DNA from: Quadrisphaera granulorum
Lineage (GTDB): Bacteria > Actinomycetota > Actinomycetes > Actinomycetales > Quadrisphaeraceae
DNA length: 64,000 bases
Assembly: GCF_003149145.1 (NCBI RefSeq)
Contig: NZ_QGDQ01000003.1
Span: forward strand, 1-64,000
Direction: 5' to 3'
Positions 1 through 64,000 of this stretch are shown here, piece by piece. Position numbers and translations under genes: made by a program. A model generated the notes under the pieces. The model saw only the letters and a list, made by a program, of their open reading frames with translations, was not told the origin of the DNA and ran no database searches. Numbering within the stretch: the first letter of the stretch is position 1; each line of letters begins with the position of its first letter.

Positions 1-56
1 CCATCGTCGCTGCGGCGCTGGTGGTGCTGCACCTGGAGCACCACCACACCGTGTGA
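1..56 (+). CDS. C-terminal end of a membrane protein gene (partial)
   Basis: The reading frame enters from the left edge and ends at TGA 54-56. The 17 visible residues are a hydrophobic stretch (IVAAALVVLHLEH) followed by three histidines and TV. That is what the last transmembrane helix and short tail of an integral membrane protein look like. The family cannot be named from this fragment. It converges on the minus-strand genes that follow. Confidence 0.45.
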   Translation, partial: IVAAALVVLHLEHHHTV

Positions 57-203
57 CGCAGCGTCACCACTCAAAGTCCTAGTGGCAAAGGCTCACTGAG
101 CTCTCAGAGTTCAGGCGTCGTCTACGGATTCCAGTCCATCTGTGGACCTATGACCGTGGCCTCGCCCAGAGCGCCGAGGCCGCCAAGCACCTTCCCTGAG
201 CGA
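57..203. other. Intergenic region, nothing recognised
   Basis: This is the 147-bp gap between the convergent partial gene and the GHKL-like gene. No clear hairpin, repeat arm or RNA element was found in it. Confidence 0.5.
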
Positions 204-629
204 TCAGCGGTCGAGGCGGTACCAGGCGACGCGTTGGCCGGCGCTGCTGCGCACGTCCCACGCGCTGGTGAGCATGTCGAGCAGCTGCTGGCTGTGCCCG
301 GCGATGGCGGGCGCCGGGTCCCCGGGGCGGCGCTCCGAGGCCGTGGTGACGGTGAGCTGCACACGGCGCGGTCCGAGGGACAGCTCGACGTGGAGGTCAT
401 TGCCGGCGCCGTGGCGCACGCCGTCCGTCGCCAGTTCGGAGGCCAGCAGCACGGCGGCGTCGATGAGGGACCTGTCGGTGACACCGTGATCGGTGAGGGC
501 ATCGTCGACGAGGAGGCGCACGTGGCCGACCGACGCCGGCACACGCGCCATGGTCAGCTCGGCGACCGGCGCACCTCCGGCCAGCAGCGTGACCGGTGCG
601 AGTCCGCCCTTCGCTACCTGCTCGGGCAT
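204..629 (-). CDS. Degenerate GHKL (RsbW-like) regulator
   Basis: A 141-residue protein beginning MPEQVAKGG. It follows the layout of actinobacterial anti-sigma/serine-kinase-like HATPase_c_2 proteins: an N-box region at ELATDGVRHG and a C-terminal end resembling the usual WGV...VWFEL pattern (AWDV...VAWYRL). The nucleotide-binding motifs are eroded. The N-box Asn is Asp, the G1 aspartate after the following strand is absent (VTTAS), and the G2 GRG reads GHS. The family normally binds ATP and antagonises sigma factors or anti-anti-sigma proteins; this copy may not bind nucleotide. The start is uncertain: an in-frame GTG/ATG extension to 689 and an internal ATG at 551 both exist. It lies 56 bp after xthA on the same strand, separated by a hairpin. 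Confidence 0.7.
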   Translation of the reverse strand: MPEQVAKGGLAPVTLLAGGAPVAELTMARVPASVGHVRLLVDDALTDHGVTDRSLIDAAVLLASELATDGVRHGAGNDLHVELSLGPRRVQLTVTTASERRPGDPAPAIAGHSQQLLDMLTSAWDVRSSAGQRVAWYRLDR

Positions 630-669
630 GCCCCGACGGTAGCCCTGCGGAGGCCGCCACGCCCGGCGA

Positions 670-701
670 CCGCCAGATCTGACGATCACGGGATCTGGCG
701 G
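670..701 (-). terminator. Hairpin overlapping the xthA stop codon
   Basis: A perfect 10-bp inverted repeat (CCGCCAGATC / GATCTGGCGG) with a 12-nt loop. The xthA stop codon at 686-688 lies in the loop, and the arms encode its last residues. No U-tract follows, as is common for actinobacterial terminators. Its right arm overlaps the end of the coding sequence, so terminator and C-terminus constrain each other. Confidence 0.6.
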
Positions 702-1543
702 TCGCCGTCGTCGTCGGTGAAGGTGGCGACGACGGGCGCGTGGTCACTGAAGCGCTCGGCATAGGTCGCGGCCCTGTCGACCTGGCAGGCGGTGACGCGC
801 TCGGCGAGGCCCGGAGTGACCCAGTGAGCGTCGATACGCCAGCCCGTGTCGCGGTCAAAGGCCTGCCCGCGCCAGCTCCACCAGGAGTAGGGACCGTCAA
901 CCGGGCCGGCGAGGTGGCGGGCAACGTCGACCCAACCCTGCGCGGCCCAGGCGTCAAGGTAGGCCCGCTCCTCGGGCAGGAAGCCCGCCTTCTTGAGGTT
1001 GCCCTTCCAGTTCTTGATGTCGCGCTCGGTGTGGGCGATGTTGAGGTCGCCGCAGACCACGGCCTGGGGGCCGCCGGCCGCCGCGGTGGCGTGCAACGCG
1101 GTCATGCGGGCGCGCACGGCGTCGAGGAACGCCATCTTGTCGTCCTGCTTGGGCGTGCCCGCCTCACCGGAGTGGATGTACACCGACACCACCGTCACCA
1201 CTCCGGACGGGCTGGCAGGCGTCTCGACGTCGAGCTCGACCCAACGACCCGTGCCGTCGAACCGCTCCGCGATGGTGGTGCGCTGCTCACCGACAGGCAG
1301 GCGGGTGGCGACGGCGACCCCCGCGCGTCCCTTGCTGCCCGCGTCCGTGGGCTCGACGTGCGCCACGTGCCAGCCCCCGCCGAGGGACTCTTCGAGCAGG
1401 CCGGTGAGGGTGGCGTCGTCGGCGCGGACCTCCTGCAGGGCCAGCACGTCGGGGTTGCGCTGCTCGAGCCAGGCGGGCATGCCGCGGCGGACCGCGGCGC
1501 GGATGCCGTTGACGTTCACGGTGGCAATGGAGATCGATGACAC
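686..1543 (-). CDS. xthA: Exodeoxyribonuclease III
   Basis: A 285-residue enzyme of the exonuclease III/APE family, which removes nucleotides 3'-5' and cuts at abasic sites in base-excision repair. Visible motifs in order are TVNVNGIRAA near residue 8, LQEVRADD with metal ligand Glu38, VSVYIHSG, GDLNIAH with the catalytic Asp-x-Asn, and the C-terminal SDHAPV with the catalytic Asp-His. The GTG at 1543 is chosen because VSSISIATVN aligns with the family's normal N-terminus; the open frame upstream to 1759 is Arg/Ser-rich and atypical. It diverges from the penicillin-binding protein gene across about 60 bp. Confidence 0.93.
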   Translation of the reverse strand: MSSISIATVNVNGIRAAVRRGMPAWLEQRNPDVLALQEVRADDATLTGLLEESLGGGWHVAHVEPTDAGSKGRAGVAVATRLPVGEQRTTIAERFDGTGRWVELDVETPASPSGVVTVVSVYIHSGEAGTPKQDDKMAFLDAVRARMTALHATAAAGGPQAVVCGDLNIAHTERDIKNWKGNLKKAGFLPEERAYLDAWAAQGWVDVARHLAGPVDGPYSWWSWRGQAFDRDTGWRIDAHWVTPGLAERVTACQVDRAATYAERFSDHAPVVATFTDDDGDRQIP

Positions 1544-1602
1544 CCCGGCATGGTGCCGGGACGCCCTCGCGCGCCGCTGACCGGCCCCGGTGATCTCGTG
1601 CG

Positions 1603-3753
1603 GTGATCTCGTGCGGCGGCGGCGTTCGGCGGCGGACAGGCGGCCGTGTCCGCTTGACTGCGACGGTGTCCGGACGACGAGCCGCCGCCCCTCCCGAGCG
1701 CCAGCGGAAAGTCCGCGGGACGCCTGGGCGGACCTCTCGACGGGCCCCTCGACGAACAACGGTGCTGGTGGCCTCCGGCGTCGCCGTGGCCCTCCTGACG
1801 GCGGGGGTCGCGACCTTCGTCGTCTGGCAGGGTCGCGAACGCGACGACGCTGCCCGCACGGCGGCGCAGGCGCTCGCGGACGGCCTCGCCGCGGGCGACC
1901 TCAGCCGCGCGACCCTCGTGGACAGCGCCGGCACCCCAGCTCCGGACGCCGCGAAGCAGTACGCGGCCCTGGTCGCGGGGATGGACGGCCTCAAGCCCCG
2001 CGTCGAGGTCAGCGCGGTGGACGCCGGCGCCGACCAGCCCAGCGCGCAGTTCGCGGTGAGCTGGGACGTCGGCGCGGGTTGGTCGTACACGACGTCCGCT
2101 CGGCTCGCGCCGGTTGCTGAGGGCGCCGGAGGGGACGACGACGGCGACGGCGCGTGGGGTGCGGTGTTCACGCCCGCCGTCGTCGAGCCGAGCTTGAAGG
2201 CCGGGGAGCGGCTCGCTGTGCAGCGCACGCCCGCGGCGCGCGGCCAGGTGCTCGGGCGTGACGGCCAGCCGATCGTGGCGGACTCCCCCGTGGTCGAGGT
2301 CGGGGTGCAGCCGAGCCGCACCACCGACCCGGCGGGCCTGGCGGCCCAGTTGGCGGGGATCGTCGACGTCGACGGCGACGCGCTGGCCCAGCGCATCCGC
2401 AGCGCCGCACCGACGGCCTTCGTGCCCGTGATCACGCTGCGCCGCGCCGACTACGACGCCGTCAAGGCGCAGCTGCAGCCCCTACCGGGCACGGTGTTCC
2501 GCGAATCGACGCTGCCGCTGGCGCCGACCCCGGCGTTCGCGCGGGCGCTGCTCGGTCGTGTGGGGCAGGCGACGAAGGAGATCGTCGACGCCAGCGACGG
2601 GCGCATCGCGTCGGGCGACACGACGGGGCTGTCGGGGCTGCAGCGCACCTATGACGAGCGCCTTGCCGGAACGCCGGGGACGACGGTGCAGGCGCTGCCC
2701 GCCACCAACGGTGCGGACGGCGCCAGCGCGTCCGCCTCGACGCGCGCCTCCAGTGGCGACGCTGCCGCCGCTGCCGAGCCGCGGGCACTGTTCACCTCCG
2801 ACCCGGTGGCGGGGCAGTCCGTGAGGCTCTCCCTCGACGCTGGCGTGCAGCAGGCGGCCGACGCCGCACTCGCCACGGCCAAGAGCAAGGACGCGCAGCC
2901 GGCGGCGGCGCTCGTCGTCGTCGACATCCCCAGCGGTGACCTTCTCGCCGTGGCCAACACCCCCACCACGGGCGCGGACCGGGCGCTGGACGGGCAGTAC
3001 CCGCCCGGCTCGACGTTCAAGGCCGTCTCGACGACGGCGCTGCTGGCCACCGGGCTGACGCCGCAGGACACGGTGGCGTGCCCGCCGACGGCCACCGTCA
3101 ATGGGCGCAGCTTCCAGAACTTCGAGGGTGAGGCGCTGGGCAACGTGCCGTTCGCGACGGACTTCGCGCAGTCGTGCAACACCGCGTTCGTCGGGCTGTC
3201 GAGTCGCCTCGGCGCGCAGGACCTGCCGACCGCCGCGGCGGCGGTCGGGCTCGGCGGTGACTGGGACGCGGGTCTCGGGATGAAGGCGTTCACCGGTTCG
3301 GTGCCTGCCGACGACGACGCCGTCGCCCGCGCCGCCGCGTCCATCGGCCAGGGCACGGTGCTGGCGAGCCCGGCGGCGATGGCGGTGGCGGCCTCGACGA
3401 TCGCCCGGGGCAGCTGGACGGCGCCGCACCTCGTGCTCGACCCGGCGCCGGCTGCAAGCACCTCTGCGGCGCCGCAGCCGGACGCGGCGCGGCTCGCCGT
3501 CGTCAGGGACCTCATGCGGCAGGTCGTGACGTCGGGCACCGCCAAGGCGCTGGCTGATGTGCCGGGCGCGCCGGTGAGCGCGAAGACGGGGACGGCGGAG
3601 TTCGGCTCCGGAAACCCGTTGCCGACGCACGCGTGGGTGATCGGCTTCCGCGGTGACCTGGCGTTCGCGGTGCTCGCGGAGAACGGCACGTCAGGCGCAA
3701 CGACGGCCGTCCCGGTGGCCGAGTCGCTCCTCCGCGCTCTCCCCTCCTCCTGA
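1603..3753 (+). CDS. Penicillin-binding protein (MecA-N/PBP2-type transpeptidase)
   Basis: Up to 716 residues. There is a basic N-terminus, one membrane anchor (about residues 53-72), an NTF2-like MecA-N domain (about 80-210), a PBP dimerisation domain (about 215-370), and a transpeptidase domain with S470-TFK, S524-CN and K661-TG, the three penicillin-binding active-site motifs. It cross-links peptidoglycan outside the membrane. A Ser/Ala-rich linker at about 375-395 is unusual but compatible. The start is uncertain: GTG 1603 lies in a direct repeat of GTGATCTCGTGCG, TTG 1654 and GTG 1666 are in frame, and none has a clear ribosome-binding site. The MecA-N domain suggests a class B enzyme with possible beta-lactam tolerance, which is inference only. 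Confidence 0.92.
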   Translation: MISCGGGVRRRTGGRVRLTATVSGRRAAAPPERQRKVRGTPGRTSRRAPRRTTVLVASGVAVALLTAGVATFVVWQGRERDDAARTAAQALADGLAAGDLSRATLVDSAGTPAPDAAKQYAALVAGMDGLKPRVEVSAVDAGADQPSAQFAVSWDVGAGWSYTTSARLAPVAEGAGGDDDGDGAWGAVFTPAVVEPSLKAGERLAVQRTPAARGQVLGRDGQPIVADSPVVEVGVQPSRTTDPAGLAAQLAGIVDVDGDALAQRIRSAAPTAFVPVITLRRADYDAVKAQLQPLPGTVFRESTLPLAPTPAFARALLGRVGQATKEIVDASDGRIASGDTTGLSGLQRTYDERLAGTPGTTVQALPATNGADGASASASTRASSGDAAAAAEPRALFTSDPVAGQSVRLSLDAGVQQAADAALATAKSKDAQPAAALVVVDIPSGDLLAVANTPTTGADRALDGQYPPGSTFKAVSTTALLATGLTPQDTVACPPTATVNGRSFQNFEGEALGNVPFATDFAQSCNTAFVGLSSRLGAQDLPTAAAAVGLGGDWDAGLGMKAFTGSVPADDDAVARAAASIGQGTVLASPAAMAVAASTIARGSWTAPHLVLDPAPAASTSAAPQPDAARLAVVRDLMRQVVTSGTAKALADVPGAPVSAKTGTAEFGSGNPLPTHAWVIGFRGDLAFAVLAENGTSGATTAVPVAESLLRALPSS

Positions 3754-3759
3754 CCCCGC

Positions 3760-3812
3760 CGTGATCATGGGAGTTGTGCACACAACCAGTCGTGATCATG
3801 GGAGTTGTGCGC
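3760..3812 (+). repeat. Two direct GTGATCATGGGAG arms
   Basis: Two same-orientation copies of the family A arm (GTGATCATGGGAGTTGTGC...) at 3761-3783 and 3792-3814, about 31 bp apart. They lie between the penicillin-binding protein and the NAD(P)-binding protein gene. Unlike most loci in the window these arms are direct rather than inverted, so they cannot pair with each other. Confidence 0.8.
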
Positions 3813-3855
3813 ACCCGGGAGGCGCAGCCGCCAGCCGCGGGGCAGTGTTGACGGC

Positions 3856-4563
3856 GTGTTCGCCGCCATCGCCGGAGCCCACGGACAGATCGCCCGCCGC
3901 CTCACCCGCCTGCTGGTCGCAGGTGGCGACGAGGTCGTGGGCCTGATCAGGAACCCCGACCATGTGGGCGATGTCGAGGCGGACGGCGCCCGCGCCATCG
4001 TCCTCGATCTTGAGTCCGCGAACGCCGAGGAAGTCGCTGACGCTATCCAGGGAACGGACGCCGTGGTGTTTGCGGCCGGCGCCGGGCCGGGCAGCGGCGA
4101 GGTCCGCAAGGACACCGTCGACAGGGCCGCCGCCGTGCTGCTCGCCGACGCCGCGCAGGCCGCGGGCGTGCGACGGTACGTGTTGGTGAGCTCCTACGGG
4201 GTCGACGCCATGCGTGACGGCGCGACGCCTGACGGTATGGACCCGGTGTTCGTGGCCTACCTGCGCGCCAAGCTTGCCGCCGAGGAGGAGCTGCTGGGCC
4301 GGGCGCTCGGCGGGGCCTTCGAGCTGGCGGTCCTGCGGCCTGGCGGCCTGACCGACGAGCCGGGTGCCGGCACGGTGTCGCTGGAGCGGTCGCTTCCGCG
4401 AGGACAGGTCTCTCGGGACGACGTCGCCGCAGTGGTGGCCGCCCTGCTGCGTGCGCCGGCACTGCTGCCCGCCGAGGAGGACCCGGTACTGGAGCTCATG
4501 GCAGGCGAGGAGCCCGTCGAGGCGGCGGTCACGCGCTCCCTGACGCCCGCTCCCGCCGCCTGA
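3856..4563 (+). CDS. NAD(P)-binding SDR-like protein
   Basis: A 235-residue atypical short-chain dehydrogenase/NmrA-like protein. It has an N-terminal nucleotide-binding loop (AGAHGQIARRL, near residues 5-15), an acidic strand end (VLDLES), the VVFAAGAGPGSG segment typical of this family, and a YVLVSSYGVD strand. The catalytic Tyr-x3-Lys is represented only loosely by YLRAK. The family reduces or senses NAD(P)-linked substrates; the substrate is not predictable. GTG 3856 is chosen because VFAAIAGAHG aligns with the usual start, and the longer frame from 3805 reads through a repeat arm. Confidence 0.82.
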   Translation: MFAAIAGAHGQIARRLTRLLVAGGDEVVGLIRNPDHVGDVEADGARAIVLDLESANAEEVADAIQGTDAVVFAAGAGPGSGEVRKDTVDRAAAVLLADAAQAAGVRRYVLVSSYGVDAMRDGATPDGMDPVFVAYLRAKLAAEEELLGRALGGAFELAVLRPGGLTDEPGAGTVSLERSLPRGQVSRDDVAAVVAALLRAPALLPAEEDPVLELMAGEEPVEAAVTRSLTPAPAA

Positions 4564-4576
4564 CCCGCACCCCTTG

Positions 4577-4627
4577 GTGATCACGGGACGTGTGCTTACC
4601 GCGGTAGGCACAACTCCCATGATCACG
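4577..4627. repeat. Inverted pair of family A arms
   Basis: A variant arm GTGATCACGGGACGTGTGC (4577-4595) faces GCACAACTCCCATGATCACG (4608-4627). It lies between the convergent NAD(P)-binding protein gene and the alcohol dehydrogenase remnant, where it can act as a bidirectional terminator. Confidence 0.75.
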
Positions 4628-4628
4628 G

Positions 4629-4802
4629 TCAGGCGGTGGGGCTGACGAGGATCTTCACCGCCGTCTCGGTGCGGTGGAGCAGGGTGTCGTAGCCGACGTC
4701 GACCAGCTCGTCCAGGCCGATCCGGTGGGTGATGAAGGGCGCGAGGTCGACCTTCCCCTCCTGCGCGAGCCGGATGGTGGCCGGGTGGTCGCCCGCGTAG
4801 CC
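4629..4802 (-). pseudogene. 3' remnant of a zinc-type alcohol dehydrogenase gene
   Basis: The last ~57 codons of a medium-chain (zinc-dependent) dehydrogenase. GYAGDHPATIRL, APFITHRIGLDEL and ETAVKILVSPTA are the C-terminal catalytic-domain pattern. The zinc ligands, Rossmann fold and start are missing. Homology stops at about 4800-4802, exactly where the 3' end of tldD begins on the other strand. A longer open frame runs on to 4922, but it is only the antisense of tldD. I read this as a deletion or rearrangement scar; an assembly join is the alternative. Confidence 0.72.
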
Positions 4803-4973
4803 GGCCCGGTCTTCTGGCAGAGCCTGGACATGCTGGCCGGCCGCGAGCCCGGCGAGTGGCGCGACTGGGGCACCCCCAACTGCGGCAAGGGCCAGCCCGG
4901 CCAGGTCGGGCACACCGGCCACGGCGCCGCGCCCGCCCGCTTCACCGGCGTCCGGGTGGGGGTGCGCGGATGA
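4803..4973 (+). pseudogene. tldD: 3' remnant of tldD
   Basis: The last ~56 codons of TldD. The signature C-terminus is present (FWQSLDML, then TPNCGKGQPGQV and RFTGVRV). The N-terminal and metal-binding HExxxH portion is absent, because the sequence to the left is the antisense end of an alcohol dehydrogenase gene. The stop (4971-4973) overlaps the ATG of tldE as ATGA, so the native tldD-tldE coupling survives even though tldD is truncated. TldD carries the zinc site of the TldD/TldE protease, so its loss should inactivate the complex unless another copy exists. Confidence 0.78.
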
Positions 4974-6412
4974 GCACCGAGAAGTTGAGCACCGAGAACC
5001 GGCTCGACCTCCTCGTGGAGCAGGTGCTCGACGAGGTGCGCCTCCAGGGTGGTGCTGTCAGTGGCAGCGGTGTCGAAGCCACCGCGCGCGCCGACCACCA
5101 CCGCCTGGCCTTGACGCGCTTCGCCAACTCCGAGATCCACCAGAACACCGACGACGACAGGACCACCGTCCACCTGCGCGTCGCCCTCGACGGTAGCCGC
5201 AGCGCGTCGGTGTCCAGCACCAGGACGACGACGACGGCGCTCACCGAGCTGGTCTCCGCTGCGCTGGCCGCCGCCCGGTTGAGCCCTCGTGACGAGCGCT
5301 GGCCCGGGGTGACTGCACCGACACCCGGAGCTGAGGGCGGGCCCGGCGCCGACGAGGCCACGGCCGCCGCCGGCCCCACCGAGAGGGCACGGCTTGTCGC
5401 CGACTTCGACGCCGCTGCCGGCGGCTTCGTCACCGCCGGCTACACGCAGACGACCTCGCTGACCAGCACGCTCGCCACGACGGCAGGGCACCACGTCCGC
5501 GCGTCGTCGACGTCGGCGACCGTCGACGGGATCGCCCGCGGCTCACTCTCACCCGAGGTGCGGCTCGATGGCGTGGCACGCGCTACGGCCCGAGCGCTGG
5601 GGGATCTCGACGCCGCGGCCCTCGGCGCGCAGGCGCTGCGCTGGACCGTGGCGCAGCGGGAAGGCACGTGGCCCACCGTGGAGCGCGGCACGTGGCCCGT
5701 GGTGCTGGCGCCGAACGCGGTGGTCGACGTCGTCGCCGGACTCCTCAGCTCCACGTTCAACGGCCGCGGGGTGCTGGAGGATACGAGCGGGGCGCGGTTC
5801 GGCGAGCAGCAGCTCGACCCGGCGCTCACGCTGCTGGACGACCCACTCGACGCCGGCTCGACGGCGCTGCCCTTCGACACCGAGGGGACGCCCGCGACGC
5901 GGACCGAGCTGGTGCGGGACGGGGTGCCGTGCGGGGTCACCGCTGACCGTCGGACCGCTGCCGCGCTGGCTGAGCAGGCGGAGCGTGCCGGTCTCCAGAG
6001 GGCAGCCGGCGCCTTCGACGCCGCCGACACGTGGGGCCCGGTGGCCCAGGCGCCGGTGCTGGCTCCCGGGAACGGCGGGTCGCTCGAGGACCTGGTGGCC
6101 GGGATGGAGCGCGGGCTCCTGGTGTGCGACCTCTGGTACACGCGTCTGGCCGAGGCGCGGCGGTCGGTCTGGACCGGGCTGACCCGCAACGGCACGTTCC
6201 TCGTGCGCGACGGGCAGATCGTCGGTCAGGTGGGGGTGCTGCGGTTCACGCAGTCCTACCTGGAGGCGCTGGCGCCCGGGTCCGTCGCGGTCGGCTCCGA
6301 GGTTGAGGCGCTGCCGCGGGCGCTGACGTTCGGGTCAGCGGGGACGGCGCGCGTCGTCGTCCCGCCCCTGCGGCTGGCCTCGTGGAACATCACCGGAGGC
6401 GCCGCCACCTGA
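4970..6412 (+). CDS. tldE: TldE/PmbA-like metalloprotease subunit
   Basis: A 480-residue TldD/PmbA-family protein, the non-metal partner of TldD. In characterised systems the pair trims modified peptides and degrades unfolded peptides. The N-terminal domain has the RFANSEIHQN strand, the middle has ERGTWPVVLAP, and the C-terminal domain has the LLVCDLWYTRL and RNGTFLVRDGQIVG motifs. Length is normal. The start ATG overlaps the stop of the tldD remnant (ATGA). With only a truncated tldD here, this protein is either orphaned or served by a TldD encoded elsewhere. Confidence 0.9.
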   Translation: MSTEKLSTENRLDLLVEQVLDEVRLQGGAVSGSGVEATARADHHRLALTRFANSEIHQNTDDDRTTVHLRVALDGSRSASVSSTRTTTTALTELVSAALAAARLSPRDERWPGVTAPTPGAEGGPGADEATAAAGPTERARLVADFDAAAGGFVTAGYTQTTSLTSTLATTAGHHVRASSTSATVDGIARGSLSPEVRLDGVARATARALGDLDAAALGAQALRWTVAQREGTWPTVERGTWPVVLAPNAVVDVVAGLLSSTFNGRGVLEDTSGARFGEQQLDPALTLLDDPLDAGSTALPFDTEGTPATRTELVRDGVPCGVTADRRTAAALAEQAERAGLQRAAGAFDAADTWGPVAQAPVLAPGNGGSLEDLVAGMERGLLVCDLWYTRLAEARRSVWTGLTRNGTFLVRDGQIVGQVGVLRFTQSYLEALAPGSVAVGSEVEALPRALTFGSAGTARVVVPPLRLASWNITGGAAT

Positions 6413-6429
6413 CCCCCGCTCACCCCCAG

Positions 6430-6542
6430 CGTGATCATGGACGCTGTGCACAGAACTCAGCGTGATCATGGGAGTTATGCACGACACGCGTGCACAACTC
6501 CCATGATCACGGACGGATTCGTGCACAACGTCCATGATCACG
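6430..6542. repeat. Four-arm cluster of family A repeats
   Basis: Two forward arms (6430-6452, 6460-6483) are followed by two inverted arms (6490-6511, 6521-6542). All carry GTGATCATGG next to a TTGTGCAC-type extension. Alternative pairings are possible, with either forward arm pairing with either inverted arm. The cluster sits between convergent tldE and glyA. Confidence 0.85.
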
Positions 6543-6558
6543 GCGGGGGGTGAGGGGA

Positions 6559-7854
6559 TTACTGGGCGGAGGTGATGCCCGGGTAGAGCAGGAAGGCCTC
6601 CGTCAGGGTGCGGACGCGCTCACGCAGCGGCGCGACGTCGGCGGCGGGGTCGAGCGCCCCGGCGATGATGTCGGCGACCTCGGCGAACTCCGTGGCACCG
6701 AAACCACGCGTGGCGAGCGCGGGCGTGCCGATGCGCAGTCCGGAGGTGACCATCGGCGGGCGAGGGTCGAACGGCACCGCGTTGCGGTTCACGGTGATGC
6801 CCGCGGCGTGCAGCCGGTCTTCGGCCTGCTGACCGTCGAGCTCGGAGCGGCGCAGGTCGACCAGGGCCAGGTGCACGTCGGTGCCGCCGGTGAGCACGGA
6901 GGCGCCGACGGCGTCGACGTCGGGCTGGAGCAGACGGTCGGCCAGGAGCTTCGCGCCCTCCAGGGTGCGCTTCTGGCGCTCCTTGAACGCCTCCGACGCC
7001 GCGATCTTGAACGCCACGGCCTTGCCGGCGATGACGTGCATGAGCGGGCCGCCCTGCTGGCCCGGGAAGACCGCGGAGTCGAGCTTCTTGGCGTGCTCGG
7101 CGCGGCTGAGGATGAGGCCGGACCGAGGACCGGCCAGCGTCTTGTGCACGGTGGAGGTCACGACGTCGGCGTAGGGCACCGGGCTCGGGTGCAGGCCCGC
7201 GGCCACGAGGCCCGCGAAGTGCGCCATGTCGACCATGAGCAGCGCGCCGACCTCGTCCGCGATCTCACGGAACGCGGCGAAGTCGAGGTGACGGGGATAG
7301 GCGGACCAGCCGGCGATGATGAGCTTGGGGCGGCGCTCCAGGGCGACATCGCGCACGACGTTCATGTCCACGAGGAACGTCTCGGGGTCGACCCCGTAGC
7401 TGGCCACGTCGAACAGCCGGCCCGAGAAGTTGGCCTTCATGCCGTGCGTGAGGTGGCCGCCGTGGGCCAGCTCGAGACCGAGGATCGTGTCACCCGGGCG
7501 GATCAGCGCGTGCATGACGGCGGCGTTGGCCTGCGCGCCGGAGTGCGGCTGGACGTTGGCGTGCTCGGCGCCGAAGAGGGCCTTGGCGCGCTCGCGGGCG
7601 AGCTCCTCGGCGACGTCGACCTGCTCGCAGCCGCCGTAGTAGCGGCGACCGGGGTACCCCTCGGCGTACTTGTTGGTGAGCACCGAACCCTGCGCCGCGA
7701 GCACCGCGCGAGGCGCGAAGTTCTCGCTGGCGATCATCTCGAGGGTGTCCTGCTGGCGGCGGAGTTCGCCGTCGAGGACGGCAGCGATCTCCGGGTCGAC
7801 CTCGGAGAGCGGCGCGTCGGTGAGGGACTGGGCGGGCAGAGCGGTCTGCGTCAC
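6559..7854 (-). CDS. glyA: Serine hydroxymethyltransferase
   Basis: A 431-residue PLP enzyme that interconverts serine and glycine with tetrahydrofolate, the main source of one-carbon units. Visible are [10 protein letters not shown], the [13 protein letters not shown] segment, [12 protein letters not shown], and [13 protein letters not shown] with the PLP-binding Lys238. The GTG start at 7854 has a GAGGAG ribosome-binding site about 8 nt upstream. A ZTP riboswitch precedes it, which links its expression to folate/one-carbon status. Confidence 0.97.
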
Positions 7855-7904
7855 GGGGTGCTCCTCGTGGGTCTGGCGGTCTGCGGGCGTTTAGCACTGC
7901 TCAC

Positions 7905-7995
7905 GACCAGGCCCAGGCGGACGACCCGATCCGTTGCTTTCCCGCCGCTCCCCGGTGGTGACCCACCTTCGCCAGTCGCGACACGACCAGGGTAG
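7905..7995 (-). ncRNA. ZTP (pfl) riboswitch upstream of glyA
   Basis: On the minus strand the leader reads GTCGCGACTGGCG, then a stem with GGTGGGTCACCACCGGGGAG, then CCGCCTGGGC just before the coding region. These are the conserved pieces of the pfl/ZTP motif in their normal order and spacing. The class binds ZTP/ZMP, which accumulates when 10-formyl-THF is short, and turns on one-carbon genes such as glyA. Confidence 0.9.
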
Positions 7996-8033
7996 ACGCC
8001 ACGGGCCGCCCGGTCGACCCCTTTGCCCCCCAA

Positions 8034-8087
8034 CGTGATCATGGGCGTCCGCCACCCTGCACAGGGTGGCGGACGCCCATGATCACG
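8034..8087. terminator. Perfect 26-bp palindrome after zwf (family A)
   Basis: Two perfect 26-bp arms with a 2-nt centre. Each arm has GTGATCATGGGCGTCCGCC at its outer end, continuing to CACCCTG at the centre. It begins about 12 bp beyond the zwf stop and lies upstream of the glyA riboswitch, so it is placed to terminate zwf transcription. GTGATCATGG lies at the outer ends here, opposite to the arrangement at 39347-39399. Confidence 0.85.
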
Positions 8088-8099
8088 AACGGGGGTGGG

Positions 8100-9581
8100 T
8101 CAGCTCTCCAACGAGTGCTGGGCCAACCAGCCGTGAGGCGCCGCGATCTCCTTGGCAGCCTCCGGCCCCCACGAGCCCGGCGCGTACGGCTGCACCGGCG
8201 GCCGGTTGGCCAGCAGCGGAGCCGCGACCCGCCACGCCTCGCGCAGGCCGGTCGCCGTGGTGAACAGCGCCCGGTCACCGGCCAGCACGTCGCGCAGCAG
8301 CGAGGCGTACGCGGGCAGCGGCTCGGCGCGCGGCAGGTCCTCGAGGTCCAGCAGGAGCGAACCGGGCACGAGGTCACCGGGGGCGCCGGGGCGCTGCGCG
8401 GTGACGGTGGCGGCCACGGTGCCGTTGCCGGCCAGCGAGAACGCGATGGTCTCGGGGCGCGGCGGGCGCTCCCCGAAGCCGCGGGTCTGCGGCCGGCGCA
8501 GCACCAGCGTCACGTGCTGGTGGCTCTCCTTGAGCTGCTTGCCGGTGCGCAGGAGGAAGGGCACGCCCTCCCAGCGGTCGTTGTCGATCCACACCTTGGC
8601 CGCCACGAACGTGTCGGTCTGGGAGTCGTCGGCGACGCCGTCGATGTCGCGGTATCCCTCGACCTGCCCGAGCACGGCCTCGTCCGGGCTCATCGGGCGG
8701 AAGTCCTTGAGCACCGCCTCGCGCGCCTCGAGCAGCGCCTCCGGGGAGCTGTCCACCGGCGGCTCGAGCGCCACCTCGGCCATCACCTGCAGCTGGTGGG
8801 TCACCAGCATGTCGAGGGTGGCGCCGGTCTCGTCGTAGAAGCCGGCGCGGTTGCTCACCCCGAGCGTCTCGGGGATGTCGATCTGGACGGCGGCCACGTG
8901 GTAGCGGTTCCAGACCTGCTCCATCATGCGGTTGTTGAACCGCAGGACGTGCAGCTGCTGCGTGGCTTCCTTCCCGAGGAAGTGGTCGATCCTGAAGACC
9001 CGCTCCTCCGGAAAGATCGACAGCACGAGCTTGTCGAGACGCTCGAAGCTCTCGGAGTCGGTGCCGAACGGCTTCTCGTAGACCACGCGGGCGCGGTCGG
9101 CCAGGCCGTGCGCGGCCAGGGCCTTGGTGTACGACTCGAAGGTCGACGGCGGCAGCGCGATGTAGTGGACGAGCTGCACGTCGTCGCTGCCCAGGTCGTC
9201 CTTGGCTTCGGCGACGACGTCGGCGAGGTCGCCCGGGTCGGCTTCGGTGAAGCCACCCCCGGCGAAGCGCAGCGACGCGGAGAACGTGCGCCACTGGCGG
9301 CCGGACAGGCCGGTCTTGGCCTTGTCGAGCACGCCCTTGACGTGCTCGCGGAACTCGTCATCGGTCTGGTGCCCACGGCCGTTGCCGATGAGACGCCAGT
9401 TGTCGGGCAGCAGGCCCTGCTTGGCGAGGGCACCGAAGGCCGGGATCACCATGCGGGCGGCCAGGTCGCCTGTGGCGCCGAACAGCACGAAGACGGTGGG
9501 TGTGGAGACGGCGGACGGCGTCGGCGCCTCAGCCGCGTCGTCGGGGCCGGAGCTCGGGGTGTCGGGGCGGGAGTCGCTCAC
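8100..9581 (-). CDS. zwf: Glucose-6-phosphate 1-dehydrogenase
   Basis: A 493-residue enzyme for the first oxidative step of the pentose-phosphate pathway, making NADPH. The nucleotide-binding VLFGATGDLAARM motif lies near residues 32-45, the substrate/catalytic RIDHFLGKE motif is in the middle, and VWIDNDRW and FLLRTGKQL follow. GTG 9581 (VSDSRPDTP) is preferred. The frame remains open to 9632 with a less typical N-terminus, and a GTG nearer the Rossmann motif is also possible. It is divergent from purU with about 106 bp between starts. Confidence 0.95.
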   Translation of the reverse strand: MSDSRPDTPSSGPDDAAEAPTPSAVSTPTVFVLFGATGDLAARMVIPAFGALAKQGLLPDNWRLIGNGRGHQTDDEFREHVKGVLDKAKTGLSGRQWRTFSASLRFAGGGFTEADPGDLADVVAEAKDDLGSDDVQLVHYIALPPSTFESYTKALAAHGLADRARVVYEKPFGTDSESFERLDKLVLSIFPEERVFRIDHFLGKEATQQLHVLRFNNRMMEQVWNRYHVAAVQIDIPETLGVSNRAGFYDETGATLDMLVTHQLQVMAEVALEPPVDSSPEALLEAREAVLKDFRPMSPDEAVLGQVEGYRDIDGVADDSQTDTFVAAKVWIDNDRWEGVPFLLRTGKQLKESHQHVTLVLRRPQTRGFGERPPRPETIAFSLAGNGTVAATVTAQRPGAPGDLVPGSLLLDLEDLPRAEPLPAYASLLRDVLAGDRALFTTATGLREAWRVAAPLLANRPPVQPYAPGSWGPEAAKEIAAPHGWLAQHSLES

Positions 9582-9687
9582 GATCGGCAACCGTATTAGC
9601 GCAGGGCCCGCCGCGTGTCGCAGGGCGCGCACTCCACCCCGACCAAACCGGCGGAAACCTCGCCGTGGCTGGCTACGCTGGCCCGTC

Positions 9688-10608
9688 GTGTCTGCCGCAC
9701 CGTCCCCAGCGTCGACTCCGTCGTCGACCCCCTCGCCGGATCTTCCGAAGCACTACGTCGTCGCGCTGAGCTGCCCCGACGGGCCGGGAATCGTCCACGC
9801 GGTCACCGGGGTGCTGGCGCACGTCGGCGGCAACATCACCGACAGCCAGCAGTTCGGAGACCCGGACACCGGGCGCTTCCACATGCGCGTGCAGGTCAGC
9901 GTCGACCTGGACGAGCCGTCGCTGCGCGGGGCGTTTGCCCCGGTGGCCCACCGCTTCGGGATGGACTGGACCCTCGACGAGGTGGGGCGTCGCCTGCGGA
10001 CCCTGGTCATGGTCTCCAAGGCCGGTCACTGCCTCAACGACCTGCTGTTCCGCACGCGCGCCGGGCAGCTCCCGGTCGACGTCGTCGCCGTCGCCGGGAA
10101 CCACCGCGACCTCGAGCCGCTGGCGGGCTTCTACGGCGTGCCGTTCCACCACCTGCCGGTCAGCAGGGCGGTGCCGGCGGGCGAGCCCGGCTCGCTGGAG
10201 GCCGCGGAGGCGGCGCTGCTGGGCCTGGTGGACTCCCTCGACGTGGAGCTGATCGTCCTGGCGCGCTACATGCAGATCCTGTCGCCGGAGCTGTGCCGGG
10301 CGCTGAACGGGCGCGCCATCAACATCCACCACTCGTTCCTACCGAGTTTCAAGGGCGCGCGGCCGTACGCCCAGGCGCACGTGCGCGGCGTCAAGATCAT
10401 TGGGGCGACGGCGCACTACGTCACGCCCGACCTCGACGAGGGCCCGATCATCGAGCAGGACGTCCACCGCGTCGACCACGGCATGACGGTGGCCGAGCTG
10501 CAGGCCATCGGGCAGGACGTCGAGGCGCAGGTTCTGGCCCGCGCCGTCCGTTGGCACGCGGAGCACCGCGTGCTCCTGGACGGTCACCGCACCGTCGTCT
10601 TCAACTAA
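9688..10608 (+). CDS. purU: Formyltetrahydrofolate deformylase
   Basis: A 306-residue protein with an N-terminal ACT domain (LSCPDGPGIVHAVTGVL, residues ~25-100) and a C-terminal formyl-transferase fold. It hydrolyses 10-formyl-THF to formate and THF, balancing one-carbon pools. The catalytic region has INIHHSFLPSFKGARPY and the downstream DEGPIIEQDV aspartate, giving the Asn-His-Asp set. The start GTG 9688 fits the family, with a short Ser/Pro-rich leader before the ACT domain. The nearby glyA riboswitch makes this a one-carbon neighbourhood. Confidence 0.94.
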   Translation: MSAAPSPASTPSSTPSPDLPKHYVVALSCPDGPGIVHAVTGVLAHVGGNITDSQQFGDPDTGRFHMRVQVSVDLDEPSLRGAFAPVAHRFGMDWTLDEVGRRLRTLVMVSKAGHCLNDLLFRTRAGQLPVDVVAVAGNHRDLEPLAGFYGVPFHHLPVSRAVPAGEPGSLEAAEAALLGLVDSLDVELIVLARYMQILSPELCRALNGRAINIHHSFLPSFKGARPYAQAHVRGVKIIGATAHYVTPDLDEGPIIEQDVHRVDHGMTVAELQAIGQDVEAQVLARAVRWHAEHRVLLDGHRTVVFN

Positions 10609-10803
10609 CTCCGTGATCATGGGCTTCCGGAGCAATTTCCCTGCGGTCGCCCGGCCCCGAGACCTCTGTCCTCCGCGACCGTGCAGATCTTGGCGTTCGA
10701 TCGACTGCGCCCCGGGAAGACCCGACCGATCGCCAAGATCTACTCGCCCATGGGGACAGAGCCCATGATCACGGCCTGAAAGCGCTCCGGAAGTCCATGA
10801 TCA
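10609..10803. repeat. Composite nested repeat block between purU and the ABC permease
   Basis: The outer parts are family A arms: forward 10612-10633 (GTGATCATGGGCTTCCGGAGC) matched by inverted 10782-10803 (GCGCTCCGGAAGTCCATGATCA), plus a further inverted arm at 10756-10774. Between them is an unrelated inverted repeat, AGATCTTGGCG (10685-10695) and CGCCAAGATCT (10731-10741), with CGATCG near both inner ends. No gene was found in this ~200-bp gap. Confidence 0.75.
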
Positions 10804-10808
10804 GGGGG

Positions 10809-11654
10809 TTAGAGGTCTTTGCGGGCGAAGACCACCGCTGCCAGCCCGAACACCATCGCCGTCCAGAGCACCGCCCACAGCAGGTAGACGGGCGTAGGTG
10901 AGCTGATCGACAGGAACGGGAACGCCTCCCCACCGGGACCCATCGCCAGGATGGCCGACGGGTCCTGGAAGGCGTGCATGGCTCCGCGCCACAGGCCGTC
11001 GGTGGGCAGCACGATCCGCGAGATGGTGCCCACGCGGGCGACGTCGTCGTTGCCCAGCGCCGAGCCGACCCCGCCGACCACGCCCGCGATCCACGTCGCC
11101 CCGAACAGCCCCACCGAGACCACCCCGGAGGCCATCGGTGAGATCACCGTGGCCAGCAGCACCGACAGGGTCAGCAGGACGGCGGTCTGCCCCGCGAGCA
11201 GCAGCAGGCCAGCGGCCGGGTGCGGTGGCCAGTAGCCGACCGTGGCGAGCACCACCAGGCACAGCGCCAACCCGGCGACCAGCACGTACGCCCCGCCGAA
11301 CACCACCAGCCCGAGCCACTTGCCGAGCAGGAACGCCCACCGCCGCACCGGCCGCGCCAGCACCGACAGCACCGCGCCCGACTCGACCTCGCCGGCCACC
11401 GTCGGCCCGGACAGGAACGCCGTGCCCAGCGCCGCGATGAGCGACAACCCGAACATCACCAGGTTGAGCACCTGCGACGCCGCAACCAGCGCCTCGCCGC
11501 TGGTGAGCTCCTGCGCGAGCCGCCAGAAACCCCAGCCGGCCAGGCCCAGCAGCAGCGCGGTGAGCACGGCCAGGGCCAGCACCACGCGCCGCCGCGACGC
11601 CTCCCGCAGGGTGAGCCCCGCGACCGTCAGCACCACGCTGACCTGGTGGTTCAC
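10809..11654 (-). CDS. ABC-2 type transporter permease
   Basis: A 281-residue membrane protein with about six hydrophobic segments. It starts with a short cytoplasmic LREASRRRVVLA helix, which is typical of NosY/ABC-2-type permeases. The GTG start overlaps the stop of the ATPase gene (GTGA), so the two are translated together. It ends an operon sigma factor - anti-sigma - ATPase - permease, suggesting export or a membrane-stress function under that sigma factor. The substrate is unknown. Confidence 0.88.
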   Translation of the reverse strand: MNHQVSVVLTVAGLTLREASRRRVVLALAVLTALLLGLAGWGFWRLAQELTSGEALVAASQVLNLVMFGLSLIAALGTAFLSGPTVAGEVESGAVLSVLARPVRRWAFLLGKWLGLVVFGGAYVLVAGLALCLVVLATVGYWPPHPAAGLLLLAGQTAVLLTLSVLLATVISPMASGVVSVGLFGATWIAGVVGGVGSALGNDDVARVGTISRIVLPTDGLWRGAMHAFQDPSAILAMGPGGEAFPFLSISSPTPVYLLWAVLWTAMVFGLAAVVFARKDL

Positions 11655-12685
11655 CGCCGCGCCTCCCTTTCCTGAGCCGCCCGTTCGTCAGCGGCCCGGT
11701 CCTCAGCGGCCCGGTCCTCAGCAGCACCGCGGAGGATGCCGAGCAGCCTGTCTTCCAGGCTGACGCGCACGGGCTCGACAGCGTGGACGTCGACACGGAG
11801 CGCAGCGAGGTCGCGCACGAGCTCGGGCACTGCCCGATCGGAGCGCTCGCCGTCGTCGTCCTGATCTGACCCGCCACCAGCCAAGGAGAGGGTCAGGACG
11901 TCGGGACCGTCTCCCCCGCGGTGCACCGCCCCGGCCCGCGCGAGCCGCTGCTCGGCGGCGGGCGTCAGCCCGGTGAGGCGCAGCCGCACCTGCCGCTGGC
12001 CGAGCAGCTCCGCCAGCGACCCGGCCGCCGCCACCCGCCCCCGTTCGAGGATCACCACGCGGTCACACACGCGCTCCACCTCGCCGATGAGGTGGGAGTT
12101 CAGCAGCACCGCCACGCCCTGCTCCCGCAGTCCGAGGACGACGTCGCGCACGTCGGCGCGCCCCAGGGGGTCGAGGGCGCTGGTGGGTTCATCGAGGACG
12201 ACGAAGCTCGGCCGCGCGACCAGCGCCACCGCGAGGCCGAGGCGTTGCTGCATGCCCTTGGAGAAGCCGCCGACCCGGTCGGCGGCGCGGGCGCCGAGGC
12301 CCACGAGGTCGAGCCGGTCGCGCTGTTCGGCGGCGCTGACGTCGGCGCCGGACAGCCGCACGTGCAGCGCGAGCACCTCCGCGGCCGACAGCCACGGCTG
12401 GTAGCGGAACAGCTCGGGCAGGTATCCGACGCCCGCGCGGGCGGCCGGGTCTCCCGCGGGGCGCCCGAGCAGCAGCACCTCGCCGTCGTCGGGGGTCACG
12501 AGCCCGAGCAGCATCTTGATGACGGTGGTCTTGCCGGCACCGTTGGGCCCCAGCAGGCCGACGACCTCACCGCGCCCGACCTGCAGGGACACGTCGTGCA
12601 CGGCCTGGTGGCGGCGGAACCGTTTGCGCAGGTGGGAGCACCACACCGCGGGCGAGTCCGGGAAGGACTCGCCCGCGGCGCTCAC
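11651..12685 (-). CDS. ABC transporter ATP-binding protein
   Basis: A 344-residue ATPase. Walker A is GPNGAGKTT (about residues 45-53), the signature is GGFSKGMQQRL (in place of LSGGQ), Walker B is FVVLDEPTSALDPLGR, and the switch His is in LLNSHLIGEVE. After the nucleotide-binding domain comes a ~100-residue C-terminal domain ending in an Ala/Glu/Asp/Arg-rich run of near-identical RAAED units (encoded by short tandem DNA repeats near 11690-11730). This could be a coiled coil or an expanding repeat. The start is GTG 12685, with 48 bp after the anti-sigma gene. Confidence 0.92.
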   Translation of the reverse strand: MSAAGESFPDSPAVWCSHLRKRFRRHQAVHDVSLQVGRGEVVGLLGPNGAGKTTVIKMLLGLVTPDDGEVLLLGRPAGDPAARAGVGYLPELFRYQPWLSAAEVLALHVRLSGADVSAAEQRDRLDLVGLGARAADRVGGFSKGMQQRLGLAVALVARPSFVVLDEPTSALDPLGRADVRDVVLGLREQGVAVLLNSHLIGEVERVCDRVVILERGRVAAAGSLAELLGQRQVRLRLTGLTPAAEQRLARAGAVHRGGDGPDVLTLSLAGGGSDQDDDGERSDRAVPELVRDLAALRVDVHAVEPVRVSLEDRLLGILRGAAEDRAAEDRAADERAAQEREARR

Positions 12686-12733
12686 GGCAGCTGACAGGCT
12701 CAGCTCAGTCCCTCCATCAGCGCAGGCCCTCCG

Positions 12734-13915
12734 TCACTTCAGCCCGCGGGCGACGTCGAGCAGCTCGTCGGTGCTCGGCGTGCCGGCCACTGCCGTCACC
12801 ACACCGTTGCGGACCCACACCACGCCGGCCATCGTGCCGTCGTTGGAGCGGACCACGGTGGCCGGGGCACCGTTGACGTCCGCGGTGGAGGTGGCCGCCT
12901 GGTCGGCGGGGACGGGCAGCGGCAGCGTGCTGCCGTCGCCGGTGAACGTCGCGAGCTGGGAGGCGAGGTCGGCGGGGATGCCGGGCAGGGAGAGCAGGTA
13001 GTCGCGGACCTGCGTGAACGGCACGCCTGTCGACTCGGCGGTGGGCGCGACGGCCCGGCCGACGATCAGCGCCGGCACCCCCGCCGACGACTCCCAGACG
13101 GCGGCGACGCCCGGGCCCGCCGACAGCCTCACGACGCTGCCGTCCAGGCCCGCGGGCACCGGCGGCAGCTGGCCGCCCGCCGCCTCCGCGGAGGCGGCGG
13201 CCTTCGCGGCGGAGAACGTGAAGCTGACCTGGCCGGCGTAGCCGACCTGGTACGTCGGCTGCCCGGTGACGCCCCGGGGCAGCTCCGCCACGCGCGGAAC
13301 CTGCAGGCCGGTGGCCTGCGCCGCTGCGGCCGCGTCGGAGACCTCCCGGATCTCGACGGGCTTGGTGGCGACCGCCTCACCGAACGCGCTCGGGTCGGGC
13401 AGCTGGCCGAGTCCGGCGAGGTCGGCCTGGCTGAGGCTGATCGGCGCCACCTGCTGCACCTGGAAGATCCGCAGCCAGTCCGACGCGGCGGCGGTCCCGG
13501 CGCCAGCGACGACGACGGCGACGCCGAGCGCCACCACGCCCGGGCGGCGCCACGCGCCGCGTCCGGTCAGTCGGCGGGTGCTGCGGGCAGTGCTGACGTG
13601 TTCATCGCTGACGCGGTGGGCGTCCAGCGCCACGACGCGCGCACCGTCGGCAGCGGCTGACGCGGCGGGCACGCTCGCGGCGGTGGAGCCGCGCAGGCGC
13701 TGCCAGGCGGCGTCGACGTCGTCGTCCTGCCCTTCTGCTGTCGACGGCACGCTGAGCAGCGCGGACGCGGCCGCGGCGTCGTCCCTGACCGCAGCGAGCA
13801 TCTGCTGGCAGCGGCCGCAAGCGGCGATGTGGTCGCGGTCGGGGTCGGAGACTCCGGCCGGCTCGTCGATCAGGCGGCGCAGCACACCCTCGGCAGGGTG
13901 ACGGGTGAGCTTCAT
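12734..13915 (-). CDS. Membrane-anchored anti-sigma factor with zinc-finger
   Basis: A 393-residue protein. The N-terminal anti-sigma motif is HIAACGRCQQML (His-x3-Cys-x2-Cys, about residues 30-41). A basic/Ala linker and one transmembrane helix (VVALGVAVVVAGAGTAAA, near residue 130) lead to a ~240-residue extracytoplasmic domain. ATGA overlap with the sigma gene indicates cotranslation and a sequestration partnership. The large outer domain probably senses an envelope signal. It shows no recognised fold, though its repeated hydrophobic/Gly pattern resembles DUF4367-like sensor domains. Confidence 0.86.
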   Translation of the reverse strand: MKLTRHPAEGVLRRLIDEPAGVSDPDRDHIAACGRCQQMLAAVRDDAAAASALLSVPSTAEGQDDDVDAAWQRLRGSTAASVPAASAAADGARVVALDAHRVSDEHVSTARSTRRLTGRGAWRRPGVVALGVAVVVAGAGTAAASDWLRIFQVQQVAPISLSQADLAGLGQLPDPSAFGEAVATKPVEIREVSDAAAAAQATGLQVPRVAELPRGVTGQPTYQVGYAGQVSFTFSAAKAAASAEAAGGQLPPVPAGLDGSVVRLSAGPGVAAVWESSAGVPALIVGRAVAPTAESTGVPFTQVRDYLLSLPGIPADLASQLATFTGDGSTLPLPVPADQAATSTADVNGAPATVVRSNDGTMAGVVWVRNGVVTAVAGTPSTDELLDVARGLK

Positions 13916-14424
13916 GGGCGGGTCAGCTCCTCGCGCAGGGCGCTCTCGGCGCGTCGGACGGTCGTGCCGACGCTCGTGGGTGACAGGTGCAGGGCGGCGG
14001 CGACCTCGGCGTAGGACAGGCCGGAGTGCCGCAGGACCAGGGCCGTGGCCTGCGGGCGGGGCAGCCGTGCGAGAGCCGCGCGCACACGGGCGCGCTCCTC
14101 GCTGACCACGACGCTGTCGGCGACGTCGGGGGCGGTCTCACCGGTGAGCGCGGCGTCGCGGGTTCCGGCGGCGTCCTCCCGCGCGATGCGGCGGCGGCCG
14201 GAGCGGAGGAGGTTCAGGGCGGTGTGCGTCGCGGCCACGCACAGCCAGCCCCGCGCCTGGTCAGCGGGAACCGCGGACGGCGAGGACCGGGCGAAGCTGA
14301 GGAAGACCTCCTGCGCGACGTCGTCGGCCTGCGTCGGGCTCCCCAGCACGCGAGCGGCGACACCCGCGACGAGGGAGTAGTCGCGGCGGAAGACCGCCTC
14401 GAGATCGCGCCTCATGTCGGTCAC
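13912..14424 (-). CDS. ECF-family RNA polymerase sigma factor
   Basis: A ~170-residue sigma-70 family factor. Region 2 contains DYSLVAGVAARVLGS and DDVAQEVFLSFAR. Region 4 contains RLPRPQATALVLRH, and a helix-turn-helix at LSYAEVAAALHLSPTSVGTTV. It directs polymerase to a small regulon, probably including its own operon. Start candidates are GTG 14424 (VTDMRRD) and ATG 14415; the open frame to 14559 is a Ser/Ala/Arg run made by tandem AGCTGATCTGGC repeats and looks non-native. Its last 80 bp recur at 19578-19657. Confidence 0.9.
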   Translation of the reverse strand: MTDMRRDLEAVFRRDYSLVAGVAARVLGSPTQADDVAQEVFLSFARSSPSAVPADQARGWLCVAATHTALNLLRSGRRRIAREDAAGTRDAALTGETAPDVADSVVVSEERARVRAALARLPRPQATALVLRHSGLSYAEVAAALHLSPTSVGTTVRRAESALREELTRP

Positions 14425-14624
14425 GGCGCCAGGTCTTTCGACCGACCGGGCGTCGGACCTGGCAGCTGATCTGGCAGCTGATCTGACAGCAGGGCGGCCA
14501 GCGGCGGACGAGCCGACGGCTCTGACCACCGACACCGGTCCGGTTTCGACAAGCTCCACACCCCCTCAGCACCGCCGCCGCCCAGGTTGTGACACCACCT
14601 CGCCACGACGCATCACCCCGAGGC

Positions 14625-14701
14625 GTGACGACCGACGTGCAGAAGTCGTCCGCGAGACCGCCTGAGGCGCCCGGGGTGGACTTCTGCACGTCGGTCGTCA
14701 C
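14625..14701. terminator. Perfect 23-bp inverted repeat (family D)
   Basis: The arms GTGACGACCGACGTGCAGAA+GTC (14625-14647) and their exact complement (14679-14701) enclose a 31-nt loop. It lies between the P450 gene's 3' end (14733) and the start of the sigma operon, so it can terminate P450 transcription. A diverged relative is at 58005-58081. Confidence 0.8.
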
Positions 14702-14732
14702 CGCGGAACTGCACGGGCGGCCGGCGACCCCG

Positions 14733-15983
14733 TCAGGCGAGGGTCAGCGCCAGCGGCAGGGACGACCAGCCGCGCAGCGTGGTGTGCAGGAAGGGCTGGC
14801 CGGGGGCGAGCGGTTCCAGACGTTCGACCCGGGCCACGAGCAGACCCAGGAGGGTCTCCGCCTCCAGACGCGAGATGAGCTGCCCGACGCACTGGTGGAT
14901 GCCCATCCCGAATGCCAGGTGCCCCGCGCTGGAGCGGTCCAGGTCGAAGGCGTCAGCGTCCGGCCCCCACCGGCGCGGGTCGCGGTTGGCAGCACCGACG
15001 AAGAGGGCCACCTTGGTGTCGGCCGGGAGGGTGGTGCCGCCGATGTCCGCCTCGCGAGCGACCGTGCGGTAGAAGGACTGGAACGGTGACTCCAGGCGCA
15101 GCACTTCGTCGAGGGCGAACTTCACCAGCGAGGGGTCGGCGCGCAGTCGGGCCCAGGCGTCGGGGCGCCTCGAGAGGGCCGCGAGCGCGTTGCCGATGGC
15201 GATCACCGTGGTGTCCAGGCCTGCGGACAGCATGGCTCGCACGAGCAGGGTCGCCTCGGTGGGGGTGATGTCGCCGCGGTCCGCCAGTTCCCAGACCTGC
15301 CAGCCGAGCCCGCCGGGGGCGAGGTTCTCGCGGGCGCAGTTCCGCATCACCCACTCCCGGCTGTCAGCTCCGGCGGCGAAGAACTGCGCGCTGCGGGCGT
15401 TGTCGGGCCCGAATGCGGAGAAGTTCATGGCGCCGTGGGGCAGCAGGTGCTCGTGGCGCCCATCCCGGGGGATCCCGACCGCGTCGCCGAAGGCCCGCAG
15501 GGGGTAGGGCTCGGCGAGGTCGGTGACACCGTCGAGCCTGACGGTCCGGCCGCCGGCTCCTGGAGCTGCGCCGAGGACGTCGTCCACGAGCTCCTCCGCG
15601 GTTCTCACCAGCTGGGAGCGCAGGGAGCGGACACCCCGCGGCGACAGGACGGCGGACATCGCCGTGCGGAGACTGGTGTGCGCCGGCGGGTCGAGCTCGA
15701 GGATGCCCTGCTGGCGCCAGGCGGCCTCCACACGGAGGTCCTTGGGGCCGACTCCGGCGCCGGAGATGAACGTCTCGTGGTCTCGCAGCACCTGCCGGCA
15801 CTCGGCGTCACGGGTGAGCGCCGCCACGCCGTGGGCCGCGAGCCAGACCACTGGTGCGAGGTCCTGCATCCTCCGGAACAGCGGGTACGGGTCTGCCAGG
15901 TGCTCGTCGGCGTACGGGTCCTCGGGGACGACCGGCAGGGTCGACCACCACGGCTCGTGCACTGGCTCCGGTGCGGTGGTCAT
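14733..15983 (-). CDS. Cytochrome P450
   Basis: A 416-residue soluble bacterial P450. Visible are the I-helix AGLDTT (254-259), the K-helix EVLR (293-296), and the heme loop FGMGIHQCVGQ with Cys365 as the iron ligand. It would insert one oxygen atom into a small, probably aromatic, substrate. The sequence style around the heme loop recalls CYP199-type enzymes that act on para-substituted benzoates/cinnamates, but this is only resemblance. ATG 15983 has a GGAGG-type site upstream. It is divergent from the IclR-lyase-reductase operon, whose flavoreductase is the obvious electron donor. Confidence 0.95.
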   Translation of the reverse strand: MTTAPEPVHEPWWSTLPVVPEDPYADEHLADPYPLFRRMQDLAPVVWLAAHGVAALTRDAECRQVLRDHETFISGAGVGPKDLRVEAAWRQQGILELDPPAHTSLRTAMSAVLSPRGVRSLRSQLVRTAEELVDDVLGAAPGAGGRTVRLDGVTDLAEPYPLRAFGDAVGIPRDGRHEHLLPHGAMNFSAFGPDNARSAQFFAAGADSREWVMRNCARENLAPGGLGWQVWELADRGDITPTEATLLVRAMLSAGLDTTVIAIGNALAALSRRPDAWARLRADPSLVKFALDEVLRLESPFQSFYRTVAREADIGGTTLPADTKVALFVGAANRDPRRWGPDADAFDLDRSSAGHLAFGMGIHQCVGQLISRLEAETLLGLLVARVERLEPLAPGQPFLHTTLRGWSSLPLALTLA

Positions 15984-16003
15984 GCGCCGCCCCCTCCTGC
16001 CTC

Positions 16004-16020
16004 CGCGGTGCCGCACCGCG
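16004..16020. promoter_or_regulatory. Palindrome in the P450/IclR intergenic region
   Basis: A perfect 17-bp palindrome with a single central base, CGCGGTGC-C-GCACCGCG, 21 bp upstream of the P450 ATG and within the 148-bp divergent control region. It is a plausible operator for the adjacent IclR-type regulator. A second, weak inverted motif (TCTC-N7-GAGA) lies around 16075-16092. Confidence 0.4.
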
Positions 16021-16131
16021 CGGCCTCCGGTCCGCGGCACGGTAACGACGACGTGCGCCGTCCTCAACGTTCGTTCTCGATCAGTGAGAGGCGTCTTGTC
16101 ACCTGCTGCGCTGCCTCGCCACAGTGACGCC

Positions 16132-16923
16132 GTGCAGCCGCCGTCCCGTGCATCGGCCTCGAGCCTGGAGCGGGGACTGTCGATCCTTTCCGACGTCGCA
16201 CGCGGCGGGAGCCTGACGGTGGAGGAGATCGCTGTCCGGACCGGGATCCCACCCAGCAGCGCCTACCGCTACGTCGCGCGCCTTGCGGCCTCCGGCTACC
16301 TGGAGGAGCAGCGCGGCCGATACACGACGGGCCCGGCGGTGCTGGCCCTGGCCGGCCGGTACGTCGTGCAGCCGTTCCTGGCGCAGATCGGCCCGGCGTA
16401 CCTGCGCGACCTCGTGCGCCAGCTCGGCGAGACCGTGGTGATGCTGGTCAGGGTCGGTTCCCAGGCTGTCTGCCTGCGCAAGGCCGAGCCGGAGAAGGCA
16501 CTGATCTATTCCTTCGCCGTCGACGAGCTGCTGCCGCTCCACGCAGGCGCCGGGCAGCGGGTGCTCCTGGCGTGGGCCCCGCCGCCGGTGGTGGAGCAGG
16601 TGCTCTCCGGGCCGCTGCCGCGTTACACGCCCGCGACGCTCGACGCCGCATCCCTGCGAGCGGACCTGGCGACGACGCGCCAGCGCGGGTGGGCGACGTC
16701 CCGCGGCGAGCTTGACCCTGGCTCGTTCTCCCTGGCGGTGCCCGTGACGTTCCGCGGCGAGGTCGTGTGCTCCCTCAACGCTGCCGGACCCGACGTCCGC
16801 TGCGACACCCCGGCGTGGATCACCCGCGCCACCTCGGCACTGCTCTCCACCGCCTCCGCCCTCTCGGCCGCTCTCCAGGAGTGGTCTCCCTCCGCGCCCA
16901 CCCGAGGACCGCATGACTCCTGA
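16132..16923 (+). CDS. IclR-family transcriptional regulator
   Basis: A 263-residue regulator. The N-terminal winged helix has ERGLSILSDVARGGSLTVEE and the recognition helix area IPPSSAYRYVARL (about 15-75). The C-terminal ligand-binding domain covers about 85-255, with the family-typical LRKAEPEKA and LPLHAGAGQRVLLAW. IclR proteins usually respond to a pathway substrate and control adjacent catabolic genes. GTG 16132 starts VQPPSRASASS. Its stop lies inside the lyase gene (11-bp overlap), so it heads the lyase-reductase operon and faces the P450. Confidence 0.9.
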   Translation: MQPPSRASASSLERGLSILSDVARGGSLTVEEIAVRTGIPPSSAYRYVARLAASGYLEEQRGRYTTGPAVLALAGRYVVQPFLAQIGPAYLRDLVRQLGETVVMLVRVGSQAVCLRKAEPEKALIYSFAVDELLPLHAGAGQRVLLAWAPPPVVEQVLSGPLPRYTPATLDAASLRADLATTRQRGWATSRGELDPGSFSLAVPVTFRGEVVCSLNAAGPDVRCDTPAWITRATSALLSTASALSAALQEWSPSAPTRGPHDS

Positions 16924-18598
16924 AACCCCCGCTGGACCCCAGACCGGAGCTCCCGCCCCGCTCGTGCTGGGCACCCAGCCTCTGACCATCACCGACGTGG
17001 TCTCCGTCGCCCGGGGACGCCGCCGCGTGGAGGTCGCCCCCGACGTCGACGTGCGGATGGCGGCGAGCCTGGACTGGCTGGACGGGGTCGTGCAGGGGAT
17101 GGACACGACCACTCCCGCCATCTACAGCGTCAACACCGGATTCGGCTCCCTGGCAGGACGGGCAGCCTTCGCCGATCCCGACGACGCCGCGGAGCTCTCC
17201 TGGCGGCTGCTGCTGTCCAACGCCTCCGGGGTCGGCCGGGCCGTCGAGGAGGAGGTCGTGAGAGCCACCATGCTCATCCGGGCGGCCAGCCTCGCGCAGG
17301 GCTGCTCCGGCGTGCGGCCCGTGCTGGTGCACACGCTCGTGGCGATGCTCAACGCCGATGTGCACCCCCGCGTGCCGGAGTACGGCTCGCTCGGTGCCTC
17401 CGGCGACCTCATCCCCCTGGCCCACATCGCCCTGGTCATGTCGCGGCCAGCCGCCGGCGAGCTCGACCCTCGCGACTCCGGCGAGGCCGTGCTGGACGGG
17501 CGGGTGGTGCCGGGCATCGAGGCGATGGCGGCCGCGGGCGTCGAGCACGTCGTCCTCGGCGCCAAGGACGGTCTGGCGCTCGTCAACGGCACGTCGTTCT
17601 CCTGCGCGCAGCTGGTGCTCGCCCTCCACGACGCCGAGAACGCCCTGGCCAGCGCCTGCGTGACCGCAGCGATGACCATGGAGGCGGTGCGCGGTTTCGG
17701 CGACGCCCTCGTGGAGGACCTCCACCGGGTGCGAGGCCAGAGGGGGCAGATCGAGGTCGCGGCGACGCTGCGGACGCTGCTCGAAGGCAGCGCCCTCATC
17801 GACGGAGACCGCGAGACCGACCCGTCGAGGCAGCCTCCGCAGGACGCCTACTCGGTGCGCTGCGTGCCCCAGGTCTTCGGTGCCGTGAAGGACGCGCTGC
17901 GCTTCGTCCACGACATCGTCGAGCGCGAGGTCAACGCGGTCACCGACAACCCCCTGGTCTTCCCCGAGCTGCCCGCCTCGCGTCGGCTCAAGGCACTCTC
18001 GGGCGGCAACTTCCACGCCGAGTACGTCGCGCTCGCCGCTGACGTCCTGTCCATCGCCGCCACGGAGATCGGCAGCATCACGGAGCGCCGCCTCTTCCGG
18101 CTCGACGACGGCTCCCTCAACCGCGGACTGCCGGACATGCTCGTGGCGTCCGAGAAGGTGGGCCTGGACTGCGGGTACATGCTCCCCCAGTACCTGGCGG
18201 CGGCCCTCGTCTCGGATTGCAAGACCCTGGCCCACCCCGACAGCGTCGACTCGATCCCCACCTGCGCCAACCAGGAGGACCACGTGTCGATGGCGAACAA
18301 CGCGGGTCGCCACGCTCGCCAGGTCGTCTCGAACGTCGAGACGGTGGTCGGGATCGAGCTGCTCATGGCGGCGCAGGCGCTGGAGCTCCGGCTCGCCGTC
18401 GACGGGCTGGACAGCTCGGCGCTCGGAGCCTCCTCCCGCACCGCGCTGGAGCTCGTCCGCTCGACGAGGTCCGCCGACGGACGACCGGTGGACCACCTCA
18501 CCCGCGACGTCGTCATGTACCCCCGGGTACGAGCCGCCGTCGACCTCGTCCACACCGGCGCGCTCCTGGAGGCGCTGGGGATGACGGCGCAGCTGTGA
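16913..18598 (+). CDS. Aromatic amino-acid ammonia-lyase (HAL/PAL family)
   Basis: A 561-residue MIO-dependent lyase that removes ammonia from an aromatic amino acid to give an aryl-acrylate. The prosthetic-group triad is Ala162-Ser163-Gly164 in GSLGASGDLIPLAH. The catalytic Tyr71 lies in YSVNTGFGSL. The QEDHVSM motif (454-460) is of the histidine-lyase type. At the selectivity position it has Ser102-Asn103 (LLLSNASGVG), whereas histidine lyases have Ser-His, tyrosine lyases His-Leu and phenylalanine lyases Phe-Leu. There is no hutU/hutI/hutG nearby, so a normal histidine-utilisation role is unlikely. The substrate is open. Confidence 0.9.
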   Translation: MTPETPAGPQTGAPAPLVLGTQPLTITDVVSVARGRRRVEVAPDVDVRMAASLDWLDGVVQGMDTTTPAIYSVNTGFGSLAGRAAFADPDDAAELSWRLLLSNASGVGRAVEEEVVRATMLIRAASLAQGCSGVRPVLVHTLVAMLNADVHPRVPEYGSLGASGDLIPLAHIALVMSRPAAGELDPRDSGEAVLDGRVVPGIEAMAAAGVEHVVLGAKDGLALVNGTSFSCAQLVLALHDAENALASACVTAAMTMEAVRGFGDALVEDLHRVRGQRGQIEVAATLRTLLEGSALIDGDRETDPSRQPPQDAYSVRCVPQVFGAVKDALRFVHDIVEREVNAVTDNPLVFPELPASRRLKALSGGNFHAEYVALAADVLSIAATEIGSITERRLFRLDDGSLNRGLPDMLVASEKVGLDCGYMLPQYLAAALVSDCKTLAHPDSVDSIPTCANQEDHVSMANNAGRHARQVVSNVETVVGIELLMAAQALELRLAVDGLDSSALGASSRTALELVRSTRSADGRPVDHLTRDVVMYPRVRAAVDLVHTGALLEALGMTAQL

Positions 18599-19536
18599 GC
18601 GCGCCGCCGATCGACGTCGTCGTCGCGTCCGTGCGCACCGCCGCCGTCGACGTCCTCGAGGTGGTGCTGGAGGCGGCCGACGGCTCCCCCCTGCCGGCGG
18701 TCGAGGCGGGTGGCCACCTCGACCTGCATCTCGAGGACGGCCGGGTGCGCAGCTACTCCGTCTGCCCGCCTGCGGATGATCCCGGCGCCTGGCGGATCGC
18801 CGTCCTGCGCCAGGAGCAGGGGCGAGGGGGGTCGGTGCACCTGCACGCGACGCTCAGGCCGGGGTGTCACCTCGTCGTCGGGTTGGCCCGCAACGGACTC
18901 CCGCGCCCCCAGCAGGCCGAGCGGCTCGTCCTGGTGGCGGGAGGAATCGGCATCACGGCCGTGCTCCCCCTGGCGCGAGCGGCGCAGGCCGCGGGACAGG
19001 CGTGGTCGCTGGTCTACGTGGGATCGCGACGAGAACGGATGGCGTTCCTCGACGAGGTCCAGTCCCTCCCGGGCGACGTCCGGATTGTCACGTCGCGCGA
19101 CGGCGGGATCGACCTGACGCGGGAGCTCGCCACGGCCGTCGGGCAGCCGGGCACGCACGTGGTCGTGTGCGGACCATCGCGGATGATCGACGAGGTCAGC
19201 GGGCTCGGGCTGGGCGACCGGCTGCACGTTGAGCGGTTCACCCCCGCGGACGGAGCGGGTCCCGGCGACACCCCCTTCGAGGTACGCACGCGCAGCGGCC
19301 TGTCGATCACCGTGGGGGCGCGGGAGACGATCCTCGAGGCGGTGGAGCGGTGCGGAGTGCGGGTGCTGAGCTCATGCCGCGCCGGTGACTGCGGGACCTG
19401 CGAGACCGGTGTTCTGGAAGGTGTGCCAGACCACCGCGACGAACTGCTCGACGACGACGAGCGGGCCAGCGGCAAGACCATGCTCATCTGCGTGTCGCGC
19501 TCACTGACGCCCCTGCTGGCGCTCGACCTGCCCTGA
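18595..19536 (+). CDS. Phthalate-type (PDR/VanB) FeS flavoreductase
   Basis: A 313-residue reductase with three domains: a flavin-binding barrel with RSYS (52-55), an NAD(P)-binding domain with VAGGIGIT (114-121) and CGPSRM, and a C-terminal plant-type 2Fe-2S domain with Cys261, Cys266, Cys269 and Cys299. It passes electrons from NAD(P)H to an oxygenase. The GTG start overlaps the lyase stop (GTGA). The same reductase type is fused to P450s of the CYP116B class; here it would be a separate partner for the divergent P450. Confidence 0.93.
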   Translation: MSAPPIDVVVASVRTAAVDVLEVVLEAADGSPLPAVEAGGHLDLHLEDGRVRSYSVCPPADDPGAWRIAVLRQEQGRGGSVHLHATLRPGCHLVVGLARNGLPRPQQAERLVLVAGGIGITAVLPLARAAQAAGQAWSLVYVGSRRERMAFLDEVQSLPGDVRIVTSRDGGIDLTRELATAVGQPGTHVVVCGPSRMIDEVSGLGLGDRLHVERFTPADGAGPGDTPFEVRTRSGLSITVGARETILEAVERCGVRVLSSCRAGDCGTCETGVLEGVPDHRDELLDDDERASGKTMLICVSRSLTPLLALDLP

Positions 19537-19577
19537 GCGGCGGGGGCCGTCACGCCGGAGCTGCTCCAGCGGCGCGC

Positions 19578-19657
19578 CGGGTCAGCTCCTCGCGCAGGGC
19601 GCTCTCGGCGCGTCGGACGGTCGTGCCGACGCTGGTGGGTGACAGGTGCAGGGCGGC
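19578..19657 (-). pseudogene. Ectopic copy of the 3' end of the ECF sigma gene
   Basis: 80 bp almost identical (one mismatch seen) to 13919-13998, the last ~26 codons of the ECF sigma gene (region 4 recognition helix to near the stop). Similarity ends abruptly on both sides, and no further sigma coding sequence lies upstream. It is therefore a transposed or recombined fragment, not a gene. Confidence 0.85.
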
Positions 19658-19724
19658 AGCGGGTCGCCGTCCTCTCCGCAAAGCGTCAGCCGGCGGCGTG
19701 ACGCCCGTGACTCAACGCATCGCC

Positions 19725-19901
19725 TCACACGCTGACCACGTCGAGAAGGTCGCCCAGTCCGCGCAGGTCATCGGCATTCCGCGTGGAGAGGCGGGCTCCG
19801 TGCGCATGAGCCGTGGCGGCGATGACCGCCGCGGCCAGCTGGCCGTAGCTCGCCGCGACGACCTCGTCGATGGGCAGCGCGTCGAACCGCTGCTGGATCA
19901 C
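19725..19901 (-). pseudogene. Decayed PIN-domain (VapC-like) toxin
   Basis: The minus-strand frame begins at a GTG overlapping the antitoxin stop and reads LPIDEVVAASYGQL, then IAATAHAHGARLSTRNADDL, the C-terminal half of a PIN RNase. The N-terminal catalytic part (the first acidic residue, about 80 residues) is missing. About 15-20 residues before IAAT are also lost compared with normal VapC proteins. It cannot be catalytically competent. Confidence 0.7.
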
Positions 19902-20144
19902 GGACAGGCGGCGGAGTCGCTCGGCTCGCCATCGACGAGGGATCTGTCAGCCTCCCAGGCGGAGTCTGCCGGTCCTGAAAAGAGGTCGGCGACGTCGCTC
20001 CAGGTGCGCCAGGAGCGCGGGCTGACGGGGGCGAGGCGAGCACTCGGCCTCCCCGCAACGGTGATGGGCACCTCTTCACCCCCCCTCGACGCGCCGCACG
20101 AGCTCGGAGGCTTGCTGGCGCAGCTCGCGCAGCCCGACAGTCAT
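19898..20144 (-). pseudogene. Frameshifted Phd/YefM-type antitoxin
   Basis: It starts MTVGLRELRQQASELVRRVE, the classic Phd/YefM N-terminus, but a run of seven C (20079-20085; G on the coding strand) puts TGA right after the Gly-Gly. With six bases the frame would continue EEVPITVAGRPSARLAPVS and run to the stop at 19898-19900, overlapping the toxin start. A real single-base frameshift or a homopolymer sequencing error are both possible; the adjacent toxin is decayed either way. Confidence 0.75.
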
Positions 20145-20264
20145 CACGAAGACAGGGTTGCCCATGTGCTACTCGGCGGGGAAGGACCGAGGTCCGCCTC
20201 CTCGCCCGCGTCGAACGACGCGATGGCCGCTGCGACGTCGCAGCGGACCGGGCCGTGAACGCCT

Positions 20265-20299
20265 CCGCGCCGGCCTCGGGTCTTCCGGGGCCGGCGCGG
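20265..20299 (-). terminator. Terminator hairpin of the chemotaxis-protein gene
   Basis: A perfect 11-bp stem (CCGCGCCGGCC / GGCCGGCGCGG) with a 13-nt loop, just past the chemotaxis-protein stop at 20327. Between stem and stop are two and a half copies of GGTGGTCAGAG. Confidence 0.75.
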
Positions 20300-20326
20300 G
20301 GACGTCAGAGGGTGGTCAGAGGGTGG

Positions 20327-21910
20327 TCAGAGGGTGAAGCGCCCGGTCAGCTCCTGCAGCCGTCCGGCCGAGGTCGCGAGCGACCCCGCCGTCGTGGCCG
20401 TCTGCCCGGCGCCCTCGCGGTTCTGGGCGGTGCCCGCCGCGATGCTCGCGACGTTCGCGGCGATCTCGCCGCTGCCCGTGGAGATCTCCGTGACGTTGCG
20501 GACCATCTCGTTGGTGGTGGCGGACTGCTCCTCCACCGCGGCGGCGATGGTCTCCTGCACGGCGTCGATGCGGGCGATGACCTCGCCGATCTCGGTCACG
20601 GCGGAGGCTGCCGCGGCGGCGTCACCCTGGGTGGCCGAGACCTTCTTGATGATCTCGTCGGTGGCCTGAGCGGTCTGCCTCGCCAGCTCCTTGACCTCAC
20701 CGGCGACGACGGCGAAGCCCTTGCCCATCTCGCCCGCCCGAGCAGCCTCGATGGTCGCGTTCAACGCGAGCAGGTTCGTCTGCTCGGCGATGCTCGTGAT
20801 GAGCTTGACGACGTCGCCGATCTCCTTGCTGGACACCCCGAGCCGCTCGATCGCGCCGCCCGCCGAGCCCGCCGCGGACACCGCGGAGGACGCCATCGAG
20901 GAAGCCTCGCTGGTGGCGGTGGCGATCTGACTGATGGCGGAGGTCATCTCCTCGCCCGCCGCCGCGACGGTGGCGATGGACGTGCTGACCTCCTCAGTGG
21001 CGGCCGAGACCAGCTCGGTCTGCGCCGCGGACTCCTGAGCGCTCGCGGACAGCTGCGCGGAGATGCCGGACAGCTGGGCCGACGCCGCAGCGAGGGCCGT
21101 GGCCTCGTCGCGGATGTCGCGCATGGCGGAGGCCAGGGAGTCGAGGGAGGTATCGGTCGAGCTGGCCAGCTGGCCCAGCTCGTCGCGCCGGGTCAGAGCG
21201 ACGCGGCGATCGAGGCGACCTCGGGCCACGTCCGCCATGACCTCGACGACCCGCGACAGCGGTCCGGTGACGGAGCGCGACACCACCACCGCGATGGCCG
21301 CCGCCGTCGCCACGGCCAGCGCTGCGCAGCCGACGAGCAGCGCCACCGCCGAGCGGTAGGCAGCCTTGCCGTCCGCCGCCATCCTGTCGACGGCGTCGTT
21401 CTCGGTCTTCTGGATGTCCTGCAGCGCGGCTTCAGCCTTCAGTCCCGCCGGCGTGAGCTGCTCCTTGCGCCCCTGCATGAACACGGTGAGGTCGTCCGCC
21501 TGGGCGGCGGGCATCAGCGCGTCGGCGGCCTTGCGAAAGTCCGCGAGGCCGGCGGTGAACGCGGCCCGCTGCGCCTCGCTGCTCGCGGGGTCGGTCGACA
21601 GGTAGTCCTTCCACTGCGCGTCCAGAGCGGCGTTGTCCTGCTCGTAGATCTTCAGCGCCGCCGCCGTGTCGGCGTCGTCGGTCGCCAGGGCAACGGCCAG
21701 CAGGTCGAGACGGACCTGGCGCAGGTCGGCGATGGTGTCGCCACTGGAGTCCACCGCGGCCACCCCCGCACCGGAGACCTCGTCCAGGTCTTCCTGGGCG
21801 TTGCCCAACCGCACCACGGCGAGACCGCTGACCAGCACGAGCAGGAAGCAGATGACGGCGAATCCGGCATACAGCTTGTGGGCGACCTTGAGATCGGCAA
21901 GCCGCTGCAT
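20327..21910 (-). CDS. Methyl-accepting chemotaxis protein
   Basis: A 527-residue receptor. It has a first membrane helix at ~13-33, a four-helix-bundle ligand domain to ~185 without a recognised binding motif, a second helix ([20 protein letters not shown]), a HAMP domain, and a long coiled-coil signalling domain. The hairpin tip has [20 protein letters not shown], which contacts CheA/CheW. ATG 21910 follows a GAAGGAGA site. No che or flagellar gene is in the window, so it signals to components encoded elsewhere. It diverges from the riboflavin operon. Confidence 0.95.
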
Positions 21911-22104
21911 CGTGGCGAGTCTCCTTCTACGAGATGGTCGTGACCTGTCGCCACGTCCATCGACCGAGAGACCGCCCACATGATCCGTTCGGTGGACATG
22001 ATCGGGGGACAGGCAGCTCACCCCGCACTCCCAGGGGTTCTCCCGGCGCGAGGGGTGGCGGCCGCGACCGTGGGCGTGGCACCATCGCCAGCTGAACGAC
22101 GCGC

Positions 22105-22221
22105 GCTCCGGGGTCGGTGTAATTCCGAACCGGCGGTGACAGTCCGCGACCCGACCGCAGCCAGCGGCCGGTGGACCTGGTGGAACTCCAGGACCGACGG
22201 TGAAAGTCCGGAGGGGAGGAG
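22105..22221 (+). ncRNA. FMN riboswitch (RFN element)
   Basis: The leader contains GGTCGGTGTAATTCCGAACC, GGCGGTGACAGTCCGCGACCC, GTGGAACTCCAGGACCGACG and GTGAAAGTCCGGAGGGGAGGA, the ordered conserved blocks of the RFN element. It lies ~160 bp upstream of ribD and should shut off the operon when FMN is plentiful. Confidence 0.95.
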
Positions 22222-22377
22222 CACGCGGCGAGGTCCCGCAAGGGGCACCGCCCGCAGCGCCGTCGGCAGGTCTCAGCGGCCCGCTGCGTCGTCCGCCCCC
22301 TCGGGGTGGCTGACCGGCGGCCGACTGGACTACCCGCCGTCGTCGCCCTCCCCCGCAGCACCCCGGAGTCCGCACCG

Positions 22378-23586
22378 ATGCGGAAGGGGACGGGAATGGC
22401 GGGCCACCAGAGCGGCACAGCGCTCCACAGCGACATCCACAGGGCTGTGGATAACGCTGTGGACAGTCGTGCCGTGGCGCCCGCCGACGCCCTGACCCGG
22501 GCGCTGGAGCTGGCCCGCCGCGGGCCCCTCACCGAGAACCCACAGGTCGGGTGCGTCATCGTGGGCGCCGGCGGGGAGCTGCTCGGTGAGGGCTGGCACC
22601 GCGGCGCGGGCACCGCGCACGCCGAGGTCGCCGCCATCGCGGACGCCGCTTCCCGCGGCAGCGACCTGCGCGGCGCCACGGCGGTCGTCACGCTCGAGCC
22701 GTGCCGGCACACCGGCCGCACCGGCCCCTGCACGCGCGCACTGCTCGACGCCGGCGTGGCCCGCGTGGTGGTCGGCACGCCCGACCCGACGCCGACGGCG
22801 GGCGGCGGAGCCGCCGAGCTGCGCGCGGCCGGGGTCGACGTCGTCGTCCTCGACGACCCGCGACCGCGCGAGCTCGTGAGGCCGTGGGCCCGCGCGCACC
22901 GCCACCACCGCCCGACGGTGACGTGGAAGTACGCCGCGACGCTGGACGGGTACAGCGCCGCGGCCGACGGCTCCAGCCGCTGGATCACCGGGCCGGTGGC
23001 GCGCGCCGACGTGCACGCGCGCCGCGCCCAGCACGACGCGGTGCTCGTCGGCACCGGCACGGCGCTGGCCGACGACCCGGCCCTGACGGTCCGCGACGCC
23101 GACGGCGTCCCGCTGCCGCAGCAGCCGCTGCGCGTGGTGGTGGGTCTGCGCGACCTGCCGGCCGGTGCGCGGCTGCTCGACGGCAGCGCCGAGACGGTGC
23201 ACCTGCGCACCCGCGACCCCCGCGAGGCGCTGGCCGCGCTGTGGGAGCGGGGCGTGCGCTCGGTGTGGCTGGAGGGCGGGCCGCAGCTCGCGGCGGCGTT
23301 CTGGCGGGCCGGGCTCGTCGACGACGTCGTCGCGCACCTCGCGCCCGCGCTGCTCGGCAGCGGCCGCAGCGCCCTGGGCGACCTCGGCGCCACCTCCATC
23401 GACGACGCGCTCCGCCTGGAGCTCGTCGACGCTCATGTGCTCGGGGGCGACGTCGTCGTCCTCGCCCGCCCCACCCCTCCCCGCGACGATCAAGGAAGTT
23501 CTGCACGCCCGGGTGTGCACAACTTCCTTGATCGTCGCGCAGGGGTAGAGATCACCCAGCAGTCCGACCAGCAGCAGGAGGCCTGA
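22378..23586 (+). CDS. ribD: Bifunctional riboflavin biosynthesis deaminase/reductase
   Basis: A ~402-residue enzyme for steps 2 and 3 of riboflavin synthesis. The N-terminal cytidine-deaminase-like zinc domain has TAHAEVAAI and [12 protein letters not shown]. The C-terminal reductase domain has [20 protein letters not shown] and [13 protein letters not shown]. The start is ATG 22378 or ATG 22396 (better SD, AAGGGG). The last ~37 residues after [10 protein letters not shown] are encoded by a family B palindrome (23483-23538) and flanks, so the C-terminus has been rewritten by a repeat. The stop overlaps the ribE ATG (TGATG). Confidence 0.95.
23483..23538. repeat. Family B palindrome inside the ribD 3' end
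   Basis: Arms GCGACGATCAAGGAAGTTCT+GCAC (23483-23506) and the nearly exact complement (23515-23538), separated by 8 nt. They lie wholly within the ribD reading frame. Arms of the same family are at 44938-44986 and 47283-47331. Confidence 0.85.
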
Positions 23587-24236
23587 TGTTCACCGGCATC
23601 GTCGAGGAGCTCGGAGAGGTCGTGGCGCTGACGCGCGGCGAGACCTCCGCCCGCCTCACCGTCCGCGGCCCGCTCGTCACCGGCGACGCCGTGCACGGCG
23701 CGTCCATCGCCGTCGACGGCTGCTGCCTCACCGTGGTCGAGATCTCTCACGACGACGACGGCGCGCCGGTCGACTTCACCGCCGACGCCATGCTCGAGAC
23801 GCTCGAGCGGACCACCCTGGGTGGCCTGCGCCCCGGTGACCGCGTCGACCTGGAGCGTCCCGTCGCCGCAGGCGGGCGGCTCGGCGGCCACGTGGTGCAA
23901 GGACACGTCGACGGGGTCGGCGAGATCGCGGCGCGCGTGCCGGGCGACCGGTGGGAGGTCGTCACGGTGTCCATCCCTGAGGAGCTGGCGAAGTACGTGG
24001 TGGAGAAGGGGTCGATCGCCGTCGACGGGGTCTCCCTCACGGTGACCGAGGTCAGCGCGGCGGGCGCCGAGCGGGCGTGGTTCTCCGTCTCGCTCATCCC
24101 CGAGACGCTGCGCGCCACCACGCTGGGCCGCAAGGGCGTCGGAGACCCGGTGAACCTCGAGGTCGACGTCCTGGCCAAGCACGTGGAGCGACTACTCGCT
24201 GACCGCGCGGTGGCCGGTCTGGAGGCCGTGCGATGA
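23586..24236 (+). CDS. ribE: Riboflavin synthase alpha chain
   Basis: A 216-residue protein made of two tandem lumazine-binding barrels, each starting with a family motif: [12 protein letters not shown] at the N-terminus and [15 protein letters not shown] at the start of the second. It dismutates two 6,7-dimethyl-8-ribityllumazine molecules into riboflavin and the pyrimidine precursor. Its ATG overlaps the ribD stop and its stop overlaps the ribBA start (ATGA), so the operon is translationally coupled throughout. Confidence 0.97.
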
Positions 24237-25762
24237 GCACCCCGACCACCAGCCGCCCCGACCACCAGGGCCTGGAGGGCCTGAGCACCGTCGAGGAAGC
24301 GCTCGCCGCGCTGCGCTGCGGCCATCCGGTGCTGGTCCTCGACGACGACGACCGCGAGAACGAGGGTGACGTCATCCTCGCCGCGTCGCTCGCCACCCCG
24401 CAGTGGGTCGCGTGGACCGTCAAGCACGGCTCCGGCTTGCTCTGCGCGCCGTTGCCCGCCGCGTTGGCCGACTCCCTCGGCCTGCCCGACATGGTCGAGC
24501 GCAACGAAGACTCACTGCGGACGGCGTACACGGTCACCGTCGACGCCGCCTCCGGCGTCACCACCGGCATCAGTGCCGCCGACCGTGCCCGCACCGCGCG
24601 AGTGCTGGCCGACCCTGCCTCCGGCCCTGCCGACCTCATCCGCCCCGGGCACGTGCTGCCGCTGCGGGCCCGCCCGGGCGGCGTGCTGGAGCGGCGCGGG
24701 CACACCGAGGCCGCCGTCGACCTGTGCCGCCTCGCCGGGCTGCCGCCGGTGGCGATCATCACCGAGCTCGTGGACCTCGACGACCCCGACGGCGACATGC
24801 TGCGCGGCCCGGCCGTCGTGGCCCTCGGCGCCGCGCACGGGCTGCCGGTCATCACCATCGAGCAGCTCGCCGCGCACCTGCGCTCCGCCACCGAGCCCCC
24901 CGTCCGTGATCATGGGCAGTCGGCCACCTCCGAGCGGGTCCCGCAGCGGCAGCGCGTGGTCGAAGTGGCTCGCGCGGCGCTGCCGACGGAGCACGGAGAC
25001 TTCACCGCCGTCGCGTTCCGTGACCTGGCCACCGGGGCGGAGCACCTGGCGGTGGTCGCCGAGGCGCCGCGCTCGTCGTCGTCCTCCTCCTCTTCTGTCG
25101 CCCAGGGAGCGCCCGCGCCGCTAGTGCGGGTGCACTCGGAGTGCCTCACCGGTGACGCGTTCGGGTCGCTGCGGTGCGACTGCGGTCCGCAGCTGCGCGC
25201 CGCGCTGGAGCGGATCGGCGCGGAGGGCGGGGTGCTGGTGCACGTCGGCGGCCACGAGGGGCGCGCCATCGGCCTGTCCGCCAAGATCGCGGCGTACGCC
25301 CTGCAGGACGCGGGCGCCGACACCGTGGACGCCAACCTCGAGCTGGGGCTTCCCGTCGACGCGCGCGAGTACGGCGGCGCCGCCGCGGTGCTGCGTGCGC
25401 TCGGCGTGGAGCGGGTGCGGCTGCTCAGCAACAACCCGTCGAAGGCGATCGGGCTGGTCGAGCACGGCGTGGACGTGGTCGAGCAGCTCGGGCTGCACAT
25501 CGGTGAGCACGACGACGACGGCGCCAGCTCCACGCTGAGGGGCCCCGCCCTGAGCGCGCCGCTGCGCGAGGCCTACCTGGCCACCAAGCGGGCCCGCATG
25601 GGCCACACACCCCCCACCCCCCGCCCCCCTTCCGCACTTTCCGCGGCAAGTGCGGAACCGGAGGGCTCGGGAAGCGCACTTTCCGCGGCAAGTGCGAGAA
25701 GAACGGGACCGGGGACGACGACGAGCTTCGCCACCACGACCACACAGGAGGAGAAGGCATGA
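24233..25762 (+). CDS. ribBA: Bifunctional DHBP synthase / GTP cyclohydrolase II
   Basis: A 509-residue fusion. The RibB part (about 1-215) has the [10 protein letters not shown] metal/catalytic loop and [13 protein letters not shown]. The RibA part (about 245-450) has the zinc site [14 protein letters not shown] and the GHEGRAIGL catalytic loop. It makes both precursors of the lumazine. Two coding oddities stand out. The RibB-RibA linker contains a family A arm (24904-24928, read as [13 protein letters not shown]) and a run of Ser. The C-terminal ~60 residues are Pro/Ser/Ala-rich and contain two direct family C repeats (25631-25698). Both catalytic domains look intact. Confidence 0.95.
24904..24928 (+). 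repeat. Single family A arm inside ribBA
   Basis: A 25-bp arm, CCGTGATCATGGGCAGTCGG+CCACC, identical to the arm at 63581-63605. It sits in the linker between the RibB and RibA domains and is translated. No inverted partner is nearby. Confidence 0.85.
25631..25698. repeat. Two direct family C repeats inside ribBA
   Basis: GCACTTTCCGCGGCAAGTGC occurs twice in the same orientation (25634-25653, 25676-25695), each a quasi-palindrome centred on CCGCGG. They are translated as SALSAASA twice, near the protein's C-terminus. The same unit occurs as inverted pairs at 36352-36418 and 57036-57102. Confidence 0.85.
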
Positions 25763-26253
25763 GCGGACACGGAGCACCGGCGCTGGCGGTCGACGGAAGC
25801 GGCGTGCGCGTCGCGGTGGTCGCCGGGCTGTGGCACACCGAGGTGGTGGAGGGGCTGCTGGCCGGCGCACTGCGCGCCCTGGACGCGGCCGGTGCCCCCG
25901 AGCCGACCGTGGTGCGCGTCCCGGGCACCTTCGAGCTGCCGGTCGCGGCGGCACGCCTGGCCGCCGCGGGCTACGACGCCGTGGTCGCGCTCGGGGTGGT
26001 GGTGCGCGGCGGCACGCCGCACTTCGAGTACGTGTGCTCGGCGGCCACCACGGGGCTGACCGAGGTCGCGGTGCGCACCGGCGTGCCCGTCGGGTTCGGC
26101 GTGCTGACCTGCGACACCGACGCGCAGGCCCTCGACCGCGCCGGCCTGCCCGGCAGCAAGGAGGACAAGGGCGCCGAGGCGGCGGAGGCCGTGCTCGGCA
26201 CCATCGCGGCGCTGCGCGCTGCCGGGGCCCTCCCCACGCCGGTTCCCGCCTGA
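25759..26253 (+). CDS. ribH: 6,7-dimethyl-8-ribityllumazine synthase
   Basis: A 164-residue lumazine synthase that condenses the pyrimidine and dihydroxybutanone phosphate. Motifs are [51 protein letters not shown] (with the catalytic His region), [10 protein letters not shown] and NKG-like [13 protein letters not shown] overlaps the ribBA stop, with the GGAGGAGAAGG site inside ribBA. It is the last gene of the operon, followed by a palindrome. Confidence 0.96.
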
Positions 26254-26260
26254 CCTCGTC

Positions 26261-26313
26261 CGTGATCATGGGCGTCCGCCACCACGTGATGGTGGCGGAC
26301 GCCAATGATCACG
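26261..26313. terminator. Family A palindrome after ribH
   Basis: Arms CGTGATCATGGGCGTCCGCC+ACCA (26261-26284) and the complement with one mismatch (26290-26313), with a 5-nt loop. It terminates the riboflavin operon and overlaps the stop codon (26309-26311) of the convergent metallophosphoesterase gene. Confidence 0.85.
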
Positions 26314-27991
26314 AGTTCGAGGGAGTCGGCGTGAGCGGCAGAACGGATTCGGTGGGCAGCGGCGGCACGTCGGTGCCGCCGGGGGTGAAGGTCGGCGTGC
26401 CACCAGGCGTGCTGCCGGTCGGCTCGGCGGGCTCCTCCAGCGCCGGCTCGTCCTCCGGGGGCTTCGACTCCTCGCGGTAGCTCTCCGCCGTGCGCCGCTC
26501 GACGGTAGCGCTGTCGAGCCCCACCCCGCCGACGGTGACGTCGTCGACCGCCAGCAACGATCCGTCGACGGCGGAGAAGTGCAGCACCGACATCTGCAGC
26601 GGCGTCGGCTCGCCGTCCACGAGGCTCCGCAGCCCCGCACCGCCGGAGGAACCCTGCGTGAGCAGGAGCGTGTCGCCGTCGACGGCGGAGGCCCGCCGGT
26701 GCGTATGCCCGTCCAGCACCAGCGGCACCCGACCGACCAGCGGCAGCGCCATCGGCGGCTCGTGCACGAGCGCCACGTCCACCGGCCGCCCGGCCCGCGC
26801 CTCGGCCTCGAGCGAGCGCCCCAGCGCCTCCCCCGCGACGGTCAGCTGCTCGCGCACCACCTCGTTGAGCACGAGGCTGCTCGGGTTGAAGCGCGGGTCG
26901 CCCGTCCCCGCGAAGCGGACGCCGCCGATGGTGGCGCTCTCGCCGTCGTCCAGCACCTGCACCCGGCCGTCCGACGCGGCTTCCAGCGCCTCGACGGCGG
27001 CCTGCGTGGTGGAGGAGTCGTGGTTGCCGCGCACCCACAGGTACGGCACGCCCAACGAGGCCATCGGCGTGAGCAGCGAGGTCTCGGCTTCGCTGCCGAA
27101 GTCGGAGCTGTCGCCGGTGTCGACGACGCCGACGATGTCGAACTCCTCCACGAGCGTGCTCATGAGGCGGTAGGCCTCGGGGTTGTTGTGGACGTCGGAG
27201 ACCCACAGCACGCGCACGTCGTCGTCGCCGGCCGCCGAGCTCGCCGGCAACCCCGACAGCGCCGAGTACAACCGCGAGACGCTCCCCGTGAGCGCCGCGA
27301 CGCGCGTCTGGTACGCGGTGAAGCGGCTGCCCACGCTGGTGAGGTCTCCCACGAGCGCCGGCGCTCGCGTCAGCAGCCCCGAGTAGCGCGGCTCGGCCAG
27401 CGCCCGGCTGTTCGCCGTGGCAGCGGCCATCCCGCCGCTGACCAGCAGCAGGCCCAGCACGGCGAGCATCCCCACGAGCGCTGTCCGCACCCGGCGGAAC
27501 ACCAGCAGGCAGGCGAGGGCGGCAGCGGCCAGAGCCACGAGCACCGACCGGAGCACGAGGTCCACGAGAGCGCCGCGGACGTCGCGCGTGAGCTCGTCGG
27601 CCACGGAGTCGGCGGTGGTGCCCCGGGCCAGCAGGGAGCGCGCCTCGGGCAGCCGCAGCCGCTCCACCTGCACGGACAGGCGCAGCGGGCCGTCGTGAGT
27701 GGCGAGCGCCAGCTGTCCCAGCGGCGGGACCTGCACCCGGGTGCCCCCGCTCAGCGAGGGCTGCAGCGTGAGGTGCACGTCGACGGGGCCGACGCTCGCG
27801 GAGGTGCCACCGGCCGTGGCCATCCCCGCCCCCGCAGCCACCACGGCGACGACGACGACGGCGGCCGCGCGCAACCAGCCCCAGCGGGCCCACGCCCGGG
27901 CCAGTCGCTCTCGAGGTCCGCGCCCACCGGCGGCGGCGCGGCCCGACGAGGCCCCCCGGACAGCGATCACCGGCGGCACCCTACGGGGCAC
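26309..27991 (-). CDS. Membrane metallophosphoesterase
   Basis: A protein of up to 560 residues. The N-terminal membrane part has three hydrophobic helices (near residues 40-57, 150-166 and 172-190). A calcineurin-like phosphoesterase domain follows, with VSDVHNN, VDTGDSSDFG, VRGNHDSS, LVHEPPM and LDGHTHR, the full set of metal-ligand motifs. The C-terminal ~70 residues are Pro/Glu/Thr-rich and disordered-looking. The active site is probably outside or at the membrane face. GTG 27991 lies in a hairpin loop, so starts at 27979 or 27970 are also possible. Its stop lies in a repeat arm. Confidence 0.88.
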   Translation of the reverse strand: MPRRVPPVIAVRGASSGRAAAGGRGPRERLARAWARWGWLRAAAVVVVAVVAAGAGMATAGGTSASVGPVDVHLTLQPSLSGGTRVQVPPLGQLALATHDGPLRLSVQVERLRLPEARSLLARGTTADSVADELTRDVRGALVDLVLRSVLVALAAAALACLLVFRRVRTALVGMLAVLGLLLVSGGMAAATANSRALAEPRYSGLLTRAPALVGDLTSVGSRFTAYQTRVAALTGSVSRLYSALSGLPASSAAGDDDVRVLWVSDVHNNPEAYRLMSTLVEEFDIVGVVDTGDSSDFGSEAETSLLTPMASLGVPYLWVRGNHDSSTTQAAVEALEAASDGRVQVLDDGESATIGGVRFAGTGDPRFNPSSLVLNEVVREQLTVAGEALGRSLEAEARAGRPVDVALVHEPPMALPLVGRVPLVLDGHTHRRASAVDGDTLLLTQGSSGGAGLRSLVDGEPTPLQMSVLHFSAVDGSLLAVDDVTVGGVGLDSATVERRTAESYREESKPPEDEPALEEPAEPTGSTPGGTPTFTPGGTDVPPLPTESVLPLTPTPSNS

Positions 27992-28004
27992 CGCCGGTGA
28001 TCAC
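27963..28004 (-). terminator. Hairpin downstream of icd
   Basis: An inverted repeat GCGATCACCGGCGG (27963-27976) / CCGCCGGTGATCAC (27991-28004), 32 bp after the icd stop. It is also where the next minus-strand gene starts, so it may both terminate icd and mask the phosphoesterase start codon in RNA. Confidence 0.65.
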
Positions 28005-28035
28005 TGCTCGTCCGACTACTGAGCGTGGACGGATG

Positions 28036-29250
28036 TCAGGCGAGGGCCTTCGCCAGGTTCTCGTCCAGGGTGGCGAGGAACGCCTCGGTGGTCTGCCACT
28101 CCTGGTCCTTGCCGACCAGCAGCGCCAGGTCCTTGGTCATCTTGCCGCTCTCGACGGTGGAGATGACGACCTGCTCGAGCTTGGCCGCGAACTCGCGCAC
28201 CGCGGGGGTGCCGTCGAGCTTGCCGCGGTGGTCGAGGCCGCGCGTCCACGCGTAGATCGAGGCGATCGGGTTGGTGGACGTCGGCTTGCCGGCCTGGTGC
28301 TGCCGGTAGTGGCGGGTGACGGTGCCATGCGCGGCCTCCGCCTCCACGGTGCGCCCGTCCGGCGTGGCCAGCACGGACGTCATGAGGCCGAGGGAGCCGA
28401 AGCCCTGCGCGACGGTGTCGGACTGCACGTCACCGTCGTAGTTCTTGGTGGCCCAGACGTAGCCGCCCTCCCACTTGAGCGCGGAGGCGACCATGTCGTC
28501 GATGAGGCGGTGCTCGTAGGTGAGGCCCGCCTTCTCGAACTGGTCCTTGAACTCGGCCTCGTAGACCTCGGCGAAGATGTCCTTGAAGCGGCCGTCGTAG
28601 GCCTTGAGGATCGTGTTCTTCGTCGACAGGTAGACCGGGTAGTTCCGGGCCAGGCCGTAGTTCAGCGACGCACGGGCGAAGTCGCGGATGGAGCTGTCGA
28701 GGTTGTACATCGACAGCGACACGCCGGCGCCGGGCGCCTCGAAGACGGTGTGCTGGATCGGCTCGGACCCGTCGGACGGCGTGAACGTCACCGTCAGCGT
28801 GCCCGCGGAGGGGAACGTGAAGTCGGTGGCGCGGTACTGGTCACCGAAGGCGTGACGGCCGACGATGATCGGCTTGGTCCAGCCCGGCACCAGGCGCGGG
28901 ATGTTGCTGATGATGATCGGCTCGCGGAAGATCACGCCGCCGAGGATGTTGCGGATGGTCCCGTTCGGGGAGCGCCACATCTTCTTGAGGCCGAACTCCT
29001 CCACCCGCGCCTCGTCGGGCGTGATGGTGGCGCACTTCACGCCGACGCCGTGCTTCTTGATGGCGTTGGCGGAGTCGATCGTCACCTGGTCGTCGGTGGC
29101 GTCGCGGTGCTCGATACCGAGGTCGTAGTACTCGAGGTCGACGTCGAGGTAGGGGTGGATCAGGCGGTCCTTGATGAACTGCCAGATGATCCGGGTCATC
29201 TCGTCGCCGTCGAGCTCGACGACCTTGCCCTCGACCTTGATCTTCGCCAT
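28036..29250 (-). CDS. icd: Isocitrate dehydrogenase (NADP+)
   Basis: A 404-residue homodimeric-type NADP isocitrate dehydrogenase that converts isocitrate to 2-oxoglutarate with NADPH. It begins [20 protein letters not shown]. It has [15 protein letters not shown], the substrate-binding [41 protein letters not shown] with metal aspartates, and [15 protein letters not shown]. It is a stand-alone gene; TCA-cycle sucCD is ~17 kb away. Confidence 0.97.
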
Positions 29251-29360
29251 GCGCGTCCCTGTCCTCCGTCGGAGCAGTAGGTGTCAGTCGTCCTTACCCC
29301 GAACCTACCGACCTCCCGCACCGGGACCTCCCGCAGGTGCGCCCGGACGGCAACCCCACC

Positions 29361-29424
29361 CGCAACCGAGCGCCCGGTTGCGGTTCCCGAGGGGGCCTGA
29401 ACCGCAACCAGGCGCTCGGCTGCG
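29361..29424. repeat. Large inverted repeat upstream of trmL
   Basis: Arms CGCAACCGAGCGCCCGGTTG+CGGTTC (29361-29386) and its near-perfect complement (29399-29424), with a 12-nt centre. Each arm is itself a hairpin (CGCAACC...GGTTGCG). It ends 34 bp before the trmL start, in its probable 5' leader. Confidence 0.75.
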
Positions 29425-29458
29425 CGTCGATGAGGGCGGCGTGCGAGAGGGTGCGGGG

Positions 29459-29932
29459 GTGTTCCACGTCGTCCTCGTCGAGCCCGAGATCCCCGGCAAC
29501 GCCGGCGCCGCCATCCGCCTGTCGGCCACCACCGGCGCCCACCTGCACCTCGTGCGGCCGCTCGGCTTCGACCTGGAGGACTCCAAGCTCCGCCGCGCCG
29601 GGCTGGACTACCACGACCTGGCCCGCACCACGGTGCACGACGACGTCGAGGCGCTGTGGGCTGCCCTGGCGGAGCTGGGCTCGCGCCGGGCGTACGCGCT
29701 GACCTCCTCGGCGACGCGCTGGTACTCCGACGTCGCCTACGAGCCGGGGGACGCGCTGCTGTTCGGGCGGGAGTCCGTCGGCCTGCCCGAGCGCGTGCTG
29801 GCCGACGCCCGGGTCACCGACCAGCTGCGGATCCCGATGCTGGCGCAGCGGCGGTCGCTGAACGCCTCGAACGCCGTCGCCGTCGTCGTCCACGAGGCAT
29901 GGCGTCAGCACGGCTTCGCCGGGGGCTCCTGA
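29459..29932 (+). CDS. trmL: tRNA (cytidine(34)-2'-O)-methyltransferase (SPOUT)
   Basis: A 157-residue SpoU/TrmD-fold methyltransferase that methylates the wobble ribose of tRNA-Leu isoacceptors. VFHVVLVEPEIPGNAGAAIRL opens the fold, HLVRPLGFDLEDSKLRRAGLDY follows, and the knot region has LLFGRESVGLPE, IPM and RRSLNASNAVAVVVHEAWRQ. The length matches TrmL. GTG 29459 is chosen over the long upstream frame because the family starts right at this strand, and a GAGAGGG site precedes it. Confidence 0.9.
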   Translation: MFHVVLVEPEIPGNAGAAIRLSATTGAHLHLVRPLGFDLEDSKLRRAGLDYHDLARTTVHDDVEALWAALAELGSRRAYALTSSATRWYSDVAYEPGDALLFGRESVGLPERVLADARVTDQLRIPMLAQRRSLNASNAVAVVVHEAWRQHGFAGGS

Positions 29933-29984
29933 CCGGCGCATGACCGATACCTGACCGGCACCTGACCTCCGCGTGATCACCGGG
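29930..29984 (+). promoter_or_regulatory. Five 11-bp-phased TGACC direct repeats
   Basis: Starting at the trmL stop, five consecutive 11-bp units begin TGACCGG, TGACCGA, TGACCGG, TGACCTC and TGATCAC. They lie 41-95 bp upstream of the S9 peptidase ATG. Heptamers repeated every 11 bp are the known arrangement of SARP-family operators, and a SARP-type regulator is encoded at 32862-36260. Confidence 0.5.
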
Positions 29985-30024
29985 CGGTGATCGCGCCTCG
30001 GGGCACCCGAGTAGCGTCGAAGGG

Positions 30025-32073
30025 ATGCTGCCCTCGGACCTGCCCCTGCTCGCCGGCTGCTCCGGACCGTCCCTGACGCCCGACGGGCGGACCGCCGTCG
30101 TCTCGATCACCGCGCCCGACCTCCACACCGACGAGGAGGTCGGTGACCTGTGGCGCGTGCCCACCGACGGCAGCGCACCGCCGCGCCGCCTGACGCGCGG
30201 TCACCGCGACACGGCCGCCGCGGTGAGTCCTGACGGCCGCTGGGTGGCGTTCCTGCGGGCATCTCCCGGGGCAGCCCCGCAGCTGCACCTCGTCGAGACG
30301 GACGGCGGTGAGCCGATCGCGCTGACCACCGCCGAGCAGCTGCCGCTGGGCGCGGGCGCGCCGCGCTGGTCTCCCGGGGGTGACCAGCTGGCGTTCTGCG
30401 CCCGCGTCCCCGAGCCGGGCCGCTACGGCACGGCCAACGGCCCGGCGCACCTGCGCGGCCCGGACGCCGAGCCGCCGCGCCTCATCACCACTCCCGCCCA
30501 CCGCATCGACGGCGTGGGCTTCACCCTCGACCGGCGCCTGCACGCCTTCGTGCTCGACGTCGACAGGACCGCCGTCGACGCCGGCCAGCGGATCTCGGCC
30601 CCCGAGCGCCCCGCACCACGGCAGGTCACCGATGGCGACGCCGACGACACGCAGGTCGTGTGGACGACGGACGGGCTCGCGCTGCTCGTGGTCTCCACCC
30701 GCCACGAGGGCGCCGGCCACGACCAGCGTCGCGGCGCGTACCGCGTGGAGGCCACCGCGCACCGCGAGGACAAGCTCGTCCCGGTCGTCACGGGCGACCT
30801 CGCCGTCAGCCGCGTCGCCGCGGACCCTGACGGGAACCGCCTCTGGCTGCTCGCGACGGCGCTGGACGAGCGCGGCCTGGGTGCGGTGGCGCAGCCGGAG
30901 TCGCTCTACACCGCCGTCCTCGACCTGGACGACCTGGGGACGACGACGGCGGCCGCCGTCGCGCGACTGACCCCGCCCGACGTCGACCTGGGAGACCCGG
31001 CCGGCTTCCTCGAGGTGGACGCCGCCGGTGCCCTCGTTGCGGAGCGGACGCGGGGGTCGCTGCGGCTGCTGCGCGTGCGCCCCGACGGGTCATGGCAGAC
31101 GCTGCTGGACGGCCCGTTGCAGGTGACGGGGGTGGCGAGCACCCCTGACGGCACGGCGGCGGTCGCCGTCGTCGCCGATCAGAGCAGTCGCGGCGAGCTG
31201 GTCCGGGTCGGGCCCGCCGCGGTGACCGACGGTCAGGACGGTGAGCCGCTGCGGCTCACCGACGCCGGTGGCCCGCTGCGCGCGACCGGGCGGCTGCGTC
31301 CGCTGCTGGAGGTGGAGCACCCCAGCCGTGACGGGTACCCGGTGCACGGGTGGGTGGTGCTGCCGGACGAGGCGCACTTCGGCGCCGGCCCCCACCCGGT
31401 GCTGCTGCTGGTCCACGGCGGACCGCACGCCCAGTACGGGTGGGCACTGTTCGACGAGGCGCAGGTGGCCGCCGGCGCCGGGTATGCGGTGGTCATGGGC
31501 AACCCGCGCGGGTCCGCGGGCTACGGGCTCGCGCACGGCGAGGCGGTGCTCGGGGCACTGGGCACCGTGGACGCCGACGACGTCGAGGCGCTGCTGGACG
31601 GGGTGCTCGCGGACGCCTCGCTACCCCTGGACGCCGAGCGGGTGGGGGTCATGGGTGGCAGCTACGGCGGGTACATGGCCGCACTGCTCACCACGCGCAC
31701 CCACCGCTTCGCGGCGGCGGTGGTGGAGCGCGGCTACCTCGACGCGACGAGCTTCGTGGGGTCGGCCGACATCGGCTGGTACTTCCCCGACCAGCTGCAC
31801 GGGTCGGACGCCGCGATGCGGGAGCAGTCGCCGCTGACGCACGTCGCCTCTGTGCGCACCCCGACGCTGGTCATCCACTCCGAGCAGGACTGGCGCTGCC
31901 CGGTGGAGCAGGGTCAGCGGTGGTGGACGGCGCTGCGCCGGCAGGGCGTCGAGACCGCGCTCCTCCTGTTCCCCGGGGAGGGGCACGAGCTCACCCGCTC
32001 GGGTCGGCCGAGTCACCGGACGGCGCGCTTCGAGCACCTCGCGCGGTGGTGGGAGCGGCACCTTCCGGTGTGA
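30025..32073 (+). CDS. S9-family prolyl-oligopeptidase-like serine peptidase
   Basis: A 682-residue protein. The N-terminal beta-propeller (~1-410) has repeated blade motifs such as VSPDGRWVAFLR and PRWSPGGDQLAFCAR. A C-terminal alpha/beta-hydrolase domain carries the triad Ser546 in MGGSYGGYMA, Asp622 in SEQDWRCP and His654 in GEGHEL. No signal peptide is seen, so it acts in the cytoplasm. The family includes acylaminoacyl and dipeptidyl peptidases; the exact specificity is not deducible. Starts at ATG 30025 just after TCGAAGGG. Confidence 0.93.
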   Translation: MLPSDLPLLAGCSGPSLTPDGRTAVVSITAPDLHTDEEVGDLWRVPTDGSAPPRRLTRGHRDTAAAVSPDGRWVAFLRASPGAAPQLHLVETDGGEPIALTTAEQLPLGAGAPRWSPGGDQLAFCARVPEPGRYGTANGPAHLRGPDAEPPRLITTPAHRIDGVGFTLDRRLHAFVLDVDRTAVDAGQRISAPERPAPRQVTDGDADDTQVVWTTDGLALLVVSTRHEGAGHDQRRGAYRVEATAHREDKLVPVVTGDLAVSRVAADPDGNRLWLLATALDERGLGAVAQPESLYTAVLDLDDLGTTTAAAVARLTPPDVDLGDPAGFLEVDAAGALVAERTRGSLRLLRVRPDGSWQTLLDGPLQVTGVASTPDGTAAVAVVADQSSRGELVRVGPAAVTDGQDGEPLRLTDAGGPLRATGRLRPLLEVEHPSRDGYPVHGWVVLPDEAHFGAGPHPVLLLVHGGPHAQYGWALFDEAQVAAGAGYAVVMGNPRGSAGYGLAHGEAVLGALGTVDADDVEALLDGVLADASLPLDAERVGVMGGSYGGYMAALLTTRTHRFAAAVVERGYLDATSFVGSADIGWYFPDQLHGSDAAMREQSPLTHVASVRTPTLVIHSEQDWRCPVEQGQRWWTALRRQGVETALLLFPGEGHELTRSGRPSHRTARFEHLARWWERHLPV

Positions 32074-32148
32074 TGCGACGCGTGACGGCGGCGTGTCAGG
32101 CAGGTAACGACGGGCGAACGGCCGCGCGACATCGGGCCTAAAGACCCT

Positions 32149-32170
32149 TGACACAGGTCTGACCTGATCT
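32149..32170 (+). promoter_or_regulatory. Two further 11-bp-period TGAC repeats
   Basis: TGACACAGGTC directly followed by TGACCTGATCT, ~130 bp upstream of the hypothetical gene at 32297. It has the same 11-bp period as 29930-29984. The TTGACA at 32148 could also be a -35 box, but no good -10 follows. Confidence 0.3.
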
Positions 32171-32296
32171 GCTGGCGAAGATCTTTCGGTGCATCGCAGC
32201 AGGTCAGGGAGTTACGGGCGTCGCAACGATATCCGTCCGATCACGATCTTGCTCCGAACCAAGCGGGCTGTCAGTCCCGACGTGCATGCTCATGCC

Positions 32297-32818
32297 ATGA
32301 CGTCGACCGGGTCAGGCTCCGTGCCAGCACAGCGCCGACCCCAGGTTGCGCCCCGGTCACTGCCCGACCAGCTGGCGCTCCTCGCGCAGGCGGTCGACGT
32401 GCTCGCGGTGCGCGTGGCCGTCTCCGGTGAGCTCGCCTCCGACGTGCGCGCCCGCGCCCTCGGTCTGCACCTGGCGGCCGCAGCCGCCGCTGTGCGCGAG
32501 CAGGTGTCGCGCCAGCGCGACGTCGTCGTCCCCGTCCTGGCCGCCGCCGACAACGCCGACGACGGCGCGGCCGCGGCCGAGCTCCTCACCGCGTCGCTGG
32601 CCTCGGCCGACCGCGTGCTCAGCGTGGTCCGCGCCACCAGTCCGGGCGCCAGCGCGCTACTCGCACAGACGGCCGGTGTGGGCGCCCTGCAGCAGCTCGG
32701 CATCGCCACCCGGGCGCTGTGGAGCGCCTTGGTCGACCACGAGCGCCTGTGGGCGGCCGGTGCCGCGCCGCTGGCACGTCGCCTGCTCAGCGAGCGGGCG
32801 CGCACCACCTGCGGCTGA
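32297..32818 (+). CDS. Hypothetical helical protein
   Basis: A 173-residue protein not recognised. It is Ala/Leu/Val-rich and appears almost entirely helical after a ~25-residue polar N-terminus, without transmembrane helices or Cys motifs. Heptad-like spacing suggests coiled-coil or helical-bundle packing. ATG 32297 is chosen because the open frame before it is compositionally different. It converges on the SARP-type regulator gene, whose stop is 44 bp away. Confidence 0.6.
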   Translation: MTSTGSGSVPAQRRPQVAPRSLPDQLALLAQAVDVLAVRVAVSGELASDVRARALGLHLAAAAAAVREQVSRQRDVVVPVLAAADNADDGAAAAELLTASLASADRVLSVVRATSPGASALLAQTAGVGALQQLGIATRALWSALVDHERLWAAGAAPLARRLLSERARTTCG

Positions 32819-32861
32819 CCCCGCCGCCCGGCAGCCGCCACAACAGCCATCAGAGCAACCG

Positions 32862-35800
32862 TCAGAGCAAGCCTGCCTCTGCCGCGGAGGCGTGAAGCGC
32901 CGCGCGCACCTGGCGCGCTGCCTGCCGGTGGCGCTCGGCGGCGGCGTCGTCGCCCAGAAGGGCGGCGCACTCCGCGAGCGCGTCGTCGACGGGTCCGATC
33001 GGGAGCGAGCCGGAGTCGATGCCGGCCACCCGGCCGGCCCACGGTCGGAGCAGCTCGGCGAGGCGGGCGGCCTCGGCGCGGTCTCCGACGGCGACGGCGG
33101 CGTGCGCCCACATCGTGTTGAGCGCCAGCCAGTAGTAGCCACGCCGGGGCTGCACGGCACCGGCGAGGGACTGGCGCGCCTCGTCCATCCGGCCGGCCCG
33201 CGCCAGGGCGAGGGCCGCCGGCGGGGCGAACTCCCCACCGGACATGCGGTCGATCTCCTGGAGCTGGTCGGCGAGCACCCCGAGGTCACCGCCGCGAGCG
33301 CACTCGACCATGACGCGGCCCAGCGCCGTCATGAGCTGGGTGTTCACGCCGCCGAGCTCGGAGAGGCCGTCGATGGCGGCGTCCCACCGCGCCAGCGCGG
33401 CGTCGTAGCGCCCGGCCAGGGCCTCGGTGACGCTGCGCCACACCGCCAGCACCCCGAGCAGCTGGCCGAGCTGGCCGCTGGCGCAGAGCTCCAGGGCCGC
33501 CCGCACCTCGCGGTCCGCGGCGCGCAGGTCGCCCACGGCCGCCGAGGCCATGAAGAGCATCCAGTGCCCGGTGGCGAGGTAGTCGCTGGACGCGGCGCGG
33601 GTCGCCGTCTCGATGAGTTCGCGGGCCAGCGCGGCGCGCTGATCGGCCAGCCGGGGCCCGAGCGCGGCGTAGGTGCGGATGTTGAGCGCCGCGCACAGCG
33701 TGGTGAGGACCTCGGGGTCCTCCGCGGACCCGCCCTGCCGCTCGTGCTCGCGGACCAGCGCCCGGGCCTCCCGGAGGGCCTCGGCGCTGATCGCGATCTC
33801 GGCGTCGAGGTCGCCCCCCTCGCTCTCGAGGAAGTGGGCGACGTGGAGCCTCACCCGGTCGGCGCCGGTGATGTCCGGGCTGGCCAGCAGCTCCTCCGCC
33901 GCCTCCCGCAGGCCGGTGGGGGGCGCGGTGACGTCGCGGATCGTCCACACCAGCGGGGTCCGCCAGGCGGTGACGACGGCGAGGATCAGGTCGCGGCGGC
34001 CTGTGGCGCGGGCCAGGTCGAGGGTCTCGACCTGGCACTGCCGGGCGCCCGCGGCGTTCCCGGCGCGCGCCGCGGCGGTGACCGCCTCCACGCGCAGGGC
34101 GACGCGGGCCTCCGCCGAGCGGTCGGGGTGGTCGGCCGGGAGCAGCTCCTGCGCACGCAGCGCCGTCGTGTACAGCGCCGCCGCCTCGGCGGGCGCACCG
34201 ACGGCCGTGGCCGCGCGTGCTGCGGCCCGCAGGTGCCCTAGGGCGCGCGCCGCGGTGGCCGGGGACAGGCTCGCGCCGGCGTGGTGGGCCAGGGCGGCGA
34301 CGTCGTGCGGTGCGAGGCGCTCGTAGACGTCCACGGCGGCCGCGTGCAGCCGGGTGCGCCGCAGCACCGGCGTGTCCTCGTAGAGGACGTCGCGGACCAG
34401 GGCGTGGGTGAAGCCGACGGCGCCCGGCGCGGGCTGGTCGAGCATCCCCGCGAGCACGGGAGCCTCGAGCGCGTCGAGCACGTCGTCGATGTCGCGACCG
34501 GACAGCTCGGCGAGCACGTCCACGCGCACCCGCCGCCCCAGCACCGCGGCCTGGCGCAACGTGGTCAGGGACGGGCCGGGCAGGCGAGCCAGGCGGGCCC
34601 GAAGCACGTCGGCGACGCCCGCCGGCACGGTGACCTCGCCACGTCCGTGGAGCAGGGAGCGCACCACCGCCGGCCCGCGGGCCGCCAGGAGCCGCGACAG
34701 CTCACGGACGAAGAGGGGCCGCCCGCCGGTCCGGGTCAGCAGGAGGTCGACCAGCTCGGGGTCGGGAGCGTCCGGGTCGGCGGGGCCGACCAGGCCCGAC
34801 CGCCGCGCGAGCGCCGCGACCGCCTCTCGCGGGAGCCCCTCCAACTCGACGTGCCCGGCGGTGGCAGCGGCCAGGGCCGCACGGGCGGCCCCGAGCTCGA
34901 TGCCGCTCTCGGACGGACGGAACGCGGCGACCACCAGCACCGGCGACTCGTCGAGGTGGTCGACCACCTGGCGCAGCAGCTGCAGCGTCAGGCCGTCGGC
35001 GCGGTGGACGTCGTCGAGGACGACGAGCACCGGCGCCCGCCCGGCGCGCTCCGCCAGCTGGCGGGCCACCGCGCGCGCCAGGAGGAACGGCGACGTCGTC
35101 GCGGCGAGCTCGGTGAGCTCACCGGCCTCGACGTCGTCGAGGACCTCCTGCCAGGCCCAGCCCGGAGGGGCACCGTCGACCTCGGGGCAGCGCCCCCACG
35201 CCGTCGTCCACCCGCGAGCGGCAGCGGCGCTGACCAGGCTCGCCAGCAGCGTCGTCTTGCCGTCGCCGGCCTCCCCCGCCAGCCACACGAGCCGCGCCGC
35301 ACCCGTCCGCTGGGCCTCCTCGCCCGCGGCGAGCACCTGGGCAACCTCCCGCGCGCGGCCCAATGCGTCGTCGTCCTGAGCCGGCACCGGAGCACCGGCG
35401 ACGGGCTCGAGGGCGGGCTGCGTCGTCACCTCCACCGGCAACGAGGACGAGAAGGAGGAGGACGAGGACGACGACGACGGCGGCGGCGGGCGCGCGTCCA
35501 GCGACGCGGACTGCGCGAGCACGTCAGCCTCCAGCGCCCGCAACGCCGGCGACGGATCCACCCCGAGCTCGTCCGCCAGGTGGGCACGCAGCGAGCGCAG
35601 CACCCCGAGCGCATCGCCCTGGCGACCGCTGCGGTACAGCGCCAACGCCAGCAGCCGCACGGCCTCCTCGCGAGCCGGATGGTCGTGCACGTGGCGCTCC
35701 AGATCGGCCACCGCCCGGCCGACCTCGCCGGCCTCCAGGTCAGCAGCAGCGGCCCGCTCGACGGCGCTGCGGCGCAGCTCCTCCAACCGGGCCGCCTCCG

Positions 35801-36260
35801 GGCCGGCCCATGCGGTGTCGGTGCTCTCGGCGAAGGCGGGCCCCGACCAGCAGGCCAAGGCCTGCGCGAGCCGCGCGCGGCGCTCGCGGGGGTCGACCAG
35901 CGCACCGGCGCCGTTCAGGAGGTCCTCGAAGCGCCAGGCGTCCACGGTGGCGCGCGGCAGCCTCAGCGCGTAGCCCGGTGGGGCGCTGACCAGCACCGAT
36001 GCCGGCTGGCGCGGGGCACGTCCGGGCTCCAGGGAGCGGCGCAGGTGCGAGACGTGCACCTGCAGGGCGCCCAGCGCCTTCGGCGGCGGCTCGCCGTCCC
36101 ACAGGTCGTCGACGAGGCGGTCCGTGGAGACCACGCGGCCGCCCTCCACCACGAGCCGCGCGAGGACCGCTCGCTGACGGGGTCCGCCCAGGTCAGCGGG
36201 CTCACCGGCCACCGTCGCTCGGGTGGACCCGAGGACGTGGATCTCGACGTCGCTGCCCAT
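32862..36260 (-). CDS. SARP/BTAD-AAA transcriptional regulator (AfsR-like)
   Basis: A 1132-residue regulator. An OmpR-like winged helix (about 8-95, GGPRQRAVLARLVVEGG and VSHLRRSLEP) leads to the bacterial transcriptional-activation domain (about 97-245). After a Ser-rich linker comes a STAND/AAA ATPase (Walker A GEAGDGKTT near 331, Walker B VLVVLDDVHRAD), then about 500 residues of helical TPR-like repeats. Such proteins activate operons from direct-repeat operators with 11-bp spacing, in response to an NTP-driven switch. It is a stand-alone gene, and the phased repeats at 29930-29984 are a candidate target. Confidence 0.92.
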   Translation of the reverse strand: MGSDVEIHVLGSTRATVAGEPADLGGPRQRAVLARLVVEGGRVVSTDRLVDDLWDGEPPPKALGALQVHVSHLRRSLEPGRAPRQPASVLVSAPPGYALRLPRATVDAWRFEDLLNGAGALVDPRERRARLAQALACWSGPAFAESTDTAWAGPEAARLEELRRSAVERAAAADLEAGEVGRAVADLERHVHDHPAREEAVRLLALALYRSGRQGDALGVLRSLRAHLADELGVDPSPALRALEADVLAQSASLDARPPPPSSSSSSSSFSSSLPVEVTTQPALEPVAGAPVPAQDDDALGRAREVAQVLAAGEEAQRTGAARLVWLAGEAGDGKTTLLASLVSAAAARGWTTAWGRCPEVDGAPPGWAWQEVLDDVEAGELTELAATTSPFLLARAVARQLAERAGRAPVLVVLDDVHRADGLTLQLLRQVVDHLDESPVLVVAAFRPSESGIELGAARAALAAATAGHVELEGLPREAVAALARRSGLVGPADPDAPDPELVDLLLTRTGGRPLFVRELSRLLAARGPAVVRSLLHGRGEVTVPAGVADVLRARLARLPGPSLTTLRQAAVLGRRVRVDVLAELSGRDIDDVLDALEAPVLAGMLDQPAPGAVGFTHALVRDVLYEDTPVLRRTRLHAAAVDVYERLAPHDVAALAHHAGASLSPATAARALGHLRAAARAATAVGAPAEAAALYTTALRAQELLPADHPDRSAEARVALRVEAVTAAARAGNAAGARQCQVETLDLARATGRRDLILAVVTAWRTPLVWTIRDVTAPPTGLREAAEELLASPDITGADRVRLHVAHFLESEGGDLDAEIAISAEALREARALVREHERQGGSAEDPEVLTTLCAALNIRTYAALGPRLADQRAALARELIETATRAASSDYLATGHWMLFMASAAVGDLRAADREVRAALELCASGQLGQLLGVLAVWRSVTEALAGRYDAALARWDAAIDGLSELGGVNTQLMTALGRVMVECARGGDLGVLADQLQEIDRMSGGEFAPPAALALARAGRMDEARQSLAGAVQPRRGYYWLALNTMWAHAAVAVGDRAEAARLAELLRPWAGRVAGIDSGSLPIGPVDDALAECAALLGDDAAAERHRQAARQVRAALHASAAEAGLL

Positions 36261-36351
36261 GGCGCACGGAGGCTATCCCGGCGACGTCGGTGATCGGCGA
36301 ACCCGCCGGGGTACTCCCCTCCTCCGCCCGCCCCCTATCCCCGCCGCCCTT

Positions 36352-36418
36352 CCCGCACTTTCCGCGGCAAGTGCGGCTCCGTGCCCTTCGTTGGCTCACT
36401 TGCCGCGGAAAGTGCGGG
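36352..36418. repeat. Inverted pair of family C repeats
   Basis: GCACTTTCCGCGGCAAGTGC (36355-36374) faces TCACTTGCCGCGGAAAGTGC (36396-36415). It lies in the 227-bp gap between the start of the SARP gene and the stop of the AEC transporter gene, both on the minus strand, and could terminate SARP-upstream or AEC transcripts. Nothing else was seen in the gap. Confidence 0.8.
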
Positions 36419-36487
36419 AAGGAGGGGGCAGGCCAGCGCGAGCGCGCCACCCTCACGAGCCGCTGACCCGTCGGCCCCTCCCGTGGC

Positions 36488-37429
36488 TCAGCCGAGCAGC
36501 AAGACGACGACGGCGAGCGCGGGCGCGCTCATGAGCGTGCTGAGGAGCACGCTGTCGCGGGCGAGCCGCTCGGCGGCACCGAAGCGCGTGGCGTAGACGA
36601 ACACGTTCTGCGCCGTCGGCAGAGCCGCCACGAGCACCACGGCGAGCAGCGCGTCGCCGTCCAGGCCCAGCAGCGGGCCGCCCACCACCCACGCGACCAG
36701 CGGCGACAGACCCAGCTTGAGGGCTACCGCGATCCAGGCGTCAGGGTCGGCCCACCGCGGTCCCGGTCCCGCCGACAGCGAGATGCCGAAGGCCAGCAGC
36801 GCGCACGGCACCGCGGTGCCGGCCAGCAGGTCGAGCACCGACGAGAGCGGCTCCGGGGGCGGCAGCCGCAGCAGCCCGAGCGCCAGCCCGACGGCCGCCC
36901 CGAGCACCAGCGGATTGCGCGCCAGGCGGAGCAGGGTGCGCGCCCACAGGCCGCCGTCGTCGTCCTCAGACGTCGCGGAGGAGGGACGGTCGGCGCGGTG
37001 GCGTCGCGCGTCGAGCACCCCCACCCCCAGGGGCGCCAGGACGACGATCTGGAACAGCAGCGCCGGAGCCACGATCGCCCCGTCACCGAGGACGAAGACG
37101 GCGATCGGCAGGCCCAGGTTGACGGCGTTGACGTAGCTGGCCGAGAAGGCCGCGACCACGCCCTCCTCCACGCTGCGCCGCCGCAGCCGGGAGACCAGCA
37201 ACGACACCGCCGCAGCGGTCAGGGCTGCCGCAGCGGTGACCACGAGGGGTCGGCCGAGGACGGCGGTGACGTCGGTGGTCGAGAGCGTCCGCACCAGCAG
37301 CGCCGGGGTACCCACCGCGTAGACCAGGCGCGCCAGCACCCGCTGCGCGTCGGCGCCGAGCGTCCCGCGCCGCCCCAGGAACCACCCGAGCAGCACCACG
37401 GCGCCGACCACAGCGAAGCCTTCGAGCAC
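36488..37429 (-). CDS. AEC-family transporter (auxin-efflux-carrier-like)
   Basis: A 313-residue integral membrane protein with about ten hydrophobic segments. It starts with LEGFAVVGAVVLLGWFLGRRG, carries the family's SYVNAVNLGLPIAVFVLGDG half-site, and ends with TAQNVFVYATRFG. AEC proteins export small organic acids such as malate or malonate. Substrate unknown. It follows sfnG in the same direction; a hairpin separates them. Confidence 0.88.
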   Translation of the reverse strand: MLEGFAVVGAVVLLGWFLGRRGTLGADAQRVLARLVYAVGTPALLVRTLSTTDVTAVLGRPLVVTAAAALTAAAVSLLVSRLRRRSVEEGVVAAFSASYVNAVNLGLPIAVFVLGDGAIVAPALLFQIVVLAPLGVGVLDARRHRADRPSSATSEDDDGGLWARTLLRLARNPLVLGAAVGLALGLLRLPPPEPLSSVLDLLAGTAVPCALLAFGISLSAGPGPRWADPDAWIAVALKLGLSPLVAWVVGGPLLGLDGDALLAVVLVAALPTAQNVFVYATRFGAAERLARDSVLLSTLMSAPALAVVVLLLG

Positions 37430-37513
37430 GCCGCTGATCGGTCAGCCCTCCTCGTGGCGGTCGTCAACCCTCACCACGGCCCGGGACTTGGCTGAATCAC
37501 GTCGGACAGGCAA

Positions 37514-37547
37514 GGGCCCGGCCGATGCTGCTGCACCGACCGGGCCC
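37514..37547 (-). terminator. Terminator hairpin of sfnG
   Basis: GGGCCCGG...CCGGGCCC inverted repeat, 14-bp stem with two G-U-type positions and a 6-nt loop, 26 bp past the sfnG stop and before the AEC transporter gene. Confidence 0.7.
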
Positions 37548-37572
37548 CATGATGCAGGTCCGACGGCGCAGG

Positions 37573-38793
37573 TCAGACCGGGACGACGGCGCCCGGGCGC
37601 GCGAGGGTCTCCAGCGCGGTGGCCAGCTCCTCGGTGAGGCCCAGGTGCGCGACCGGGTCGGTGCCCTCGGGCAGCGCGGCCAGCTCGGCCTCGAGCTCGC
37701 GCACCCGCGGGATCACGGTCTCACCGAACGCCTCGATCTCCTCCTTGACGTGCAGGAAGCCGAGCAGCACCAGGTCGACGCCGAGGAGGCGGAAGGCCAG
37801 CACGCGGCGCGCGACCTGCTCGGGGGTGCCGATGAGGCCGGTGCGGAAGCCGTCGTTGTACTGGACGAGGTCCTTGAACTCGCTGTCGGCCCACATGCCC
37901 TTGCCGTCCTTGGCGGAGGCGCCGGCCTCCTTGACGGCGTTGCCGAAGTCGTTGACCTTGTCGGCGTCGGCGTGGGCGATGATCGCGTCCAGCACCTCGA
38001 CGGCTTCGGCCTCGGTCTCGCGCACCACAGCGAAGGCATTGAGACCGAACTTGATGCTGCGGCCGTTCTCGGCGGCGTAGCCGCCGACCTGGGCGATCTG
38101 CTCGGCGACGCCCTCGGGGGTGTTGCCGTTCATGAAGTACCAGTCGGACACGCGGCCGGCCATCTGGCGGGCGGCGGTGGAGTTGCCGCCCTGGAAGACC
38201 TCCGGCAGCACCTCGGGCTGGGGGCGGAAGTTCACGTCGTGCACCTGGAAATGCTTGCCGGTGAAGGCGAAGTGGTCGGTGGTCCAGGCGCCGCGGAGGA
38301 TCTCGATGAACTCCTCGGACTGCTCGTAGCGCTCGTCGTGCTCGAGCCACTGGGCACCGAGGTCGAGCGCCTCCTTCTTGAACCAGCCGGAGACGACGTT
38401 GAGGCAGAGCCGGTTGTTCGTGAGGGCCTGCGCGGTGGCGGCCCACTTGGCGAGCACCACCGGCGGCCAGAAGTAGGGGTGCACGGCCGCGATGACCTTG
38501 AGCTTCTCCGTTGCCAGGAGCAGCGCCAGCGAGAACGAGGTCGACTCGTGCTGCGCGTCCGCGCCGTACGAGGCGGCGTAGCGCACCTGTGAGAGGGCGT
38601 AGGTGAAGCCCGCCTTCTCGGCGGCCTTCGCCGTCTCGATGTTGTAGGCCGGCTCGTGGGAGGTGCGCTGCGGCAGGTTCGACACCACGAGGCCGCCCGA
38701 GACGTTGGGCACCCAGTAGGCGAACTCGACGGGTGCCCGGTTGTCGGATCGGTCCGAACGCTCGGCGGTAGCGCGGGGCAGGAAGGTGCTCAT
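37573..38793 (-). CDS. sfnG: FMNH2-dependent dimethylsulfone monooxygenase (SfnG-like)
   Basis: A 406-residue luciferase-like monooxygenase. FAYWVPNVSGGLVVS, RYAASYGADAQHESTSFS, LNVVSGWFKKEAL, LEHDERYEQSEEF and TTDHFAFTGKHFQVHDV match the SfnG branch. SfnG oxidises dimethylsulfone to methanesulfinate, feeding sulfur scavenging. It needs a separate FMN reductase, not present nearby. ATG 38793 has a GAGGAG site. A SAM-I-like riboswitch precedes it, consistent with control by sulfur/SAM status. Confidence 0.88.
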   Translation of the reverse strand: MSTFLPRATAERSDRSDNRAPVEFAYWVPNVSGGLVVSNLPQRTSHEPAYNIETAKAAEKAGFTYALSQVRYAASYGADAQHESTSFSLALLLATEKLKVIAAVHPYFWPPVVLAKWAATAQALTNNRLCLNVVSGWFKKEALDLGAQWLEHDERYEQSEEFIEILRGAWTTDHFAFTGKHFQVHDVNFRPQPEVLPEVFQGGNSTAARQMAGRVSDWYFMNGNTPEGVAEQIAQVGGYAAENGRSIKFGLNAFAVVRETEAEAVEVLDAIIAHADADKVNDFGNAVKEAGASAKDGKGMWADSEFKDLVQYNDGFRTGLIGTPEQVARRVLAFRLLGVDLVLLGFLHVKEEIEAFGETVIPRVRELEAELAALPEGTDPVAHLGLTEELATALETLARPGAVVPV

Positions 38794-38804
38794 GAAGGTC
38801 TCCT

Positions 38805-38925
38805 CGACTCCTCATCGGTCCTGGCGGGAGCACCGCTCCCCGGTCGGCCGGAGGGGCCGTCGGTCGGTCGGTTGCTGCGGCGTCAGCGAGCCAGGTCTCT
38901 CAGCCGCTCTGGATGGGTGAGCGCA
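38805..38925 (-). ncRNA. SAM-I-like riboswitch upstream of sfnG
   Basis: The minus-strand leader reads CATCCAGAGCGGCTGAGAGA, then CTGGCTCGCTGACGCC, GCAGCAACC, and later GGTGCTCCCGCC and GATGAGGAG. These are the conserved S-box blocks in order (AGAG-GAGGGA, GCAACC, GGTGC, GATGAG). It ends about 12 bp before the ATG, so control of ribosome access is likely. Confidence 0.85.
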
Positions 38926-38954
38926 GGGTTACTCCCGAGGCGGGGACTCGTCAA
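38926..38954 (-). promoter_or_regulatory. Candidate promoter of the sfnG leader
   Basis: On the minus strand TTGACG (38949-38954) and TAACCC (38926-38931) are separated by 17 bp, directly upstream of the first conserved riboswitch block. Confidence 0.5.
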
Positions 38955-38995
38955 ATCCTGCGGTGGGTCTCGACTGCGGGGGTCTCGACGGACCG

Positions 38996-39325
38996 TCAGC
39001 TGCGCAGGCCACCGGGGGCGACGACGGCGAGCACGGCCAGGCCCACCGCGAGGACGGCGCAGGTGGCGGCGTCGACCCAGGGGGTGCGCACCGCGAGCGG
39101 GCCGAGCGCGGAGATCGGGAGCACGAGGTGGAGCACCGCGAGCACGCCGAGCAGCGCGGCGAGCAGCAGCCCGGCCGCCGCGAACGAGACCAGGGTCGCG
39201 GCGAGGAGCACCGCGAACAGCCCCACCCCGAACGACCACACGAACACGCCCGGGCGTAGAAGACGAAACCTGGAGCCGGCCCGCGACGGCGGCGACGACG
39301 ACGTCCCGGTGCGCGCTGGTTCCAC
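38996..39325 (-). CDS. Small membrane protein, unknown
   Basis: A 109-residue protein with three to four hydrophobic segments (VFVWSFGVGLFAVLLAATLV, AGLLLAALLGVLAVLHLVLP, CAVLAVGLAVLAVVAP) after a short polar N-terminus. No family was recognised with confidence. The GTG start at 39325 sits close to a palindrome. The length and layout resemble several actinobacterial DUF membrane proteins. Confidence 0.6.
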   Translation of the reverse strand: MEPARTGTSSSPPSRAGSRFRLLRPGVFVWSFGVGLFAVLLAATLVSFAAAGLLLAALLGVLAVLHLVLPISALGPLAVRTPWVDAATCAVLAVGLAVLAVVAPGGLRS

Positions 39326-39346
39326 CCGCCCAGGCTACTCGCGGCC

Positions 39347-39399
39347 CAGGGTGGCCGACTGTCCATGATCACCGTGATCATGGACAGTCGGCCACCCTG
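39347..39399. terminator. Perfect family A palindrome
   Basis: Arms CAGGGTGGCCGACTGTCCAT+GATCAC (39347-39372) and the complement (39373-39399), with essentially no loop. GTGATCATGG is central here. It lies between divergent genes, upstream of both, so it is not simply a 3' terminator. Confidence 0.85.
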
Positions 39400-39558
39400 C
39401 GGCAAGCGGCGCAGTCCGGCGACAAGCCCGCACCAAGTCGACGCCAAGAGCTCCCCGGGAACGTCCTCCACGTGACGCCCCGCAGCACCAGCGGCGGAGC
39501 GGCCCACCAGCCCGCTCGGCCCGGACCTCCGTCCGGCCGCCACCTCTGGAGGACTCCC

Positions 39559-41046
39559 ATGACCCACCTGTCCCGCGCCGGCCTGCTCCGCCTGATGGCC
39601 GCCGCACCGATGGCCATCGGCCTGACGGCCCCCTCGTCGGCGTTCGCTGCTCCGGGCGGCGCAGAAGCCACGAGCGCCGACGCCGAGCGCGCCGTGGCCG
39701 AGGCCCGCCGCGCCAGCGGCAACGATCCCGTCGGGCTGCTGCGCCGCAGCGTCAAGGGTCCGGTGCTGCTCCCCTCCGACGCCGGGTACGCCGAGGAGGC
39801 CGCGGGCTTCGAGGTCGCGCATACGCCGGCGCCCCGCGTCGTCGTCGGCGCCACCCGCGCCGAGGACGTGCGCGCCGCCGTCGTCTACGCCCTCGCGGTG
39901 GGCGCGAAGGTGCGCGTGCAGGCCACCGGCCACGGCCTGGAGGACGACCTGCGCAACACCGTGCTGGTCACCACCCGACGCCTCGGCGGCGTCAGCGTCG
40001 ACCCGAAGGCCCGCACCGCGACCATCGGCGCCGGTGTGCGGTGGCGCGAGGTGCTCGACGCGGCCGCCGCGCACGGCCTGGCGCCGCTGCTCGGCTCGGC
40101 GTCCGGGGTCGGCGCCATCGGGTACAGCCTCGGGGGTGGTACCGGCCTGCTCTCGCGCCAGTACGGCTGGGCCGCGGACGCCGTCCGCAGCCTCGACGTC
40201 GTCACCGGTGACGCCTGCCTGCGCACCGCCGACGCGAAGCGCGAGGCCGAGCTGCACTGGGCGCTGCGCGGCGGCAAGTTCGGGCTGGGCGTGGTGACGC
40301 GCGCCGTCATCGACCTGGTGCCGGTCACGCGGATGCGCGGCGGTGCGGTGTTCTTCGCCGCCGCCGACGCCGCCGCGGTGCTCCACGCCTGGCGCCGCTG
40401 GGCGCCGACGCTGCCGCGGGAGGCGGCCACGAGCGTGGCCATCCTGACGCTGCCGCCGTCGCCGCAGCTGCCGCCGCCGCTGTCGGGCAAGCAGGTGGTG
40501 TCGGTGCGCTTCTCGCACACCGGCGACCCGGCGGCCGCGGACGCCCTCGTGGCTCCCGTGCGCACGTGGGCTCCCGTGCTGATCGACAGCGTGCAGGAGC
40601 TGCCGTTCACCGCCTCCGACGCGGTGCACACCGACCCCACCGACCCGGCCCCGACCGTCAACGGCGGCACGGGCCTGCGCGAGCTGCCGGCTGCCGCCGT
40701 CGACGCGCTGCTGGCGGCCGCCGGCCCGGGCAGCGGTAGCGCCCTGGTGGCCGTGGAGCTGCGCCTCATGGGCGGGGCGCTGTCCGAGAAGCCTCGCGTG
40801 CCCGACGCCGTCATAGGGCGGGGAGCCGCCTACTCGCTGTGGGGCCTGGGGATCGTCGCGGGGCCCGCGGGCGCCCAGGCGAAGCCGTCGCTGGAGAAGA
40901 TGGTGGCCTCGGTGGGTCGCTGGGCGTGCCCCGGTCCACTCAACCTCGCCGGGGGCGGGTGGCGCGACGACCTGCGCACCCCCGAGCAGCGCAAGCGCCT
41001 GGAGAAGGCTCGCCGCCGCTTCGACCCGGCCCGGGTCATCGGCTGA
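39559..41046 (+). CDS. Secreted FAD-linked (berberine-bridge-type) oxidase
   Basis: A 495-residue protein with an N-terminal signal peptide (cleavage likely after SSAFA). The PCMH FAD domain has PRVVVGATRAEDVRAAVVYA, QATGHGLEDD (His for covalent flavin) and GSASGVGAIGYSLGGGTGLL. The C-terminal RRRFDPARVI is the BBE tail. The family oxidises alcohols, sugars or alkaloid-like substrates outside the cell. The usual second covalent Cys is not evident. ATG 39559 has a GGAGG site. It is flanked by palindromes on both sides. Confidence 0.87.
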   Translation: MTHLSRAGLLRLMAAAPMAIGLTAPSSAFAAPGGAEATSADAERAVAEARRASGNDPVGLLRRSVKGPVLLPSDAGYAEEAAGFEVAHTPAPRVVVGATRAEDVRAAVVYALAVGAKVRVQATGHGLEDDLRNTVLVTTRRLGGVSVDPKARTATIGAGVRWREVLDAAAAHGLAPLLGSASGVGAIGYSLGGGTGLLSRQYGWAADAVRSLDVVTGDACLRTADAKREAELHWALRGGKFGLGVVTRAVIDLVPVTRMRGGAVFFAAADAAAVLHAWRRWAPTLPREAATSVAILTLPPSPQLPPPLSGKQVVSVRFSHTGDPAAADALVAPVRTWAPVLIDSVQELPFTASDAVHTDPTDPAPTVNGGTGLRELPAAAVDALLAAAGPGSGSALVAVELRLMGGALSEKPRVPDAVIGRGAAYSLWGLGIVAGPAGAQAKPSLEKMVASVGRWACPGPLNLAGGGWRDDLRTPEQRKRLEKARRRFDPARVIG

Positions 41047-41058
41047 CGGAGACACCAA

Positions 41059-41127
41059 GGTGGCAGAGTGTCCATGATCACGGACTTCCCGAGCGCTTCC
41101 CCCCGTGATCATGGACACTCCGCCACC
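41059..41127. repeat. Family A inverted pair
   Basis: GGTGGCAGAGTGTCCATGAT+CACGG (41059-41083) faces CCGTGATCATGGACACTCCG+CCACC (41103-41127), with a 19-nt loop. Downstream of the FAD oxidase gene and just upstream of the S51 peptidase gene. Confidence 0.85.
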
Positions 41128-41155
41128 CGGGTCACCGGCGGCTACCGTGCGCGAC

Positions 41156-41908
41156 ATGCCCGCTGACGCACCCACGATCGTCGCCACGTCCGGAGGTCTG
41201 CGGATCGGTCGCCGCAGCCGGTTCGCCTTCGCCCCGCTGGTCGAGCACGCCGTCGAGCTGTCCGGAACCACCCGCCGCCCGAAGCTCGTCCACCTCGGCA
41301 CCGCCGCCGGCGACCAGCGCGCCTGGAACGCCGAGCTCGACGAGGCCGCCCTCAACGCCGGCTGGGACCTGCGCCACCTCAACCTCTTCGCCATGCCCAG
41401 CGTCGACGACCCCGAGGCGCTCCTCCTGGACGCCGACGTCGTCTGGGTAGGCGGCGGCTCCGTGGTCAACCTGCTCGCGGTGTGGCGAGCCCACGCCCTC
41501 GACGAGATCTTCCGCCGGGTCTGGCAGGCCGGCGTGGTGCTCGGCGGGGTGAGCGCGGGCTCGATCTGCTGGCACGTCGGCGGCACCACCGACTCCTACG
41601 GCCCGCAGCTGCGCGCGGTAACCAACGGCCTGGCGTTGCTGCCGTACGGCAACGGCGTCCACTACGACTCCGAGGCCGAGCGCCGCCCGCTCATCCAGCG
41701 GCTCGTGGCCGAGGGTGTGCTCCCTACCACGCACTGCACCGACGACGGCGTCGGCCTGGTCTACCGCGGCACCGACCTGGTCGAGGCGGTGAGCGAGGTG
41801 CGTGGCAAGGGCGCGTACACCGTCACCCGGGTGATCGAGGACGACGACGACGGCGGCCGCGCGGTCGAGGAGCGCCTGGAACCGCGCGTTCTCCCCGGCG
41901 CCCGCTGA
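41156..41908 (+). CDS. S51-family peptidase E-like serine hydrolase
   Basis: A 250-residue protein of the peptidase E / class I glutamine-amidotransferase-like fold. The nucleophile is Ser133 in LGGVSAGSICW; the oxyanion-type loop VWVGGGSVVNLL lies before it and the His region (THCTDDGVGL) after. Peptidase E cleaves Asp-Xaa dipeptides, but this branch is often annotated only as type 1 glutamine amidotransferase-like. ATG 41156 is chosen; the frame to 41105 reads through a repeat arm. Confidence 0.85.
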   Translation: MPADAPTIVATSGGLRIGRRSRFAFAPLVEHAVELSGTTRRPKLVHLGTAAGDQRAWNAELDEAALNAGWDLRHLNLFAMPSVDDPEALLLDADVVWVGGGSVVNLLAVWRAHALDEIFRRVWQAGVVLGGVSAGSICWHVGGTTDSYGPQLRAVTNGLALLPYGNGVHYDSEAERRPLIQRLVAEGVLPTTHCTDDGVGLVYRGTDLVEAVSEVRGKGAYTVTRVIEDDDDGGRAVEERLEPRVLPGAR

Positions 41909-41909
41909 G

Positions 41910-41995
41910 AGGGTGGCTAGCTGGGGGCACCTCCCGCTAATGCGGGGGACCATGATCACCGTCCTTGCGGTGATCATGGGCAGTTGGCCACCCTG
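41910..41995. terminator. Degenerate family A palindrome between peptidase and purH
   Basis: Outer arms AGGGTGGC / GCCACCCT, inner GGTGATCATGGGCAGTTGG and a diverged partner with an insertion (CTCCCGCTAATGCGGGGG, itself a hairpin). It sits between convergent genes and can serve both. Confidence 0.7.
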
Positions 41996-42002
41996 TGCGG
42001 GG

Positions 42003-43685
42003 TCAGTGCGTGAAGTGCCGAGCGCCGGTGAGGTACATCGTCACGCCGGCAGCCTGCGCCGCCGCGATCACCTCGGGGTCACGCACCGAGCCGCCCGGCT
42101 GCACCACGGCGCGCACGCCCGCGTCGAGCAGCACCTGCAGGCCGTCGGCGAACGGGAAGAACGCGTCGGACGCGGCCACAGCACCCCGGGCCCGCTCCTC
42201 ACCGTGGCTGTTGGCCCGCTCCACGGCCAGGCGGCAGGAGTCGACGCGGTTGACCTGCCCCATCCCGACGCCCACCGACGCGCCGCCGCGCGCCAGGAGG
42301 ATTGCGTTCGACTTCACCGAGCGCAGCGCGCGCCACGCGAAGACCAGGTCGGCCAGGACCTCGGGCGAGGCCGCCTGACCCGTGGCCAGCGTCCAGGCGG
42401 CCGGGTCGTCACCGACGGCGTCGAGCACGTCGGCCTGCTGCAGCAGCAGCCCGCCGGACACCGCCCGGAACTCCGGCCGCGACCGGCCCGCCGGCGGCAG
42501 CGGCGCGCGCAGCAGCCGCACGTTCTTGCGGCCGCGCAGCACCTCGAGGGCGTCGTCGTCGAAGTCGGGGGCTACCACCACCTCGGTGAACACCTCGGCC
42601 ACCTGCTGCGCCATCGCCAGCGTCACCGGGCGGTTGGTGGCGATGACGCCGCCGAAGGCGGAGACGGGGTCGCACGCGTGGGCGGCGGCGTGGGCCGCCG
42701 CGATGGGATCAGCGACGTCACCCGTCGCGATCGCGATGCCGCACGGGTTGGCGTGCTTGATGATCGCGACGGCGGGCTCGGCGAAGTCGGCGGCGGCGCG
42801 GCGGGCGGCGTCGGCGTCGACGTAGTTGTTGTAGCTCATCGCCTTGCCGTGCAGCTGCTCGGCGGCCGCCAGGCCCAGGTCAGAGCCCGCCAGTCCACCG
42901 GTGCGGGCGGTGTAGACCGCGGCGCTCTGGTGCGGGTTCTCGCCGTAGCGCAGCACCTGCGAGCGGGTCCAGGTCGCGCCCACGAAGCCGGGGAAACCGG
43001 GGAATGCGCTCGGCTGCGCGCCGTCGTCGTCGCCAGCCTCCTCGGTGACCAGCGTCGAGGCCCACCAGGAGGCCACCGCCACGTCGTAGGACGCCGTCGC
43101 GGCGAACGCCTTGCCCGCCAGGCGGCGGCGCTGCGCGAGCGTCGTGCCGCCGGCGCGGACCTCGGCGAGCACGGCGTCGTAGTCGGTGGGGTCGACGACG
43201 ACGGCGACCGACGCGGAGTTCTTGGCGCTGGCGCGCACCATCGCCGGGCCGCCGATGTCGATCTGCTCCACGCAGTCCTCGGGACCGGCACCGGAGGCGA
43301 CGGTCTGCTCGAACGGGTAGAGGTTCACCACCACGAGTTCGAACGCCTCGATGCCGAGCTCCTCGAGCTGGCGGCGGTGGTCGGGGTCGCGCACGTCGGC
43401 CAGCAGTCCCGCGTGAACGCTGGGGTGCAGCGTCTTGACGCGCCCGCCGAGGCTCTCGGGGAAGCCCGTGATGCGCTCCACCGGCGTCACGGGGATGCCC
43501 GCCGCGGCGATGCGGTGGGCGGTGGAGCCGGTGGAGACGATGTCGACGCCGGCCTCGTGCAGCCCGTGCGCGAGCTCCACCAGCCCGGACTTGTCGGAGA
43601 CGCTGACGAGCGCGCGTCGGACCGGCTTGCGGCCCCCCGCGGTGGCGTCCTGGGGGGTGTCCTGGGGGATTGGGGTGCTGGTCAC
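42003..43685 (-). CDS. purH: Bifunctional AICAR formyltransferase / IMP cyclohydrolase
   Basis: A 560-residue enzyme for the last two steps of purine synthesis. The N-terminal IMP cyclohydrolase has [28 protein letters not shown] and [15 protein letters not shown]. The AICAR transformylase part has [34 protein letters not shown], and [13 protein letters not shown] near the C-terminus. GTG 43685 overlaps the purN stop (GTGA). Length is normal. Confidence 0.97.
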
Positions 43686-44317
43686 AGGAACCGGGCCTTC
43701 CTTCCCTCGACGGTCCAGCCGCCGGTGGTCATGCGGGTGACGACGTCGACGAGCAGCGCCCGCTCGACAGTCTTGATGCGTTCGTGGAGCGCGTCCTCGT
43801 CGTCGTCGTCGAGGACCTCGACGGCGCGCTGGGCGAGCACGGGCCCGGTGTCGACGCCGTCGTCGACGAGGTGGACGGTGCAGCCGGTGACCTTCACGCC
43901 GTGGGCCAGCGCGTCGCGCACGCCGTGCGCGCCAGGGAACGACGGCAGCAGCGCGGGGTGGGTGTTGACGATCCTCCCGCCGAAGGACTCCAGGACGGCG
44001 GCGCCCAGCACGCGCATGAACCCGGCGCTGATGACCAGGTCGGGGCGGTGCCGCGCCAGCTGGGAGACCAGCGCCGCGTCCCAGGAGGCGCGGTCCGGGT
44101 GGTCACGTACCTCCACCACGAAGGTCTCCGCACCGGCCAGCTCACCCCGAGCCAGGGCGGGGGCGGCACGGCGGGCGGAGTCCGCCCCCACGGCCACCAC
44201 CTCGAACGGGGCAGCAGGCGCGGCAGCGGCGTCGAGCAGGGCCTGCAGCAGCGTGCCGGAGCCCGACGCGAGCACCACCAGCCGCACGGGCGAGGGGGGT
44301 GTGTTCGCCGAGGTCAC
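43682..44317 (-). CDS. purN: Phosphoribosylglycinamide formyltransferase
   Basis: A 211-residue GAR transformylase that transfers formyl from 10-formyl-THF in purine synthesis. Motifs are [55 protein letters not shown] and [17 protein letters not shown], with the catalytic Asn-His-Asp. GTG 44317 is preferred to the extended frame reaching 44383. The acidic DDDDEDAL run replaces the usual E(D)xxxL. Forms an operon with purH and diverges from the membrane-protein gene. Confidence 0.93.
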
Positions 44318-44389
44318 GGTCGGAGACCATAACGGTGCCGGTCGCGGGCCCTCCGACCGCCAGAGCGAGCAGAGCAGGAGCACCCTGGG

Positions 44390-44923
44390 ATGAGCGACCC
44401 GTACGCGCCGCCGGGCTCGCGGCGCGAGACAGGGCCGTCACCGCACGGCCACGACGTGCGGAGGCAACGCCGCGAGCTGCCCCCGTCCGTACCGCACCGG
44501 CCCGCCCCGGAGCGACGCCCACCGGATCCCGAGGCCGCCACCCGCACCGCGCGGCTGGGGCTGCGGTTCTCGCTGCTGATCATTGCGGGGCTCGTGGCGC
44601 TGACGCTGCCGCTGCCGTGGCGCCTCGGCGGGGCGGCGTTCATCGTGATCGGAGCAGTGGTGGGCGTGTTCGCGCTGGTGTCAGCGGTCAAGGCGCGACT
44701 GCGCTGGACGGCGGTGCTCGTGCTGAGCGTGGGCCTGGGGATGGCGGCGCTGCTGCTGCTCGTGGAGGCGCTCAACCTGGTGTTCTGGCCGTTGACCGTG
44801 GAGCGGCAGCAGTGCCTTGACACGGCGCTCACCACGTCGGCCGTGGAGCAGTGCCACGAGGACTATCAGGACGGCGTGCAGCGGCTCCTGCCGTCGGTGC
44901 CGGCACCACCCACCACCGGCTGA
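44390..44923 (+). CDS. Small membrane protein, unknown
   Basis: A 177-residue protein. A Pro/Arg/Glu-rich cytoplasmic N-terminus of ~55 residues is followed by three hydrophobic helices (LLIIAGLVALTLPL, AAFIVIGAVVGVFALVSAV, WTAVLVLSVGLGMAALLLLV) and a short outer tail with two Cys (QQCLDTAL, VEQCHEDYQ) that could form a disulfide. No function is recognised; the gene is divergent from purN. Confidence 0.7.
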   Translation: MSDPYAPPGSRRETGPSPHGHDVRRQRRELPPSVPHRPAPERRPPDPEAATRTARLGLRFSLLIIAGLVALTLPLPWRLGGAAFIVIGAVVGVFALVSAVKARLRWTAVLVLSVGLGMAALLLLVEALNLVFWPLTVERQQCLDTALTTSAVEQCHEDYQDGVQRLLPSVPAPPTTG

Positions 44924-44937
44924 CCCGCTCCCCGCGC

Positions 44938-44986
44938 ACGATCAAGGAAGTTCTGCACGCCAGGCGTGCAGAACTTCCTTGATCGT
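44938..44986. terminator. Perfect family B palindrome
   Basis: Arms ACGATCAAGGAAGTTCTGCA+CGCC (44938-44961) and the exact complement (44963-44986) around one central base. It separates convergent genes (the membrane protein and sucD). Confidence 0.88.
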
Positions 44987-45002
44987 CACCGGAGTGAGGT
45001 GT

Positions 45003-45905
45003 TCAGGCCAGGGACTTCATGACCTCACGGGCCAGCGCGGCGGTCTCGGACGGCGTGCGGCCGACCTTGACGCCTGCGGCCTCGAGGGCCTCCTTCTTGG
45101 CCTGTGCGGTGCCGGAGGAGCCCGAGACGATGGCGCCGGCGTGGCCCATGGTCTTGCCCTCGGGTGCGGTGAAGCCCGCCACGTAGCCGATGACCGGCTT
45201 GGTGACGTGCTCCTTGATGAACGCCGCGGCGCGCTCCTCGGCGTCTCCGCCGATCTCACCGATCATGACGATGGCGTCGGTGTCCGGGTCTGCCTGGAAT
45301 GCGGCGAGGGCGTCGATGTGCGTCGTCCCGATGATCGGGTCACCGCCGATGCCGACGCAGGTGGAGAAGCCGAAGTCGGCCAGCTCGTACATCATCTGGT
45401 AGGTCAGCGTGCCGGACTTGCTGACCAGGCCGATGCGCCCGGCGGGCGTGATGTCGGCGGGGATGATGCCGGCGTTGGAGGCGCCCGGCGTGATGAGGCC
45501 GGGGCAGTTCGGGCCGATGACCCGGCTGGTGCCCTTCGCCTGGGCGTGCGCGAAGAACTCCGCGGTGTCCTTGACCGGCACGCCCTCGGTGATGACGACG
45601 ACGAGCGGCACCTCGGCGTCGATCGCCTCGATCGCGGCGGACTTGGTGCCGGCGGCGGGCACGAAGATGACCGTCACGTCGGCGCCGGTCTCCTTCACGG
45701 CCTCGGCGACGGACCCGAACACCGGGACCTGGACGGGTGCACCGTCAGCTCCGGTGAACTCGACCGTCTCGCCGGCCTTCTTGGGGTTGACGCCACCGAC
45801 GACGGTGGTGCCGGAGGTCAGCATGCGCTGGGTGTGCTTGCGGCCCTCGGAGCCGGTCATGCCCTGCACGATGACCTTGGACTCGGAGGTCAGGAAGATC
45901 GCCAT
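45003..45905 (-). CDS. sucD: Succinyl-CoA synthetase alpha subunit
   Basis: A 300-residue subunit of succinate-CoA ligase (TCA cycle, substrate-level phosphorylation). The N-terminal CoA-binding Rossmann domain has [19 protein letters not shown], and the active-site His motif is [12 protein letters not shown]. The phosphohistidine loop [16 protein letters not shown] is present. It follows sucC by 36 bp. Confidence 0.97.
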
Positions 45906-45941
45906 TGTCGTTGTTCCTCAGTCTCGGCGGTCAGCGGGCGG

Positions 45942-47126
45942 TCAGGCCGCAGCCAGCTCGGCGGCCTTGCGGGCGGCGCCGTCCATCGTGTCGACCACGG
46001 TCACCAGCGGGTGAGCGGCCTCCGCGAGGATGCGCCGGCCCTCCACCACGTTGTTGCCGTCGAGCCGCACGACCAGCGGCTTGGTGGCCTCGTCACCGAG
46101 GATCTCCAGCGCCTGGACGATGCCGTTGGCCACCTCGTCGCACGCGGTGATGCCGCCGAAGACGTTGACGAAGACGCTCTTGACCTGGGGGTCTCCGAGG
46201 ATGACGTCGAGGCCGTTGGCCATCACCTGAGCGGAGGCACCGCCGCCGATGTCGAGGAAGTTGGCGGGCTTGACGCCACCGAACTCCTCACCGGCCTGCG
46301 CGACGACGTCGAGGGTGCTCATCACGAGCCCCGCGCCGTTGCCGATGATGCCGACCTCGCCGTCGAGCTTGACGTAGTTGAGGTGGCTGGCGCGCGCCTT
46401 GGCCTCGAGCGGGTCACCAGCGGCGGCCTCCTCCTCGGCGAGGGCGGCGGTGTCGGGGTGGCGGAAGGAGGCGTTGTCGTCGAGCGAGACCTTGCCGTCC
46501 AGCGCCACCACGCGGCCATCGCCGGTGAGGACCAGCGGGTTGACCTCGACCAGCGTGGCGTCGGCCTTGCGGTAGACCGTGCCGAGCTTCACGAGGACGT
46601 CGGCGACCTGCGCCGCGACGTCCTCCCCGAAGCCGGCGGTCTTCACGATCTCATCGGCCTTGGCGGCGTCGATGCCGGTGATCGGGTCGACCGCGACGCG
46701 CGCGAGCGCCTCGGGGCGCTCCACGGCGAGCTGCTCGATCTCCATGCCGCCCTCGACGCTGGCCATGGCCAGGTAGCGCCGCTCGGCGCGGTCGAGCAGC
46801 AGGGACACGTAGTACTCGGTGGCGATGTCCGCACCGGCGGCGATCATCACCTTGTGGACGGTGTGGCCCTTGATGTCCATCCCGAGGATGTCCTTGGCGC
46901 GCGCCTCGGCCTCGTCAGGACTCTTGGCCACCTTGACGCCGCCGGCCTTGCCGCGGCCGCCGACCTTCACCTGGGCCTTGACGACGACGACCTTGCCGTC
47001 GACTCCGGCTCCCAGCTTCTCGGCGGCAGCGCGGGCCTCCTCGGGCGTGGTCGCCACCAGGCCCGGCAGCACCGGAACTCCGTGGGACTCGAAAAGGTCA
47101 CGCGCTTGGTACTCGTACAGGTCCAC
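45942..47126 (-). CDS. sucC: Succinyl-CoA synthetase beta subunit
   Basis: A 394-residue ATP-grasp subunit. [20 protein letters not shown]-type start, [55 protein letters not shown] and [13 protein letters not shown] are the family motifs. GTG 47126 has GGAGG upstream and gives the normal N-terminus; the frame to 47216 is non-homologous. Forms the sucCD operon. Confidence 0.97.
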
Positions 47127-47282
47127 TGGGGCTGCGCCTCCATCGTCGGCCGCTGCGGGTGCCCGCGGACGGGCCGAACCTGCTCGTGGGCCGCTCAGCC
47201 TGCACGCGGGGTGCATCCGCGAGCGTAACGAGCCCGCTCAGCCCCGCCCGACGAGCCCCAGCCCACCCCCACCCCCTCGTTG

Positions 47283-47331
47283 ACGATCAAGGAAGCTCTG
47301 CACGGCGCGCGTGCACTGCTTCCTTGATCGT
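47283..47331. terminator. Family B palindrome downstream of the response-regulator gene
   Basis: Arms ACGATCAAGGAAGCTCTGCA+CG (47283-47304) and CGTGCACTGCTTCCTTGATC+GT (47310-47331), with one internal mismatch. Lies between the response-regulator stop (47350) and the sucC start, so it terminates the two-component operon. Confidence 0.83.
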
Positions 47332-47349
47332 GGGCGGGGTGGGTGTCGG

Positions 47350-48084
47350 TCAGCGGTGGACCCACGCGTAGCCGTTCTCGGGGCGCCCGGCCACGCCGTA
47401 CCGCGGCCGCACCACGGCGCGCCCTGTCTGCTCGAGGTGCTCCAGGTAGCGCCGGGCGCTGACGCGGGCCATGCCGCACCGGGCGGCCACCTCACCGGCG
47501 GACAGGTCGGGCTCGGCGGCCGAGCGCAGCACCTGCACCACCAGCTCCAGGCTGCGGTGCGACAGCCCCTTGGGCAGCTGCTCCGGCGTCCGCTGGCCGT
47601 GCCCGGCGGCCCCGGCGGTGCCGCCGGGGTGGAGCAGCCTGTCGACGTCGTCCTGTCCCAGTCCGCCGCTCGCCCCGGTGAGCGCGAGCGCCCTCCGGTG
47701 CGCCGCGTACGCCTGCATCCGCTCGGTGAACAGCGCCAGCGAGAACGGCTTGACGAGGTAGTCGGCCACGCCGCCCGCCATCGACGTGCGCACCACCTCC
47801 AGCTCACGTGCGGCGGTCACCACGACGACGTCGACGTCGGAGCCGCTCGCCCGCAATGCCCGCAGCACCTCGGTGCCGGGAAGGTCGGGCAGGTGCACGT
47901 CGAGCAGCACGAGGTCGGGCGCGAGCGCCTCGACGGCACGCAGCGCGTCGGCGCCGCGGTGCACCACCCCGATGCACGCGAACCCGGGCAGCGTTCCGAC
48001 GTACGCCTGGTGGAGAGACGCGACGGCCACGTCGTCGTCGACGACGAGTACCCGCACGACCTGCCCCGAGACCTGCTCGCTCAT
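47350..48084 (-). CDS. CitB/DctR-type response regulator
   Basis: A 244-residue regulator. The receiver domain has VLVVDDDVAVASLHQ, the phospho-acceptor in LVLLDVHLPD, VVVTAARE and the conserved Lys in YLVKPF. The C-terminal DNA-binding part has LSAGEVAARCGMARVSARRYLEHL, a helix-turn-helix of the CitB/DcuR type. Overlaps the kinase gene by ATGA. The divergent tctCBA genes make tricarboxylate uptake its likely target. Confidence 0.93.
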   Translation of the reverse strand: MSEQVSGQVVRVLVVDDDVAVASLHQAYVGTLPGFACIGVVHRGADALRAVEALAPDLVLLDVHLPDLPGTEVLRALRASGSDVDVVVVTAARELEVVRTSMAGGVADYLVKPFSLALFTERMQAYAAHRRALALTGASGGLGQDDVDRLLHPGGTAGAAGHGQRTPEQLPKGLSHRSLELVVQVLRSAAEPDLSAGEVAARCGMARVSARRYLEHLEQTGRAVVRPRYGVAGRPENGYAWVHR

Positions 48085-49760
48085 GTCCCGGCCCCCGCCA
48101 GCTCGGTCGAGGACGACGACGACGAGCGGCCCGTCCCGCCGCCGAGCACCACCTCGAAGCGCGCCCCGCCCAGCTCGGAGCGGGTCACCCTCGCGGAGCC
48201 CCCGCGGCGCGCAGCGATGCGCGCGACGAGCGCGAGGCCGATGCCCTGGCCGTGGCGACCGTCGCCGCCGGCCTTGGTGGTCACGCCCACCCGGAACACC
48301 TCCTCGCGCAGCGGCTCGGGCACGCCCGGCCCGTCGTCGTCGATGGTGAGCACCCAACCGCCCGCGCTGCCACTCTGCACATCGCCCTGCGCATCACCGT
48401 TCACGTCGCCCTGCACGTCGACCACCACCCGGCCGCCCTGGCCTGCGGCGTCGAGGGCGTTGTCGACGAGGTTGCCCAGCACGGTGATGACGTCGTCGCC
48501 GGCGCCCTCGGGCACGCGCGTGGCGGGGGTGACGACGAGCGTGGCCCCGCGCTCCCGGGCGAGGGCCGCCTTGGCCATGAGCAGCGCGGACACGGAGGCG
48601 TCCTCCACCCCGCCGAGGCCGGCCCCCGACAGCAGGCGCCCCCCTCCACCGAGCCTGTCGATGAGGGCGACGGCGTCGGCGGTGCGGCCCAGCTCCAGCA
48701 GGCCCTGCAGCACGTGCAGCTGGTTGGAGAACTCGTGCGCCTGCGCGCGCAGGGTGGTGGTGAGGCTGCGCTGCCCGTCGAGCTCGCGCACGGCGCCGGA
48801 CAGCTCGGTCCTGTCGCGCACGGTGAGCACACGGCCGACGCGGCGGCCGTGCACGAGCGCGGGGGTGCGGCTGGCGAGCAGCACGCGCTCGCCGACGAGC
48901 AGCGGGGCGTCCACAGCGTCGTCGTCGGCTTCGAGCAGTTCCAGGGCGGCAGGGTCGAGGACGTCGGCGGCGTAGCGGCCGGTGAGCGCACCACCGACGC
49001 GGCCGTCGTCCTGCCCGCCGTCGAGGTCGAGCAGGCGGCACGCCTCGTCGTTGACGAGCACCACCCGGCCCCGCTCGTCGACGGCGAGCACGCCCTCGCG
49101 GATCCCGTGGAGCATGGCCTCACGCGCCTGCAGCAACCGGGCGATCTCGTCGGGTTCCAGGCCCATGATGCGGCGGCGCACCAGGCGTGTGAGCAGGTAG
49201 GAGCCAGCCGAGCCGAGCACCGCGGCGCCACCGAGCCACGCGGCCAGCCAGGGCACGTCCTCGGTGAAGTCGTCGTCAAGTTCGGACTCCACGATGCCCA
49301 CCGAGACAGCGCCGATGATGCGGTCGGCGCTGTCCGTGATCGGAACCTTGGCGCGTAGAGACGGGCCGAGGGTCCCGGTCTGGGTTCCGACGAAGGTGTC
49401 CCCGCGCAGCACCTCCGCGGCGCTCGTCGTGCTCGGCGAGCCGATCCTCGACTTGTCGGGATGGCTCAGGCGAATGCCGTCGCGGTCGAGGAACACAACG
49501 AAAGACACCTTCGACGCCTGCTGCAGCAGGTCGGCCAGAGGGTCGAGCGCTGTGCTGGGGTTCGGCTCCGCGTACGCCTCCTGCACGTCCGGCAACGTCG
49601 CAGCGTTCCGGGCGACGGCGAGCATCTGCTCGCTGTAGGCCTGCCGGATCTGGCGCTGCTGCAGCGAGACGGCAGCGAACCCGGCCAGCACCACGCAGGA
49701 CAGCACGATGAGTGCCTGCAGCGCGAGCAGCTGCGGGCCGAGCGGCATCGGCCGGCGCAT
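48081..49760 (-). CDS. CitA/DcuS-type sensor histidine kinase
   Basis: A 559-residue kinase. First membrane helix (LLALQALIVLSCVVLAGFAA), extracytoplasmic sCache-like domain (~40-175) as in citrate/C4 sensors, second helix, a PAS domain (~205-320), the H-box RAQAHEFSNQLHVLQGLLEL and the ATPase motifs DNALDAAG, DDDGPGVP and HGQGIGLALV. It should sense external tri- or dicarboxylates. Cotranslated with its response regulator. Confidence 0.94.
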   Translation of the reverse strand: MRRPMPLGPQLLALQALIVLSCVVLAGFAAVSLQQRQIRQAYSEQMLAVARNAATLPDVQEAYAEPNPSTALDPLADLLQQASKVSFVVFLDRDGIRLSHPDKSRIGSPSTTSAAEVLRGDTFVGTQTGTLGPSLRAKVPITDSADRIIGAVSVGIVESELDDDFTEDVPWLAAWLGGAAVLGSAGSYLLTRLVRRRIMGLEPDEIARLLQAREAMLHGIREGVLAVDERGRVVLVNDEACRLLDLDGGQDDGRVGGALTGRYAADVLDPAALELLEADDDAVDAPLLVGERVLLASRTPALVHGRRVGRVLTVRDRTELSGAVRELDGQRSLTTTLRAQAHEFSNQLHVLQGLLELGRTADAVALIDRLGGGGRLLSGAGLGGVEDASVSALLMAKAALARERGATLVVTPATRVPEGAGDDVITVLGNLVDNALDAAGQGGRVVVDVQGDVNGDAQGDVQSGSAGGWVLTIDDDGPGVPEPLREEVFRVGVTTKAGGDGRHGQGIGLALVARIAARRGGSARVTRSELGGARFEVVLGGGTGRSSSSSSTELAGAGT

Positions 49761-49969
49761 GCGCCCATCATCACCGACCGCGGGCGCGCGAGGGAACGCT
49801 CAGGCCCCTGACGGACCACGTGGCCAATACGACCAGAACCACCGCAACGGCCGCTACCACCAGTACGGCCGCATGCTGGGCATCTGCTGAGCGCAGGAAC
49901 ACCCTTCTCGTCATCGAGCCGCACGGCTCTCCGCTCCGATGGTGGGGCGGACGACGAGGAGGTCGCCAC
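49761..49969. other. Divergent control region of the kinase and tct operons
   Basis: 209 bp between starts. It includes a small GAGCCG-CA-CGGCTC hairpin at 49916-49929 and a GAGGAGG site for tctC. No clear operator repeats were identified. Confidence 0.5.
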
Positions 49970-50998
49970 GTGCCCAGCACCACCCTTTCCCGTTCCAGGT
50001 TCCGCGCCCTGCGCGCCACGCTCGCCGGCCTCGGCGCCGTCGCCCTGCTGAGCACCGCCGCGTGCGGCTCGAGCGGTACCAGCGCCGGTTCCGGCGGAGA
50101 TGGCGCAGCCAAGCCGATCAACCGTTTGGAGATCATGGCCCCGGCCGACCCGGGCGGCGGCTGGGACCAGACCGCGCGCGCCATGAGCAGTGCCATCGAG
50201 GCGGACAAGCTGGCCAAGAGCGTGCAGGTGTCCAACGTGGGCGGCGCCGGCGGCACGGTGGGCCTGGCAGAGCTCAAGAACGAGCGCAGCGAGGACTTCC
50301 TCATGGTCATGGGCCTGGTCATGGTCGGCGCCGTCGAGACGAACAAGAGCCAGGCCACCCTGGCCGACACCACGCCGCTGGCGCGCCTGACCAGCGAGGA
50401 CGAGGTCATCGTCGTCCCCGCCGAGTCCCCCTACAAGACCATCGACGACCTCGTGGCCGCCATGAAGAGCGAGGGCCGGGGCGTCTCCATCGCCGGCGGA
50501 TCGGCTGGAGGCACCGACAACATCCTCGCCGGGCTGCTGGCCAAGGAAGCGGGCGTGCCCGCCACCGACCTCAACTACATCGCCTACTCCGGCGGCGGCG
50601 AGTCGCTCGCGGCGCTGCTCGGCAACCAGGTCAGCGCCGGCATCTCGGGCGCAGGCGAGTACGCCAAGCAGGTCGAGGCCGGCACGGTGCGGGCCCTGGC
50701 CGTCTCCGGCGCCGAGCGCATCGAGGGCCTGGACGCCCCGACGCTCAAGGAGTCCGGCTACGACATCGAGTTCACCAACTGGCGCGGCGTCGTGGCTCCC
50801 CCCGGCATCTCCGAGGAGGCCGAGGCGAAGCTCGAGAAGCTCGTCGACGACATGCACTCCTCGAAGGCGTGGACCGACCTGGTCGCCAAGAACGGCTGGA
50901 CGGACGACTACCTCTCCGGTGACGAGTTCGAGACCTTCCTGGGCTCCGAGCAGGAGCGCATCAGCGGGGTCCTCAAGGACATCGGGCTGACCCAGTGA
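49970..50998 (+). CDS. tctC: Tripartite tricarboxylate transporter substrate-binding lipoprotein
   Basis: A 342-residue binding protein. Signal peptide ends in a lipobox (LSTAAC), giving a membrane-tethered lipoprotein. Family motifs include IMAPADPGGGWDQTARAM, VSNVGGAGGTVGLAEL, YKTIDDLVAAMK, GGSAGGTDNILAGLLAKEAG and NWRGVVAPPGI. It captures citrate-like acids for TctAB. GTG 49970 is chosen for its GAGGAGG site. Confidence 0.94.
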   Translation: MPSTTLSRSRFRALRATLAGLGAVALLSTAACGSSGTSAGSGGDGAAKPINRLEIMAPADPGGGWDQTARAMSSAIEADKLAKSVQVSNVGGAGGTVGLAELKNERSEDFLMVMGLVMVGAVETNKSQATLADTTPLARLTSEDEVIVVPAESPYKTIDDLVAAMKSEGRGVSIAGGSAGGTDNILAGLLAKEAGVPATDLNYIAYSGGGESLAALLGNQVSAGISGAGEYAKQVEAGTVRALAVSGAERIEGLDAPTLKESGYDIEFTNWRGVVAPPGISEEAEAKLEKLVDDMHSSKAWTDLVAKNGWTDDYLSGDEFETFLGSEQERISGVLKDIGLTQ

Positions 50999-51540
50999 GC
51001 ACCATCGACACCTCGGGCCCGGCGACGGAGCGCGCCGCGCGCTCCCGCGGCCCGATCCCCAAGAGCGAGCTGGCGGTAGCCGCCGTGCTCGGTGGCCTGG
51101 GGGTGTTCGCCCTCGTCGACGCCCACACCATCGCCGTCCCGGCCTCGGCGAGCGCCGTCGGCCCCCGGGCCTTCCCCTACGCGGTGGGCGCCCTGCTCGT
51201 GCTCTCGGCCGTCGGCCTCGTGATCGCGCTCCTGCGCGGCGACCGCGGCGAGGTCGAAGGCGGCGAGGACGTCGACACCGACGGCGGCGCCGACTGGGCG
51301 GCGGTGCTGAAGCTCACCGGCTCCTTCGCGGCACTGTGCGTGCTCGTGGAGCCGCTCGGGTGGCTCATCGCGGCGTCGGTCATGTTCACCGGCGCGGCCT
51401 GGACCCTCGGGGCCCGGCCGTGGTGGCGCGCGCTGCTCGTGGCGCTGGTGCTCAACACCGTCGTCCAGATCCTGTTCACACAGCTGCTCGGGGTGTACCT
51501 GCCCGCGGGCCCGCTCGAGGGGGTGCCCGGCCTTGGGTGA
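50995..51540 (+). CDS. tctB: Tripartite tricarboxylate transporter small subunit
   Basis: A 181-residue membrane protein with four hydrophobic segments and the TctB pattern ([20 protein letters not shown], then [20 protein letters not shown]). Overlaps tctC (GTGA) and tctA (8 bp). It is the small membrane subunit of the secondary transporter. Confidence 0.92.
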
Positions 51541-53134
51541 CGTCGGCGCACTGCTCGCGGGCTTCGAGACCGCCCTGCAGCCGCAGTACCTGCTCTTCGC
51601 CGTCATCGGGGTGCTCCTGGGCACCGCCGTCGGCGTGCTGCCCGGCATCGGCCCGGCCATGACACTGGCGCTGCTGCTGCCGCTCACGTACTCGCTGGAC
51701 CCGACGGCCGCGTTCATCATGTTCGCCGGCATCTACTACGGCGGCATGTACGGCGGCTCGACCACGTCGATCCTGCTGAACACCCCCGGCGAGTCGGCCT
51801 CGATCATCACCGCGCTCGAGGGCAACAAGATGGCCAAGGCCGGTCGCGGGGCCGCGGCACTGGCCACGGCGGCGCTCGGCTCCTTCGTGGCCGGGACCAT
51901 CGCCACCGTCGCCCTGTCGCTGGTGGCGCCCACGGTCGCGAAGCTCGCGGTGCAGCTCGGCCCACCGGACTACGTCGCCCTGGCGGTGCTGGCCTTCCTC
52001 ACGGTGGCCGCGATGCTCGGCTCCTCCCCCGCCCGCGGCATCTCGTCGCTGGCGCTCGGGCTGTTCATCTCCGTCATCGGCACCGACTCCCTCACCGGTC
52101 AGCAGCGCTTCACCCTCGGGCTGCCGACGCTGGGCGACGGCATCGACATCGTCATCGTGGCGGTGGGCTTCTTCGCCGTCGGCGAGGCACTGCACGTGGC
52201 CTCCCGGCTGCGCCGCGGGCCGATCCCCCTGGTGCCGATCACCGGCAAGTGGTTCACCAAGCAGGACTTCCGCAGGTCGTGGAAGCCGTGGCTGCGCGGC
52301 ACCGTCATCGGCTTCCCGATCGGCACCATTCCCGCCGGCGGCGCCGAGCTCGGCACGTTCCTCTCCTACGCCACCGAGCGGAAGCTCTCCCAGCACAAGG
52401 AGCAGTTCGGCCACGGCGCCATCGAGGGCGTCGCGGGGCCGGAGGCCGCCAACAACGCCTCGGCCGCCGGCGTGCTCGTGCCGCTGCTGACCCTCGGTCT
52501 CCCCACCGGCGCCACCGCGGCGATCATGCTGGCGGCGTTCCAGAGCTACGGCATCCAGCCCGGCCCCACGCTGTTCACCGAACAGAGCGACCTGGTCTGG
52601 GCGCTCATCGCCAGCCTCTACATCGGCAACGTGCTGCTGCTCGTGCTGAACCTGCCGCTGGTGGGCGTATGGGTCAAGGTGCTGCGCCTGCCCCGGCCCT
52701 ACCTGTACGCGGGCATCCTCACCTTCGCCGCACTCGGCGTGTACGCCGTGGGCGCCTCGGTGGAGGACCTCGTGCTGCTGTTCATCCTCGGCGGCATCGG
52801 GTGGGCCATGCGCTCGTTCGGCTTCCCGGTGGCTCCCGCCATCGTGGGCCTCATCCTCGGCCCGATCGCCGAGGAGCAGCTGCGGCGCACCCTCGCGATC
52901 AGCCAGGGAGACCCGACGGCGCTGGTCACGAGCCCCTTCGCGGCGGTCGTCTACTGCCTCGTGGTGGTGGCGTTCGTCGGCAGCCAGTGGCTGAAGCGGC
53001 GCCAGGCCCGGCTCGACGCGGCGGTGTTCGCGGTGGCCCAGGCCAGCACCACCCCCGGCGGTCCCACCGCTCCCGTGGACGACAGCCGTCTGGCATCCAC
53101 CGCTCGCGCCAGCTCGAAGGAGGACGGCCAGTGA
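51533..53134 (+). CDS. tctA: Tripartite tricarboxylate transporter large subunit
   Basis: A 533-residue permease with ~12 membrane segments. It has the TctA signature [22 protein letters not shown] and the second-half [30 protein letters not shown] 51533 is the only start that places the family N-terminus correctly. The C-terminal ~30 residues after the last helix are polar. Coupled to the downstream Usp gene. Confidence 0.95.
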
Positions 53135-53526
53135 CCATCGTCGTGGGCTACGTGCCCAAGCCCGAGGGGCGCGCCGCACTGGTGGCCGCCCTCGAGGAGG
53201 CCGACCTGCGCGGGGAGAGCCTCCACGTGCTCAACACCTCCAAGGGAGACGCCTACTCCGACCCCGGCTACGCCTCCCAGGACGACCTCGCCGAGGTCAA
53301 GGCACTCCTGGACGAGTCCGGCGTGCCGTACGAGCTGGAGCACCGCCTGGGCGACCAGGCCGGCGGCGCCGCGGACATCCTCGAGGCCGTCGAGCGGCTC
53401 GGCGCCTCGCTGGTGGTCATCGGCATCCGCAAGCGCACCCCCACCGGGAAGCTGCTGTTCGGCAGCGACGCGCAGACCGTGCTGCTGCACGCGCCCTGCC
53501 AGGTGCTGGCGGTCAAGGCCGGCTGA
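53131..53526 (+). CDS. Universal stress protein cotranscribed with tctCBA
   Basis: A 131-residue UspA-fold protein. The start [13 protein letters not shown], an aspartate/basic helix face, and the nucleotide loop [20 protein letters not shown] (canonical G-2x-G-9x-G-S/T pattern loosened) with HAPCQVLAV at the end. GTG start overlaps the tctA stop (GTGA) with GGAGG upstream, so it is made with the transporter. It may regulate transport according to ATP status (inference). Confidence 0.88.
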
Positions 53527-53560
53527 GCCCCGGCGCCGGCTCCGCTCCGGTCGCCCCCCT

Positions 53561-53639
53561 CCCGACGATCATGCGCCTGCGCGTCACCTCCGCTGCCCTT
53601 CCCCGCAGTGTCGTGGCGCGCAGGCGCATGATCGTCGGG
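53561..53639. terminator. Inverted repeat between Usp and glycerophosphodiesterase genes
   Basis: Arms CCCGACGATCATGCGCCTGC+GCG (53561-53583) and the exact complement (53617-53639), with a 33-nt loop, between convergent genes. The arm begins like families A and B (GATCAT) but continues with a unique extension. Confidence 0.85.
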
Positions 53640-53657
53640 GGGGCGGTCGGTTCCTCG

Positions 53658-54707
53658 TCAGTCCAGGGCTTCTCGCGCGGCGGCGGGGTCGTCGGTGAAC
53701 ACCCCGTCGACCCCGTCCTCGCGCAGCTGCCGCAGCAGCGCCGCCACGTCACCGCGAGCGGCCAGGTCTCCGCGCGGACCGCCGCTGCGCAGCTCCGCCG
53801 GCAGGAACGTGTTCTCCGGCCTCACCGTGTACGGCACCACGGCCAGCCCCGCGGCGTGAGCGTCGTCCACCAGCCGGCTCCTTGACGACAGGCCGCGCGC
53901 GTCGCGCGGCTCCACCTGCACCAGGTGCGGCGCGAGCACGTCGGCCCAGCCGCGCAGCTCCCGCAGCCCGGACGGGGTGCACAGGTCGGCGTAGTCGCGG
54001 TGGTCTCCCGCGAGGCGCAGGTCCGGGGGTGCGCCGGTGGGCTGCGTCAGCTGGGCCAGTCGCAGCGAGGGGACGGCAGCACGCAGCCTCCGCAGGGGCG
54101 CAACTTCAAAACACTGGACGACGACGACGGCGCCAGCGGCCGACCTCCCGCCGCTGCCGCCGTCGTCGTCGCCCACCAGCCCGAAAGCCTCCAGCGCGGC
54201 GAGTAGCCGCGGCTCCAGCGCCAGCCCCGCCGCCGCGAAGTGCCCGGGATGCTTGAGCTCGGGCCACACCGCCACCGGCCACCCGGCCCGCGCCGACAGC
54301 TCCTCGCGCAGCGCGAGCACCTCGGCGAACGTCATGATCGCCTGCTCTCCGTTGTGAGCGGCGCTCTCAGGACGCAGGTCGGGCAGCCGTTCGCGCGCCC
54401 GCAGGGTGCGAACCTGCGCCAGCGTCAGGTCCTGGCTGAACCATCCGGTGAGCGAGACCCCGTCGACCACCCGCGTGGTGCGCAGGTGCGCCAACTCGGG
54501 GTGGTCGGCCACGTCGGTGGTGTCGGACAGCTCCGCCTCGTGCCGGACGACGAGCTCGCCGTCGGCGGTGGCGACGAGATCGACGTCCACGCCGTCGGCA
54601 CCGTCCGCGACAGCCAGCTCGTAGGCGGCGCGGGTGTGCTCGGGGCGGCGGACGCTGGCGCCCCGATGCCCGATCACCACCGGCCTGCGGCCGTCAGCTC
54701 TGCTCAT
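53658..54707 (-). CDS. Glycerophosphodiester phosphodiesterase
   Basis: A 349-residue TIM-barrel enzyme that cleaves glycerophosphodiesters to glycerol-3-phosphate plus alcohol. The catalytic His pair and metal ligands are in GHRGASVRRPEHT and DVDLVATADGELVVRHE; the C-terminal DGVDGVFTDDP is also typical. There is a Gly/Ser-rich insertion near residue 190. No signal peptide, so cytoplasmic. A second, partial family member is at the window's right edge. Confidence 0.9.
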   Translation of the reverse strand: MSRADGRRPVVIGHRGASVRRPEHTRAAYELAVADGADGVDVDLVATADGELVVRHEAELSDTTDVADHPELAHLRTTRVVDGVSLTGWFSQDLTLAQVRTLRARERLPDLRPESAAHNGEQAIMTFAEVLALREELSARAGWPVAVWPELKHPGHFAAAGLALEPRLLAALEAFGLVGDDDGGSGGRSAAGAVVVVQCFEVAPLRRLRAAVPSLRLAQLTQPTGAPPDLRLAGDHRDYADLCTPSGLRELRGWADVLAPHLVQVEPRDARGLSSRSRLVDDAHAAGLAVVPYTVRPENTFLPAELRSGGPRGDLAARGDVAALLRQLREDGVDGVFTDDPAAAREALD

Positions 54708-54730
54708 GGCACCCCTTCCGCCTCCGCCGC

Positions 54731-54754
54731 GCGACGATCAAGGACGCCTGCGCC
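54731..54754. repeat. Solitary diverged family B arm
   Basis: GCGACGATCAAGGACGCCTG+CGCC, a single arm starting like family B but with a GACGCC extension. It lies between the GDPD start and the MocR stop (54758), both on the minus strand. No partner arm within 100 bp. Confidence 0.6.
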
Positions 54755-54757
54755 ACC

Positions 54758-56176
54758 TCAGCCATCCTGCGCCGCCGCCCGCGCGAGCGCCGCGACGGCC
54801 CCGCGCAGCTGGTCGAGCGTCGCCGGGCCGTAGCCGAGCACCACCGCGGGCGGCAGGTCGGCGCGCGCCACCGCGTACGCCGTGAGGTCGGCCACCAGGT
54901 ACCCGTCCGCCGCGAGCGCGGCTACCACGGCCGCCGCGTCCGCACCGTCGGGCAGCTCCACCACCACGTGCAGCCCGGCCGCCGCGCCCCGGGCACGCAG
55001 ATGCGGGTACTCGGCGACCAGCGCCTGCAGGTGCGCGCGCCGGTGGGCAGCGTCGCGCCGCGCCCTGGCGACCTGACGCTGCAGGCCGCCACCGGCCAGG
55101 TAGGTGGCCATAGCTGTCTGCAACGTTCCGCCCACCGGGACACCGAGATCGACCCGGACCGCCTCCAGTTCGGCGCGCAGCGGCGGCGGGGCCAGCAGGT
55201 AGCCCGCGCGCAGCCACGGCGAGAGCACCTTCGAGAACGTGCCGACATGCACCACGCGGCTCGGGTCCAGAGACGCCAGCGCCGGCAAGGGGGCTGCTCC
55301 GTAGCGGAACTCGCCGTCGTAGTCGTCTTCGATGACGACGGCGCCCGCCTCCCGCGCCCACCGCAGCATCGCGACCCGGCGCTCCAGCGGGAGCACGCCG
55401 CCCCACGGGTACTGGTGGCTCGGCGTGACCAGCACCGCGTCGGCGCTGGCGGGGAGCTGGTCGACGAGCAGGCCGTCGTCGTCGACATCCACCGGCAGCA
55501 GCTGCGCGCCGACCCGCCGCAGGCACCGAGCGGCGGAGGGATAGCCCGGGTCTTCGACGACGACGCGCAGCGGGGCGCCGTCGGGGTGGCGCTGAGCGCG
55601 TAGAGCGTGCGCCACCAGGGCCAGGCCGTCGCTGGTGCCCGCGGTGACGACGACGCCGGCCGGGTCCGCAGCGATCCCGCGCGCAGCGCGCAAGTGCGCC
55701 GCGACCTGCTCTCGCAGCGCAGGCAGGCCGGCGAGCGGGGGTTCGCTGTCGGGGACGGCGGCGAGGACGGCGGAGCGCCAGGCGCTGCGCCAGGCGGCGT
55801 CGGCCAGGCGCGAGGCGTCGGGACGGCCCGGGCGCAGATCGGCGGCAGCGCGGACCGCCATGGGCTGCCGCGGCGCCGACCGCGCGACGGGGGGCGCGGC
55901 GGGAAGGGCACCGACGTGCGTGCTGACGCGCGTGCCGCTGCCGTGACGAGCTTCGAGGAAGCCCTCCCCCACCAGCTGCTCGTAGGCGGCGGTGACCGTG
56001 GCCCGCGAGACACCGAGCTGCTCGGCCAGGCGGCGGGTGGCAGGGACCGGACCACCGGGTGGCAGGCGGTGGTCGAGGACGGCGGCGCGCAGGGCACTCG
56101 CGAGCTGGACCTGCAGGGGCGAGCGGTCCGTGCGGTCGAGGGCGAGGGGCAGGTCGAGGTCGGTGGCGGTCCGCAC
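54758..56176 (-). CDS. MocR-family (GntR-aminotransferase) transcriptional regulator
   Basis: A 472-residue regulator. GntR winged helix (~15-80, ATRRLAEQLGVSRATVTAAYEQL) fused to a type I aminotransferase fold (~110-470) with the PLP-Lys in VHVGTFSKVLSPWLRAGY. MocR proteins use PLP or derivatives as effectors; PdxR-type ones control vitamin B6 genes. GTG 56176 follows a GGAGGAGA site. Divergent from a flavin-binding PNPOx-like gene, with operator-like repeats between. Confidence 0.92.
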   Translation of the reverse strand: MRTATDLDLPLALDRTDRSPLQVQLASALRAAVLDHRLPPGGPVPATRRLAEQLGVSRATVTAAYEQLVGEGFLEARHGSGTRVSTHVGALPAAPPVARSAPRQPMAVRAAADLRPGRPDASRLADAAWRSAWRSAVLAAVPDSEPPLAGLPALREQVAAHLRAARGIAADPAGVVVTAGTSDGLALVAHALRAQRHPDGAPLRVVVEDPGYPSAARCLRRVGAQLLPVDVDDDGLLVDQLPASADAVLVTPSHQYPWGGVLPLERRVAMLRWAREAGAVVIEDDYDGEFRYGAAPLPALASLDPSRVVHVGTFSKVLSPWLRAGYLLAPPPLRAELEAVRVDLGVPVGGTLQTAMATYLAGGGLQRQVARARRDAAHRRAHLQALVAEYPHLRARGAAAGLHVVVELPDGADAAAVVAALAADGYLVADLTAYAVARADLPPAVVLGYGPATLDQLRGAVAALARAAAQDG

Positions 56177-56216
56177 GGCTCTCCTCCAGACAGGGTGCGT
56201 CCTCGCGAACAGACAG

Positions 56217-56266
56217 CAGTGGACTGCCCGTTAGACGCTCCAGTGGACTGATCACCCGGTCCACTC
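56217..56266. promoter_or_regulatory. Candidate MocR operator repeats
   Basis: CAGTGGACTG occurs as direct repeats at 56217-56226 and 56241-56250 (24 bp apart), followed by the inverted GGTCCACT at 56259-56266. Two direct repeats plus one inverted copy between divergent genes is the known layout of MocR/PdxR binding sites. Confidence 0.7.
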
Positions 56267-56284
56267 AGGGACCACTCTGCTCCT

Positions 56285-57010
56285 GTGACCACCCCCTCCG
56301 CCACCACCGAGCCCTCGTCGGCGCCACTCGCCCCGCTGCAGACGACCGACCGGACACGCTTCACCCGCTACGGCCACCGGCAGGTCACCGACCGCGCGGC
56401 GCTGCACGACGTGCTCGACAGCGCGCTCGTGGCGCACGTCGCCGTCGTGCGGGAGACACCCACGCCGGCCGCCGTCGTCCTGCCCATCGCCTCTGCCCGC
56501 GACGGCGAGTCCCTGCTGCTGCACGGCTCCACCGGCGGCGGGCTGCTGCGGGCCGCGACGACGGGCGCCACCGTCACGGCGACGGTGACCGTGCTCGACG
56601 GGGTCGTCTACGCCCGCACGGTGTTCGACAGCTCCATGAACTATCGCTGCGCCGTGATCTACGGCGTGCCGACGGTGGTACCGGACGACGAGAAGGAGGA
56701 GGCGCTGCGCGTGCTGTCCGAGCACCTCATGCCGGGTCGCTGGGCGGAGGTGCGCCGGCCGACGCGGCGCGAGCTGGCCGCGACGCTGGTGCTGCGGCTC
56801 CCACTGGAGGAGGCCAGCGTCAAGGTGCGGGCCGCGGGGGCGAGCGAGGACGGCGAGGAGGACCCGGCCGCGTGGGCCGGGGTGCTGCCGCTGCACACGG
56901 CAGTAGGCGCCCCCAGGACCGGGGACGACGTGCCGGCCGGCGTCCCGGTGCCTGCGAGCGTGACCACCGGTGCGCAGCGCCTCGCCGGATGGCTGCCGCC
57001 CTACCGCTGA
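56285..57010 (+). CDS. Pyridoxamine-phosphate-oxidase-like flavin-binding protein
   Basis: A 241-residue split-barrel flavoprotein (pyridox_ox_2/FMN-binding). It has TRYGHRQVTDRAALHDVLDS, VVLPIASARDGESLLLHGS, a ...GGGLLRAATTGATV strand, and VFDSSMNYRCAVIYG. Members reduce or oxidise small substrates or bind F420/heme. As the divergent neighbour of the MocR regulator, it may act on a B6-like or amine compound (inference). GTG 56285 is the start. Confidence 0.85.
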   Translation: MTTPSATTEPSSAPLAPLQTTDRTRFTRYGHRQVTDRAALHDVLDSALVAHVAVVRETPTPAAVVLPIASARDGESLLLHGSTGGGLLRAATTGATVTATVTVLDGVVYARTVFDSSMNYRCAVIYGVPTVVPDDEKEEALRVLSEHLMPGRWAEVRRPTRRELAATLVLRLPLEEASVKVRAAGASEDGEEDPAAWAGVLPLHTAVGAPRTGDDVPAGVPVPASVTTGAQRLAGWLPPYR

Positions 57011-57035
57011 CCCGCCGGCACCCTCCCCCTCTTCT

Positions 57036-57102
57036 CGCACTTTCCGCGGCAAGTGCGCCACCGCGGCCGCGGGAACCGCACTTGCCGCGGAAAGTGCGAG
57101 AG
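57036..57102. terminator. Family C inverted pair
   Basis: CGCACTTTCCGCGGCAAGTG+CG (57036-57057) faces CGCACTTGCCGCGGAAAGTG+CG (57077-57098), with flanks CTTCT / AGAG extending the stem. It follows the PNPOx-like gene by ~25 bp. Confidence 0.85.
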
Positions 57103-57235
57103 GGGGTGGGCAAGGGGCGGCCTCCGGCGACGACCTCGCCGGGCACCCGTGCCCTGCTCCGCGAGCGCAGATCGGAGTTGTCTCTCCTCATCGCCACCGG
57201 CACCCCGCCGGGGCAGGGACACCGAGGAGAACGCC

Positions 57236-57964
57236 ATGAACACCACCGCCACGTCCGCTGCAGTCGCCAGCACCGCTACCGCTCCCCGACGCGGTCTGCG
57301 CGCCCGCCTGGTCCGCGCCGGCGCCGTCGCCACTCTCCTCACCCTGCCCCTCGGCGTCGGCGGGGTCGCCCTCGCCGGGGCCGCCAGCGCCGCTCAAGCC
57401 AAGACCGTGCACACCAGCGACGGGCGGGCCATCGACGCCCTGGGCGGCAAGCACTTCGACGGCTTCGGTGAGGACGGCAGCTACGACCAGCACGCCCAGG
57501 CCGTGTGGAGCGCCGCCGGTGAGCGGTTCACCGAGACCAAGCACAACGGCTGCAACCCCTACACCTACGTCACGTCCGTGAAGAAGGCCGACCCGAAGTG
57601 CCCCGGGGCTCAGGCCAAGAACGACTGGAACAAGGACTTCCTGCGTTTCGCCCTGGCGAACTCTGGCTTCAAGACCTGGTACATGGACGACTCCGACCTG
57701 GAGTCCTACAAGGACATGGGCGTCGTGACCTCCCTCGCAGAAGACCCCGACTACGTGCCCGAAATCGGTGACGTCATCGTGTGGACCAACGGCGACGACA
57801 GCCGCTTCACCGTGGGCATCGTGCTGGAGGCCAGGAGCGCCTCCAAGGTGAAGGTGACCGTGGGCGACCTCAACGACAAGGTCACCACGAAGTGGATCAA
57901 CCCTGCGACCTTCACGATCAAGGGCCAGCCCGTCGAGGGCTACATCAGCCTCGACACCCCCTGA
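57236..57964 (+). CDS. Secreted CHAP-like protein lacking catalytic residues
   Basis: A 242-residue protein with a signal peptide ending near AGAASAAQA (about residue 55). The mature part resembles CHAP peptidoglycan amidases: KNDWNKDFLRFALANSGF aligns with the catalytic-Cys helix, VPEIGDVIVWTN with the family's GDVVVF strand, and FTVGIVLEA with the HVGIV strand. The catalytic Cys position is Asn132 and the His position is Thr192, so it should be non-hydrolytic. Cys106 and Cys122 may form a disulfide. It may bind cell-wall material or act as an inhibitor/effector (speculative). ATG 57236 has a GAGGAG site. Confidence 0.68.
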   Translation: MNTTATSAAVASTATAPRRGLRARLVRAGAVATLLTLPLGVGGVALAGAASAAQAKTVHTSDGRAIDALGGKHFDGFGEDGSYDQHAQAVWSAAGERFTETKHNGCNPYTYVTSVKKADPKCPGAQAKNDWNKDFLRFALANSGFKTWYMDDSDLESYKDMGVVTSLAEDPDYVPEIGDVIVWTNGDDSRFTVGIVLEARSASKVKVTVGDLNDKVTTKWINPATFTIKGQPVEGYISLDTP

Positions 57965-58004
57965 GCCCCACACTCAGCGGCGGTGAGCCGGCGCCGACAA
58001 GCCG

Positions 58005-58081
58005 GTGACGAGCGACGTGCAGAAGTCCCCCGCGAGGCCTCGACCAGGGCCTCCGGGGGACTTCTGCACGTCCGGCGTCAC
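58005..58081. terminator. Family D inverted repeat
   Basis: GTGACGAGCGACGTGCAGAA+GTCCCCC (58005-58031) and the imperfect complement (58055-58081), in the same family as 14625-14701. Between the convergent CHAP-like gene and the nitrilase gene. Confidence 0.8.
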
Positions 58082-58097
58082 GGACGAACCGGCCTGC

Positions 58098-58916
58098 TCA
58101 GACGGTGGCGGGGCCCGGGTGCAAGTCGAGGCGACGGTCGGCGAGGTAGGGGTTGTCGCGCCGACCGGTTTCGACGGCGGCGGTGTCGACGTCGGCCAGC
58201 AGCAGCGTGCTCGAGGTGACGTCACCGGGCGGCGCTGCGGCGAGCACCTGCCCGCTCGGCGCGACGATGCTGCTCCGCCCGACGAACGCCAGGTCGACCT
58301 CGCGCCCGCAGTGGTTGGCGTACGCGACGTAGACCTGGTTCTCCCACGCACGGGCCCGGATGATGACGTCCGCGACGAACGAGAACGGCTCCATCTGCGC
58401 GGTCGGCACCGTCACGAGGTGCGCCCCCGCTGCGGCGGCGGCGCGCACGGCCTCCGGGAACTCCACGTCGTAGCAGATGAGGACGGCGACCCTCACGCCC
58501 GCGACCTCGAACAGCGACACCGGCCGACTGCCCGGCACGAAGGCATCCCGCTCGTCGGGACCGAACAGGTGCGTCTTGACGTGGCGCCCGAGCAGCGTGC
58601 CGTCGGCGCCGACGAGGACGGCGGTGTTGACCACCTGCCCGTCGATGCGCTCCGGCATCCCGACGAGCAGCGCGATGCCGCGACGGCGGGCCACCTCGGC
58701 GACGGCGGGCACCAGCTCGTCGGCCGCACGGTCGGCCATCGCCGCGGTGCCCTCGACGCCGAGCTCGTAGCCCGTGAGGAACATCTCCGGCGTCAGCAGG
58801 AGCCCCGCGCCAGCGTCGGCGGCCTCCGCCGCGCGCTCGTCGAGCTCGGCGAGGTTGGCGGCGACGTCCCCGAGGACGCCGGCGGACTGCAGGAGCGCGA
58901 GGCGCAGCACGGTCAC
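58098..58916 (-). CDS. Nitrilase-superfamily carbon-nitrogen hydrolase
   Basis: A 272-residue hydrolase. The Glu-Lys-Cys triad is visible in LLTPEMFLTGY, RHVKTHLFGPDE and VLICYDVEFPE. RARAWENQVYVAYANHCG and VGRSSIVAPSG match the aliphatic amidase/beta-ureidopropionase-like branches. It hydrolyses an amide or nitrile C-N bond; the substrate is unknown. GTG 58916 is preferred (GTG 58910 is next); the open frame extends to 58979. Confidence 0.9.
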   Translation of the reverse strand: MTVLRLALLQSAGVLGDVAANLAELDERAAEAADAGAGLLLTPEMFLTGYELGVEGTAAMADRAADELVPAVAEVARRRGIALLVGMPERIDGQVVNTAVLVGADGTLLGRHVKTHLFGPDERDAFVPGSRPVSLFEVAGVRVAVLICYDVEFPEAVRAAAAAGAHLVTVPTAQMEPFSFVADVIIRARAWENQVYVAYANHCGREVDLAFVGRSSIVAPSGQVLAAAPPGDVTSSTLLLADVDTAAVETGRRDNPYLADRRLDLHPGPATV

Positions 58917-59017
58917 CCCGTCATCCTGCCCGGCGATGGACCCGCGAGCACAGGCGTGCGCCCGGAAACGGGCTGACACGCCCCGCCCGCGGGCGCAGTG
59001 TCAGGACCGTGGACACC

Positions 59018-59057
59018 GTCAGGTCCTGAAGGCCGCATCCGGCCTCCAGGACCTGAC
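59018..59057 (-). terminator. Terminator hairpin of pcrA
   Basis: GTCAGGTCCTGAAGGCC (59018-59034) / GGCCTCCAGGACCTGAC (59041-59057), 17-bp stem with one mismatch, beginning 14 bp past the pcrA stop. A partial third copy (GTGTCAGGACC) lies just before it. Confidence 0.78.
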
Positions 59058-59070
59058 AGTGCGGCGGGAG

Positions 59071-61521
59071 TCAGAGCTTCTGGACGGGGGCGTAGCGCAG
59101 CAGCAGACGCTTGGTGCCCTCGCTGCGGAAGTCGACGTGGGCCATGGTCTTGTCGCCGGTGCCCTCGACGGCCACGACCGTGCCCATGCCGAAGGAGTCG
59201 TGGGTGACCCGGTCACCCACGGCCAGCGAGATGACCGGCCGCGAACCTGCTGTCCGCACCCCCGGCGTGCCCGCGAGCTTCGCCTGGGCCGAGGAGTGGC
59301 TATTGCCGTAGCCGCCGGAGTTGTACGTCGAACCGCCGCGACCACCACTGCCGCCGCCGCCCCACCCGGAGGAGCCCGACGCCTCGGCACGCTCCCAGCG
59401 GACCAGCTCGTGCGGGATCTCGTCGAGGAAGCGCGACGGCGGGAAGTACTGCGGCTGCCCCCACGCGCTGCGCGACGCGGCGCGCGAGATCCGCAGGTAC
59501 TGGCGAGCGCGGGTGATGCCCACGTACGCCAGTCGCCGCTCCTCGGCCAGCTCGTCGTCGTCGGCGAGCGACCTCTGGTGCGGGAAGGTCCCGTCTTCCA
59601 GACCGGTGAGGAAGACGACGGGGAACTCCAGGCCCTTCGCGGTGTGGAGCGTCATGAGCGTGACGACTCCTGAATCTTCACCAGCCTCCTCGTCGGCACC
59701 GTCGGCCACGGCGGAGCCGGGGATCTGGTCGGCGTCGGCCACCAGCGAGACCGTCTCGAGGAAGTCGGCGAGCGTCCCCTCGGGGTTGGCCGTCTCGTAC
59801 TCCGCAGCCACGGCCGAGAGCTCCGCGAGGTTCTCCACGCGGGACTCGTCCTGCGGGTCCAAGCTGGCGCGCAGCTCGGCCAGCAGCCCTGACCTGTCGA
59901 GCACCGCCTCGAGCACCGTGGACGGCCCGGCGCCGCCCTCGACGACGGTGCGCAGCTCGTCCATGAGGTCGGTGAAGCCGCGGATGCACGTCAACGACCG
60001 CGCCGCGATGCCCGGAGCCTCCCCCGCGCGCTCCAGCGCCGCCGGGAAGCCGATGCGCTCGCGGTCGGCCAGGGCCGCGACGCACGCCTCGGCGCGCTCG
60101 CCGATGCCGCGCTTGGGCACGTTGAGGATGCGCCGCAGGCTGACGACGTCGTCCGGGTTGGCCAGCGCCCGCAGGTAGGCGAGCGCGTCGCGCACCTCGC
60201 GGCGCTCGTAGAAGCGCGTGCCGCCGACCACCTTGTACGGCAGGCCGACGCGCACGAACACCTCCTCCAGCGCCCGCGACTGCGCGTTGGTGCGGTAGAA
60301 GACGGCGACGTCGCCGTAGCGCACGCCCTCGTCGTCGACGAGCCTGTCGATCTCGGAGGCGACGAAGGCGGCCTCGTCGTGCTCGGCGTCGGCGACGTAC
60401 CCGACGATCTGCTCGCCCGCGCCCTCCGCCGTCCACAGGTTCTTGGGACGCCGGTCGGTGTTCTTGGCGATGACGGCGTTGGCCGCGGACAGGATCGTCT
60501 GGGTGGAGCGGTAGTTCTGCTCCAGCAGCACGGTCTTGGCGTCGGGGTAGTCCTCCTCGAACTCGACGATGTTGCGGATCGTCGCGCCGCGGAAGGCGTA
60601 GATGGACTGGTCAGCGTCGCCGACGACGGTGAGCTCGGCCTGCGGCACGCCGTCGGGCTGCCCCTCGGGTCCCCACGTCGCGCCCGGGCCGCCGACCAGC
60701 TCGCGCACCAGGGTGTACTGGGCGTGGTTGGTGTCCTGGTACTCGTCGACGAGCACGTGGCGGAACCGCCGGCGGTAGTGCTCGGCGACGGCGGGCACGC
60801 CCTGGAGCACGCGGACCGTGGTCATGATGAGGTCGTCGAAGTCGAGGGCGTTGGCCTGCCGCAGCCGTGCCTGATACAGCCCGTAGACCTCGGCGAGGAT
60901 CCGCTCGGCGTGCGTGCCGTCGGCGGCCTTGGCGGCGTGTGCCTCCGGCGTGACCAGCTCGTTCTTGAGGTTGCTGATCTGCGTGGCCATGGCGCGCGGC
61001 GCATAGCGCTTCGGGTCGAGGTCAAGCTCGCGGACGACGAGCGCCAGCAGGCGGCGCGAGTCGTCGGCGTCGTAGATCGAGAAGGAGGAGCGCAGCCCGG
61101 CGCTCTCCGCCTCGCGGCGCAGGATCCGCACGCAGGCCGAGTGGAACGTGGAGACCCACATCGAGCGGACGGCAGGGCCGACCAGCCCCTCCAGCCGCTC
61201 CTTCATCTCACCGGCGGCCTTGTTCGTGAAGGTGATGGCCAGCACCTGCCCGGGCCGGGCTCCGCGGGCGGCCACGAGGTGGGCGATGCGATGCGTCAGC
61301 ACCCGGGTCTTGCCCGAGCCGGCGCCGGCGACCAACAGCAGCGGCGAGCCCTCGTGGAGCACTCCCTCGCGCTGGGCGGGATTGAGGCCTTCCAGCAGGG
61401 CGGCGGGGTCGATCCGGACCACCGGCCGGTCGACGAGCACGCCGGGCCGGGCGTCGTCGGACGACGAGCCGGCAGGGGTCTGCGGGACCGGAAGGGGGAG
61501 GTCGTCGAAGAGCGTGCTCAT
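59071..61521 (-). CDS. pcrA: ATP-dependent DNA helicase (UvrD/PcrA)
   Basis: An 816-residue superfamily 1 helicase (3'-5'), acting in repair, replication restart and mismatch processing. Motif I is GAGSGKT (66-72); motif II VDEYQDTN, motif III GDADQSIYAFRGA, motif IV LLEQNYRST, motif V VTLMTLHTAKGLEFPVVFL and motif VI AYVGITRARQYL follow. The C-terminal tail has a Gly/Ser-rich linker (SSGWGGGGSGGRGG) and a Tudor-like GDRVTHDSFGMGTVV end that binds RNA polymerase in PcrA. Confidence 0.96.
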   Translation of the reverse strand: MSTLFDDLPLPVPQTPAGSSSDDARPGVLVDRPVVRIDPAALLEGLNPAQREGVLHEGSPLLLVAGAGSGKTRVLTHRIAHLVAARGARPGQVLAITFTNKAAGEMKERLEGLVGPAVRSMWVSTFHSACVRILRREAESAGLRSSFSIYDADDSRRLLALVVRELDLDPKRYAPRAMATQISNLKNELVTPEAHAAKAADGTHAERILAEVYGLYQARLRQANALDFDDLIMTTVRVLQGVPAVAEHYRRRFRHVLVDEYQDTNHAQYTLVRELVGGPGATWGPEGQPDGVPQAELTVVGDADQSIYAFRGATIRNIVEFEEDYPDAKTVLLEQNYRSTQTILSAANAVIAKNTDRRPKNLWTAEGAGEQIVGYVADAEHDEAAFVASEIDRLVDDEGVRYGDVAVFYRTNAQSRALEEVFVRVGLPYKVVGGTRFYERREVRDALAYLRALANPDDVVSLRRILNVPKRGIGERAEACVAALADRERIGFPAALERAGEAPGIAARSLTCIRGFTDLMDELRTVVEGGAGPSTVLEAVLDRSGLLAELRASLDPQDESRVENLAELSAVAAEYETANPEGTLADFLETVSLVADADQIPGSAVADGADEEAGEDSGVVTLMTLHTAKGLEFPVVFLTGLEDGTFPHQRSLADDDELAEERRLAYVGITRARQYLRISRAASRSAWGQPQYFPPSRFLDEIPHELVRWERAEASGSSGWGGGGSGGRGGSTYNSGGYGNSHSSAQAKLAGTPGVRTAGSRPVISLAVGDRVTHDSFGMGTVVAVEGTGDKTMAHVDFRSEGTKRLLLRYAPVQKL

Positions 61522-61584
61522 CGTCCAAGGAGCCTACGTCCGACCACCGACACCCGGCTCCCTGCGACGGCGACCCGTGGACGC

Positions 61585-61636
61585 CAGCAGGGTGGCGGGC
61601 GCCCATGATCACGGTGATCATGGGCGTCCGCCGCTG
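61585..61636. repeat. Family A inverted pair upstream of pcrA
   Basis: CAGCAGGGTGGCGGGCGCCC+ATGATCAC (61585-61612) faces GGTGATCATGGGCGTCCGCC+GCTG (61613-61636), head-to-head with no loop. It is ~65 bp upstream of the pcrA start and just after the stop of the 5'-nucleotidase gene (61640), which it probably terminates. Confidence 0.83.
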
Positions 61637-61639
61637 CGG

Positions 61640-63454
61640 TCAGAGCTGGGTGATGCGGCCGGTTCCCGCCTCCGGGTACTGCGCCGCGGTCACGGTGCCC
61701 CCGAGGTCGTCGCGCAGGTACGTCTGCAGCGCCTGCTGCTGCGTGGTGGGCAGCACCTCGAAGGCCGCTCCGTCGAACGCGTCGTAGCCGTCGCTGCCGC
61801 GCAGCAGGAAGTCGATCGACGCCACGGAGATCGTGCCGTCGAGCACCCGCTGCCCGCCGACCACCACCGGTGTGCCGTCGGCCAGCGTCAGGGTCTGCAC
61901 CCGCGCACCGGCCGGCGCGTCCGGGTCGGCGGTGTAGGAGAAGCCCGCCACCTGCGCAAACGACCCCGCCCCGGCACCCGCACCGTGGTCGACGGCGGCC
62001 ACGAACGCCGCCACCGGCAGCTCCGGCGCCACCGCCACGAAGTTGGCGAACGGCGTGACGTCGTAGGTGTCCAGCGCGGACACGTCGCCGACGGGCAGCA
62101 CGGAGTCGTTGCGGATGCCGCCCCCGTTCTGCAGCGCCACCACCGGCGGCTCGATCCCCGCTGCCTCGGCACCGGCGCGCCCGGCCGCCAGCAGCGAGTC
62201 GGCCACGAGCGAGCCCAGCCCCGTCTCCCGCGAGCGCACCGCGTCGCGCCGTCCATCCAGCGGAACCTCGCTGCGGGCCACCACCTGCGAGGCGAGTCCG
62301 TCGACGTAGGCCGCCACCGGCTCCTCCACCTCGGCGACGACGTCGGGGTCGGGCGTCACCGCGTCCGGCCCGGTGGACGTCACGGGCACCGGACGGCTGG
62401 CGACGTCGTCGACGGCCACGAGCCTGCCTTCGGCGTCGAAGTCGACCACGAGCTGACCGACGTAGCGGTACAGCCCGCTCGTGGTGACCACGGGCACCCG
62501 GGCGCCGTCGGCGGCCCCCACCACCGTCGGGTACGCCAGCGGCGCGCCCGCGGCGTCGGTGCTCACCTCGTCGCCGGGCAGCAGCGCGTCGCCCGGGGAC
62601 GCCATGACTTCCCCGCCACCGGCGGACACGACGACGTCGACCCCGCGCAGCTGCGGCACGAGCGCGACCTCGTTGTCGACGTCCTGCAGGTGCGAGACGA
62701 GCACGATCTTGGTCACGCCGTCCGCCTCGAGCGCGGCGGCCTGGGCGTTGGCGATGTCGGCGAGATCCGGGTCGACGCGGACCTCACCGAGGCTCGTGAG
62801 CTCGGGCAGCTCCGGCGTCGTGAGGCCGATGACGCCGAACCGCTCCCCCGCGGACTCGACGACGGTGGACGCGACGACGGTGCCGTCATCCGCCTCGGCC
62901 TGCAGGCGGGGCTCGCCGGACAGGTCGAGGTTGGCGGCCACGAAGGGGGTCTCGTCACTGACGGCGTCGAGGTAGTCGGCGAGGAAGTCGGGCGTGAGGT
63001 CGAAGTCGTGGTTGCCGATGGCGCTGGCGTCGAAGCCCGCGGCGTCGAACGCGAGCGCGTCGTACAGCTCGCCGGTGCCGTCCAGGCGGCTCGCGTCGAG
63101 CTGGGGCCCGGGCAGGAAGAGGTCTCCGCCGGCGAGGGTGAGCACGGGGCCCCGGGCCTCCGCTGCGGCCCGCTGGCGCTCGACCAGGGAGACGAAGCGG
63201 GCGGCACCCGCCTGCTCCGCGCCGGACTCGTCGGTCTCGGGCAGGAGCGCGGACTCGAGGTCGTTGGCGTGCAGCAGGGTCAGCCGCACCCCGCCCTCGG
63301 CGGGGACGGGCGCCGGCTGCTGGGGCGCCACGGGGACGACGGGGACGACGGGTGCTGCAGTGTCAGCGGCCCAGGCTGCGCCTGCGGACCCGAGCACGAG
63401 GGCTGTGGCGGCGAGGGCGGCGGAGGCCGAGGAAGCGCGTCGCGAAGCGGTCAC
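61640..63454 (-). CDS. Secreted 5'-nucleotidase/2',3'-cyclic phosphodiesterase
   Basis: A 604-residue exported phosphoesterase. Signal peptide cleaves near GSAGAAWA. Calcineurin-like motifs are LLHANDLES (metal-site DxH appears as AND), GGDLFLPGP, GNHDFDLTPD, VLVSHLQDVDN and SAGGGE; the C-terminal substrate domain has NGGGIRNDS and FLLRGSDGYDAF. It dephosphorylates nucleotides outside the cell. GTG 63454 gives the best signal peptide; the frame is open to ATG 63529. Confidence 0.9.
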   Translation of the reverse strand: MTASRRASSASAALAATALVLGSAGAAWAADTAAPVVPVVPVAPQQPAPVPAEGGVRLTLLHANDLESALLPETDESGAEQAGAARFVSLVERQRAAAEARGPVLTLAGGDLFLPGPQLDASRLDGTGELYDALAFDAAGFDASAIGNHDFDLTPDFLADYLDAVSDETPFVAANLDLSGEPRLQAEADDGTVVASTVVESAGERFGVIGLTTPELPELTSLGEVRVDPDLADIANAQAAALEADGVTKIVLVSHLQDVDNEVALVPQLRGVDVVVSAGGGEVMASPGDALLPGDEVSTDAAGAPLAYPTVVGAADGARVPVVTTSGLYRYVGQLVVDFDAEGRLVAVDDVASRPVPVTSTGPDAVTPDPDVVAEVEEPVAAYVDGLASQVVARSEVPLDGRRDAVRSRETGLGSLVADSLLAAGRAGAEAAGIEPPVVALQNGGGIRNDSVLPVGDVSALDTYDVTPFANFVAVAPELPVAAFVAAVDHGAGAGAGSFAQVAGFSYTADPDAPAGARVQTLTLADGTPVVVGGQRVLDGTISVASIDFLLRGSDGYDAFDGAAFEVLPTTQQQALQTYLRDDLGGTVTAAQYPEAGTGRITQL

Positions 63455-63544
63455 AAACCGGACGATACGGACATTCCCTGCGGAACGGGAAGCCGAGACC
63501 TTGACGGTTGATGACGCTTCCTTGACCATCCGTCGACACGACCA

Positions 63545-63606
63545 CAGGGTGGCCGACTGCCCATGATCACGGTCGACAAGCCGTGATCATGGGCAGTCGG
63601 CCACCC
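63545..63606. repeat. Family A inverted pair between 5'-nucleotidase and GDPD genes
   Basis: AGGGTGGCCGACTGCCCATG+ATCACGG (63545-63571) faces CCGTGATCATGGGCAGTCGG+CCACC (63581-63605), with a 9-nt loop (GTCGACAAG). Its second arm is identical to the arm inside ribBA (24904-24928). Confidence 0.87.
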
Positions 63607-63615
63607 CCGCGGCGA

Positions 63616-64000
63616 TCAGCTGGCGACGGGCTGCCCCGCCGGCGCGCCGGAGGCACTACCGCCGCGGCGGGCACCCGGCACAGCCTTGCCCGTCGCCCAC
63701 AGGCGACGCGCCTCGAAGGCGGTGTCGGGGTGGTCGGTGAAGATGCCGTCCACCCCCGCGTCGAGGAACGCCAGGTGCTCCACGAGGGCGCGCCCGGGCG
63801 CAGCGTCGGACATGCCCACCCGCAGCGACGGCGGCAGGAAGGAGTTCTCGTTGCGCAGCGTCCACACGTGCACCTCCAGGCCCGCGCGGTGCGCGTCGGC
63901 CACGAGGGGGGTCGCCGGGCCGAGGGTCCCGTCGGCGGCCACCGGCAGCACCATCTCCTTGCTGGGCGCCAGCACCTGGGCGTAGGTGGAGACCTCGCGC
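63616..64000 (-). CDS. Glycerophosphodiester phosphodiesterase, C-terminal part (partial)
   Basis: The gene runs off the right edge; the last ~128 codons are present. VADAHRAGLEVHVWTLRNEN, FLPPSLRVGMSDAAPG and LDAGVDGIFTDHPDTAFEAR are the C-terminal half of the GDPD barrel. It is closer to secreted glpQ-like enzymes (extended loop, long C-terminal Gly/Ala tail) than the 53658-54707 copy. The catalytic His region lies outside the window. Confidence 0.85.
   Translation of the reverse strand, partial: REVSTYAQVLAPSKEMVLPVAADGTLGPATPLVADAHRAGLEVHVWTLRNENSFLPPSLRVGMSDAAPGRALVEHLAFLDAGVDGIFTDHPDTAFEARRLWATGKAVPGARRGGSASGAPAGQPVAS

What the first reader, a model, noticed from the sequence alone, without database searches (positions are those of the whole stretch)
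3760..63606. Superfamily of GATC-headed palindromes with co-varying arms
More than a dozen intergenic loci carry arms beginning GTGATCATGG (family A) or CGATCAAGG (family B). Beyond this shared head the extension differs from locus to locus (GGCAGTCGGCC, GGCGTCCGCC, GAGTTGTGCAC, GACACTCCGCC, AAGTTCTGCAC and others), but within each locus the two arms match almost perfectly. Heads can be central (39347-39399) or at the outer ends (8034-8087). Families A and B also look related: GTGCACAACTCCCATGATCAC compares closely with GTGCACAACTTCCTTGATCG. Co-varying arms imply either selected pairing (terminator, RNA protection, cruciform) or a mechanism that copies one arm onto the other. No transposase is nearby.
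Basis: partly seen in the sequence, partly recalled or inferred. Interest (0 to 1): 0.75.

Follow-up and report, generated by a model that had tools for sequence, protein, structure and literature searches.

The report
Palindrome families paired with nuclease genes
Short hairpin-forming DNA repeats that sit mostly behind genes in this soil-type actinobacterium fall into families, and many of these families also bracket a gene for a DNA-cutting protein, which suggests a little-known kind of self-spreading repeat that the cell appears to keep as gene-end hairpins.

Summary
The window (genus Quadrisphaera) carries GATC-headed palindromes; the genome has 405 exact GTGATCATGG, densest just behind stop codons. 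Family A arms covary strongly: 94.4% of cells paired against 78.0% shuffled. At 16 orthologous loci head and layout stay while both arms change. Family B differs: its 11-nt word was seen only in this genome among six sampled, and its arms vary independently. One B hairpin is an in-frame insertion in ribD.

New result: a partner gene. Genes for proteins with AbiEi-like and Vsr-like (DUF559/MTES_1575) regions are bracketed by hairpins of one family, different between nuclease lineages: same family on both sides in 16 of 35, against 3 of 600 controls; with long flanks 16 of 28 against 5 of 298. Families A, B, C, E, F and G have candidate cognates, some seen on one side only. This resembles REP/RAYT, but no Y1 transposase was found in 6 of 6 genomes. 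Elsewhere in the class 8 of 29 loci show it. That the nuclease spreads the repeats is inferred. Transcript ends were not testable.

The parts
3761..3815 (+). family A, two direct units 31 bp apart behind a PBP gene
4577..4626 (.). family A hairpin, heads outside, convergent gap
6423..6549 (.). family A nested hairpin of four units, convergent gap between a TldD/PmbA-like gene and an SHMT gene
8026..8095 (.). family A hairpin, heads outside, behind a glucose-6-phosphate dehydrogenase gene
10613..10804 (.). family A units around a family G-like inner hairpin (10680-10746), convergent gap
14625..14701 (.). family C hairpin (GTGCAGAAGTC)
23482..23539 (.). family B hairpin inserted in frame in the ribD tail
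24906..24930 (+). lone family A arm translated in the ribBA linker
25635..25688 (+). two direct family E words translated in the ribBA tail
26261..26313 (.). family A hairpin, convergent gap behind ribH (lumazine synthase)
36348..36422 (.). family E hairpin
39347..39399 (.). family A hairpin, heads central, in a gap called divergent
41054..41132 (.). family A hairpin, heads central
41910..41994 (.). family A hairpin, heads central, left arm interrupted by a small GC hairpin
44925..44999 (.). family B hairpin, convergent gap
47272..47342 (.). family B hairpin behind a response regulator gene
53554..53646 (.). family D hairpin (CGATCATGCG), convergent gap; no cognate nuclease found
57025..57109 (.). 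family E hairpin
58005..58081 (.). family C hairpin
61585..61639 (.). family A hairpin, heads central
63547..63606 (.). family A hairpin, heads central

Best explanation
These are REP-like extragenic palindromes whose families are tied to cognate nuclease genes. SHOWN: in Quadrisphaera, genes for proteins with an AbiEi-like N-terminal region and a Vsr-like PD-(D/E)XK region (DUF559/MTES_1575) are bracketed by hairpins, often of one family on both sides, and the family differs between nuclease lineages. The same families recur as solo copies, mostly behind stop codons, and one copy was gained inside ribD. INFERRED: the N-terminal region recognises the conserved head (GTGATCATGG and variants), the nuclease region cuts there, and repair copies the break from another palindrome. 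That would spread the hairpins and would exchange both arms of a hairpin while the head stays. Copies at gene ends are tolerated and kept as bidirectional terminator-like hairpins. Long selection on pairing, or repeated whole-hairpin copying, would give the covariation of the old family A; the young family B does not show it.
For: Same-family hairpins on both sides of 16 of 35 nuclease genes against 3 of 600 control genes (p 1.3e-19); 16 of 28 against 5 of 298 with both flanks at least 100 nt (p 9.6e-16). Nucleases sharing a palindrome family (labels set by eye) are 72% identical on average, the rest 25% (23 and 409 pairs). Family A units lie directly upstream of two nuclease genes of this genome, B arms around L235, E around L294 and L172, G around L297 and L176. 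Families amplify in single lineages: B in G000, F mainly in G011 and G012, E in G000 and G008. Clean gain of B in ribD. Head and layout kept while both arms change. Layout seen in 8 of 29 class loci chosen by score. The profile matches a solved 'endonuclease-like protein' and a 'mobile intron protein'.
Against: 19 of 35 nuclease genes lack same-family hairpins on both sides by the 9-mer test, and 21 of 29 in the class. For family A only the 5' side is visible because both contigs end inside the gene; C and F are one-sided; D has no cognate. The nuclease genes themselves are mostly inherited in place: 19 of 23 same-family pairs have homologous flanks. Nuclease lists of the congeners are incomplete, so the match of copy number to nuclease presence is only suggestive. 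No cutting, binding or copying was observed. No target duplication was established. No matched control was run outside the genus.
Confidence: 0.6

Rival explanations
1. Ordinary transcription terminators or 3'-end RNA hairpins whose stems evolve by compensatory change; likeness between loci comes from passive duplication, and nuclease genes are simply insulated by them.
For: Position behind stop codons and enrichment in convergent gaps; strong folding; covariation of A; U-lacking hairpin transcript ends exist in Streptomyces clavuligerus (PMC8269248, passages).
Against: Does not explain why one family brackets one nuclease lineage, the lineage-specific bursts, the hairpin inside translated ribD, or the lack of covariation in B. 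G-U is not clearly preferred over A-C in codirectional stems (132 to 106, p 0.10), though ordinary hairpins of the same sample show no clear preference either.
Confidence: 0.2
2. The palindromes are operators of the AbiEi-like region (autoregulation, toxin-antitoxin-like), spread passively by recombination; the nuclease has no part in copying.
For: AbiEi models match 4 of 7 proteins; that AbiEi binds inverted repeats is recalled. Family tracks nuclease lineage.
Against: Does not by itself explain hundreds of solo copies behind unrelated genes or their bursts. An upstream operator would not need a second copy behind the gene.
Confidence: 0.15
3. Template switching during replication copies one arm onto the other (quasipalindrome correction).
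For: Known to homogenise hairpin arms (PMC8794818, passages); A arms covary within every type tested, p at most 0.004.
Against: B arms do not covary; nested partners are not favoured in four-unit loci; arm types jump between recurring forms rather than drift.
Confidence: 0.08
4. DNA uptake sequences, as in Neisseria, that pair up as terminators.
For: Neisserial uptake sequences often form inverted pairs that act as terminators (PMC2397512, passages).
Against: Inside genes 16 heads against 7.8 expected from synonymous shuffles (maximum 11), 10 of the 16 at positions 0 or 31 of a called gene start; several unrelated families coexist; the nuclease link is unexplained.
Confidence: 0.03
5. Classical REP elements moved by a RAYT.
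For: Extragenic, palindromic, high copy, bracketing an enzyme gene.
Against: No Y1_Tnp (PF01797) match in 6 of 6 genomes, while the search rings in 5 of 14 control genomes.
Confidence: 0.02

Closest known systems
REP elements and REP-associated tyrosine transposases (RAYT)
   Same: High-copy extragenic palindromes; an enzyme gene flanked by two copies; family tied to enzyme lineage; composite arrays; palindromy kept by complementary changes (PMC2817692, abstract and passages).
   Different: The enzyme is AbiEi-like plus Vsr-like, not a Y1 transposase; the head is GTGATCATGG-like; many enzyme and palindrome pairs share one genome.
Vsr-like homing endonucleases (I-Bth0305I type, name recalled)
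   Same: Profile match to chain 3r3p 'mobile intron protein', E 0.0037; copying by break repair is proposed here too.
   Different: No intron or intein seen; palindromes on both sides; family not tested for site-specific cutting.
Intrinsic terminators of high-GC actinobacteria
   Same: Strong hairpins just behind stop codons, convergent gaps favoured.
   Different: Recurring sequence families that amplify in single lineages and bracket nuclease genes.
Neisserial DNA uptake sequences in terminators
   Same: Short conserved word in inverted pairs behind genes.
   Different: Not clearly enriched inside genes; long stems with recurring types; nuclease partner.
AbiE (type IV toxin-antitoxin) antitoxin AbiEi
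   Same: N-terminal region matches AbiEi models in 4 of 7 proteins.
   Different: Fused to a nuclease region; no AbiEii partner noted at L235.

Membership tests
REP/RAYT | High-copy extragenic palindromes | tested here: met
   405 exact heads in the genome; 1.65 per kb in convergent gaps against 0.010 in coding
REP/RAYT | Enzyme ORF flanked by two palindromes of its family | tested here: met
   16 of 35 on both sides, against 3 of 600 and 5 of 298 controls; 19 of 35 not by this test
REP/RAYT | Y1 (HUH) tyrosine transposase | tested here: not met
   PF01797 absent in 6 of 6 genomes
REP/RAYT | GTAG or CGTC tag at one end | tested here: not met
   Invariant columns of 48 arm pairs show GTGATCA..TGATCAC; the tag rule was seen in an abstract listing
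Intrinsic terminator | Stable hairpin close behind the stop codon | tested here: met
   Median 9 nt (codirectional) and 13 nt (convergent) from the upstream gene for GATC-head hairpins; folding z
Intrinsic terminator | U-tract after the hairpin | tested here: not met
   Sequence behind window hairpins is G-rich, by inspection
Intrinsic terminator | RNA 3' ends at the hairpin | not testable with these tools
   needs Term-seq
DNA uptake sequence | Word enriched also inside genes | tested here: not met
   16 against 7.8 expected, 10 of the 16 at called starts
Homing endonuclease element | Cuts its own target site | not testable with these tools
   needs a biochemical test
AbiE toxin-antitoxin | AbiEii toxin gene beside AbiEi | tested here: inconclusive
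   L235 is a single ORF between genes that read like clpX and valS (names by eye); neighbours of the others were not scanned

The most novel reading that the evidence does not exclude
A class of selfish palindromic DNA across Actinomycetes in which a Vsr-like nuclease with an AbiEi-type DNA-binding region recognises GATC-headed palindromes, cuts them and spreads them by repair copying: a non-homologous counterpart of REP/RAYT, with about eight nuclease and palindrome pairs in one genome, that supplies many of its gene-end hairpins.
Probability: 0.45. Interest if true: 0.92.

Novelty: new variant of a known kind. Interest (0 to 1): 0.82.

Why it matters
The profile of these proteins matches 130 of 148 sampled genomes of the class, and Pfam lists part of the family as a domain of unknown function. 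If they maintain palindromes, a large orphan family gains a function and many gene-end hairpins of high-GC bacteria gain an origin. It would be a second, independent case of an enzyme keeping a population of palindromes, so ideas drawn from REP/RAYT could be tested on an unrelated enzyme. Old (A) and young (B) families side by side let one watch how arm covariation arises.

Tried and rejected
RAYT-driven REP: no Y1_Tnp in 6 of 6 genomes. Rfam: no family reached its gathering score on the hairpins; hits on them are sub-threshold microRNA models. RNA-level test by G-U against A-C mismatches: inconclusive in codirectional gaps (132 to 106, p 0.10) and convergent gaps (69 to 60); divergent gaps gave 10 to 33 (p 0.0006), the other way, in sequence with no defined strand; orthologues are counted more than once. 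Nested-pairing test on 8 four-unit loci: no clear preference. Distant head pairs (n=31) share no extension. The heads searched as text in papers: 282 papers, the 20 listed concern unrelated subjects by title. Structure prediction from three proteins gave mean pLDDT 47.2, so it was not used and no fold search was run. Plasmid search with the L294 protein: no match. NCBIfam gave no match for the L235 protein. A published link between these proteins and palindromes was looked for in the held papers; none showed in the listings (15 of 361, 12 of 1,171 and 17 of 17 papers); most subscription papers are not held. One search counted hairpins between convergent genes twice and is replaced.

Rows left out: adjacent heads with more than 1 mismatch in sum; gaps under 24 or over 1000 nt for the hairpin counts; loci sharing a hairpin merged; 62 outer hairpins collapsed to 48 distinct arm pairs; 40 called nuclease genes collapsed to 35 distinct. 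Pfam at E 0.001 matched DUF559 or MTES_1575 in 8 of 10 proteins scanned, MTES_1575 mostly below its curated cut-off; L297 and L107 matched only the profile made here.
Full report
What was given. The finding lists GATC-headed palindromes with matching arms that differ from locus to locus. The window is contig C3 of a 4.88-Mb genome in 86 contigs. The genus is Quadrisphaera: a contig of congener G011 has the length (1,065,298) of NZ_VUOH01000002.1, Quadrisphaera sp. INWT6, and the window is syntenic with it.

Observation. The heads are far above chance in the window, and the genome has 405 exact GTGATCATGG, 216 forward and 189 reverse. The zero count of the reversed word there is a weak control, because that word contains a stop codon. 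Inside genes 16 heads are seen in 1.86 Mb against 7.8 expected from synonymous shuffles; 10 of the 16 lie at positions 0 or 31 of a called gene start. In 2.19 Mb from six congeners, 167 exact heads lie at 1.65 per kb in convergent gaps, 0.64 in codirectional, 0.16 in divergent and 0.010 in coding sequence. Strong hairpins of any family occur in 138 of 227 convergent, 244 of 849 codirectional and 30 of 224 divergent gaps, against 12, 32 and 12 after shuffling. The TGA inside the head is the stop codon of the upstream gene in 16 cases in the Quadrisphaera stretches and 17 in the loci, three of them the same places.

Covariation. Forty-eight distinct arm pairs, chosen by heads and spacing and not by pairing, give 94.4% standard pairs against 78.0% shuffled, and a covariation score of 0.399 against 0.113 shuffled and 0.034-0.076 slid. 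It holds within each of four arm types (p at most 0.004). Family B does not covary: 18.57 of 20 within loci and 18.57 permuted, n=14. Its 11-nt word occurs 13 times in 497 kb of this genome and not in 1.63 Mb of five congeners; the shorter CGATCAAGG occurs 3 times there.

Change over time. At 16 distinct orthologous loci with head-carrying hairpins in two or more species, the layout is the same in 37 of 37 species pairs. The extension differs by 4.39 of 11 between species but by 1.76 between the arms of one hairpin. At one locus four species have four extensions, with arms matching at 9 to 11 of 11. Elsewhere another family occupies the gap: 41909-42002 has A hairpins in G000, G009 and G010 and GGACCGCAGCCGAGCG-type hairpins in G008, G011 and G012. 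Direct tandem units keep a 31-bp spacing in 23 of 31 cases, and their extensions resemble each other too (0.721 against 0.532 permuted; inverted pairs 0.82 against 0.508, n=51).

Insertion. The B hairpin at 23482-23539 lies in the ribD tail. G010 lacks 21 residues there, and G008 and G011 also lack the hairpin; VVVLARP precedes it in all three, and SDQQQEA follows in G008 and G010. A scan for palindromes inserted in genes with orthologues returned three, of which this is the clear one; the other two are GC-rich and weaker.

The partner gene. Locus L235 carries one ORF between inverted B arms, beside genes that read like clpX and valS. Its protein matches REase_MTES_1575 (E 1.7e-6), AbiEi_1 and, weakly, DUF559, all below the curated cut-offs. 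I then took DUF559 genes of the genus by Pfam alone, 22 matches in 6 of 6 genomes, and read their flanks: 21 of 22 have a strong hairpin on at least one side, about half have one family on both sides, and the family differs from gene to gene. Counted on 35 distinct genes found with a profile (A2) in the held Quadrisphaera loci: any side 34, both sides 20, same family on both sides 16. For 600 control genes from a pool of 762: 250, 41 and 3. With both flanks at least 100 nt: 16 of 28 against 5 of 298; three of those five are family A hairpins of this window. L235 was fetched because of its B arms, and is not among the 16.

Cognates of the families. E: L294 in this genome and L172 in G008, both sides. 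G: L297 and L176, both sides. C: L279, L285 and L288 in congeners, one side each. F: L215 in G011, one side. B: L235, arms rather than full hairpins. A: L298 and L299 in this genome, with A units directly upstream (two in tandem in L298); both contigs end inside the gene, and their last 95 nt are identical although the starts differ. None was found for D. Nucleases sharing a palindrome family (my labels) are 72% identical on average against 25%, over 23 and 409 pairs; 19 of the 23 pairs have homologous flanks, so the genes are mostly inherited in place.

Beyond the genus. The profile matches 130 of 148 genomes of the class, 71 of 76 genera. Of 29 fetched loci, chosen by score, 19 have a flank hairpin, 11 on both sides and 8 of one family, seven of those eight with TGATC in at least one hairpin. 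No matched control was run in those genomes. Three loci of the hairpin scan also hold the gene (L088 Blastococcus, L102 Micromonospora, L107 Frankiaceae); these were selected by their hairpins. In L107 the two flanking hairpins are exact reverse complements. The inverted pair of the A head itself occurs in 6 of 393 class genomes, in numbers only in G000 and two genomes of one other genus.

The enzyme. In 23 aligned proteins A117, E166, D198, E209 and D225 (numbering of L235) are invariant. The profile matches chain 3hrl 'endonuclease-like protein' (E 9e-6) and chain 3r3p 'mobile intron protein' (E 0.0037). AbiEi models match 4 of 7 proteins. A DUF559 protein of Caulobacter is described as Vsr-like and as responsible for an SOS response in a methylase mutant (PMC12907096, passages). 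That AbiEi binds inverted repeats is recalled.

Mechanism proposed. The N-terminal region binds the head, the Vsr-like region cuts, and repair copies from another palindrome. This is the simplest single process I can name that gives solo copies, lineage-specific bursts, and exchange of both arms with the head kept. Binding, cutting and copying are inferred. The gene-end role is inferred from position and folding (13 of 14 stretches with z below -4). Selection on pairing alone could also produce the A covariation.

Comparison with the known. RAYT genes are described as always flanked by two inverted REPs, with abundance tied to the cognate gene (PMC2817692, abstract and passages). The layout here is alike, but the enzyme is of another superfamily and no Y1 transposase was found, so this is not filed as REP/RAYT; it may work like it.

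Noticed in passing
window 22100-22227 (+), 7904-7989 (-), 38809-38919 (-): FMN and ZMP/ZTP riboswitches above their gathering scores, and a SAM riboswitch slightly below (40.8 against 44.4 bits).
   Followed up: no
L249-L253 (ends of contigs C53, C51 twice, C43, C42): A multi-copy repeat of at least 94 nt starts at five contig ends; in four of five the sequence before it is a palindrome arm broken at CCTT or CCAT of the head (three B-type, one A-type), as if the head were its target.
   Followed up: partly
L042 8227-8419, L045 4400-4594: Composite elements of about 190 bp with B-like heads at both ends around a family G hairpin.
   Followed up: partly
window 25635-25688: Two direct family E words in the ribBA tail encode SALSAASA; G010 has a similar but non-palindromic SALSAAS there, so E may have arisen from or converted this coding stretch.
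   Followed up: partly
heads at distance -4 from stop codons, e.g. L040 5248, L050 9678, L128 both sides: The TGA of the head serves as the stop codon, often after PRP, PS or SP codons.
   Followed up: partly
L173, L188, L214: In three species two direct A units overlap the stop of one gene and are read as the start of the next (GTG ATC ATG ...), with different extensions.
   Followed up: no
upstream of nuclease genes, e.g. L298, L299, L235: TTATCCACAG-like words within 250 nt upstream of 4 of 26 nuclease genes and 0 of 165 control genes.
   Followed up: partly
L052, L083, L123 (record Streptomyces sp. NP160): These contigs are 88-89% identical to Quadrisphaera G010 over most of their length, so the record name looks wrong.
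   Followed up: partly
window 41922-41949: A small GC hairpin interrupts the left arm of an A hairpin, one palindrome within another.
   Followed up: partly
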